The notes under the pieces were generated by a model. The model was not told the DNA's origin, did no database searches, and saw only the letters and a program-made list of their open reading frames with translations. The position numbers and the translations under genes are program-made. From positions 356,501 to 420,500 of the forward strand of contig CAJHZI010000684.1 of assembly GCA_905160935.1 (NCBI GenBank): a stretch of 64,000 nt of DNA, given 5' to 3'. The DNA comes from Enchytraeus crypticus. Its lineage: Eukaryota > Annelida > Clitellata > Enchytraeida > Enchytraeidae. Positions 1-64,000 of the stretch are shown here, piece by piece (within the stretch, counting starts at the first letter, position 1; each line of letters starts with the position of its first letter).

Positions 1-55
1 TTCCACTGCTTTACTATGCCGCTCTCCTACAATGTCAGTGTCAAAGTACACATTC
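1..55 (-). CDS. WW gene exon 6, partial at window edge
   Basis: Phase 2 entry fits exon 5 (AA+G = Lys) and the frame stays open to base 1: NVYFDTDIVGERHSKAVE. Acceptor AAAATTGTCAG. Unrecognised; depends on frame and splice logic only. Confidence 0.5.
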
Positions 56-296
56 CTGACAATTTTACACTACGATTAGAATAACTAGAATTATTAGAGA
101 TATACGATACAAAGTTTTCTAACTTTTCTAAATAACAAAATAGTTTAAAAAGTTGAAACAGTTGCGAAACTTCTCATGTATTTTATTGAGATTGTACATT
201 ATTTAAAGTTGATCTATCTAGGCAGATCTATCTGTCTGTCAATTAATCTATTTTATCTAACTTTCTCATCTATAATTGCCTATTATAGGCAAGTAT

Positions 297-379
<83 letters not shown>

Positions 380-3300
380 TATATATATATATAATGGTTT
401 TTATATATAGGCAGCCTATATATAAATACCATGTTATTCAATATATAATACATTTTTCCTGCAAAGCCAGATTTTTACTATTAATCTGAGTTCTGCTTTA
501 AATGAGTAAATACATGTAAAAGTACATTGTAAAAACACTACGCTACTGACTACTCTTTAATTTACAGAGCATCAAATGAGCAATCAATATGTGTGGGGTT
601 CAAATCCTGGGCTCGCCCGTCACTGACATCGCCTTCGAGTGAGGAAACTGAGGTTATCATTAGCTTTTTTAGCTTTACCAATACAAATCAGAGCAAACCT
701 GTTTCTGAAGCCATCCCCTCTTGGTCACTGGGGCCTCATAGTTCCTCTTGGCGTCTGGAATTGATCCTGTCGATCTAAAACACCAATTTATTGAGAATTT
801 TATTAAGCGAAATAGATTTACTGCAAGATCCGACATTGTGCGTTCGAAAACCACTTGCTTTAAGTTACAACTTAAATTGAAGAATAAATCGTTGTGACGG
901 TAGCTCGAGTGTCCGAAAATGCAAATAATGAAAGTTTGTGAAAGAATATAATATTAAACCAAATGAAGCAATTCTCAGCATGGATGCTGGATGTAATCAT
1001 ACAAGCTTCAGTGAGCTACTTCTCATCAGCTAAGAGCAGCATTTTTTGCAAGTATTTGCAAAAAATAATTGTGAACTTAATTCATTCAAGCAAGTCTATA
1101 ATTGAAATAACTCAAATAGCCCAAAAAACTTAACTCAAATAACTCCACATTTCACACTCTGAAATGACGATTTCTTGGTGGCTTAAGTTTTGATTGCTTA
1201 GTTACATTTTTATAATAACTTTATACAAGAAATAGAACAATAAAATCTCATATAAATGCTAAATCATCATCATCGCCATAATCATCATCATCAACATCAT
1301 CATCATCATCATCTTCCCTTGCATCCCAGTTTAAATAAATCTATGGCACAAAAATTGACATAATATTATAATTAGCAAATAAATCTGTTGAATTAACTTA
1401 CTTTCTTCTACCGGACTTTCTCTTGGAACTCTGCAAAAATATCAACAAAAGTGCAACAATTATTGTAACAATAATTTTAAGCTAAGGCCCAAACAATTAT
1501 TTATTTAATAAATCACTAACAGGGCTATTTCACTCTTTGGAAAATAGACTACGTAACTTTTCTGAATTTAAGTTTCGTTTAACGTGTACTTAAAGAATTC
1601 ACAAATAAAACACCACAAAACTACCAACAAAATGCTATGAATCATTCCTTATAACCCACGGCGCTAATTCTTTAGGAATTTGAAATATTTTAAGTATTCG
1701 TTTACATTGTTATTATGTAATAGTTAATAGTACACACAAAATAACATAGTCATTACGCCTGTAATTCGAGTCTGTCGAGTTGACTTTAAGAGAAGCCTTT
1801 GCTACTAACCTTGATGTTAAAACACTAAAACATTGTAGAATATTTGCTCGCGCTTAACTAACATTTTCAACATTTTGAACTTAATAAGATCTCGATCTTC
1901 CACAAGAAGAGCAGTAAGAAAATATTGTCTGGTGACGAAAAAATCTGTTATAAGTTGAAAGCAGAGTCTCAGTGACGGTAGCTCGAGTGAGTCGAGTTGT
2001 ATTTAAGAGAAGTTGTGTGCTTCTGAACTATGATGTTAAACACACTACATCGTATCATTTATCACTATTTTAAGTTTCATATAGGATTAAATAGAAAGTC
2101 ACTCTTCCATTTAAATTGGAATTTACCCATTTACCGGTTTGATGATCATTTGGCTCGTGTGGGATTCGAACACACGGATTTCACAGCCAAAGGAATTCTT
2201 GTGCTTTTAAAGCTTTACAATACTTCCATAGCACCAACCAACCGAGCCATAGAGACATACAGAACATCTTAAGAGCTTTAATTAATGAAGAATTTGATTT
2301 AATTAATTAAATTAGTTTAACGTTTGTTTCCGTATAGCAGGTGTACTGTCAGAGCCCGGCCCTGCTCAGTTTCGAATCCCTAGACTCTCGCTTAACGGGT
2401 AGACGTTCTAACAACTATGCTAGACGACGGATAAGCCGGAATAGCAGAGATACTAACCGATCTGAGCAGTCTCCTAGAGCCCCTGGAACGATCCCCGGGT
2501 CCGTCGCTGGAAAAGGAAATAAAGATTAGAATATTAAATAGAAAAATAATTTGATTTTGAGAGATCCAAAAATTAAAATTAATCACTGCAAATCAAGGTT
2601 TCATGGTTTACTTCAATAAACGTGTTGCAGAATTAAATGATCGACACCGTCTCAAACTACCTTTTACTACATACAATAATTGTTACAACGAGTCAGCCTC
2701 TTCAATTTATTATATATTATAACCCCGAAACTGCCGAATCGCTGCCGAGAAGTGTTTCTTATTTAACTAGTCGCTACTTGAATTAACACCTTAATTTACT
2801 AACCAAAGGAGAGATTTAAAACACTTTCTACATTAATGCATATCTTCCACGATGGAACTTACGAAAATATTCACCTCAACTCATACAAGAGGAAACAGCT
2901 AATTTACTGTTAACTGGACCATGGTGACGGTAACTCGAGTGTGTCGAATTGTACTAAAGAGAGGCCTTGTGCTTCTGAACTTGACGCTAAACACACTTCG
3001 CAATAAATATTCCTGTACACAAAATATGCTAAAATCGTCTCTGAGTACAAAATACAATCCTTTCGATTGAAAAGTAAGCTCGCAGACCACAACTAAACTA
3101 GTTTTGTTAGGACGACATCAAATTATTCCATACTGACCGCTGAAAATTATTTTGCGTCTCTTCAAGCGGATCCGCAAATTGCACCTGAGCGGGACTCCGC
3201 GGATCTTCAAAGGTAGTGAGCTGATTGAAGTGACTGCAATAAACACAATTACAATTAATGGTTATATTTAATTATTATTATTATATTTAATAATTATTAT

Positions 3301-6300
3301 TATATTTAATTATTATTATTATATTTAATAATTATTATTATATTTAATTATTATTATTATATTTAATAATTATTATTTTATTTAATTATTATTATTATAT
3401 TTAATAATTAATATTTTATTTAATAACTTAAATAAGCACAAACAAGTGCAATTAATGTTTATATTTAATAATTACGCCGTAATTAATCTTTACGTGAGTT
3501 TCAGACTGTAGAAATTAGAAAATTAAGGAGAATAATTAATTATAATTAATTAAGTTATCATTATAAATTTATATACCAGCAAAAGTAACAATAGTAATAA
3601 TAGACACTATTAACACTGGTATCTGAACTTTAATGAATGAGTATTAATTAGTGATGGGGAGAACACTGGATTTGAACCCTACACCTATTTATCTGCATTT
3701 GAATAACTAGTCAACGAGCATTCAGCTCAGTCCACTGAACATTACATAGTACTCTCTCTTCCTCACTCTCTCATAGTGCACTGTCCAACGGCAGGCCCAT
3801 AGCATATAACTCTTCCAACCAATTATATCCTCGGCCTACCATAGCATATAACTCTTCCAACCAATTATATCCTCGGCCTACTATTTCATCTCTATATTGT
3901 AGAAAAAAGCAAATGTTAAAGTCAGTTTCCTCACTCGAGAGCCAGGATTTGAACCCCGCATATACTGATCTGCGGGCGAGAATCATACCGCTATCACCAC
4001 TGGCTCCAGCCAGTATACGAATACAGGACCCTAGTACTAGTATTGCATAAATAAATACTTCATACTATACTCACAAAGTAAAGCTATAAAACCAACATTG
4101 GTCACATTAATATTTGAGTGATTTATGCACTGCACGAGCAGACCTAACAGTGGATTCTGCAATGTTGTGTGCATGAGAAACAGCGGTAAGTCACGTGTTT
4201 ATTGTTTACAAATATCAACCACACAGCCCGAGGCAAAACACGATTTCTCTACTAAATCGTGTTCACAACACTAGGAAACTGCTAGCTAATGATTAACATG
4301 ATTAGCATGATTAACACGATTAACACGATGGACATGATTAACATGATTAGCATGATTAACACGATTAACACGATGGACATGATTAACATGATTAGCATGA
4401 TTAACACGATTAACACGATGGACATGATTAACATGATTAGCATGATTAACACGATTAACACGATGGACATGATTAACATGATTAGCATGATTAACACGAT
4501 TAACACGATGGACATGATTAACATGATTAGCATGATTAACACGATTAACACGATGGACATGATTAACATGATTAACGATTAGCATTAACACGATTAACAC
4601 GATTAACGTTAACACGATTAACACGATTAACACGTGATTAACATGATCAACACGATTAACATGATTAACGTGATTAACATAGTTAAAACAATCAACATAA
4701 TTAACAATACTAATTCCACTAATTACGCCCAGTTGTTTTCACCAGAACTAATAATTATTAGCCTAGTTTAAAGCTTGTTTCTCCATACCATATATGTACA
4801 AACTGTCATCGGTCGATAATCCACCTCTAAGTTTGCCATCGTTTACGAATGGAAGCAGTTTACTAGAAGTTTGAATCTCGTTTTGAGTCCAATAGCCTAG
4901 CAGACTAACTACAACCTACTGGTAGCTTTTAGCTAGCGGCTACTTCAGTTGCTGCATTAATAGCTAGCCGCTAATTCATTTGTTGTTTTTATAGCTAGCA
5001 GCTAATTCACATACTATACTTAAGGTATTTCTGTACTATAGGCAGTTTTACTTGTAATACTTGATGTATGATCACAGTTTTCTTCAATGATCAGGCACAC
5101 GTCTAAACCGCTTTAGATTCGACAAGCGCCCGAGATATACATGTAATACATGTAGAATACTCGAAGAAAAAAAACCAATATGAACAGGTCTGCATCAAGA
5201 CAGGCTCATTATGAATTCAGTGGGCATTCAGACAACACTGCCGTCAAAGATTGATCTTTTATCACTCGATAAGACGAGAAAATTTAGACAAATATCAATG
5301 TTTATAAAATGACCTTCCCTCGTATGAGACGCTGGTGCAACTGTTAAGCGTCTCGACCAAATTTTAAAGATTCAAATATAACCAATAACTGACAATTAGC
5401 CGCTTAATCTAGCTGTACACTAACTCCACATACTTCTAGCAGCTAATTCACAAACTTCTAGCAACTAATTCACATACTTCTAGCAACTAATTCACATATT
5501 TCTAGCAACTAATTTACATACTTCTAGCAACTAATTAACATACTTCTAGCAACTAATTCACATACTTCTAGCAACTAATTCACATACTTCTAGCAACTAA
5601 TTCACATACTTCTAGTAACTTCTAGCAACTAATTCACATAGTTCAAGTTTAACTTATGACTTCCAATCAGAAACTTAATCTAGTTGTACACTAACACCGC
5701 GCCGAGTTCGTCTAAGATTTGATTTAAACTTGACTTCCATCATTCCACTGATTTGATGTAAAATATATTTTGCCGATGATCGATAAAACTGGAATGGCCA
5801 TAGTCTGAGAAAACGCTCCCACTGTTTTCAAATGTGAACATGTACTAAATTACCGATATTTTAATTTAATTTATCGTCGATTTGAAGCATTGTCAAAATC
5901 AGAACAACAGCAAAACATCCCGACTCATTTTATAATAATTTACTCATCATCATCTTCCCTTAAATCCCAGCTTAACCAGAGTATAATAATTTATTAGTTG
6001 TTATTTATTTATTTATTTATTAGTTGTTATTTATTTATTTATTTATTAGTTGTTAATTATTTATTTATTTATTAGTTGTTAATTATTTATTAGTTGGAAT
6101 TTAGTTTGGGATTGACTATTAGGATGGCCTATCTCTCGCTCAACCTGTCGCAACACGTAGGCACGTAATCAGGCTACGTCAAGAAAGAGCAACGATAAGT
6201 TGCCTGTAGGCTAAGCCTGCAGGCTAGCCAGGCACTTGTATTGCCACTCGAAGGTCTAAATACACTTGTACGCCTGCCTACACAAGTCTATAGTATTAAG

Positions 6301-9300
6301 CTTAATTTAATCTTATATAACAGCAATGCTCCGGCATGGTTCTCATAAAATACATTAATCAATTTACCGCATTCAAGTTGAATTTGCTACTCTGAAATTT
6401 TTTAAACAAACAAATGTTCTGGAAGCTTCTAGCAAGGGTTTCTAATGTATGTAAATCTTCGTCGTCTTTCGTCGGCTAAACTGCCAGCCTCGAGGTTGTA
6501 TTAAAATAGCCGTATAATCACTTGTACTGATTTATTACTGACTGCATTAATTTCATCACTAAACATTCTCGTCTAATAAGCTGCAAATAACAGGAGGCCT
6601 GGTATCAATCAATCAATCAAAAATAATTTAACGTCCGGTTCCTCGCCATAAGGCAATGTCAGGGACGTCTCTTGCAGACTCTGCACAAACAGGCGCCAAA
6701 ACACCACACGATGACGACTGAGTACCAAAGACCACAAGAGACTATATAAACGACAAAAAAAACTTTACTACTTTGCAACCAGGGCAGATTAGTAATAGCT
6801 CTCCATCATCTTGCGGTTTTTATTGAACCCTGCCATCACTCGTCTTCCTAAGTGGTAGCCCATCCAAGTACTAACCCACTCAGATTAGCTTAATTTCATC
6901 TACAAAGCGCATGCTCTTACCAATGCGCTATACCTCTCCCCGAACGCTTGATTGATTACCGCTGGACTATATGCCACATGTATTTTTATAAAGACCTATA
7001 AAGAGATCGATCTATCGATTGATTAAATTCCAGACAGACAGATCTTATGTACGTACCTACGATAAATTACAATCTGTGTGCCTATGTTACAAGCCTTTAT
7101 ATTTCAAGTAGGCACACTAATCGACAGCCTATAATAGCCCACTTGATAGGCTTCAAGCTGCCCATCATATTGGTCCTTCAATCAGGTCATATTTCTATGA
7201 CGAGGTCTATAAAACATCTCAACTCTGACACTGAGTTAGTTTTACAGACGCATCGCAAGTGGCTCGCTCAACAAGATCAGACGGTTCAATCAAACGTCAC
7301 ACACCTACTCACGTATTCCAAATATACTGAAGATCCTCTTTAACGTTTTAAAATAGTACACCTTTCAAAAAAAAATTCCACTTATATTTAATACTAATGA
7401 ACTAAATAGTCGGATTAGACAAAGAAACGCACGAAGGACTGCAAGAGGGTACCATTTAATGTTATATAGTTCTCAGGTCAAAATGCCTAAAATCATCTAA
7501 GCTAAAGCTGCAATACTTATGCTAGATGATTTTATGAATAGTGGAAAGCACCCAACTATGTTGTTGTTGTTGTCTTTATTGTTGATGTAGCAAGGAGGTT
7601 TCAATAAAAATCAATCTAACGTCATCAAAGTCTCGATGATTGCTGCACAATATAGAGTCAAATCTAAAATAACTAAAGTTTTTCTTGAACAGCAAGTTAT
7701 AAACGGCATATCTGATCGAATTAGTATTACGATAACATAAAACCCGACAACAAAATCTATTTAAAGAAAGTAAAAACAATCAGAGATCTCTACTCTTTTG
7801 TGCTCTATTTCTCAACCCAAGTCATCCAAGCAGCTGCTTCTAATAGAAGCAGTGGGCATTTCAAATTTATGTCTTAGGCACCTAGGATAGCGAATGATAT
7901 GCAACATATACAAAAGCTAAAGCTAAAGCTAAGGTTAACGTCAGTTTCCTTATTCAAGAGCGATGTCAGTGACGGGCGAGCCTAGGATTTGAACCCCGCA
8001 CCTACTGATCCGCCGTCGAGTATCTTACCGACGTCGCCACTGGCTCCAGCCAACGTCAATACATTGCCTATGTTTCTAAGTCATTTAATCTAATAATAAT
8101 CTCATGGATTCTATAGAATTGCCGTAAGCTGGACAAGCCAGTAATACGTGTATGTATGGGATAATCCGAATACTCGCTTCATATTCACACAACCGACTTA
8201 GCAAATAATTATAATCATAAACTGAAAAGTACATACTCTATGAAGTATTTCCTGCCGTCCAGAGAATAGTTTACTTCCCACGTAGGAGGCAAATCTGTTG
8301 ATCAATTCAGACAATTTATTGTATTAGAGATAATAAAGAGATAAAGAGAGATAGTAGAGAGATAATAGAGAGATAATAGAGAGATAATAGAGAGATAATA
8401 GAGAGATAATAGAGAGATAATATAGAGATAATAGAGAGATAATAGAGAGATAATATAGAGATAGTAGAGAGATAATAGAGAGATAATAGAGAGATAGTAG
8501 AGAGATAATAGAGATAATAGAGAGATAATAGAGAGATAATATAGAGATAGTAGAGAGATAATAGAGAGATAATAGAGAGATAATAGAGAGATAATAGAGA
8601 GATAATAGAGAGATAATAGAGAGATAATATAGAGATAATAGAGAGATAATAGAGAGATAATATAGAGATAGTAGAGAGATAATAGAGAGATAATAGAGAG
8701 ATAGTAGAGAGATAATAGAGATAATAGAGAGATAATAGAGAGATAATATAGAGATAGTAGAGAGATAATAGAGAGATAATAGAGAGATAATAGAGAGATA
8801 GTAGAGAGATAATAGAGAGATAGTAGAGAGATAATAGAGAGATAATAGAGAGATAATAGAGAGATAATATAGAGATAGTAGAGAGATAATAGAGAGATAA
8901 TAGAGAGATAATAGAGAGATAGTAGAGAGATAGTAGAGAGATAATAGAGAGATAATAGAGAGATAATAGAGAGATAATATAGAGATAGTAGAGAGATAAT
9001 AGAGAGATAATAGAGAGATAATAGAGAGATAATATAGAGATAATAGGGAGATAATAGAGAGATAATAGGGAGATAATAGAGAGATAGTAGAGAGATAATA
9101 GAGAGATAAAATAGCAATAATAATATAAATATTAGACCTACCGTTTGAGAAAATATTAGAACACATCGACTACAAGACAACCTTCCATGCAAGCAGGATA
9201 CGTATACAGCAGAAGATGAAATGTGGTAAGAATATTTACAAATCGATCCAATAGTACAAATGAGACTGTTAATTCTCAAGTTTCTGAATTTTGTTTATTT

Positions 9301-11285
9301 ACTTTTGCATATGAGATACCCATAGGTACCAGGCTATTATAGGGATTGCAATAATTTTAACATATACATTAATAACGGAATAAAGGTCAACGTCAGAGAG
9401 GGCAATCGATTGGTGAGCGCCTAGGCTCCAGAAATTGCTACAAAATTTAAACGAATGGAAAATCTTCAAAAGTCTTTAGGATTGGAGAAGGTCTATTCGT
9501 ATCTCGACCCTAGTTAAACAGGGATTTAAGGGAATAAGATGATGATGATGATATTAGTAACGGAATAATTGACAGAGTGAACCTGGTGATGTGAAATGTC
9601 CAGTCTGCAGTGGTCTGTTCCATACTGGATGCAGCCAAGTTGTGCTGCGTCGTTCTTCGCTAAAACACAACGAACAATTATTAAGTATTCTCTATTTCAC
9701 AACACAAAGATTAAGTGAAATTTGCCATTAGAGGCGCGCAATGCAGTGCGCATCTATTCTGAAAAGATTTATCTAACAGATCTTAGGCAGAAAAGTTCTG
9801 ATACACATTCTATATGCAGTGAAATATATAATGTCATGAGCATTTAACTGGAAGTGCATGCCTGATATATCCTGATTTATCAGAAGTTTTTGATAGTGTT
9901 GACCACAGCATCATTCTTGCATGTTGTTTTCTAGGTTGTTATTCGACTAAGCTCATTTTCATAAATACCAAGAAGACAAACCAACAAACCATCTGTGTTT
10001 CTAAAAAACAATTTGACCACACAGTCATAGTCACCAACCAATCAAATTTCGGTCACTAATCACACATAACTTATGTCCGAGATCCTGCTCAATGAGAACA
10101 GCTGATGCTAGTTATAGACGTTTTATAAAAACTGTTTAATTTGAAAAATCACCCTATATATTTTTTCATTTGTTGGAGGCGTCACTGTGCAACAATAAAC
10201 TTGATTGTTTTGCAGAAGGCAACTGCAATGTAACATATCCTTGAAATGTAGTATATCCCCTCTAGATATTCTATCTAGACATATATTAAATGTCAATTAA
10301 ATATATTTATCATCATTTGATAAGTAAAACTTTGAAAGATCACTTGTGTAATGTTTTTAATACAATTCTGTTAATAAATGAAGAAATACATAATAGACAT
10401 ATGCAAATATATTGTGCATTGCCAGCCGTCAATATAAGCACACACCCCTGCCCACTCTCACACCACTTCTCCACTAAGCTTTGTTTAATAAGTGGGCAGA
10501 GCTACCACTTCATATTATAAAAGGTCAATAAGAATTACACGCAAGAGATTATAGGTTCAATATTAACTACTTTAGAATTTTTCTAGAAATGTGACATGGA
10601 AACTGTTAAAGCAAAGTCAATATAAAATTTGAAAGAGTTCAATTATAAAATTTATTCACTAGATCCCAACCCTAGTTAAACAGAGATTCAAGGGAACATG
10701 ATGATGATGATGATGAAGATGATGATGATGATGATGAAGATGCATTAATTATCCAAGCCCATCTTAGTTGCAAACAAAGTAAACACACGCACTATAGTGA
10801 AATGATCAACTATGTTGATATTTATTACTTTTAATACCGCATGTTTAAACCGTTAGACAATTTTAGTTTATTTTTCGTGTATCCAGTCCAGTGAATGTCC
10901 GAGATTTTACTCTCAGTTCAGCGCGGCTGGGATTCGAACCCATGAGGGTTAAATTCACCTTAGGATCTGTCATTTAAAACTTCATGACGTTACCCCTACG
11001 CTATTAAGACATTCTAAAGCAAAGTGTAAATGCTCAGGTATTTTTCAACAAGTACTTTGTTGAACTGCAGCGAATTATTAAGCAGTATAGCCTACTAAGA
11101 GTTCCTAAATTCCATAAATTACCAAAATTATTAGTGGAAGAGGAGCAATTTAGCTGCTGAGATTTCACAATATTTATCATTTAATGACGTAAGTCTACTT
11201 ACTCGATGAAGTAAATTCTTCCATCATCGGTCACAGCGTAACTCCATGGAGAGGGAAGGGGTGTCTTCAGCAAATTCTCTGCCAT
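1..11285 (-). CDS. Tandem WW-domain protein, PLEKHA5/7-like, 5' part (6 exons, runs off left edge)
   Basis: Whole-gene entry; exons listed separately. Spliced on the minus strand, all junctions GT-AG with consistent phases. The protein begins MAENLLKTPLPSPWSYAVTD. WW1 spans residues about 9-41 with STTWLHPV, the ending typical of PLEKHA5/6/7. WW2 spans about 55-84 (LPPTWEVNYSLDGRKYFID, then TTFEDPR). After it come a basic stretch (SSKRKSGRRK) and NVYFDTDIVGERHSKAVE at the window edge, which I do not recognise. WW domains bind proline-rich ligands. In PLEKHA proteins a PH domain follows, but none is visible here, so the family name is tentative. The start lies 6.7 kb from the MADD start in divergent orientation. 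Confidence 0.75.
296..392. repeat. (TA)n microsatellite
   Basis: About 95 bases of near-pure TA with one TGTA interruption. Confidence 0.95.
580..675 (+). mobile_element. SINE A copy (tRNA-derived)
   Basis: Defining family: head GGAGCCAGTGGCGATGTCGG, pol III B-box GGTTCAAATCC, then CGCCCGTCACTGACATCGC and a tail GAAACTGACGTTAACATTAG. This copy starts inside the head. Confidence 0.8.
1264..1340 (-). mobile_element. SINE C 3' tail with GAT repeat
   Basis: CATCATCATCTTCCCTTGCATCCCAGTT: the reversed SINE C end plus expanded (ATC)n. Confidence 0.65.
1402..1430 (-). CDS. WW gene exon 5 (29-nt basic exon)
   Basis: Phase 0 in, 2 out: SSKRKSGRR plus AA. Acceptor ATATTTTTGCAG and donor GAAA|GTAAGT are strong. 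Resembles in position the SSK/KK basic linker of PLEKHA proteins, but too short to identify. Confidence 0.6.
2152..2248 (-). repeat. tRNA-like sequence, probably SINE head or pseudogene
   Basis: Minus strand opens GGCTCGGTTGGTTGGTGC and closes TTCGAATCCCACACGAGCC; GGCTCG pairs with CGAGCC and there is a good B-box. The span is 97 nt, too long between the boxes for a clean cloverleaf. Confidence 0.45.
2365..2435 (-). repeat. tRNA-like sequence, probably SINE-derived
   Basis: GTCTAGCATAGTTGTTAGAA (A-box-like) and GGGATTCGAAAC (B-box) on the minus strand; no clean acceptor stem. Confidence 0.45.
3185..3233 (-). CDS. WW gene exon 4 (WW2 end)
   Basis: Phase 2 in, 0 out: DHFNQLTTFEDPRSPAQ. Completes WW2 with F/E-DPR. 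Acceptor GTGTTTATTGCAG, donor CTCAG|GTGCAA. An AT array starts about 12 bases upstream of the acceptor on this strand. Confidence 0.86.
3245..3425. repeat. AT array, TTATTATTATATTTAATAA, at WW exon 4 acceptor
   Basis: About nine alternating units (ATTATTATTATATTTAATAA / TTATTATTATATTTAATTA) beginning 12 bases upstream of exon 4 on the minus strand. Confidence 0.88.
3755..3880 (-). mobile_element. Diverged LINE 3' end with internal duplication
   Basis: GTGCACTGTCCAACGGCAGGCCC resembles the tail, followed by two tandem copies of a 44-base unit (CATAGCATATAACTCTTCCA). Confidence 0.5.
3909..4011 (-). mobile_element. SINE A copy, internally deleted
   Basis: Has the B-box region and the full head, but lacks about 15 bases around the CACTGACATCGC segment. 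Confidence 0.8.
4288..4680. repeat. 45-bp higher-order repeat of five 9-mers
   Basis: Six near-perfect 45-base units, each five 9-mers of type AYGATTARC ending in ACGATGGAC, then a degraded fringe to about 4680. Confidence 0.93.
5430..5645. repeat. 22-bp array, ACTTCTAGCAACTAATTCAC
   Basis: About nine copies; a related TAGCTAGCNGCTAATTCA motif occurs upstream at 4930-5010. Confidence 0.88.
5943..5978 (-). mobile_element. SINE C 3' tail fragment
   Basis: TCATCATCTTCCCTTAAATC then CCAGCTTAA. Confidence 0.6.
5990..6095. repeat. TTAGTTGTTATTTATTTATT repeat
   Basis: Four imperfect copies of a roughly 25-base unit. Confidence 0.8.
6605..6955 (-). mobile_element. SINE D, full length, tRNA-like plus 5S rRNA-like head
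   Basis: Reading on the minus strand: head GAGAGGTATAGCGCATTGGT (tRNA A-box-like), then a block GTTAGTACTTGGATGGGCTA matching the 3' half of 5S rRNA, a unique body, and tail TGGCGAGGAACCGGACGTTA ending in (TTGA)n. Only full copy in the window. Confidence 0.82.
7914..8052 (-). mobile_element. SINE A copy, near full length
   Basis: Tail ends in four AAGCTA units, so the 3' end is a short hexamer repeat. Confidence 0.85.
8237..8294 (-). CDS. WW gene exon 3 (WW2 first half)
   Basis: Phase 1 in, 2 out: DLPPTWEVNYSLDGRKYFI. Acceptor TTGATCAACAG, donor ATAGA|GTATGT. A 785-bp array lies about 40 bases upstream on this strand. Confidence 0.88.
8325..9110. repeat. 11-bp array AGATAATAGAG, about 785 bp
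   Basis: About 71 copies with AGATAGTAGAG and AGATAATATAG variants in recurring blocks. On the minus strand it is a pyrimidine-rich tract upstream of WW exon 3. Long repeat reading frames across it are not genes. Confidence 0.95.
9384..9553 (+). mobile_element. SINE C copy, 5' truncated
   Basis: Defining family, up to about 300 bp: head CCGTGTTGTGTCCGGGTTGT, body GAAAGGGCATTCGGTTGGTG and GCTCCAGAAATTGCTACAAA, end TTCGTATCCCGACCCTAGTT then AAACTGGGATTCAAGGGAAG and (GAT)n. No clear tRNA boxes seen, so its origin is unknown. Confidence 0.78.
9583..9659 (-). CDS. WW gene exon 2 (WW1 second half)
   Basis: Phase 2 in, 1 out: DEERRSTTWLHPVWNRPLQT then GHFTSP. Holds the second conserved Trp and Pro of WW1. 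Acceptor GTGTTTTAG, donor CCAG|GTTCAC. Confidence 0.85.
9868..9921 (+). mobile_element. LINE reverse-transcriptase scrap
   Basis: The reading frame gives YPDLSEVFDSVDHSIILA, the conserved RT motif D-LSKAFD-VDH of non-LTR elements. No longer open frame around it; a decayed remnant in intron 1 of the WW gene. Confidence 0.6.
10662..10742 (+). mobile_element. SINE C 3' end with GAT repeat
   Basis: CAACCCTAGTTAAACAGAG then about 50 bases of GATGAT/GAAGAT. Confidence 0.75.
10781..11015 (-). mobile_element. SINE B copy (tRNA-derived), full length
   Basis: Defining family, about 235 bp: head TCTTAATAGCGTAGGGGTAA (A-box-like), B-box GGGTTCGAATCCCAG, then GCGCTGATCTGAGAGTAAAA, TCGGACATTCACTGGACTGG and tail GATATCAACATAGTTGATCA. 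Here reversed, just left of WW exon 1. Confidence 0.85.
11203..11285 (-). CDS. WW gene exon 1 (start codon, WW1 first half)
   Basis: 27 codons plus two bases: MAENLLKTPLPSPWSYAVTD then DGRIYFI. The first WW tryptophan is in SPWSYAV. Donor ATCGA|GTAAGT on the minus strand is strong. Confidence 0.82.
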
Positions 11286-11587
11286 GTTTCGTTTCTTAAC
11301 TAAGATGAAAACTTAAAAATTGTAATCCAATAGACAGATAAATTATAGTACCATCGAAAACTGCGATTTCATATAAAATCTTCGGATTATTTACTCTAAT
11401 CTAGTAGATTATTTTGTGCACTAACAAACACGTAATCCAGTTCAGAACAGATCACAAGTAAATCTAAATAAGTATAACGTTAATCTACAGGCATTAGTGC
11501 TGGGGTAGCGGCATGAAACGTTATAGCTTATAATACGCACAGCTGCAATAGATGAGAATTCATATTTTCAAATGATACAATTCGTAA

Positions 11588-11590
11588 TTC

Positions 11591-11673
<83 letters not shown>

Positions 11674-11690
11674 CTGTATATCTATTAATA

Positions 11691-11748
<58 letters not shown>
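11588..11748. repeat. (TA)n microsatellite
   Basis: Near-pure TA in two blocks separated by ACTGTATATCTATTAATATC. Confidence 0.93.
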
Positions 11749-11753
<5 letters not shown>

Positions 11754-12554
11754 TTTGAAGGATTGTTCCAAACAAGTTTAGCTGTGTTAATCCGTTGTAC
11801 TTTTTGGCTCTATGGGCCATAGACTATATATGCATGTAAATTTAGCCTCAACATTTAACTCTATTTAGCCTAACATCATCGAAAACATTACATTTCTGTG
11901 TATATAAACATCTCGATTGAATAAATATATACCAAATTACTAAATAAGTAAATGAATAAACTGTAAATGAAAAACTTTCTTACTACTGCAAAGTCTAATC
12001 TGTTTGTTTGTCAAACGTTTGTAAGAGAATAGTGACATACCAGAGCTGTATGACACTGGGCTGCTGATCTATGGGCCTGTAGCTTACAGGTGCATGGTGC
12101 CTCAACCTCAGGCAGGCAATCAAAATGTACGCCTTAATTTGTAAATATAATATTAATGGAAAAGGAAATGTAATTTACACTTGTTGTCACTTTAAAAATT
12201 TAATTAATAAACAAAATATAGAAATGGTAATAATGAAGAATAAAATATTAAATAAACCTTAAATGCGCTAGTCATACATAAAGATATAAAATGTAATGCA
12301 TTAAAAACCTAAATAATTACTCATTCATTATAATTAGGCCTACTAATAATTCCCAATTACTAATCAATAGGAATAGTTAACAAATAACCTATTAACTACT
12401 GAATTGCTATTACAAGGATAGTACATGAGCCTGATTTGATAAAAGACCGAAAGAAGAGGAAAAGTTTGAGCACCACACCTGCCTGGCCTGCAAGTGTAGT
12501 AGTGCACACCTGTAGGTATGGAAGCCATTCACACTTGAGTTTAACTATAGGACA

Positions 12555-13220
12555 AGAGCTTCTGTACTACGTAGTACTATAGGGGTTGTACTACTGTAGT
12601 AGTATAGGGGTTGTACTACTGTAGTACTATAGGGGTTGTACTACTGTAGTACTATAGGGGTTGTACTACGTGGTACTATAGAGGTTGTACTGCTGTAGTA
12701 CTATAGGGGTTGTACTACTGTAGTAATATAGGGGTTGTACTACTGTAGTACTACAGGGGTTGTACTATGTAGTACTATAGGGGTTGTACTACTGTAGCAC
12801 TATAGGGGCTGTACTACGTAGTACTAGAGGGGTTGTACTACTGTAGTACTATAGGGGTTGTACTACTGTAGTACTACAGGGGTTGTACTACGTAGTACTA
12901 TAGGGGTTGTACTACTGTAGTACTATAGGGATTGTACTACTGTAGTACTACAGGGGTTGTACTACGTAGTACTATAGGGGTTGTACTATTGTAGCACTAT
13001 AGGGGCTGTACTACGTAGTACTATAGGGGTTGTACTACTGTAGTACTATAGGGGTTGTACTGTAGTACTACAGGGGTTGTACTACGTAGCTGCCTACTAA
13101 TAATTCTATACTAGTACTATAGGGGCTGTACTACTGTAGTACTATAGGGGTCGTACTACTGTAGTACTACAGGGGTTGTACTACGTAGTAATATAGGTGT
13201 TGTACTACTGTAGTACTATT
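12555..13220. repeat. 25-bp array GGGGTTGTACTACTGTAGTA
   Basis: About 26 copies. Each unit has the inverted repeat GTACTAC-TG-TAGTAC or, in variants, the perfect palindrome GTACTACGTAGTAC, so every unit can form a hairpin. Confidence 0.93.
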
Positions 13221-13264
13221 GAATCTTGATGTTGAGATGAAGCAACTATAGCAGGCATAGAAAT

Positions 13265-13272
13265 CTCTCTCC

Positions 13273-13314
<42 letters not shown>

Positions 13315-13387
13315 CTCTCTCTCTCTCTCTCATTCTCTCTCTCTCTCTCTCTCTCATGCATTCACTCTCTCGCTTTCTCTCATTCAC

Positions 13388-13421
<34 letters not shown>

Positions 13422-13475
13422 CTCGCTCACTGTCTCTCACTCATTCACTCACTCATTCACTCACTGTCCCCCCCC
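13265..13475. repeat. (CT)n and TCATTCAC tract
   Basis: Pyrimidine tract ending in CACTCATTCACTCACTG and a run of C. Confidence 0.93.
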
Positions 13476-13573
13476 CCTCTCTACATGGTTTCCTTTCTCG
13501 ATTGCTTTGTTTGTTATAGTTATTTCCTCCGTTCTTCTCTATGGTTATTAGTAATGGTTGCCTTTTGTTTTCT

Positions 13574-13806
13574 TCGTGTTGTGTCCGGGTTGTTTGAAGA
13601 ATAGTCGACCAATCGGTGACTGTACATGTCGTTGAAGGCTACCAAAGCACTAAGATACACACCGACGTCAGAAAGAGCATTCGTTTGGTGAGAGCCTAAA
13701 CTCCAAAAATTGCTACAAAATTTTCTAAATCCCGACCTTAGTTAAACTGGGATTAAAGGAAAAATGATGATGATGATGATGATGATTATTATTATTATTA
13801 TTATTA
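13574..13806 (+). mobile_element. SINE C copy with GAT then TTA tail
   Basis: Head to tail with a deletion before the end segment; tail (GAT)6 then (TTA)n. Confidence 0.82.
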
Positions 13807-14262
13807 TGTTTTATGCATGACGTATTCAAACTCAATGCAGCAATTTAGTCAACAACATGGATCTTATCAACCTAATTGAATTCTTTACTATCAATGATGA
13901 CTTATTGGTATTTGATCCATCTACTTAGATTTGCGGATTGCAGATGATGATTATGATGTTTTTGTTTTATGCATGATGTATTCAAACACAATGCAGAAAT
14001 TTAGTCTACAACATGGATCACATCAACCTAATTGATTCCTTTAATATCAATGATGACTTACTGATATTTGATCGATTCATTAGATTTGCTGATTGTAGTC
14101 AGTTATTATAAAAGATTGATAAATATTGAAGAAGTCATATTAATGTTCTGCCATCTGTCGAATGCTCGCAGCGACAGTCATACTGTCTACGCTAAGTTGC
14201 CTAACAAGTGAAGCAACAATCTGGATTAACGCATACGCTAAATATAAAAAAAGAGACAGTCA

Positions 14263-14393
14263 TGACGTCAGACTCACTTTCCCCTGGCGAATGACTGTGT
14301 TATTACTTTATTGATCTGCTCTAGCGGCTTCTAGGCAGCATTTGCCGGCGCGCATAACCCAACACAAGCTGTATAATCAGAGCTCTATAAATA
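14263..14393. promoter_or_regulatory. Possible core promoter: CRE-like site and TATA box
   Basis: A perfect TGACGTCA at 14263-14270 and TATAAATA at 14386-14393, with a short GC-rich patch (CCGGCGCGCA) between. It lies between the two divergent start codons, 3 kb from one and 3.6 kb from the other. Motif evidence only. Confidence 0.3.
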
Positions 14394-14901
14394 GAGATAG
14401 ACTGGTTAGGTCTTACTTCATGAGGTATTTGCTCAATGTATTGGACGAATAGATGTTGCGTTAGTATATAAATGTAGTAAATGTATAAATGTAGTAAATG
14501 ATTAGCTAAATGTTTGACTAAATGATAGTCTAAATTTTTGAATACTGCTAAACGATTTACTGGATAAATGAAAGATTAAACTAAGCTTAAAGTAAGCAAT
14601 CAGTCAGTTAATTAGGAAATGCTACCATAGACGGTATATAAGTGACACAAAAGTGCTCTAAGTCCTCTAATGACAAAATTCACGCATTATTTCAGTTGAA
14701 GCGCTTTCTGATCAACGAAACATTATCATTGACACATTGGCACCATGGATAGTATTCCGACTACTCACTAGCAAGTGCAGGGTTCAAATCCCTGACTAAC
14801 CCATCCCTGATTACTGTACCTCTCAGAGATAACTGAAAGCAACGATGATTTATTATAAGTTATAAGAACTGTCCTGTTTTGTGTGGCCTTAAAATTAAAG
14901 T

Positions 14902-15085
14902 AAACGTGCACGTATTATAGTGAAACGATCAACTATGTTGATATTTATAATTTCTAATACTACATGTTTAAACCGTTAGGTAATTTAGACCATTTTCCGT
15001 ATAACCAGTCCAGTGAATGTCCGGGATTTTACTCCCAGATCAGCGCGGCTGGGATTGGATTCGAACTCTCGAGTTAAACGAGTTG
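14902..15085 (-). mobile_element. SINE B copy, 5' truncated
   Basis: Tail through B-box present; a small GGATT duplication in the B-box region; intergenic. Confidence 0.82.
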
Positions 15086-16269
15086 AGTTACTTAAACAAG
15101 CAACTGTACTTTCTGCGTTCCGACTCAGTATTTGTTATGTTGTATTTAAAAAAAGATTAATTCTATATGAACTAACCTTCCTGGCTGGAGAGCAGACACT
15201 TGTTAAATTCGGTAGGATTTGCAGAAGTGCAATTGATGATACTGCTCGATAAATACGACTGCAGCTGAGTTGACGCAGCGATGATAAACTGTAGACTGGA
15301 TTTTAATGCACTTAATGCAATTTTGCGTCGTTCACTAATTCAATATAGACTTCAGTACGTAGATATCGCTTGCGAAATCACAGAAATCGTGTAGGCATAA
15401 TAGCCAATTTTATGTAGGAAATATATCTGTCATTCTGCACGATAATGTAGGCGAGAGGCACTTTGGATTTTATGCACGAATCTGGTTAATTATACAAATT
15501 AGATCGTTTCATTTTGTCCTAAGGTGATTTTTATAAGGTGATTTTTTACTTTATTTTTATATTTCCGTTAGGTTTATATTTTATTAGGTGTTTACGAATA
15601 CTGTTATAGTTGCATTCTTATAAAGATTTCGCTAGGCGAAATGTAAGTATTTAACAGTAGAATTTGCTTAGTTATTACTGAGTTTATTAAAGGACTAATT
15701 GTAAGTAAATACGCGCAACTTAATAGATTATATGTTTGATTAGCTCAAATAATTAACTTAGGTGTCTATTAAGGAAATTTTATCTTTCAACAATATATGT
15801 AGTATTACTAACATCGTTTAGCTAAGGCGGTGTTATTGCGCTATTACTATAGAGCGGTAATTTTTAGATACATAGAAGGAAATCGCGATGTGCCGATAAA
15901 AACCATGTGCTACTTAAAATGATTTAATATCAGAGTATCAGAGGCTGATTTCTAATTTTATAATATTGGTTTTGGGCATATTCTGTACAATAAGTCACAT
16001 TAAATACAGCAAATTTACTGCCTAAAATTAATTTAATTTAGTACAGTTTGCTAACTTTAATACCTCGAAAATGACGCTTTCTATTTGTGCTTAAATTAAA
16101 TACTTGCTTGCTTTATGTATACCAACTTCATTTAAGTGTAGTTTTAGGAAATACGCGGTACCTTTTATTACCTTTTATTTCAATAATGCAATTGCTAATT
16201 AGCATCATGTGAGGTTGCAGTATTTAAGCTTGATAGTGTACTACAAATGCCATTGTAAATAACCTCTGA

Positions 16270-16400
16270 CTCACGAAACTATGTTGCTCATTGGTTAGCG
16301 AGTGAAGACGCTGATGTTGAAGTGCTTGCTCAGGGGACTTGTAGTTCAAATCCCAAAGGATGATTGTAAAATCCCGGACTGACAATGATCGTATTCATCC
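16270..16400 (+). repeat. tRNA-like repeat before a SINE D tail
   Basis: CTCATTGGTTAGCGAGTGAA and GTAGTTCAAATCCCAAAGG look like pol III boxes; followed by (ATA)n. A similar box (AGGGTTCAAATCCCTGAC) is at 14780. Confidence 0.45.
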
Positions 16401-16404
16401 CCTT

Positions 16405-16408
16405 TCAG

Positions 16409-16445
<37 letters not shown>

Positions 16446-16495
16446 GGTTTAACGTCCGTTTCCCCATACAAGGAAGATGTCAGTGACGTCATCCT
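16405..16495 (-). mobile_element. SINE D tail with (ATA)n
   Basis: (ATA)n then AAAGGTTTAACGTCCGTTTC and GAAGATGTCAGTGACGTC; intergenic. Confidence 0.72.
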
Positions 16496-17548
16496 TCAAT
16501 CGATAATATCCTTCAATCGATTAAATATTAGCACTGTTTGAGTTACCGGGTGACTTTGATGGAAATGTAGGAATCTAACCATTTATTAAATGTATATTAC
16601 TCCACTGTATGAAAAGGCTTGGGGCTGGTGACATCACCGTTGAGTTAATGACTATCTCCAATGTGATAAACTCTACTAATAATCGGGATGAGCTACAAGC
16701 CGCACGTGCAGCTAAAGATTCGAACTGTGAACGTCGAGCTCTACTGTGAACGTCGGTAACCTCCATTCCACAAGTACCCTTCCTCGGACTGAACTCCCGG
16801 ATTTTGTCTTGCACCCTTTTTGGACTCCACACTCTGCTCATCGGATTAGATTTAGTACCATAATGTTCAATGTTGTCTTATATTTTGGTCCTAATAAAAG
16901 TGTTACTTGACATCTTGGGTGGTACATACCTCCTTCTGCCCCCCCCCCTCTTTGCCACTGCTCGAAACTACTATCGACATTGATTAGTTCTGAATTTCAC
17001 TTAGCTCATATCAAACAACGCGCTATGTAACACAAAACGTTTTTATATTGAATTTAATTACTGAATAAAATGGTGTTTTAAAACCACAGCTTTGTGTATT
17101 ATTGCAGCAGAAATGTTTTGTTGCTGCATTGTGTAGAGAGCTATAGGAGCAGATAAAGCCCATCAGTGGTATGTCGAACATCTGGTTCATGTTGACGCAA
17201 GGCTTGATTAACCGAGTGTAGAGATCAATAGTGTCGCATTGATTGGATTCTGCACGGATATAATTCATTTTCTAGCCTCACAATTTAATTTATAAGAATA
17301 ATAAATCGTCTACGTCTACGGTCTGCTCATGCTAATGCTGAGCTGTGTTCTAAACAACGTTATTCTTCGTTTAAACCTAGAGATATAACGTTACCGTTAT
17401 GTAGTTCAGCGAGAAATTGTCCTTGTTTACAACTAAATGCCGATGGCTTTTCTCAACTTTTTATACTAACGGGAAATAAACTAATGTTTTGGTCAGTATT
17501 GATGAATAGCGAACATCGTTATATAACATAGTAACAAAGTGGTAGAAG

Positions 17549-17649
17549 TAGTGGATTGACTGATGATATGCTGTGGGATAGAGAGAAGTTGCAAAGGTCT
17601 ATTCGTATCCCGACCCTAGTCAAACAGGGATTCAAGGGAAGATGATGAT
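17549..17649 (+). mobile_element. SINE C 3' third
   Basis: GGATTGACTGATGATATGCT through the end; 350 bases upstream of the MADD start codon. Confidence 0.78.
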
Positions 17650-17996
17650 AAATTTATTTAATTTATATTCAACTTCAATTAATATATAACAAAAGATGAA
17701 CAAAGAAGTGGGCATAATTTTATCACACTTACAATGGGAACATGACCAAATTAAAATTCACTATATTTGACTAACTCTATTTTCCTTTGTAGATTAATTT
17801 TGTGTTGAAATAAATCGTACTTCATATTACAATGAACACACTGAAGTAGACGTAATACTGCAGTAAACAAAACCATGACCTTCTACGCAACAAACCAGGA
17901 AGAAATCTACTCGAACATAGGTCAATTTCTACAATTAAAATAATTTATTTCAATATATTTCTGAAATAAAATCGGATAATCGTTGGTGGTACAGAA

Positions 17997-18631
17997 ATGG
18001 CTTACGACTATCAGAAGAAATACTTCTGTCCACGGCTGTTGGATTACGTAATGATCGTGGGGTCCAGACATCCCAATAGAAACAACTCCGTCGCTCAGAC
18101 ACCAGAGTTGCTCCGTAGATATCCCCTCGAGGATCACAAGGACTTCCCACTTCCACCGGACGTCGTCTTTTTCTGCCAGCCCGAAGGATGCATCAGCGTC
18201 GGTCCAAAAAGAACGAGTCTCCGAGAATCGACCTCTTTTGTATTCATGCTAACAGAGAAAGACACCGGTCGGACTCGATACGGGATTTGTATAAATTTTT
18301 ACCGCCCGTTTGAAAGACGATCAGGGGGAGGTAGTTCCCCTGGGGGGCCTCGACGCTCCCCCCGCCCCTCTCAGAGCTCGGAGGCGGCTGAGGGCTCCCT
18401 CAGGCCCCCGTCTCAGAGCGAAGACGGGAGATTGACGACCCCGCGATCAAGTCGTCGTCTGAAGACGTCGGGCAGGCTGCGCAACAACACCCTGACGTCT
18501 CTGTGCATCCTCAGTCATCACCCATTCTTCTCCACCTTCAGAGAGTGTTTGCTCGTTCTCAGGCGCTTCATCGACGCGTGTACTGAGAGGTCTGCCAGCA
18601 AGAGAGTGGGCGGGTCAAGAGCTGGGTCGAG
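17997..18631 (+). CDS. MADD: MADD exon 1 (start codon, u-DENN)
   Basis: Residues 1-212. The start context AGAAATGG is good and the protein begins [17 protein letters not shown], matching the family N terminus. Carries the u-DENN signature [14 protein letters not shown] and [11 protein letters not shown], then a Ser/Pro/Gly-rich insert (about 105-155) before [19 protein letters not shown]. Donor TCGAG|GTGTGTGAG leaves two bases of an Arg codon. A CT-rich array begins within about 15 bases of the donor. A CAG stands two bases before the ATG, so a 5' UTR exon or trans-splice acceptor may precede it. Confidence 0.93.
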
Positions 18632-18680
18632 GTGTGTGAGCGAGTCTCTCTGTCTCTGTCTGTCTCTCTCTGTCTCTCTG

Positions 18681-18724
<44 letters not shown>

Positions 18725-20533
18725 GTTTTCTGTGAAATGTTAGGTCCGTGGTAGATATTCATACTCAGAATATGCAACCTAATCCATTCCGAAGAGGTTA
18801 TGCGTAATCAATGTGTTATGTAGAATATATAGCCTATAGCTTGGCGAAAATACTGTAGGTATATACACCATATACCTACAGTTAGCAAAAGCGTTTGCAT
18901 GACAAACATTTCCAAGCACAATATGCAGAATACTGGCACGTTGCTTAATTGAATGAAATAAGATAACAAAATCAATGAAATTAATGTAAAAGTTGATTAG
19001 GAGCAAATCAATATGATATTATCTTATCTCTAGATATGTAATTGAAAGAAATGAGTCAACGAGTGCTAAGCTATCTTCCAGATATTCACTGAAAATACAT
19101 CCACGTTCCTGCATTTTACTTTTTCTATCGCCTCGGTCTTTTCTCGTATTGCTTAAACTAGAATCTGTCTGAATGTTTTTTAAATTAGAAATATACATGT
19201 ATGTATGTGCGGGTAGCAAGCTGATAACAAGCTGGTAGCAAGCTAGTAGCAAGCTGGTAGCAAGCTAGTAGCAAGCTGGTAGCAAGCTAGTAGTAAGCTG
19301 GTAGCAAGCTAGTAGCAAGCTGGTAGCAAGCTAGTAGCAAGCTGGTAGCAAGCTAGTAGCAAGCTGGTAGCAAGCTAGTAGCAAGCTGGTAGCAAGCTAG
19401 TAGCAAGCTGGTAGCAAGCTAGTAGCAAGCTGGTAGCAAGCTAGTAGCAAGCTGGTAGCAAGCTAGTAGCAAACTGGTAGCAAGCTGGTAGCAAGCTAGT
19501 AGCAAGCTGGTAGCAAGCTGGTAGCAAGCTAGTAGCAAGCTGGTAGCAAGCTGGTAGCAAGCTAGTAGCAAACTGGTAGCAAGCTAGTAGCAAGCTGGTA
19601 GCAAGCTAGTAGCAAACTGGTAGCAAGCTGGTAGCAAGCTAGTAGCAAACTGGTAGCAAGCTGGTAGCAAGCTAGTAGCAAACTAGTAGCAAGCTAGTAG
19701 CAAGCTGGCAGCAAACTAGTAGCAAACTGGTAGCAAGCTAGTAGCGAGCTAGTAGCAAGCTGGTAGCAAGCTGGTAGCAAGCTGGTGGCACACTAGTAGC
19801 AAGCTAGTAGCAAACTAGTATCAAGCTAGTAGCAAGCTAGTAGCAAGCTGGTAGCAAGCTAGTAGCAAGTTAGTAGCAAGCTGTTAGCAAGCTAGTAGCA
19901 AAGTTGACCAAAACTTAGTCATTTAGTGAGATATTAGCTACAGCTGCCCTCATTTTATTCAATGTGATTCTGCTGTGGAAACGTAGGCATTATCTTTTTA
20001 TCTTGCTGCTTCAGAAACTGTGTTGTTGCCTCAAACATTGTGTTGCTACCTCAAGCATTGTGTTGCTGCCTCAAGCATCGTGTCACTGCTTCAAGCATTG
20101 TGTTGCTGCCTCAAGCATTGTGAGAATTATCGATGTTTTGCACGGCTTTTAATTAATCGTAGCAAATTCTTTCTCATCGGCTCTTCGCTACGTCCACTGG
20201 TTTTATATGCTGAACCAGGCTTTAGAAATCAAGTCTTTCCTGCGTAAATACCGCTTGTCCTCTCTCTCTTTTCTCTCTCTCTCTCTCTCTCTCTCTACCA
20301 GTATGTCTCTATTTGTCCTCTCTCTCTTCTCTCCTTCTCTCTCTCTCTCTACCATTATGTCTTTATTTGTCTTCTCTATCTCTCTTCTCTCTCTCTTTCT
20401 CTCTTTCTCTTTCTCTTTGCCAGTATGTCTTTATTTGTGCTCCCTCTTTCTCTATCTCTTTCAACTACTATGCCTGCATGCCTGTCTCTCATTTTTATTT
20501 CTTTCTTTCCTAACTTTCTCCCTTTCTTTCTCC

Positions 20534-20571
<38 letters not shown>

Positions 20572-22254
20572 GCATCTTTCTGTATGTCACTCTATTTGTC
20601 TTTGGCTCTCTGTCTTTCTCTATCTCTATCTCTCGCTCTCACTCTAATGCATTTAAATTATGGTATATATATAAAACTACAACATTTCGGTACAAATTTT
20701 AACATCAGTCAGCTTTCACACTCTCTCTATCTCCCTCTTTAATACAAAATAGCGAATCGTATATCAACGTAAAACCGTTTTTCAAACTAATTTCTCATAG
20801 AGATCTTTCGGAACAAGTGTCGTGTCACTACCCGCTATTTCACTCTCACTATCGCGCCATTGCCTACTCTAGGAACAAATGAATCTTGCTGCTGATAGCA
20901 ATGTTGTTATTTTGTTATTAGGAACACTGTATGAAGTGTTGACGCCGATGATAGCAATGTTGTTATTTTGTTATTAGGAACACTGTATGATGTGTTAAAA
21001 CTGACAATAACAATGTTGTTATTTTGTTATTAGGAACACTGTATGATGTGTTAAAACTGACAATAACAATGTTGTTATTTTGTTATTAGAGACACTGTAT
21101 GGTTTAACATTGTTGATGGTAACAACATTGTTATTTTGTTATTAGGGACACTGTATGGCGTGTTAACACTGCTGATGATAGCAATGTTGCTATTTTGTTA
21201 TTAGGGACACTGTGTGGCGTGTTAACAGTGTTAATGTTGTTATTTTGTTATTAGGGACACTGTGTGGCGTGTTAACAGTGTTAACGTTATTTTGTTATTA
21301 GGGACACTGTATGGCGTGTTAACAGTGTTAACGTTGTTATTTTGTTATCAGGGACACTGTGTGGGGTGTTATGACTGGACTGATAACAGACAGCTGTCCC
21401 AATGTCGTCATGCATGACGTCAGAGACATAGAGACCTGGATACTACGTCTGCTCAGCGCTCCAGTGCCTGTGCCTGGAAAAACCAGAGTGGAGGTAAAAT
21501 AGTCCCGCACTTCTCCATGTTATTTTTACAATTTAGTTCATTAAGTTTAATTGTTACACTGAAGGTTAAAAGAAGTCTTATTATATTTATCATATCATGA
21601 CTATAGTATAGCTGTGTCCAAGGTGGTGATACATTTTTTAATTTTTTTATGATATTTTTATTGATGGTATCGTTTTAGGGCACTAAGATATTTGTGGTGA
21701 TATATTTGATGCTAGTATTGTAGTTAGTGTCAATAGATTTATCACAGACGCTTTGAATGTAATAAAAGGTACGTAAATCTTGTATCAGAGCTTGCTGCCG
21801 ATTGGCACTATCTATAGCAAAGATATGATTAACCATGGAAAGGATTAATAATAACCTGCGAAGAACCTGTAAAGCGGTCTCGAAATCCGGACACCGGCCA
21901 TGACACCGCTATATAAATTGTCGTAGGCTATTATTATTGTTATTACTGTCAACTTTCACTGGTATAATATTAGTTAATACTAATGTTAACACTCTCATGT
22001 TAACTTATATTGCTAATAACATTTACTGTTAGCCTGTTAACTCTGCACAGCTGACCATCCTACCACCCAGCCTGCACGCTCCCATGCTGTTCGCTATGCC
22101 TGATCACACCCGCTTCTCTCTCGTCGACTTTCCTCTACACCTTCCACTAGAGCTGCTCGGCGTGGACACCTGCCTCAAGGTACTCACCTGCATCATGCTC
22201 GAGCACAAGGTCAGCCTTCTCCTTCTTCATATCTAATGTTTAATAATAATAGTA

Positions 22255-22288
<34 letters not shown>

Positions 22289-25200
22289 TGATGATGATGA
22301 TGATGATGATGATAATAATAATAATAACAAAAATAATAATAATAATGATGATGATAATGATGATGACGATGATGATGATGATAATAATAATGATGATAAT
22401 AATAATAATAATAATAATAGTAATAATAATAATATTAATAATAGTAATAATAATAATAATAAAGGTTTAACGTTCGTTTCCTCATACAATAATGATGTCA
22501 GGGACTTCCCTCATCAGATATCACTATAAATCGATTCACCCCAAACTATCTGAAGAAATATATGATGAAGAGAAAGAAAAAGATCCTAAACGGTGCCGGT
22601 CCGGTAATCAAAAATGCTGTTAACATGCAATATAGTATATCCCCTTTTGTGTCCGGGTTGTTTGAAGAATAGACCAACCGGTGACTGTTCTTTTCCTAGT
22701 AGGCGACTAAAGCACTGAGATACAAACTTGCGTCGGAAAGGGCATTCGGTTTGTGAGCGCCTGTGCTCTAGAAATTTCGACAAAATGTTATAAAAAGAAT
22801 AGAAGAGATTATAGGAAGATTGACTGACTGTTTGGTAGGCCTATGGGACTGAGTGAGTGGAAAAGTGCTATTCGTATCCCGACCCTGGTTTAACTGTGGT
22901 TCAATGGAAGAAGATGATGATGTTGAATAGAGCAAATCATGCAAAGGCATTCTATACATTACAGTAATTACAGTAAAACAAGCAGTATACAATAAGATGT
23001 GCAAAATAACAAGCTCCATAATATAAAAAATCGTATACGTAACATAGCTTAAATGTCAAAATCTCAGAGATATTAAAATGGTTAGCGAGTAGAATTTACA
23101 GGAAAGAAGTATTCTAACTTTTATATTCTTAACTAAAGTTCTGATTTTTTAATTAAAATTTCTTTTTCTACTATTAAGTGTATTAAACGTTTGAACATAG
23201 AATATAATATAATATAAAAATTATTATAAATATTATTAGAATATATAAAATAATATAATATACTATTTCTAATTTTAAAGAATGCATTGGAGTACATATC
23301 AGGCAATGTATATGAGTGTACATCTACGGTAAAGGTTATTAAATAAAAATCGTAAAGGTTATATACAGTAAAGGGTAGCAGTTATTAAAGTAATTTATTT
23401 AAAATATATTAATAATATATATAATAATAATAATATATATATATAATAAATAATATATATTTATAATATATATTAGTTACTGGCTATAAAATATATTAAA
23501 GCTATTAAATACATTACTGCTATTACGTGTATAAAGCTCTTAAATGTTGGTGCTCTTTCTTTCTTTTGTCCTTGAAGCGACTCAAATTTCTATTTTATAA
23601 GTTGAACATCTACAAATGGAACCCAATTTCGCCATCATTTATACTATTGCACCATAAATTCTACTATTATATATGTAAAAAAGCTGGCAACGCTAATGTT
23701 AACGTCGGATATAAAGATATTAAGAAAATATATTCGTGCTGCTCGCATATTAAGTCTAATCATAAAACTAAGTTTTTAATTTTAGTTCTTGTATCATTAG
23801 ATACCAGTGACCATCTAATAAAATGTCATAATAGGCCTAATCCTTTATAATTCCTTTGTCATTATATTTTTGGTGTTTTAGTATTCTCCTAACTTACATT
23901 CTTTCCCACGTTATTACCGAGCATGCTGCTGATTTTTATATGCTGAAGTGATGATTAAAATGGCGTAAGAAGAATCAAATCGAAAATGACGACTGTTAAT
24001 TTTTAATTAATAAAGTATACAATTCAATAAAAATTGCAAATACATGTATATCGGGGATATACATGTATTATTAACGGGTATTATTAATTATGAGATAATT
24101 AATTTTTATCAGAGTTTATATTTTAAATGAATGCAACTATAACTGCTTTTTGTTTTTTGCTTATTTATTTTTGTAACATTAATTTTCGTGCTATCTATTC
24201 ATCATCATCATCTTCTTCCCTTCTACTCCCAGCTTAAATAGGGTCGGGATTACAAAATTTGTAGCAATTTCTGGAGCCTAGGCGCTCACCATCCATCCGA
24301 ATGCTCTTTCGGACGTAGGTTTGGATCTTAGAGCTTTGTCGCTCCTTACGACACGTTCAGCCCACGGTAGGTCTATTCGTCAGCAAATTTTCTTACCATC
24401 TATTACAGATAATAATCCAATCACGTGATTACAATGCTCTGACTATGAGTGTGATGGCCTTGGTTTCGATGCTGTATCCTCTCGAGTACATGTTCCCCAT
24501 CATACCACTTCTGCCAACCTGTATGAGCTCTGCCGAACAGGTTTCGCTTTATTTCATTACATTTATTTCTTTATTTCTATTTATTGATAAAACCAAAACG
24601 ATTTTAAGATCATGTACAGTTCACATAAATGTAAATATAACGTAAATGTTAGAAAAATTACAATCATTTGATTTAATTGTACGAAAAAGGATCTTTAAAC
24701 GAAAATGATTTAGTGAGTTGTAATTCCTATTATTCAAAAGTTTAAATTTGAAAATGTAAACTTCGCCATGTTGTCAAGACACGACTATTTTCTCTCTTTC
24801 TTATTGCACTGCCTACTGGCAGGTCCGTGGTTTATAATGCCTCCACCCATCTCTATCTTCCGTTTTCGTCTTCATGTCCACATATGAGTGGGTCTTTAAA
24901 TCATATATGGCATTCCTTATTGACATACCATTATTATCTACCACTATTTTACTTAATAGGAATAAAAAGTATGATTTGGTACTTCTTTCGTAGTAAAGAT
25001 CTAAGTGAATCATAAGATAATAGCAAATATAAATAGAAGGTTAATATTGTTTATTTGATCAAATGTTCTTATAGAATTTACATTAAGTTGTGGTATTTGT
25101 AATCTTACTTTGCTTATTACGCTTACTATTGTTGATGATAAAAACACGGTGATTATACAGGAAGTATCAACATGTTTTATTGATGGTGTTTTTGATACTT

Positions 25201-28200
25201 CGTTGATTTTCAGTTGCTGCTGGTACCTACACCGTACATCATAGGAGTGCCATCGAGTTTTCTCATCTACAAGAAAGGCTTTCACCTCCCTGACGATGTA
25301 TGGCTTGTGGATCTCGACGCCAACAAGGTACCAGAGAATCAATCATTTATCTTAATGAGAATCAATCAATAATCTTCCCGAGAATCAATCAATAATCTTT
25401 TATAGAATCAATCTATAGACTTCTAGAGAATCAATAAATAATCTTGTGATTCTTCAATCAGTCATACAAACAATCAGTCATACAAACAATCAGTCAAGCA
25501 GACAATCAGTCAAGCAGACAATCAGTCATACAAACAATCAGTCATACAAACAATCAGTCATACAAACAATCAGTCATACAAACAATCAGTCAAGCAAACA
25601 ATCAGTCATACAAACAATCAGTCAAGCAGACAATCAGTCATACAAACAATCAGTCATACAGACAATCAGCCATACAAACAATCAGTCATACAAACAATCA
25701 GTCATACAAACAATCAGTCAAGCAGACAATCAGTCATACAAACAATCAGTCATACAAACAATCAGTCATACAAACAATCAGTCAAGCAGACAGTCAGTTA
25801 AGCAGTTATAACTCCACCCCTCTATTACTATACATGGAATGTTTCAGGTAACTTCATCCCCTATATGATTATATTTGGAATGTTTCAGACAACTCCTCCC
25901 CCTATATTACTATATATGGAATGTTTCAGATAACTCCTCCCCCTGAGGAATCCGAGATCCCTGAACTACCAGAACCCGAGGGCACAGTGCTGAAAAACCA
26001 CCTCAGACAGGTTTAATCAAATCAATCAATCAAATAATTAATAAATAGATAATCAATCGTCCCATAAGACGCTACTGAACAGGAACTCACGAAGGCAAGG
26101 AGAAATCTCTCCAGAAGCCTTATTTTTCCAAATTATGGGCTACATTAAGTTGTGGATATGGCATAGTCTATTATGAAGGAATGGACTTGTTGATCAATTC
26201 AGTGCCAGTTCTGTAGTTTAAACGCAGACTGTGTATAGAAATATGTTCGTTAGATTTGCCCTTTCAAGAGCACTAGAGAGATATAGAGATGCGATATAAT
26301 TATAAGTATTAGTTATTAAAAATGATCGTAATCCTCTGGATAATGATCATCTGCAGTATGATCTTCTTGAAATTCAAACCGATTAAACAGAAGCAGAACT
26401 GAAGTAATTTGTATAATTCAGATTCTGGGAGAGAGATGTGACTCAGACTACGTAGAATATTATATCAGTGAGGTTTGAAGATACCCGGCAATTTTTTTCT
26501 CTTTGCAAATATTTAAAATTAACGATTTTGCTGTTATAGAAAGTTTTAGACACATTTAACATTACTAGTAGAGCATACTGTTTGCTCCAACTCTTGGTTT
26601 ATAAATTGATTTTTACGATTATGCATGTCGGAATTCAATGTGTCATGCTTAATGACGGTATCAAACCGTATTATTGCTAACGGGGCTTCTTATATTATGC
26701 CACTTCTCATTGAAGCTGTTTTCTACATTACATGTCTGAAATTTGTCATTAATTTTCTGTTTTTGAATGTTTTTTATTTTTCATATTGTAGGAGATAATT
26801 GATTTTCTTGTCGTTGTTTAAATGGATATAATTCATCCCAAAGCATGTCAAATTTGTTAGTGATGGCCTTGTTTGCCGAAATGACTTTTGCTTTATAGAT
26901 ATTATGTTTATCGTTATATGCAATGCTAAAATTATAGATGCTTCTATTTAGAGGTAATACCAGTTAAATATTATTTATATTAATTTAGGTGGGGTCAGTT
27001 AATTAACTAGTACATTGTAAAACAGCACTAATGCTTATCAATCTATTGATTGAACCTCTTTTAGAAGATCTATGGCACAAATATCGTATGGTGGCCATAT
27101 ATTCACCATCTCGCTCTTTTGAGCGCTCCATCGATCAATCCATGAAGTTGATCATAAATAAGGAAATATAGACCTTTCAGAGTTTAAGAAAAAAATAAAC
27201 TCTTTTACATTTGCTCTTTAATTAGTAAACATATTTATTAACCAATAGGTCCATTATTATAATTCGTATAATTAGTTGTGTAACAAATCAATGATAAATT
27301 GCTTAATTAATTGCTTAATTAGTTACGTAATTAACAAGTAAAGTGTTATGTCTTATAGCTATACGACGAAATTAAACAATCTAAAGTAGGTATTATCTTA
27401 TTCTCCTTCTCAGTTAACTTCCCTATTTAGCAGTCTGAATATCAGAATGGTTCAATTCTGTTTCTCCGTACTAACCTTTTTTAATATACAGCATCTATGC
27501 CTTCATGCCTAGGCTCCAAATTTTCCATGTGTCTTTTAAGATCAAAACTATGGGTATTGTAATGTTATTTTTAATTTCAGTTTTTCTAAATCGAGCTATA
27601 TTCTAGACTCTAAAGGTGTTGGAAATTTATAAATTACTTATAATAACTAGAAATTTATGTTGTATTTGTTATCAATTTTTTACTGTTCATTGATTCAGTT
27701 TCGCCTTTGAGTTTTGGTGGAAGATAATCGTCAGCGAGTTAACCAGCAGAGTATTAATAGTATACTTTAGAACTTGCAATAAATAATTATTGTATAACAG
27801 GTGGTGAAGGTTTTTCTGAAACATCTTCTTGCATATATTCAAATTCTCATTAGAAATCGAATCCTATTTTTCGCTTTGTTTTGGAGTTTGCGTGATATAA
27901 TAATGTTATATTCACGGTACTTTTGAATGTCAGACTAAGTAGATTGTAAACTGGTAACTGAAACCATTCTGAATATGAATCCATTAGTTGATCATAATTA
28001 TTTAATTATTCCTCATTATATTCTTACAATTTTGTTTACTATATTCTTCATTCTATGAAGGCTCCATTTTGTCGAAGCTTACTTCTGCATCTCGGTTGTG
28101 GTGAGGCTTTATTTGAGCCACGGATAAAATAAGACTTGAGGCTTTTCTAAGGAAGGTTAACATGTGACATTTTTGTGATGATAGCCAGCTCTTTAGTGCA

Positions 28201-31200
28201 GTTGTCGATAGGCTGACAGGATATTGTTTAATTGAGATGACGTCACCTGACATCATCCTTGTATGAGGAAACGGACGTTAAACCTCTATTATTATTATTA
28301 TTATTATTAATTCTGTACTTAATATCTCTCATCACGCTATGTTTTCTCTCGTGCCACCACTGAAGACAAATAATAGTCGTCATAAACTTAGAGATAGAGC
28401 CAATCCTTTTATGCTCCCTCTTAAAACTGCAGACTATGAGTTACAATGTCTTCTATTAATTAAATTTCTGATTGATATTATATAACTGAGTATTTACCTG
28501 TGTTTATCTGTATGTATCTGTATGTGTTTTCCCAACTGTGTGAGATTTCTGAGTTCTGACGTATTGCAAAAAAAATGTAATAGTTTTTGCATCTGATTAA
28601 TTCGTTTTTTAGGAATGCTCGACATGCCCAAATTGTTAGTAAAATAATCCGTGACTCCTTTATTCAGAATTAACGAGTTTTCTGAGGGTGTTTTTTATCC
28701 GTATTTTACTCTTGATTATTTTAGTTGACACGTTGGTTCCTTTCGCTGTTAAAGAAATACTTCGATAGCCTTAACGTAATAATTTGGTAGTATGATTCAT
28801 ACTTCCATAATTACATGTATACTTCAGTTGTCATAATATTTCCATCTCTATTGTCTCTGATAATTCCTTTATCATGTTAATTCTTTTGTCGTAATAATTA
28901 TTTTTTCATTATAATTTTTATCATGATTGTACTATCGTCATGATAACTAAATCGTCATGATACTTCTATTGTCATGATTTAATTTGATATCTTATTATGA
29001 TATTTTATTATTACTAAGGACGCGGTGTTTAAGAAAGAAGTGAATAATAGGGGATTGATTGATGATATGGTGTGGGTCAGGGAGACAGGAGAAAGTCTAT
29101 TCGTATCCCCACCCTAGTTAAACTTGAATTCAGAGGAAGATAATAATGATGATGATGATGATGATGATAATGATGATGATGACGATGATGATGATGACGA
29201 TGATGATAATGATGATGATCATGATGATGATAATGATGATGATGACGATGATGATGATGACGATGATGATGATGATGATGATGATGACGATGATGATGAT
29301 GATGATGTTATTATTATTATATATCTCAGTATTTTGTGTTTAATGACTCAGGCCCTGTCCAGCATGAGTATGACCCCTCAACCCATCATGAACCTCGATA
29401 CGATGGCTCAGAACCCAGTGGTTGAACCACGACCACGACCCGACCTTGTCTTTACTAATAACGGCTTCAACCCACTCATATTCGGCAATGACGTCGACTC
29501 GGTTGACATAGCAACGCGGGTTGCCATGGTGAGTAAGTTTAAATGTTGTTTTGATTATGGATGGGTGTGTATTGGTTTTATAGAAACCTTTGAGCGTTAC
29601 GTGAACTGATATTTCGCAATCATATATTACTTATTAGCAATATGTCTCACAGTGTATATTTACAAGCCATAGTGTTTCCCGTGTTGTGTCCGGTACACTG
29701 AAGAATAGACCAATCGTTTACTGCACGTGTCGTAAATGGTGAAAAGTATAAACTAAGGAATGCAACGATACACCACCTGAGAAGCAATATTATTCCCAAG
29801 CTCTAGGTTACATGAGATAAGACATAATGTATGGGTAATTCAAAGCCCTTTGTGAAAGGATCAACTGGTTGATCTATGGAGTGTTCTATATGGAGCTCAC
29901 AGGAAGACTCGTGAGTATGAATATGTGCCCGGGACCTGCCGCTTGGCCGAACACTAGATAGGGAGTGTGGAAGAGAGTTTACTGTTGGGGATATACCTGG
30001 TATGTTTTGTAGGTGCGGTTCTTCAACTCTCCAAACACTCTGGGTAACTTTGCGGAGCACACAAGAACGCTTCGACTCTATCCCAGACCAGTGGTAGCCT
30101 TTCAACTCAATAGCTTCATGAAGTCCCGCCCCGTCAAATCATCCTTCTCAGCCAAACTCGCAAAAACTCAGGTTAAATCTTTCTCTTCATCTCTTGAATT
30201 GCTTTCATATTGTAATTTTGTCAGCATCGTTTTCCCTTGAATCTTCCCCGTGTTGTGTCCGGGTTGTGTGAAGAAATGACCAACTGGTGACTGCAGGTGT
30301 CGTAGGAGGCGACTACAGCACTAAGTTCCATGTCAACATCAGAAAGGGCATTCGGTTGGTGATCGCCTAAGCTCTAGAAACTGCTGTATAAATTTAAACG
30401 AATGGAGGGAGAAGTCTCAAATAGGGGATCAAATATATTGAAGTTTCAAATAGGGGATTGACTGATGATATAATGTTATGATGTAGGGCAGAGAGCATTT
30501 GAGACAGTCTGTTTGTGTCCCAACCATAGTTAAACTGTGATTCAAGGAAAATGATGATTATGGTGTCTTCCCTTGAATCTCAATTTAACTATAAACTCAA
30601 TTTAAATTCTTCTAAATGATAATTGACTTTAGATATTTTCTGATTGGATATTCTTCAGGCGGTGGAATACTTCGTCGAGTGGGCGCTCAGTCCCACAAAC
30701 GCTGTATTCCTCCGCGTGCAGACCGGTGTCTACGACCCACTGCTGATTGGTGACAAGGCCAAGTGGTTCAGCCAGTCACTGCAGAGGATCAGCTTCAAGG
30801 TCTTCTCGGAGGCGGAGTCTACACTGGGCGCAGCTGTGGAAGCTTTCAACGAGGCAAAACCCGTCGAGGAAAACCCCACTGGTGGGTAGGATTGTACCCT
30901 ACTGGTTCCTACTAGTACTGAATCTTACTGGTGGGTAGAATTATACCCTACTTGTTTCTACTGGTACTGAATCTTACTGGTGGTTGGATTGTATCCTACT
31001 GGTTCATACTGGTGTTGAATCATAGTGGTGGTTGGATTGTATCCTACTGGTTCATACTGGTGTTGAAGCTTACTGGTGGTTGGATTGTATCCTACTGGTT
31101 CATACTGGTGTTGAATCTTACTGGTGGTTGGATTGTATCCTACTGGTTCCTACTGGTGTTGAATCTTACTGGTGGTTGGATTGTATCCTACTGGTTCCTA

Positions 31201-32415
31201 CCGGTGTTGAAGCTTACTGGTGAGTAGTTGGGTGTAAATTTTTATCAACCCACATGACAATTATACAGATTACTAAAACTGGAAAATTAGTTGGCTGTAG
31301 TGTGTTTCACGTAAATTTTCAGAAGCTCTTGGCTTCTCTACAAGACGACTCAACTGACTCTAGCTACCATCAAGAAGATTAATTAAGGCTTATTAGTTAA
31401 TACAGACTTGGGCCTACAGAGAACACATCAATTTAGCGCTGAGCAAGAAATGGAATTATTTATGCCACTACGGGTTTTTTCAAGACTAAATATAGCTTGT
31501 GGGTTTTCATAAGGATAAATATAGCTTGTGGGTTTTTCACAAGACTAAATATAGCTTGTGGGGTTTCTCGAGACTAAATATAACTTTTGGGTTTTTGCAA
31601 GACTAAATATAGCTTGTGGGTTTTCACAAGACTAAATATGGCTTGCGAGTCTTCCTATCCTGCCATAACGATGAAAGATTTGCTATTCACTGCGTGTTTA
31701 GCTCGATTTTAGAGACATGTGTGACACTAGAAATCATATTAGCATTTGGATTATAACTATATTATATCGTCCTGTACTCTACTCTGTACTGTACTGCAAT
31801 GTACTCTACTGCACTCTACTGTACTGTACTATATTGTACCGTACTGTACTGTACTGTTATCCTGTACTGTACTGTACAGTACTATACTGTACTGTGCTTT
31901 ACTGTACTATCCTGCACTGTACTGTACTGTACCGTACTGTACTGTACTGTTATACTGTACTGTACTGTACAGTACTATACTGTACTGTGCTTTACTGTAC
32001 TATCCTGCACTGTACTGTACTGTACCGTACTGTACTGTTTTGTGCTGTAGATGAGAGTGGTAGTGACAGCGATGGCGCTGAGAGCACAAGCTCTTCCTAC
32101 TCTTCTCTCAGCGACTTTGTGCTCGACATACAGAACAGTGAGATCAATGGCGACACCCCGGGTAGCTCTCTCTCTGTCTGTCTCTCTCTCTTCTCTGTCT
32201 GTCTCTTTCTCTGTCTCTCCCTGTCTCTTTCTGTCTGTATCTCTGTCTGTCTGTCTCTGTCTCTCTCTCCCTCTCTGTCTGTCTCTCTCCCTGTCTGTCT
32301 CTCTCTCTCTCTCACTGCCTATCTAGCTCTCTCTCTCTCTCTCTATCTCTCTCTGTCTATCTCTCTCTCTTGCTCTTTCGCTCTACATTTTTATCTCTCT
32401 CTCTATTCTCTACAT

Positions 32416-32486
<71 letters not shown>

Positions 32487-34754
32487 ATATGAGCAACTAT
32501 TTAGATTACATGATGACTTTGATTATGCTATATTAGGGGGTGACTTTAACCAGTTGAATTCTAATTTAATTTCGCATATTACGGGTCTGGTTGATTTAAC
32601 CAAAGAACCTACTAGAGGTCAAAATCAACTAGACCATATTCTTTCAATTGACGATCTTTTTGATAACATTAAGGTCATTAATTCTACAGTAACTAGCGAC
32701 CACAGTGCTATTGTAGCTTATTCTGGCGCTCAAATTTTATGTACTACTAAAAGAAAACATAGGGCTACTTTTCGCCCGAAATCCCCTTCTCTTAATGCTT
32801 GTTACCTTAACTATTTATCTAATAATGATGTCTTCAAAGACATGTCTGACTTGGATGTGCAAGACATGTTTGATGAGTTTTATTTGATTGCTCGGAAGCT
32901 GCAAGATGATTTCTTTCCTCCAAAGACAATAACATTAACCTCTAATGACCCTAGCTTTGTATCGCCAGAAATCAAGAGTTTGTTACGACGAAAGAATGCT
33001 CTGATGCGCTCTGGCAAGATTGAAAAGGCAAACTCTCTTGCTAAAGAAATTGGTAATCTTATTGCTAAAGCTAATTCTAAGCAGCTATCGCGTCTCAATA
33101 CAGATTCATCAACGGTTGAACTCTGCCAAATGGTAAAGCAATGTTTAGGGAAAAAATCTAAGCATCTAGTTCTTGGTAACATCTCTGCTAACTCCCTTAA
33201 CGATCATTATGCTAATATATCAGCTGACCCTAAATATTCTGCGCCTCTCTTCAAAAGTACCAATTCTAAGGCCGATTTTAAACCACTTTCTGAATTTCAA
33301 GTTTTTAATATATTAAACAACCTGAAGCCTACCGCTACTGGTTTGGATGGTCTAACTGCCTGGTTTCTCAGTTTGTCTGCTCCTGTATTCTGTCAACCTC
33401 TAACAACACTTTTAAATGCTTCCATGGCACAGTCTGTTGTCCCTAATCAGTGGAAAACTTCTTGTATAATACCTTTGTCTAAAGTTTCTAAACCCTCTAC
33501 ACTGTCCGATTTTCGTTCTGTCTCCATCACCCCTGTTCTTTCCAGACTTTGTGAGAGAGTCATCATTTCAACTTACATTTATCCTGCTCTATTAAGTCCT
33601 CCTGCTAGACTTTGTTTATATGATCTGCTCGCCTTCAGGCCAACCGGATCTACCACAGGTGCCCTGATAGCACTCTATCAGAGTATCTCAAATGTTGTCA
33701 AGTAGTCCCTTTGTCAGAGTCATTGTTCTAGATTTTAGCAAAGCTTTTGATCGGATCAGACATTCAACTGTTATTGAAAAGTTTGCTGATCTGGAAATAC
33801 CATCTTGCATCCATAATTAGCTTGTTAGTTAGTTTCTTTACTGGCCGTCAACATTGTACTAAATTTGATGGCAGTGTATCCTCTACTGCAAATATTTCAG
33901 CTAGTGTTATACAAGGTTCAGCTATTGGTCCCGCTTCATATTCCATTACTGCTACGGATTTAAGACCTATCCACTCTTATAGTGACATTATTAAGTTCGC
34001 TGATGATACATACCTCATTATCCAATCTCAGTATCTTTATACCACTGACGATGAACTTGCTAACATGGACTTGTGGTCCAGTAAGAACAATCTACAGTTG
34101 AATAAGTCGAAATCCCGTGAACTTCTTTTCCATCCTCCGCGATCTAGATTTCTAGCAAGTTCTGTGCCACCGCTCCTAGATGGAATTGTCAGAGTCAACA
34201 CCTTGAAGTGCTTAGGTGTTACACTGCAATCCAAATTCTATTTTTCTGTCCACGTGGATGATATAATTAGCAGTTGCTCTTCTAATCTTTTTGCCATTCG
34301 CACTCTAAAATCAAAAGGTCTTAATTCTGACCTAATTGTCACTGTCTTTAAATCTATTGTACTCTCCAAGTTAACATATGCATCGCAATTTTGATGGGGT
34401 TATGCTGGTTCCTCCGAGAGTGAACGCCTTGGAGTACGATCTTTTGCGGATATCGCTGCCGCTGCAGATGAGAAATTGTTTAACGCTATCATCAGTATCA
34501 AACAGCATGTCCTGCACCGGCTTCTTACGCCGCTTAAAGATAATGTTAACTTTAAGCTAAGGGAGAGGGCTCACCCTTTCTCTTTACCATCTAAGCGCAC
34601 ACCTTTGATGGATAAGAACTTTATATTTAGAATGATATGTAAAGACTCTTGTTAAATTTTTTAAACAATGTCTGCTGATGTTTATTACTTTCTATATTGC
34701 CATTTGTGTGTGTGTACGTTTTCTGCGGTATGTCAGATTTCATGTAATAAACGA

Positions 34755-34812
<58 letters not shown>

Positions 34813-37800
34813 GCCCCGCCCCTGAGTATACCAAGACACTCCTAACGCTATCACAGTGCTGAGGGAAAGATAAAAAAGCGTTCTATATCTATATATATCT
34901 AACATATATATATATAATATATATTATACTATATATCTATAAGTATATAATATATAATATATATATTCTTCTATCGATATATATACTATATATCTAATAT
35001 AGATATACTGTATATATACTGCGTATATATATATATATCTCGATTAATATATATATATAGATATATATTATATATATATATAATATATAATAGATCTAGA
35101 GATATATACTATATATATATATTATATATAAATATATATATATATATATATAATATATAGTATATATTCTTTATCTCTTTCTCGTTTTGTTTTTATCCGG
35201 TAGATCGAATTATTAACCTGATCTCTCATTTAGCGCAAACTGAATGCACGCTAGTAGTAGTACTGATCTTGCAGTTTTAAAGTACTTCGGATCTTAATAT
35301 AAAACGAGTTACATTTATTTATTTGCTCATAATTTAACGTCACTATTCTTTGGTGACCACTCTGCAGACATTCCGTGACGGACAGTTCCTACGGTGATGA
35401 TCCGCATTGTTCCAGCCATCCAGTGAACTGCAGGTGCGCTGATGAGAATGCCAATCAACGTCCTTACTCCGCCCACTCAGCCAATGCCCGATGACACACT
35501 CATACGATGACCAGAGGGTTTGGCCTCGTGCCTGATCGCCCCGCCCGCCCCTGATTTATCAAGACACTCCTACTCGCGTCCAGTGCTGATTTAAAGATAA
35601 ACGTTGGTAAAGCTAAGGTACCGGGCAGTTCCTCACCCTCGAAAGCGATGTCATTGACGGTCGAACCCGATTTGGAACCCCGCACATATGATGCCCCGGT
35701 CGAGTATCGTACCGCGTCACACTGGCTCCAGCCTATGGTAACGTCCGCGACCGAGTTTAAGAGTATAATGGATTTATACCTTGATCTCGCCTCTCTCTCT
35801 CTTTCACTCTCTCTTTCACTGTACTTGTTTAACGGCTGAGTCTTTAATTGTCGGTTCACTTTCGCATAATACTATATACTGTATGCCATTTTTCAGTACA
35901 CCATTACTTTGTACTCGTAGACCTCTACTCTTTTAGATTGGATTTAACTACATGTATAGTGCCAAAAATTGTATAATTCTAAATTGTATAAATCTAATTG
36001 TGTAATTTCTAGAATAATATATTATTTGGATTTGCTGCCCTGTATTGCATTGTGTGGGCTACATACAGAATGGATCCACCGGTAACGCAGTCTCTGTAGA
36101 GGGTGAACACTTCAGATATGATCCTATAAGTCTGGCTAATCTAAGAATTCCCAGCTCAAACGCTTCAGCCACGACAACACCGAGGACCGGGAGTTCTGGA
36201 GGCATAGAGAGTGCGCCGGGGTCAGCGCCTCTGAGGCGTCTAGGAGAAGTGGCTCATGGGATCGGCGGAAGTCCATCCAACTCCAGGTTAGATGCTTGAT
36301 ACAAAAAATTAAACTCCAGGATTAATGATTTATTAGGATAAGTAGACTCTCTTAATTATGAAATCAGAAAGTTGGCTTTAATTGAGATCCGTACTGGTGT
36401 CATGTCCAGTGGTGTAGACTTGATGAAAAATTGTACATTAATTTATGGGGGGCACCTGCCCCTGTATTTCCATCGCCACGTCATTGAGCATGTCTGTTAG
36501 TCGATTACGGATCAGATTTTAATCCAGCGTTTCCCGTCACTGACATTCTTTCGAAGCAGAGAGATTTAACACCGTAGAAAGTTCACTGCATTGGCTTGAT
36601 ATCATCCCTGACTAAGAATGAGCGCTAACACTTTTCTCTTCCAAATAACCTGACATAAATCACAAATTTGCATGGTGTTATAGACTTAATGCGATATTAT
36701 TTAAATTGAATTTGATTAATCGATAAACTAACTGATTGATTGTGCGACTAACTTTATAACTGCTCTTTAATTGTTTCATGAATTACCATTTTCACTTTCG
36801 GACATTCACTGGACTGGCTATACGGAAAATGGTTTAAATTGCAAAACGGTTTAAACATGTGGTATTAAAGCTGATAGATATCAACACAGTTGATCATTTC
36901 ACTGATGTGGTGTTTCTTTCTTAACCGTTTTTGTTTTTATTTATATATATTTTTAAATATAAATAGAATCATTATTGTATCCACTTTCACCAGGGATGCC
37001 ACGCCCACTTTACTTTCACAAGCTCTCCACCAATCAGCAGCCGGCGTGAGATCAGGTGACAACCTAAGCTCCTCCCCCGGGGCGTCAGGCCACGCCTCTC
37101 CTCTCAGCATCAAGCCCAGCAGGGAAGGATTCCAGTCCCGGAACTCATCGAGCGGCTCTCAGTCCGGCAGGACTCCACCCGCCAGGCCTCCTCTACCGAG
37201 TCCTGCGTCCCTGATCAAGGTCTGTACTACTTCCGGTCCATTCCAAGAGAGGGAGGAGTGGTCACTAACTGTGAAGGACTAGTTTCCTTACAAAAAAACA
37301 CTAAATAAAAATAACAAAAAATATTAGTTCTTACAAAATATTATAATTAATAAATATATTTAATTGATCAAAAAATATTTGATTGTGAATTTGCGTACTG
37401 ATGAAAAATGTCTTAATTATACTAAATTCCACTCAACAAATTCTCTTAAACTCTACAGGTATAATTTTTCTCAGTTATATATGTTACAATTTTCTACTTT
37501 ACAATATTACTAAATCAAATTTAACACTTCTGCCATACACAAATATTATCCCTTATTTTCTTCGACTCTCCTGCAGACTGTGTCGGTCGACAAACACGGT
37601 GCGCAGTCAGAACATTATCCGCCTTCTCAAACCTCTTCAAGCGTTCAACCATCTCACTCCAGTTCACCAGGACTACCTCAGCCATCTTCTCCCAGAGTCC
37701 TGCCTCCATCCTCTCCTTCAGTCCAGCAGTCCGCCGCTAACACTCCAGGCCTGCACTCGTCGACACTACCCGGTCAGTGCGAGGGGGGCAGAGGTCAGAG

Positions 37801-40800
37801 GTCACCCGGGGCCCGCCCACCCCCGCTAACCCAGCAGATGCTCTCAGCTGCAGCCAGTCTTCAGGCCTTGCCCTCTAGGTCCCCCCTGCTTAAGAGTCCC
37901 TTTAATCTCTTCTCGTCGTCCCGTAGCAACAGCGGCAGCAAGGACGAGGGTTCGATTGTCGAGTCTCTGACGGGAGAACTGAACGTGTATGCGCAGTCAG
38001 CTAGCAGCACAATATCAGAGCTACTGGGTGAGTTACATTCTTGCTGTCTGTGCAATTCTGCTCTTAGTGCACTGCCTACTGGCAGGTCCATGGTATATAA
38101 CGCCTCCACTCTTCTCTGTCTTCGGCTTTCCTCTTCGTGTCTGTGTAATTGTAACTCTATTGTGATTGTTCGAAGCTGGTAAAAGCTAATGTCAACGTCA
38201 GTTTCATCTTTCGTAAACGATGTCAGTGATGGAAAAACTAAAGATTTGAACCCGCACATACCGACCCTCAGTCGAATGTCTTACTGACATGGCCCAGCGG
38301 AGATATCGGTGCGCTATTGTGATAAACAATATTTATGTATTAATACCCAATATTATAAACGAAAAGATATTCTCGCCGACAGCAATCTCTACCATTTGAC
38401 TTTATCCGTGAGATAACTACCAATCTGCTTTTTGCATACTATGAAACTTCTGTATTCTCACCTTTATCTTGAGTCTGTAACGTCACATTTCCAAGAATTC
38501 TAACCATTTAAGCGGATTTCGCGCTCTCCTATTGGCTGGAGCCACCTGCGACGGTTGAGTATCAGCCCCTGGCGACAACTTTTGTTTTAATCTATCGGTG
38601 AGAATAACCGCCCGATCTCGAAACAATAACTATCCCGTCACATGTAGCTGAAATCAGCTCAGATACCGACCGACATCTCGTTCATAAGATGCAAAAGCGA
38701 CTTACGGCGATGATATCGCTCTGATCTTCGCTTTATAAGATCAGCGGTTAAAGAGATGGCAAATAGCTTGGTAATGATTACAATAAAACACTAGTGGTAA
38801 CATTGAGGGTGGGTTTTCTTGAAGCACCTTTCGATCATAGAGTAAAGCACGCTCATCCTAACATATAAGAAGTTTATCTCTCTGTTAGTACACTGCCTAC
38901 TGGCAGTGCCATGATATATAACACCTCCATTCATCTCTATCTACTGTCTTTCTCTTCATGTCCACATATTAGTGGATCTTCAAATTATTTATAACATTCC
39001 TTGTGATATACCATTATTCTTGGGGGATTCTGCTTATGATGAGGTTGGCCCCCTATGCCTTCCTCAGCTTTGACTAACATTTATTGAGCAGGGGCGTCAT
39101 TCCATGAGAAAACAATCCTGTTTACCCAAAACAAGTTTATAGACAGGTAAAAATGTAGCTTTTTGATGCAACTCGAAATGCATTTGATAGGAATTATTTT
39201 GGAATTCGTCTGGAACGATAAAGGTTTAATTGCTAGATTAGAAAATGATTAATCTGTTCAAGATTTTATAATACTAATAAATTATGCTTTTTATTTATTA
39301 AGTATTTTGAGTCATATTTCTTGCATTGGATAAATATTTGAATGTAAAAATATTCTAGAGTATGCGTTACATTTAAATAATATTCTGTATATGATTTTCT
39401 AGCAATATAAACTAACTCTCGTAAGTGCAGTTGTATCACCCGCATTTGATTTTTCAAATTAGTAATATGTCGTTTAATTTAACGTCCTTTATGACGTAAA
39501 GTGACAGAAGTAAAGTGTAATGCAGTACATTGAGATAAGAAATCTGAAGGTTTAAAAACATCAGCATAAATCACTACTGTGCATAATAATTGCTTTGCTA
39601 GTTTGATGAACAGAATGGAAATTGCTGGGCGGAAATTGTTTTCTAAAAGCTGCATGCGGTTAAGATATCAGTGCAACAGAAATTTTGAAAATTTAGTTTT
39701 TAAACATACGTTGCAATGATTGCTGTTAACTCAAAGACTTTTTTTTATTTTAGATGAAAATCTAACAGTAAATCCGCCATCTTGTTCTGTAGGCTAATGA
39801 TCTGTCATGTTATTCCTTAGTGAGCGAGATAGCAGACTGCGAGATGGGATGTAAATTATGGACCTGCCATCTTACAGCACACTTTTGATAATGAGAGTGA
39901 ACAGTGAGACTTGAATACAAACACTTGTTGAAACAGCATTTTACTAACAGCAATTTGTGATTATAACTTATTTGTTTTAATATATCTTTCTATTCATTTC
40001 AGCGGATGAAGAAGGTAAATTTCTAAATGAATTCGGTTGCGGTAGTGCATTTAAACATTTAATATGATTTACGGGAAGAGGTTTTCCTAAGTTGTCATAG
40101 TTACACCGTTTTAATATTTATGTGCTTCTTAAGCCAGTTATGACGCAGTACTGATCATTATGGATAACTTTGAGTTGATTATTATGCTGAAAACATGAGT
40201 TATTCATTTCAGATAAGGCAGAGTTGATTACTATGCTGAAAACATGGGTTAATCATTTCAGATAAGGCAGAGTTGATTATTATGCTGAAAACATGGGTTA
40301 ATCATTTCAGATAAGGCAGAGTTGATTATTATGCTGAAAACATGGGTTAATCATTTCAGATAAGGCAGAGTTGATTACTATGCTGAAATTAGTATGTTAA
40401 TCATTACAGATAATATTGATTTTATTATTATACTGTATTAGTTAATTGTAGTCTAAAAAATAACAGATGAATTCATATTAATATAAACAATTCAGTTGCA
40501 ATCACAAACAATATATGGTTGATATGTCGATTCTATCAGTGGGCCTACTAGCAGTTACATGTTTTTGATCTGAAAAAGAGGAAAAAAAATGAGCGACTAG
40601 CGCCATTTAGTTGGTTACCTCAGTAATACAAGCGAAAAATTCTAAGATTATTTTAAATTAGTTTAAATCAAAGGAAAAAAACATAAAAACATAAAAATGT
40701 GCGAGAAGGGGAAAGATAAAGAAATGTAACTAGGCCTAATTCATGCTATTAAGGTATTCCTTAATCTTAAAGAAGTAATCGAAAGAAAATCTATCAATAA

Positions 40801-41831
40801 TTACTGTCATTAATTGGTTAATTATTTCAGATAACGTTTACCAAACCATACTATAATGTTTATTATAGTATGGTTTGGTTACCTAAACTATAGATGTTCA
40901 ATTTGAACGTTGTTGAAGAGAAATGACTTTAAATCGTTTTCATTGCTTGATTGTCTGTATGATTTAATATGACAAGTGCTTCCGCAATTATTCTTCAACG
41001 CTGCGTGTTATTTAATAGCATCGTCATCATCATCTTTCCTTGAATACCAGTTTAACTAGGGTCGAGATACGAATAGACCTTCAAGTTTCCATTTGTTTAC
41101 ATTTTTGCAGCAATTGATGATTCTGACTGATTCACAAGAACTCAGAGTGATAATTGATGATTCTGTCTGATTCACAAGAACTCAGAGTGATAATTGATGA
41201 TTCTGTCTGATTCACAAGAACTCAGAGTGATAATTGATGATTCTGTCTGATTCACAAGAACTCAGAGTGATGATTGATGATTCTGACTGATTGATTAATT
41301 GATTTGATTGATTGATTGATTGGTGAAAGTGTTGTTGTTGAATAGGCGACTCATTGAAGAACAGGCTGGATGATATAAGCGATGTCGTGACGGAAAACAT
41401 GCGAGAAACAGGTACGACAAATGACTTCATGAATAATAATAGCATAATAAAAACAATTAGAGTGCTACAGTCATCAATGACAACATCGAGCACTATTGAG
41501 ACAAAATCAAGCCGGCGAGCAAAAAGAAGGTCCAAAAATGGTGCAAATTTCAAAATCCAGAAATTCAGTCCAAATGAACTCTGTAGTGCTCGATGTTGTC
41601 TCAAACAACTCTAACATCGTCCTATATACTACTATATATGGGCCATTTGATGTTCGTATACATTGTTTTTTAATGCGCAAGAATTGTTACAATCTAGAGT
41701 TGAACTGCGCATGATATGTAAATTGCAGTAATTTTAAAACTTAAGAATGTTTAGCTAAATCCATGGACTGCTAAATATATACTATGCATATTGCCATTTT
41801 ATCATTATTATTATATTATATTTATTAGTGG

Positions 41832-41909
<78 letters not shown>

Positions 41910-44900
41910 ATGGTATATATTTAGCAGTCCTTGGCTAAATCCATAAATTAAATGATTACTGCTTATATATGTATCACTCTCTTGTATTCTGCCAAGCGGC
42001 AGGACCAACGTATATATTCATACTCACTTGGCACAATTTTGTTAAAAATTATTTTGGTTGACAAAATAACGTTAGATATTATTATTAGACGTATTGCGTC
42101 GAAAGCTTATTACTATACAACGTATTAAATGTGCAGTATTTAATTCTTAATGCTTCAGTTGTAATAGTTAATAGTTAGAATGTCTTAATAGCGTAGGGGT
42201 AACGTCATGAAGTTTTAAATGACAGACCCTGAGGTGAATTGAACCCTCGTGGGTTCAAATCCCAGCCGCGCTGATCTGAGAGTAAAATCTCGGACATTCA
42301 CTGGACTGGTTACACGAAAATGGAATAAATTGCCTAGCGGTTTAGACATGTGGTATTAAAAGTGATAGATATCAACGTAGTTGATTATTCCCTATAATGC
42401 GTGTCTACTTTTTTACATATAAATAATTCCGCTATAGAGAAATAAACAAGAGTAGAATAATAACAATAACAACAATTAGAGTGCTACAGTCAGGATTTGA
42501 GCCCGCACATACTGATCCGCGATCGAATAGCTTAATGACATCGCTTCCCAGCTCGATTCCCAGTTCGATTCCTAGCCGCGCTGATCTGAGAGTAAAATCT
42601 CGGACATTCACTGGACTGGTTACACGGAAAATGGACTAAATTGCCTAACGGATATAACATGTGGTATTAAAAAGTGATAGATATCAACATAGTTGATCAG
42701 TTCACTATAATGCTTGTTGACTTTTTACTTTTGCACACTTTTATTCATTTTATAATCAGCTTTAAGCTGCGCCATTTTTTTCTCGCTTTGCAGGAATGAA
42801 AGTGAGGCAGACAGTTGATGATATAGCAGCTGTAGGTGCTGATGCTCTAAGTGATACAGGTACTTTATCATCAGTCAATCAATCAATCAATCAATCAATA
42901 AATAAATAAATCAATTAATCAATCAGTCAATCAATCAGTCAGTCAATAAATCAATCAGTCAGTTAATCAAGCAATCAATCAATCAATCAGTCAATCATTC
43001 AATCAAATCAATCAATCAATCACTAAATATATAAATCAGTGAATCAATCAATATATGGATATATATCTAAATATAATCAGTATATATCTCTCTTAGTGTA
43101 CTGCCTACTGGCAGGTCCATGGTATTTAACGCCTCCAATCTTCTCTGTATTCCGGCTTCCTCTTCATTTCCACATATGAGTGGCTCTTTAAATCATCTAA
43201 CATACATAATCTCGGCCTGCCCCTGCCTCTTTTTCCTTCCATTCTACCTTCTATGACCTCTTTTAATAAAAAGAGGTCATAGAAGGTCATCTTTTCTTTT
43301 TATACGACCTCTTTTCTTTTTTTGACCCCTTTAGAATGTGTCCTATCCAACTCTTCTTCCTATTTCTTAATACATTTATCAACTGTCTATCTGTGCCAAC
43401 TCTCTCCAGAACTTCCTTATTTGTAACCTTTTGAGTCCAGCTAATCTCTCCATTCTTCTCCAAATCCATATTTCCAACGCCTCCAGTTTCCTAATATCTT
43501 CCTTCCGTAAGGTCCATGTCTCACATCCGTACAATAGCGTGGTCCAAACCAAAGTTTTCACTATCTTTATCTTTGTGTCTTTCTTTAGACTTTTTGTTAA
43601 TAGTTAATTTCTATTGCCAAAGGCCGCTTTTGCTTGTGCAATCCTACTGCATATTTCCGTCTCACATTTTCCGTCATCGGTTATAGTATGACCCAAATAT
43701 TTGAAACTCCTTACCTGTTCCCATTTCGTACCATTTATTGTGATGTTAACTTCACCTTTATTATTGGACTCTCTCATAACTTTCGTCTCTTTTGTATTAA
43801 TCTTCATGCCATATCTTAGGGCCGTATCATTCAGCTTATCCATTATCTTCTGCAATCCAATCTCGCTGCCCGCTACCATTCCTTGGTCATCTGCAAATCG
43901 TACATCTTGTAACAATTTCCCTCCTACTTTTATTCCTCTCTTCCAATTCTTCCATGGCTTATGCTCCAGTATATATATATATATATATATATATTATTGG
44001 TATATACAATGTACATACATGTATAACAGTTATAGTGCTGTATTTCCTTCCTTACCCATGTTGTGTCCGGGTTGCTGAAGAATAGACCCACCGTAGGCTG
44101 CACATATCATAAAAGACGATAGAGCAATAAGATCCAAACCAACGTCAGAGGGGGCTCTCAGTTGGTTCCACAAAATTTCTACAAAATTTTCTAACCCGAC
44201 CCTAGTTAAACTGGGATTCAAGAAAAGATACTGACATAGATGACTATATCTCCTATATATTGGTTGCAGCAAGTTCAAGAAGTGCGAGCACATTTGTAAG
44301 ATCCTCTAGACCTTTCGCTCCTTTGGGTAAGTCTAAGCTCTCTCTCTCTCTCTCAACCTCTAGTGTGGATTGTAACCTAGTTACAGGTCCAAGGCTCACA
44401 TTCTTACTCGTAGTCTCCTAATTATAATTATACAAACTCAACCTGAAACACTCATGTCCGTCATGTTATTAATATTACATATTTCATTTTTAATTATAAA
44501 TAATTGAGTTAACAGATTGATAAATTAACTGATAACATGATTTAATTGTTGTAATGCTTAATTTATTGTTAGATTGATTGCTTTACTAATCCACTAACGG
44601 TCATATTGATCTGTTGATGGATTGAATGATTGTTTAAGTGAATAACAGAGTGAATGATTGATTAACTGATCAATTGATTGAGCGATTGATTGATTGAATG
44701 ATTGATTGAACGAATGATTGAATGATAGAATGATTGATTGATTGAATGAATGATTGAATGAATGATTGATTGATTTAATGATTGATTGATTGATTCAATG
44801 AATGATTGATTGATTTAATGATTGATTGATTGATTCAATGAATGATTGAATGATTGAATGATTGATTGAACGATTGATTGATTTGTTGATTGATTGATTG

Positions 44901-47900
44901 TGGTTTAACGTGCAGGTAACAGAAAGGCCCTGGTGGAGAAGTCAGGACTGGTGCGCCAGTCAGCCACAGCTGGTGGAGTCACCTCCAGGGGCTCTACGAG
45001 CAAGGTCAAGGACCTGCCACGTCAACCTTCAGCCAATGAGCAGAGGTCAAACGCTCGAAGGTCAAAGAAAACCTTCTGAGTTGATTTCTTCTTGTATATG
45101 TTTATAGCAAAGCTAATGTTAACGTCAGTTTCCTCACTCGAGAGCGATGTCAGTGACGGGAGAGCACAGGATTTGAACTCCGCACAAACTGATCCGCGGT
45201 CTAGTGTCTTGCCCACTTCGCCACTGGCTCTAGCCACATAGATTCAATTATATTTAGATCAATCATAGATCAATTATATTTACATAGATTTTACATAGAT
45301 TATCTCAATAGCTTAGTGGTTAGAGGCGTCAGGTAACTTACTGAAGTCTTACATGACAGATCCTGAGGTGTATTGAACTCTCGTGGGTTCGATTCCCGGC
45401 CACGCTGATCTGAGAGTAAAATCCAGTACATTTACAAGACTGGATATACGGAAAATGGACTAAATTGTCATATGGTTCTATTATTGGATATTAAAGGTGA
45501 TAGATATCAACTTAGTTGAAAATTTTACCTTGGTTAGTTATATGTATTTGTTGGAGAGTTGTAGATACGTGGTTATTAACTGTCTGATGATATACGGAAT
45601 ATCAGTTATATATGCTGTATAGAGAAAAGCATGATTTACTCAATGATAACATTTTTAACTCCAATGGCAATTATTTAAATTTTGTGAAAATATTTTTCGG
45701 CAGAATATGTGTATTGTCTCACACCGTTGGCCTTTACTTAAATTTTACTGTATGTAATATCAACGCTTGAATATATTAAGTCTCAGCATTGAAATTTTTT
45801 TAATTCAAATTTTACTTTAATACAAATATTTCAGATTTTAATTCTAGCTTAGATTATGATTAAAAATTGAATTTAAATTCCATTTAGACTTTTACAGAGG
45901 CAACTATAGCTCGAAAAAATCCAGGAATTAAACTTTAATCTACAAAATGGTGAGTGTCTCTCTGTTGTATCTGAACTAAGTTTAACATTTTATCTACAGT
46001 GAGAATCAGCAGTTCTTGAAAGAAGTGACCACCTCTATCCTGGAAGGACGAGGGATCGGATGGTTGAAGTTGGGACGCGTGAAGAAGCTGATGGAAGACG
46101 AGAACTACCGGAACCTCGTCGTGAGTCGTCTCAATACAACACTCGACAAGAAACTCTCTGATGACAGTGCTCACCTCGAAGATGTGGTCAGTATCATTTA
46201 TTTATTTATTTATCTATTTATTTATTCATCACATCATATAAAATTCTGACGACGACAATTCTACGACGACAACAGATGAAGTTTTTCGGACACATTATGC
46301 AGAATATTGTTATTTATTCCTCTGTTGATTTCCTTATGCGAAATAAATTGTTAATTAGTTTATTAGTATCATCATCATAATCATCATCATCATCATCATC
46401 ATCATCATAATCATCAACATCATCATCATCAGCAGCAGCATCCTCCCTTGAATTCCAGTTTAACTAGGGTCGGGATACGAACAGACTGTCTCAAATCCTC
46501 TCTGTCCTACACCACATCCCCAGCCAATCCCCTATTTACTACTATCCCCTATCCCCTATCCTACTTTATTATAATTTTTTAATATAAGAAAATGAAGAAG
46601 AACAAACTACTTTTACAAGTATAGATTAAAATATAGAAGTAAACTTTACAAATACTTCATTTATTTATTTATTTATTCATCACATAATATACAATTCTGA
46701 CAAAGCATATGTGCATGCACACAGAAAGTTCAATCATGTGATCGGTAATAAAGGCCGTGACGGCACTAACATATACCGGTTGTTCAATTGATAAGAGTAA
46801 AGGGCAACAGCAGCGACTAAAAATAAAACAAGTAGTTAAGGATATTTCATACAATATAAACGTTTAAAAATATAATAGTTACAAAATGTACTAGTTAGAA
46901 AGAAAAGAAAATCTAGCTTCGAAATCAATATTTGCCATAGATCGATGTATTCAGTTTATTGTCTAGATTTGATTCATGATACCGACATGATAGTAGCGTA
47001 ATAGTATCATAATAGTGACATGGTTTGCTGTAGAATAAAGTAGAAGGAAGAATGCAAGAGAATCGGGTTAGAGGAAGATCAATACATGCGATGGTTGATG
47101 ATTTGATAACATGTTCATATATTGAAATGAAAAAGAAGGCTGAGGATAGAATTGGTTGAAATATTCCACGGATCTGCCTTTAGCCAGTACACTATTTAAT
47201 TGAGCCATTGAGCAGTGGTAACGTCATGAAGTTTTAAATGACGGATCCTGAGGTGAACTGCACCTTCGTGGGTTCAAATCCCAGACGCGCTGATCTACTA
47301 TTTACTGAGTGTAAAATCTCGGACATTCACTGGACTGGTCATACGGAAAATGGTCTAAATTGCCTAACGGATGAAACATGTGGAATTAAAAAGTGATAGA
47401 TGTCAACGTAGTTGATTATTCACTATAATGCGTGTTTACTTAACTGGAAGACGACTATATCGGGAAAATTCTCATTGATATAAAGTCGTTCTTGCTTTAC
47501 TCTTTCAGGCCGTGTCGAGGCCGGTCTTCAAGGGTATGTTACAGATGATCAAGGCTCTGATAGCCGGGCTGGAGCACACCTATCAGTCCCAGGGCTCAGG
47601 AGGAATGGCCTCGGCTCTGATGATCCTTGAGATCATGCACACCCACTACTGGGAGAAAGAGAGTGCCAAGAGTGAAGCCAACAACCAGTCACTGGTTTGA
47701 GTCGAATTAAAGCTGGTAAAGCTAATGTTAACGTCAGTTTCCTCACTCGAAAGCGATGTCAGTGACGGGCGAGCCCAGGATTTGAACCCCGCACCTACTG
47801 ATCCGCGGTCGAGTATCTTACGGACATTGCCACTGGCTCCAGTCAGTGGCGATGTCGGTCGATGTCGATCCAAACAACAATCTAGCAAAGATATTTGAAT

Positions 47901-50900
47901 CATTCAAGCAATAATTCGATTAAGCAATCAATTTAACAATCGATCAATGAAATGGATTCTATAAGGCAATACATCTACTAATCAATCAATTATTTTCATC
48001 AGTGATATGGATTCAAACATTCAATAAATCTACTAATCGACCAATCAGACAGTCAGTTACTGATTTGAATCTAATAAATATATCAATCGATAAAGATCTG
48101 TAATATTTCGATTTTGCCACTGATCGATTACTTTCTCTCAGACAAAAGCCGATCGTGATGAACTACTGAGTTACGACAGAAAGAATTTAAAGAAATGCGG
48201 ATTTAATGAATATCGAAGCTCCAATACTTTGTACCACCTACTGTATATGTTTGCTCTTGATAAATTATCCAAGATAATAGTTTACATGTCTTTCAAACTT
48301 GTTTATACGCTTTAATGCTTATATTTTATAGTAATTTAGTAATCACATGAAGCCTGTTGCACTAGCGGGATCTCATGGGTTATGTTTGATGGGTTATGTT
48401 TGATGGGTTATGTCTGATGGGTAATGTCTGATTGGTTATGTTTGATGGGTTATGTTTGGTGGGTTAGGTTTGATGGAATATGCCTGATGGGTTAGGTGTG
48501 ATGGCTATGTTTGATGGTTATGTTTGGTGGGTTATGTTTGATATGGGTTATGTTTGGTGGGTTAGGTTTGATGGTTATATTTGATGGGTTATGATTAACT
48601 TAGAGTAAGCAAGTGGAAGATCGACTTACGAATCAATCGTTACAGGGTTTAGAACCTTTCTGGTTCTCCGGTCACTGATGTTCTTCTGAGAAAAGACCCT
48701 GACTAAGCTGTTCAGTTGTTAAAGTACATGTATAAAGAAGCCTACTTGCTGTGTAGGGTGGCTCTACATACGGCAGCAACGAGAGCCTGTCTTCAGCCGC
48801 TGCTGACTCCAAGGCAGACAGTCGCAGTCTGCAGGAGGAGCACATGGCAGCCGCGCTCGGTCAGTACTTACAAGTCGTGTACGTGTCGGTAGCTCACATT
48901 GTATATATTATTATGCAATAGAATCAGTTGTGAAACTGAAATTATACTTATTTGAGTTACGATATTTGTATTTAGGTCTGCAACGTTTTAAGAGTATGAA
49001 TTAATTTCCGCATTTATTATTAATGGTGGATTGTCGTCGCGGATTTCCACTCGTCTTTTTGAGGTTGAGGATAGCTAGTCGGCTAAATTAGCCAGAAAAT
49101 CTACACTGATTTGCGTTGCTGTGGAGGCAGAGGGTTGAGGAGGCTGCTCTGGTGTCCACCGAGTGACGTTACGCAGAGTACAGTAGCAGTATCTCTCTCT
49201 TCAGTGCACTGCCAAGTGGCAGGTTCAAGGTACATATTCATACTCCAAGTCTGCTTTCTCGCTCCATAAGGAGCACTCCTTAGATCAACAAGTTAATCCC
49301 TTCACAAAGTCTATGCCTTATCTATACCATATGTAGCCTATAGCTTGGGAAAAATATGGCTTCTGAGGTGGTTTCTCGTTGCCTTCCTCAGTTAGGTGGA
49401 TTAATTACCATTTAATACTGGGGGAAAATATTTCATGGTGAGGTGGGTCCCCTCTTACCATCCTCAGCTCCTGCCTTTAGTCGCCTCTTACGTACACGCG
49501 GCAGATTGTTTGCGGTTGCCCAATTCTGAAGTGGTCCAACCACACCCGAGCACAACACGGGGAAGTAGCAGTATATCTTCTATACATTATCACACTAATT
49601 ATGTGTTTTTGGTTCAAATTATTATTACTAGTATTAAATTATAATTAGTAGTATTTATTATTAATAATGTAATTTCTTTGGTTCTGTACGATAATTCTCT
49701 CCTAATGTACTGCCTACTGGCAGGTCCATGGTATATAACGCCTCAACTCTTCTCTGTCTTCCGCTTTCCTCTTCATGTCCAGACAGGAGTACGATAATTA
49801 TTAAACTAGAATTTATTTCTTTTAGCCTATTTATATTTAAATTATGTTTGAATTTACCACATAGATTATCATAACTATGGTGCAATTTGAGAACTAATAT
49901 TATTACTAATAATAATATTACTACATTAATTATAATATTATTACTAAAAATATTATTATTACATTAATTATAATATTATTACTAATATTATTATTAATAT
50001 TAATAGAACTAAGATTAGTTTTTTGTGTTGGGGGTAGGACACGCCCAGGCCTGGCAGATCGAGGCCCCCCCAGTGTCACGAGGTGGGGGTTTCTACGCCT
50101 CCTCGTCCTCTAGTCTTACTGAGTCAGGTCTGCGATTTGTTTCTGTGTAGTGTATCACTATTTGATGAACATATGTAGTCTTGTACTCATGGCCATTGTC
50201 ATTTATAAGTTTCCTGGCATATTAAGAGGCAATTAATATGCAAGGCAGGCAATCTATACATATGATCAGTCAGAGATGGTGTAGTGTATCGCTACATTTG
50301 TAACATTTTATTGTATTTATTTTAATCGTATATTTATAATTAATTTAAATTTTATTACTAATTTTAATTTTATTGTTATCATTAACTAATTAGTAAATTT
50401 TGTATTTCGGACCATAGCATGTATTTACAATAGTCTTCTGTGGAGGCACAAGAACGTATTAATAGAAATAGCAAATAGGCATATAGGCATATATAGGCAC
50501 ATAGGCATATATAGGCAGATAGACATATATAGGCACATAGGCACATGATGGTTACATTAAGGGCTATTACTATATATTAATATATTCAGTATAAAATAAT
50601 ATAGCAAAACAAATGTAGTTAAAATAACAAATGTAGCTATAATAACAACTGTAATTACACTAATAAGTATAATTCTAATAACAATTGTTATTACAATAAC
50701 AAGTGTTTTTACAATAACAAGTGCAATTACAATAACAAATGTAATTACAATAACAAGTGTTATTACAATAACAAGTGTTATTACAATAACAAGTGTAATT
50801 ATAATAACCAGTGTAATTCTAATAACAAATGTAATTACCATAACAATTGTGATGATAATTACAAAAGTAATTCTAATAACAAGTGTAATCATAATAACAA

Positions 50901-51817
50901 TTATTATTACAACAAATATTCAGATTCGGCAGTTGTCGTCAACGGAGAGGAATTCGAAACTCTAGAAAGCAAAGGAGAACTACACGAGTCCAACCACCCT
51001 GCTGACGCTGATCGAGGCCACACGGCTAAGCCTGCTGGAGGAGGGCCAGCAGCGTTACGACACGATCAAAACCCCGAGGGGGAATGCCCCCCCGGGAAGG
51101 GGCGCGTCCCCCCAGGGGTGGCCCAGGCCGCCACGGGCCTCCACTGCGCCTCAGCGGGGGTTCTGAGCGACGGGAACAGGGATAGCTCGGGGTACACGAG
51201 CGAGAGTGGAGATATGTTGAGAGAACTGGTGAAGAATAAAGAACTACTGGCGGCAGATAAACGAAAGAACTTGAACAAGATCGGTTCCATGGACTCTGAC
51301 CTGTCTGATTCCAGTATTATGGTAGGGATTGATGAGCGGTTTAGTTATGATATTAGTTGAGTAATTGATTATTTAATTAATCTTAAACGTTTAGGTATAA
51401 TTTATGAATTGGTCTTTGTTACTGTTAGTCATTTATTAATCAGTTACATTTATTTTCATTGATAAGTAGATGGTTTCAGGTTCATCGGTTTCTTTGTCCC
51501 TGACATCATCCTTGTATGAGGTCACGGACGTTAAACCTTTATATTAGTATTATTGTTTGCTAGATTTGATTTAAGACGGGACTGCTGACGATGTTGTCAT
51601 GGACGACAGTAGCACTCTAATGTGATGTTTTGATAGACTAGCACGGCTAGACGTAAGAGAAGCTCTGTGGGACTGCTGATAGTCAAGAGTTCACTGAGTG
51701 CAGGCTACAGGTACAGAGAGGGTCAGATGATGAACCTGGGTCAACCAGTGCAAGAGTGTCGCCGTAACTATCTGTATGAACAAGTAGTAGGTACGTCTGC
51801 TTATCTGTCTGTCTGTA

Positions 51818-51863
<46 letters not shown>

Positions 51864-51899
51864 TCTCTGTCTCTATCTCTCTCTGTCTATCTCTCTCTG

Positions 51900-51933
<34 letters not shown>

Positions 51934-53802
51934 TCTGTCTCTCTCTCTATCTCTCTCTCACCCTCTCTGTCTCTCTCTCTGTCTCTCTATTTCTGTCTCT
52001 CTCTGTCTCTCTCTCTCTCTTTCTCTGTCTCTCTCGCTCTCTCTCTCTCTATGAGAGATTTCAATTTTATTTTCGCTCATTGCATTCTGTGTAGCTTGTG
52101 ATGTTTGTGTGCAGTGAAGGACAGGTCGCCTTTATGGGATCAGATACAGTTCTGGGAGGATGTATTCCTGGATGCAGTGGCGCAGGAGAGAGACATTATT
52201 GGCATGGATCAGGGTCCCACGGAAATGATGGATAGGTAACTAAATTTACAAATAAAATAATAATAATAGCAACAACAATTAGAGTGCTACAGTCATCAAT
52301 GACAACATCGAGCACTATTAAGACAAAAACAAGCCGGCGTCCAAAAACGGTGCAAATTCCAAAATCCAGAAATTCAGTCCAAACTTCCTCTCGCCGTCAT
52401 TTTTGACACTAAAATTGGTTGGTGTCCTGCTCGATGGCCTTAGGGCTTCTCAGAAAGCCACAAACCATTGCTCACTGTCTCAGTTTGTTGTATACTGTTA
52501 TGTTATTGTTCTGTTGTTGTGTTATTGTTCTGTTGTTGTGTTGCTGTTGTGTTGTTGTGTTGTTGTTCTGTTGTTGTGTTGTTGTTCTGAAGCCAGTGGC
52601 GATGTCGGTAAGATACTCGACCGCGGATCAGTATGTGCGGGGTTCAAATCCTGGGCTCGCCCGTCACTGATATCGCTTTCGAGTGAGGAAACTGAAGTTA
52701 ACAGTAGCTTCATTGCTATGTTTTATTATTTATTGTATCTGTATTGATTGTATTGTATTGTATCTCATAGTATTTGTATTATATCTATTGTAGTGTATTG
52801 TATTTGGTGGTATCTGACAGATACAAGTCGCTGAATGAGGGAGACAGAAAGAGGCTAGAGCACGATGAAAACAGACTGCTTGTATGCTTGTGTAGTATCT
52901 CATTGTATTTGTATTGAATATCGTAGTATTTATATTGTATTGTATCTGACGGTATTTGACAGATACAAATCACTGAACGAGGGAGATAGGAAGAGGTTAG
53001 AACATGATGAGGACAGACTGCTCTTATTGTATCTCATAGTATTTGTATTGTATCGTATTGTATCTCATTGTATCGTATTGTATTGTATCTAATGGTATTT
53101 GACAGATACAAGTCGCTGAACGAGGGAGATAGGAAGCGGCTAGAGCATGATGAAGACAGACTGCTTGTATTGTATCTCATTGTATCGTATTGTATTGTAT
53201 CTGATGGTATTTGACAGATACAAGTCGCTGAACGAGGGAGATAGGAAGCGGCTAGAGCACGATGAAGACAGACTGCTGGGCATAATGCTCTACAACATGA
53301 TCGCCTTCATGATCATGACTCGAGTCAACAAGAACGAGATTAAGAGGAAGGCTCGGAGACTCCTCGGCAAGTGCCACATCGGTTTAGTGTCTAGCCAGGA
53401 CATTCATCAGCTTCTAGATCTCGTTGGAAACCTAGTGCGTAGCTTTCTCTGTCGTATCTATCGTATTGTATCTGTATTCTTTTTCTTTATCTGCTTTAAT
53501 CTACTCATACGAACACGTGCTGCGTTCGATTGATCTAATCCCAGTAGTCGGATTAAACACTAGAACGCGGTTTACTTTATTTTGCTGATGCAACTCTTAT
53601 ATTTATGTAGATGATAGTTCATTTATGCTCAACAGTGATTTATATCATGAACTTAAATCATATTTGAACCAGTGAGCTAACCTTTATAAATTAACAAAAC
53701 TACTTAATTAAATATCGCTATATACTAATTGATAGCCAAGGCCAATGAAATTGCTGCAGAATTTTCTACGTCCCAACCTAGTTAAACTGTGATTCAAAGA
53801 TT

Positions 53803-53872
<70 letters not shown>

Positions 53873-56800
53873 CGATGATGATGATGATTACGACGACGAC
53901 GACGACGATGACGATGATGATGATGAATAATTAATAATTAATCAAACCATAACTTAAATCTAAAACACCCTTTCTAGGTAGATTGGTTAAACGATATATT
54001 AAGTTACAGGGATGATAAGTAAGACTGTTATTAAAACTTGACGTCCCTGACATTGCCTTATGGCGAGGAAACGGACGCTAAATTCTTATTGATTGATTGA
54101 TTATACTGTCACAGCACGGTAACGACATCGACCTGAAGCCACTGGGGAGTCGACTAATGCAGAAACAGTCGTTCACTGTGCACTGGGGCACCGACAACAC
54201 TGGCGACATGCTCTTCATTGAGGTAAGATAGAGCTTATTCTTAATCTACCTCAATAATGTCTAAATGAATGTCTCAATAGCGTAGGGTAACGTCATAAAG
54301 TTTTAAATAACAGATACTGAAGTGATCTGAACCTCGTGGGTTCGAATCCTAGCCGCGCTGATCTGAGAGTAAAATCTCAGACATTCACTCGACTGGCTAC
54401 GCGGACAATGGACTAAATTGCCTAACGATTTAAAGATGTGGTATTAAATGTGATTGATATCAACATAGTTAATCATTTCACTATAGTGTGTCCTTGCTTA
54501 CTTACCTGTGACACTTGTATGATGCTATGTGTAGGTATGTGACGACTGTATGATGCTATGTGAAGGTATGTGACACTTGTATGATGCTATGTGTAGCTAT
54601 GTGACACTTGTATGATGTTATGTGTAGATATGTGACGACTGTGTGGTGTTGTGTGAAGGTATGTGACACTTGTATGATGCTATGTGTAGGTATGTGACGA
54701 CTGTATGATGCTATGTGAAGGTATGTGACGCCTGTGTGATGTTATGTGAAGGTATGTGACGATGTTATGTGAAGGTATGTGACGACTGTATCATACTGAG
54801 GAGTGTTAACGGAGCAGTATGTGACAGATACTGGTACGAGAAGCTCATTAACATGACGTACTGCCCCAGAACTAAAGTCCTCTGTCTGTGGAGAAAACAC
54901 AACGATAAAACTCAGCTCAACAAATTCTACACGCGGAAGGTACAGAATTTTCTAATTTCTAATGATTTCAAACAAAACAAACGCACGTGTTTACAGAGTT
55001 TACAAACTTGTGTTTACTGTAAAATCAGTTACTGTAAAATCAGTGTTTACAAAATTAAATAAATTAAATATCTCATGTTATTCAATTCAATATAATTCGT
55101 GAGTTAATTAACATAGCATCATTTCGCATAATCATTTAATCTTGTCATATAATCGCATTATCATAACTAAGTCATATCTGGGCGTTGTAACATTTAAGAA
55201 ATTGACGACAACTGCGAAAATAGTTTTATTTTTATTTTTAATTTTTTGAATTTAAATTCAAAATCTGTAATTTAAAATATATGTAACCTTCCACTTACAG
55301 TACTTGCTCTATCTTCATTTCTCAGTTTATCTGGAGATCAAGGAACACGTTCCTATAGTCCCTTTACTTGCGCTCAAATAGTATCAATTAGCCTACTCCT
55401 ACTTCGCAGGATTTAAATCTGATCTTAAAATCAATTAATGGCCCTAGTAACTGTTGAAATGCACAAATTAGAGAGTATTATAAACCGACTCACTTGACGA
55501 CTATTGACTTCGTGTGTCACATTTTACAGTTGTTAGTTATTTGTTGTGTTGTATAATTGTTGTAGTGTAAGGAGTTGTACTTCTGTGTGAAAGAATCCAT
55601 GGAGAAAGCTGCCGCAAGACACTCAGGGAAACTGCCAGGTCTGCTGTGTACTTGTTTCTGTAAAGATCTTATCTGTTCTGTTTACATATTATTTACAGTC
55701 GTTAGAAAATCTTACATAAAACATAGTAGTGTCATAACTTTGTTTTTTGTATTTTACTAATATTAAAAATCAATTAAAAAAATCGTAATGCAGTGACAGC
55801 AGTGAATCAGTCCTCTGCCATAGAATTGTGTTCCTCACTGGTGACGTAACTGATGACATCACTGATGACATCACTGGTGACATCACTGATGACGTCACTG
55901 CTGACATCTCTAATGACATCACTTGTGACTTCACTGGTGACATCACTGGTGACATCACTGATGACGTCACTGGTGACATCACTGGTGACATCACTGGTGA
56001 CATCACTGGTGACTTCACTGATGACATTTTGACATGAGTGCAGAGGCAGCTTTGTTTCGTCAAACAGTTTCGTTAAATCATAAGTCAAAAGGCTGGTAAA
56101 GCTAAGGTTAACGTCAGTTTCCTCACTCGAAAGCGATGTTAGTGACGGGAGAGCCCAGGATTTGAACCCCTCATATACTGATCCGCGGTCGAGTATAACG
56201 TCTAATATTCATTCATTCACTATTTCTCTGCAGCCGGTGCTGAGTTGGGTAACGAGTTTTCAGTTCAGGACTTGAAGACTGGTCAGACTGGAATACTGCA
56301 GGTCTGCATGGAGGGGATTGGACTCCTGTTTGCTAATAGCAAAGTAAGTTATAGGTGCTTTTTATTTAGTTATTTAAATGCTTCATTCATTTCACGCATT
56401 AGAGCTAGAAAAGTCTCACAATATACAGCAATTTACATGAAATGAAAAGGACAAAAAGGTCCGAAGACTAACATTTGCCCTAATAAGAGAATAAAATCAT
56501 AAAAGATTTAAACATCGTTACAATATCATAGCATTTACAACATTGCAACTTAACTTGATGCCTTGCATTAACTCATCATTCGCTGACATCATCATTGGTT
56601 TTTAGTTTCATATCGTTTACTTGTTCATCTCAGCACAGATTATACGAGCGATAGGAACGTGCATGTCATCAGATAAACAAACATTTTCAACATTAAAAAA
56701 AGTATAAAACGGACGTACAATCCATTAAGTTTGACTTGTTTTATTTTTCGGACTTGTTTTATTTCAAACGGACTTGTTTTAATTCAAATTAATATTTAGA

Positions 56801-59800
56801 TTTTGAGTAATTTTGTATCCTAAACGCGAGTTCCATTTTGAATATATGCAAATTTTGTTTTGAGTATATTTACTATTTCTTAATTTACATTACAAATTGC
56901 TTTAGGCCTGATTTACACTCGGCCTACCATATGGAGAAATGTTAGAAACAGAAACCTGTTGATTGCATATGAGACTATGCATAAGCAACATATTTGTCTG
57001 TTTTAATACGTGTATTCTAAGACTTTAATGTTTCTTCCATGCTTATAGGCTAAGTTGTCATTCGAACAAGACCCGGAAAAAACTGAAAAGTAATCTGGTA
57101 GTGAATAACACCTATATGTTTTGTTAGAAATGGTGATTCGGAAAATTAGATTCTAGCTATAGAATATATGAACATTGGGGAAAAACCATTAGGCTATACG
57201 TTTTGGAGAAGAAATCTTTGTATTATTTGAGTGAGATTTTTAAGTATATGTTTGTTTTGAAGTGATATCAGGTAAAGATATTCCATACCTTTGTTTATGT
57301 TTGTTTAGATTTATTTAAGAGGCCTACATATAGTGATAATATATTTTAAATAAACAGCCTTAAAATTAAATGCAGCAAAACGGCATCGTAAAATTTATGC
57401 AAACTGAATGTACTACATGTGCAATCGTTTCGTTTTTACGGCTGTGTCACAATTCAACTTTCACTTGACTTAGCCCACTCCTTTCCCCCACTCTTCAAAT
57501 ATCTCAGCGGATTTGGACGACCTGCTAAAGTGACCCAATGTGCACTGGGGGTTCCTAACCCCCCCCCCCCCCCCCAGCGCCAATGCCTGCTATTCACCTT
57601 TCACGTACTCTCAATCCAATAAATGAATGTCCATCACATCATATATCTCGCAACTATTTCACATTGTCTGTCACATAATTCTTTCACATCACCTACAGTA
57701 GACTACCAATCTCATCTCGTAATTATTTCACATTATCTGTCACATAATCCTTTCACATCACCTACAGTAGACTACCAATCACATCTCGTAATTCTTTCAC
57801 ATTATCTGTCACATAATCCTTTCATATAACCTACATGTACGTACCTATTGCCTCGTTTATATCATCTATCTCATAATGTGTGTAACAGTCCTCAAATTTA
57901 CTTACAGTGATATTAGTTTTGTTTCTTTTACCTATTCCTTGTGTTCACTGTTTCATTAACAGCCGAATCTTGAGGTATATACAGAGAAAAATCATACGTG
58001 TAGAATCAGTAGTTATGAATAGTTTAGAATAAAGCATGAATTGTCGTCAATTGCTCAGTGATTTTAGGAAACACAAGTAGCCTAATTAATCAATGTGTAG
58101 AATGCATGAAGACTTATATTGAAAATTTCTAAAAGTGTTAGAATTTCCGATATTTTGATACTTTTTGTTTGGACTATTGAACTATAGGCAATTCAATCAT
58201 TAATTAACCTTGAGTTATCAATTAATTGTGATAAAACGTTTCATAATATAATCATCACCTTCTAGTTTTCGTGGCCGTTTTAAATAGAATGCTGCATTTT
58301 ATTTATTGCGAAACTTTTAGTAAATATGATATATTCTGGTACCGTCAGTTCTTTATGTTCACCGAATTAAATATGTAATTACTGAATTGCATTTAATAGT
58401 GTTTACATTGCTTAATTATACGAATATTATTCTCAATTATGAATTTCCTCTTCGCAAAGTTTAACCTAAAATAATTGGCTACCGTGAATATTATTCCGGC
58501 GCAGTCATTGGGGGCGGGATTTAGCACAGTTGATTAAGCTAAGCGTCTATGAACGAAGTTAAGCAAAGTCGGGCTCGGATAGTACGTGGATGGTTGACCA
58601 CTTTGGAAGACCGAGTGTTGATAACTTTGAACACTAATCAATTCTAAAAATATACGATAACTAATCATAAAAGATTATCCCATATCAGTTGCATAGGATT
58701 ATTTCCCGATCTTCATCATGCAGTGGGCAAGATTAAGGTGTTAGATACCATCCTAATATTACAATGTTTTTATTGGCTGACTAGTTGTATTACCTTTAAC
58801 TACATATACAGTAGATAGTTGTAATTTTTATTTTACCTCCTTCAGTTAATATATTATTCTTAGTTGAACTTTGACCTCATTTTATTCTGTTACTATTTGC
58901 GCAACAGTCTTTGGTTGATCTCTGTCGTATAAGGAAGTGTTTTACGGTGAAGAACGAAATTTTTGTAGTAGAAAAATTCGGTAAGAGCTGATCTCGGCTG
59001 AGAAGTTTGGGTTGGACTATTTTGATTAGGCATCGCATTGTATTTTGCGCTATTTTGCTATTTCGCTTCGATAACGGAGGATCCCTAATTTTAAGCAAAT
59101 CTCTTTAACAGTTTTCTAATGCAATTTGTTAACCACTAATTTGAATTGTTTCATTAGTGCCGACTGTTTAAGATCGTGAACTAGCCATAGATAGGTATGG
59201 CTGAATGATCCGATCTTTTTAATTCTCACATAAATATTTTAATTTAATTTTATAGTGTGAAAAATTGGGATGTTAATTTAGGTTCCAAAGCCTTTCTGCA
59301 GTCAATGCCGTAGTCTCCTCAGTCGAATACGTGTAAATAAATAATATTAATAAAGGTTTAACGTCCATTTCCTCATCCAGTGATGATGTCAGGGACGTCC
59401 CCACATCACTACCGATCAATTATCCCAGACTAATCTGCAAAAGAAATGTGTTGAGGAGAAGTAAGGTCCTAAAATGTAGTTTAACATCTTCTGTAGTGCA
59501 ATATCCTCTCTTAGATTACCTGAAAAAAATTGGCGTTAACTGGCTACAAAGCGATTAGTTAGCCTCTACTAGGCAAGCTAATCCAATAGAAATGTGAAAG
59601 TAGCGTTGAGCAATATGTATTATAATATTGTATAAAAGATAAGTACCTTTACTAAAAATAAGTAAAAAATAAATTATATAAAGTTTTAGTACTTTTAGAT
59701 TGAATTTATAAGCATGCTTGTAGATGTATGCCGACGTGTATGATTTTAGGTCCATAAGTATCATGGGAATGGCATGCTATAATTAATATTTTGATATTTA

Positions 59801-62114: not shown

Positions 62115-62510
62115 GGGTAAAGAGGGTCCATCGGATTCCAGGTCAACTGGGGTCAAGTAGCCCGGACACAACACGGCATACTACACGCGCATAATGTTCA
62201 ATATTGTTAATCTAGTCCTCAGTCCGTCTTTGATTTAAAAAACTTGAAATCAGACCCATCAAACGTCGATCGTGTTTTTACGAGACGACTAGCACAGTTT
62301 TCGATGCAGACCGTAAAAGCCGCACTACATTTGGAGTTTTAGTTAAAGCGGCGTAAAGATGTAGCAATGGCATTACGTAGTCGTTAGTATCAACACGATA
62401 GCAAAACTTTGTTAGTAGAAATACATGTATGTGCAATGTACCTACTATTACCAAATGCTAGGAGGAGGAGAGAGAGCGCGATATGTTAAAATAAAACAAG
62501 TGTGCACTAA
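62115..62510 (+). other. Probable MADD 3' UTR with poly(A)-type signal
   Basis: AATAAA at 62490-62495 followed by a GT-containing stretch (AGTGTGCACT). A second AATAAA occurs at about 63227. The UTR end is inferred only. A piece resembling the head of SINE C in reverse (CCCGGACACAACACGG) lies at about 62160-62175. Confidence 0.35.
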
Positions 62511-64000
62511 CTTCACGATATATGTCTAATTGTATGATATATGGGAGAGGTGTATCAGTATAGTCGAGTGATAATATTTAATTAAAATATTATTTGTTTT
62601 AAGTTAATTATTAATAATAATATTTAATTTTATTATTATTAAGAATTACTTTCCACTTTCCCTGCTTCTTTCCACTCAGTCAACAATCAGTTAAGGCACT
62701 GTGTTCATTGTAGAGTTGTGCAAATTATGTCTATGTGCATTACTAATTAGTTCACTCCAGATGTTGGTATCATCAAGATTTTTATGGTTGAATAAGCCAC
62801 ACCGCTTTTATTGATGATTAAGCAATTGACCATTACAGACATCGAGGTCATTTAGACCCAGATTTTATGAACATGATGGACATACCCGTGTTAATAATGA
62901 GCTTATTATTTGTCATTTCTAGTCGAATATTTCCAATCAGTATACAAGGAAAGACTGCAACGTAGCACATGTGGTAATGTGTTTGTGTGTGTGTAATATA
63001 TGATCACGTTTTATTTGTATACAAGATTGTCTAGAACCTAACTCGCCTAAATGCACTGAATACAGTCATGTATATTGTAGACTGTAGACTGGTGATCATT
63101 TGTGTAGCTTATTTGTAGAGTGTCAGATAACGGCATACTGTGTGACGGCTTATGACGTTTTAAAAGTGATACATTCCATCACAAGTTCACTCTAATGCTT
63201 GTTTAACATTTTATATAATGCCCGTAATAAACTTTTCATACTTCATGTACATATAAAAGTTGTAAAGCCTATGTTAACGTCAGTTTCATCTCTCGAAAGC
63301 GGTATCAGTTAAGACTTAAGAGCGAGATCAGGATTTGAACCCACACATATTGATCCGCGGTCGGATATCTTACCGATATAATCACTGGCTCCAGCCATTT
63401 TATGTTATTTATATAAAATACCATTACATATTTCTATTATTTTATATTCAAAATTATGTTGTAACTACACTTTATTAAATGTATCTTGAATACTTATTTA
63501 AATACTATATAATACACACTACTCGCTGCCAGATTACTCTTTCAACGAACTTTAAATCATAATAATAGAGAATTAAGTGCGACGTAAAAGTCTAAACGTT
63601 TCTATAAAACCGAAGTGATCGACTTTTGTCTGCAATGCATGTAAATAAGAGTTTGTTATGTACTTGTATATACATTAGCATGCACATTGCTGCAAGTTTA
63701 TTGTCAAATATGAAGATGTACAGTGAATTATCATAGCTCGCTAGTTAACTGTTAGAATCTGTGTAGATGAACAGTATTTCATAGTAACGCTGTCGCCGCA
63801 TTAACTGTTAGTATTTCAAGGCACAGGAGTAAAGATAGCGACTTAACTGTTATTTGTATAATTATGTTGACTGTCTATATTTGCAGACACGTATCGCTAG
63901 CTATTTAACCGCTAGCTATTTGTTAGTCTTAGTCTAGATAGTATTTGTTAGTGTTTGTTATAACTGCGTAGTGATCGACAGAGCAATATAGCAACTCGTC
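62511..64000. other. Downstream flank
   Basis: Apart from a possible decayed SINE B tail near 63140-63210 and the SINE A at 63259, nothing coding is seen. Confidence 0.55.
63259..63396 (-). mobile_element. SINE A copy
   Basis: Diverged in the middle (AGCGGTATCAGTTAAGACTT), with head and tail recognisable; downstream of MADD. Confidence 0.78.

Follow-up and report, generated by a model that had tools for sequence, protein, structure and literature searches.

Introduction

Lancelet genes contain so-called mirages, in which a minisatellite-like tandem duplication runs across an intron/exon boundary and supplies extra splice sites (PMC3087553). Cases described in the available portions of the reports include Adh3 and the globins BflGb6 and BflGb9 (PMC3087553), as well as PGBD5 and troponin C (PMC3902484). 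Haplotypes with 6 and 3 units have been recorded, and RT-PCR together with the Adh3 data suggests that mirages do not interfere with regular splicing (PMC3087553). Related events are known elsewhere: in the potato RdRp gene, a new intron arose from a duplication that ran over an intron/exon boundary (PMC4974935), tandem repeats at exon-intron boundaries alter gene structure in recent human duplicates (PMC2812944), and tandem duplication is counted among the demonstrated routes of intron gain in the accessible part of a review (PMC3443670). The earthworm metallothionein gene has intronic minisatellites and duplications of exon 4 that are absent from transcripts, and the available text of that report yielded no junction-spanning arrays (PMC12783039). 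Among the matches listed in the open-licence literature, judged mostly by title and opening, we found no junction-spanning arrays outside lancelets, potato and human, and none in annelids or other lophotrochozoans.

Here, we describe a window of 64,000 bp of genomic DNA (the whole stretch that was analysed) from the annelid Enchytraeus crypticus, in which the arrays of the gene MADD are a rich further case of the known mirage pattern, not a new kind of thing. As in lancelet mirages, whose units measure 10-160 bp in the available portions of the reports (PMC3087553, PMC3902484), MADD has units of 31 to 143 bp in 2 to 8 upstream copies, and its unit spans the boundary together with the splice site, clearly so at 4 of 32 acceptors. 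Acceptor and donor versions both appear in the parts of the lancelet reports at hand, whereas MADD shows clear acceptor arrays and a weak one at the donor of exon 9; MADD also differs in belonging to another phylum and in holding four clear cases within one gene (PMC3087553, PMC3902484). The boundary is crossed in MADD as in potato RdRp, an example of intron gain by tandem duplication (the Rogers model), but potato, as far as the accessible text goes, gained a new intron, whereas the MADD copies sit in existing introns (PMC4974935). Likewise, repeats in or at exons become spliced out in the human duplicates described in the available part of that study, whereas in MADD acceptor copies are stacked in the intron (PMC2812944).

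Results

Gene content of the window

We rebuilt MADD by eye and by reading frame as 33 exons at 17997..62114 on the plus strand, separated by 32 GT-AG introns and joined by a single open frame of 1,756 amino acids plus stop. The model is supported by this frame, by the introns, by Pfam domains (uDENN in the region of exon 1, the MADD death domain in that of exon 26) and by tblastn, which, against two nemertean proteins, returned matches for 25 of the 33 exons, three of them weak. Exons 11, 12, 14-17, 22 and 32 had no tblastn match, and their basis is frame and splice signals. The top-scoring named proteins are from nemerteans and molluscs. A quick tree of 33 proteins joined the window protein to one other protein (SH-aLRT 97) and then to the annelid Lamellibrachia (98); in the same tree the annelid Owenia was placed elsewhere, and the nearest by path were a chiton and two nemerteans.

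A second gene, the WW gene, lies on the minus strand at 699-11285 with seven in-frame exons inside the window. Two WW-like domains and the apparent start of a PH domain were recognised by eye, and we take the gene to resemble a Rho GTPase-activating protein. Intron 10 of MADD contains a broken non-LTR retrotransposon (32491-34754) with an (AT)n array on either side; none of the 42 matches to its reverse transcriptase stretch bears an animal name. Short dispersed repeats, forming 57 stretches window-wide, occur in both genes and between them. Some contain GGTTCRAATCC boxes, seen by eye, which are presumably tRNA-like; an ARAGORN scan of the window found no tRNA.

Arrays built across acceptor junctions in MADD

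At four MADD acceptors, the repeated unit contains the splice junction itself. The array at the exon 2 acceptor (20889..21388, plus strand; exon start 21352) has eight upstream copies of the junction, spaced by 47-59 bp and reaching up to 20 bases into the exon, while that at exon 6 (25808..25944, plus strand; exon start 25930) has two, at a spacing of 41 bp and taking in as many as 15 bases of the exon. Three upstream copies with 60 exon bases, spaced by 112-143 bp, precede exon 26 (52786..53277, plus strand; exon start 53218), and eight with up to 17 exon bases precede exon 28 (54507..54785, plus strand; exon start 54775), spaced by 31 bp except for a last step of 23. Counted with up to 6 mismatches in 20 bases and the AG kept, the upstream copies number 21. 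On the donor side, a 48 bp unit at exon 9 (30878..31222, plus strand; exon end 30881) includes the donor and 4 exon bases, and a GTGA-type array starts exactly at the exon 32 donor (61029..61114, plus strand; exon end 61028) with no exon bases. An earlier note on this DNA had spoken of five units that carry the splice site along with exon bases. Acceptors 2, 6, 26 and 28 are clear cases, and the fifth is the exon 9 donor with its 4 exon bases.

Two comparisons with controls set these junctions apart. We searched for each junction as a 24-base word (for acceptors, 10 bases of intron followed by 14 of exon; for donors, the mirror image), allowing up to 4 mismatches, within 3 kb. The words recurred at 4 of 32 acceptors (exons 2, 6, 26 and 28) and at none of the 32 donors, and the rest of the window held no further match. 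Control words from exon interiors recurred in 2 of 352 cases, both within the duplicated part of exon 26. In gapped alignments, the same four acceptors scored 51-78 against control maxima of 19-23, and two donors scored lower, exon 9 with 28 against a control maximum of 18 and exon 32 with 28 against 20. The acceptor of exon 14 and the donors of exons 8, 10, 11, 14 and 20 came out 2 to 4 points above all 31 of their controls, an outcome expected by chance for about one junction per side. The earlier note had proposed to count arrays whose unit aligns to the adjacent exon end; in MADD, the array is built from the junction itself, clearly at four acceptors and more weakly at donors 9 and 32.

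Chance placement rarely gives this outcome. Random founding of the 19 minisatellites of the MADD introns, a set that includes these four, would leave 0.44 acceptors and 0.42 donors straddled this far; at least four acceptors are straddled with P=0.0005, and at least four junctions of either kind (0.86 expected) with P=0.0105.

The copies also hold information on their origin. The point at which they depart from the exon is constant in two arrays, at base 20 in 6 of 8 exon 2 copies and at base 60 in 3 of 3 exon 26 copies, and is blurred by mismatches at exon 6 (15 and 6) and exon 28 (9 to 17); a constant departure point would suit a single founding duplication for each array. At exons 2, 26 and 28, the residues encoded by the copied exon bases are common to other animals, so the exon is older than the array there, while the copied residues of exon 6 are common to only one relative and give a weaker polarity. 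The units also reach back from the acceptor over 12-72 matching bases of intron, so the intron, too, predates the array.

A 49 bp array at 40172-40413, downstream of the 12-base exon 14, was not counted as built from a junction, because the exon 14 windows only narrowly beat their controls (25 against 22 and 24 against 22). Its unit carries an acceptor-like TTTCAG and may mark a lost or unannotated small exon.

Divergence of the exon 26 copies under coding constraint

The three upstream copies of exon 26 and the exon show 11 distinct differences over 19 codons, and 10 of these are silent, where a silent fraction of 0.22-0.30 is expected; 0 of 20,000 simulations reached the observed value at each of three transition weights. 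Nine differences, as read from the alignment, are private to the two outer copies, and eight of them are silent. The copies therefore changed mostly while coding, that is, they diverged under coding constraint. The other three arrays gave no such excess, with 1 silent difference out of 6 at exon 2 and 1 out of 5 at both exon 6 and exon 28. The silent excess at exon 26 goes beyond the published mirage cases compared here, as far as the available portion of the lancelet report goes, and MADD further differs from them in being known from one sequence (PMC3087553).

The likeliest account is that each exon 26 copy was once terminal and coding, and was moved inward by unequal exchange between alleles. 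That the copies instead served as mini-exons is less likely: three in-frame donor candidates (others exist) scored -2.3 to -1.7, below all 32 real donors, of which the minimum is 4.7. The motif was found doubled in 0 of the 101 homologues that carry it, among 120 scanned. The exon 26 copies allow the mode of array growth to be tested.

A probable origin by junction-spanning duplication

Taken with the lancelet precedent, these features make it probable that the four arrays are mirage minisatellites, founded by junction-spanning duplications and tolerated as extra copies that are spliced out. The sequence of the repeat units shows that, at acceptors 2, 6, 26 and 28, a tandem duplication at one time took in the last part of an existing intron together with the adjoining start of the exon, and the exon 9 donor is a weaker candidate for the same kind of founding. 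The unit may then have multiplied by slippage or unequal exchange, at exon 26 probably by exchange between alleles that involved the terminal, coding copy. The copies would remain intronic and the mRNA normal as long as the outermost junction copy is used, and for that reason duplications at junctions would be tolerated where duplications within exons are not.

Several observations fit this origin less well. Simple tolerance does not predict four acceptors against no clear donor, although with n=4 the imbalance may be chance. The silent excess of exon 26 has no counterpart at exons 2, 6 and 28, and an excess of plain arrays near junctions, described below, is left unaccounted for; the evidence, moreover, comes from a single gene.

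Tandem arrays near splice junctions

TRF returned 134 rows for the window, which we merged to 71 arrays covering 11,870 of 64,000 bp; 54 of these lie in MADD introns and occupy 8,478 of 38,847 bp. An array lies at most 40 bp from 18 of the 64 MADD junctions, namely 9 of 32 donors (exons 1, 3, 5, 9, 10, 16, 19, 24 and 32) and 9 of 32 acceptors (exons 2, 6, 10, 15, 18, 22, 23, 26 and 28). Four of the 18 are on exons that have no tblastn match (acceptors 15 and 22, donors 16 and 32). The WW gene has an array this close at two of its 6 acceptors, those of exons 3 and 4, and at none of its 6 donors.

Besides the donors of exons 9 and 32, the donor-side arrays, all on the plus strand, are (TC)n 13 bp after exon 1 (18645..18723), (TAA)n 31 bp after exon 3 (22241..22462), a 46 bp unit 3 bp after exon 5 (25331..25445), (CT)n 4 bp after exon 10 (32166..32404), (ATCA)n 10 bp after exon 16 (42870..43052), (ATTT)n 7 bp after exon 19 (46194..46230) and (TC)n 27 bp after exon 24 (51818..52050). 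On the acceptor side, likewise on the plus strand, (CTGTA)n ends 1 bp before exon 10 (31772..32049), a 40 bp unit array 23 bp before exon 15 (41112..41322), a TGATTGATTGAA-type array 15 bp before exon 18 (44615..44900), a further array 32 bp before exon 22 (49893..50005) and an 18 bp unit array 11 bp before exon 23 (50608..50912). The WW-gene arrays, on the minus strand, have an 11 bp unit 31 bp upstream of the exon 3 acceptor (8326..9109) and a 19 bp unit 28 bp upstream of the exon 4 acceptor (3262..3426). The earlier note had listed junctions with nearby arrays from inspection of the letters: TRF reproduced all nine of its donors exactly, eight of its acceptors and both WW-gene sites, while its exon 7 acceptor falls outside the limit, with (ATG)n ending 44 bp away (29146..29307, plus strand), and exon 22 had to be added.

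That arrays crowd the junctions beyond chance, as the same note had proposed, holds in MADD against three kinds of shuffling. With arrays shuffled within their own introns, 7.8 junctions are expected against 18 observed (P=5e-5); with arrays shuffled among introns, 5.0 are expected and 18 was reached in 0 of 5,000 runs; and with dispersed repeats removed from the null, 11.1 are expected (P=0.0027). These P values are optimistic, as the 40-bp limit was taken from MADD itself and is not independent of the data. The excess persists at TRF cut-offs of 30, 40, 50, 80, 120 and 200.

A split by unit length, made post hoc at the same 40 bp limit, divides the MADD intron arrays into three classes with different behaviour. 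Among the 14 microsatellites (units of at most 6 bp), five lie by donors (P=5e-5, or 1e-4 once dispersed repeats are taken out), whereas acceptors have none. Among the 19 minisatellites (units of at least 20 bp), seven lie by acceptors (P=5e-5, or 9e-4 once dispersed repeats are taken out); the two by donors are as many as chance predicts. For the 21 arrays with units of 7-19 bp there is no excess (7 against 5.15, P=0.15). Two class assignments are arguable, as TRF typed the exon 24 (TC)n as a 10 bp unit and the exon 10 (CTGTA)n as a 93 bp unit. If it extended genome-wide, the association of microsatellites with donors and minisatellites with acceptors would point to two separate processes, one at each end of introns.

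A bolder reading of this split, which we regard as possible but doubtful, is that minisatellites are preferentially founded at 3' splice sites and grown by allelic exchange, with microsatellites seeding after donors; the acceptor bias may then be general. If this were true, an intronic copy could be the fossil of a once-coding exon end, as at exon 26, and a splicing- or transcription-linked mutational process would be recording the history of exons in introns.

At the other extreme, the arrays might be ordinary ones in an array-rich genome, lying in once-short introns that transposons later lengthened, with no anchoring at junctions at all. We consider this unlikely, although some figures speak for it. 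Arrays cover 16.4% of the window outside MADD. Removing dispersed repeats lifts the expectation from the first to the third value given above and weakens P accordingly; the mask combines the one retrotransposon, delimited by hand, with the 57 stretches that emerged when the window was compared with itself, and it catches only repeats that occur twice in the window, so that the true expectation may be higher. When the six arrays that contain or start at a splice site are left out, 12 junctions remain against 6.8 expected (P=0.0115, repeats removed), an enrichment of about 1.8-fold for arrays without a splice site. The WW gene alone gives P=0.07 and 0.10 at 40 bp, which is not significant, and has no array within 20 bp. 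Ordinary arrays leave unexplained, however, why units should contain the splice site together with exon bases, and why microsatellites should sit by donors and minisatellites by acceptors, post hoc as that split is. The plain arrays beside junctions are a real but moderate excess in DNA that is filled with arrays (about a sixth to a fifth).

The earlier note had suggested that introns in this lineage grow by tandem duplication anchored at exon edges. This stands for four introns, and more weakly for two others, that have a junction-built array, but growth mainly from exon edges is not supported for introns in general: arrays make up 21.8% of MADD intron bases, against the 16.4% of the window outside the gene, and the intron length due to dispersed repeats, about 8.3 kb, comes close to the 8.5 kb due to arrays.

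Upstream copies as potential splice sites

A founding by junction-spanning duplication leaves each intron with spare acceptors, which we scored with a matrix built from MADD's own junctions. The eight upstream copies at exon 2 end in TAG, whereas the real acceptor ends in CAG. At exon 6, both upstream copies outscore the real acceptor, several do so at exon 28, and two equal it at exon 26. Acceptor strength alone fails to explain the choice of site, and these scores count against the explanation by spliced-out mirage copies. Use of any of the upstream acceptor copies is predicted to introduce a stop codon (21 of 21).

An AG|GT motif is present at the junction in 7 of 9 copies at exon 28 and 1 of 3 at exon 6, and in none at exons 2 and 26. 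At exon 28, these seven read AG|GTATGT, with donor scores of 8.7-9.2 against a gene median of 7.8, and a mis-splice there could be corrected by a second splicing step at the same site. The dual-specific AG|GT sites of human UBC are comparable, in that AG|GTATGT in the exon 28 array scores both as acceptor and as donor (PMC10809524). In the available part of that report, the UBC repeats are whole coding units, whereas those of exon 28 are short, intronic and known from sequence alone (PMC10809524).

One might suppose from this that the arrays are kept for splicing, whether as acceptor decoys or poison extensions, as pyrimidine repeats aiding donors, or as AG|GT sites for recursive splicing. The predicted stop at each copy and the high donor scores at exon 28 would agree with such a role, as would the composition of the arrays, 8 of the 54 in MADD introns being at least 75% pyrimidine on the sense strand and 0 of 54 at most 25%. 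The stops, however, are expected in any case from AT-rich, mostly frame-shifting extensions and are not evidence of selection, and at exons 2, 6 and 28 the copies have drifted free of coding constraint. We judge a splicing role to be improbable.

Discussion

Four clear cases in an annelid gene suggest that the mirage process is wider than lancelets. They also suggest that duplications across acceptors recur and are tolerated, lengthening introns and supplying spare splice sites. Two further origins for the duplicated junctions carry very little weight. Sequencing errors or unmerged haplotypes could have duplicated junctions in the assembly, and the last two exon 26 copies, 98% alike over the 112 bp unit, are what such an artefact might leave; other copies, however, mismatch the real junction at as many as 5 of 20 bases, their spacing is irregular, and one design is common to four separate arrays, which makes an assembly artefact highly unlikely. 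The birth of introns by tandem duplication of AGGT-containing exon DNA, which could draw on exon 28 beginning AAG|GTATGT and on the AG|GT within its unit, can practically be dismissed, since the introns predate these arrays, the units extend from the acceptor back into intron sequence, the donor of every one of these introns is separate and outside the array, three of the four arrays are without the junction AG|GT save for one exon 6 copy, and none of the four is a purely exonic duplicate supplying both splice sites.

The window also contains an intergenic array between the two genes, at 12563-13219, in which a partly palindromic unit of 25 bp (GTACTAC and GTAGTAC) is repeated in about 27 copies.
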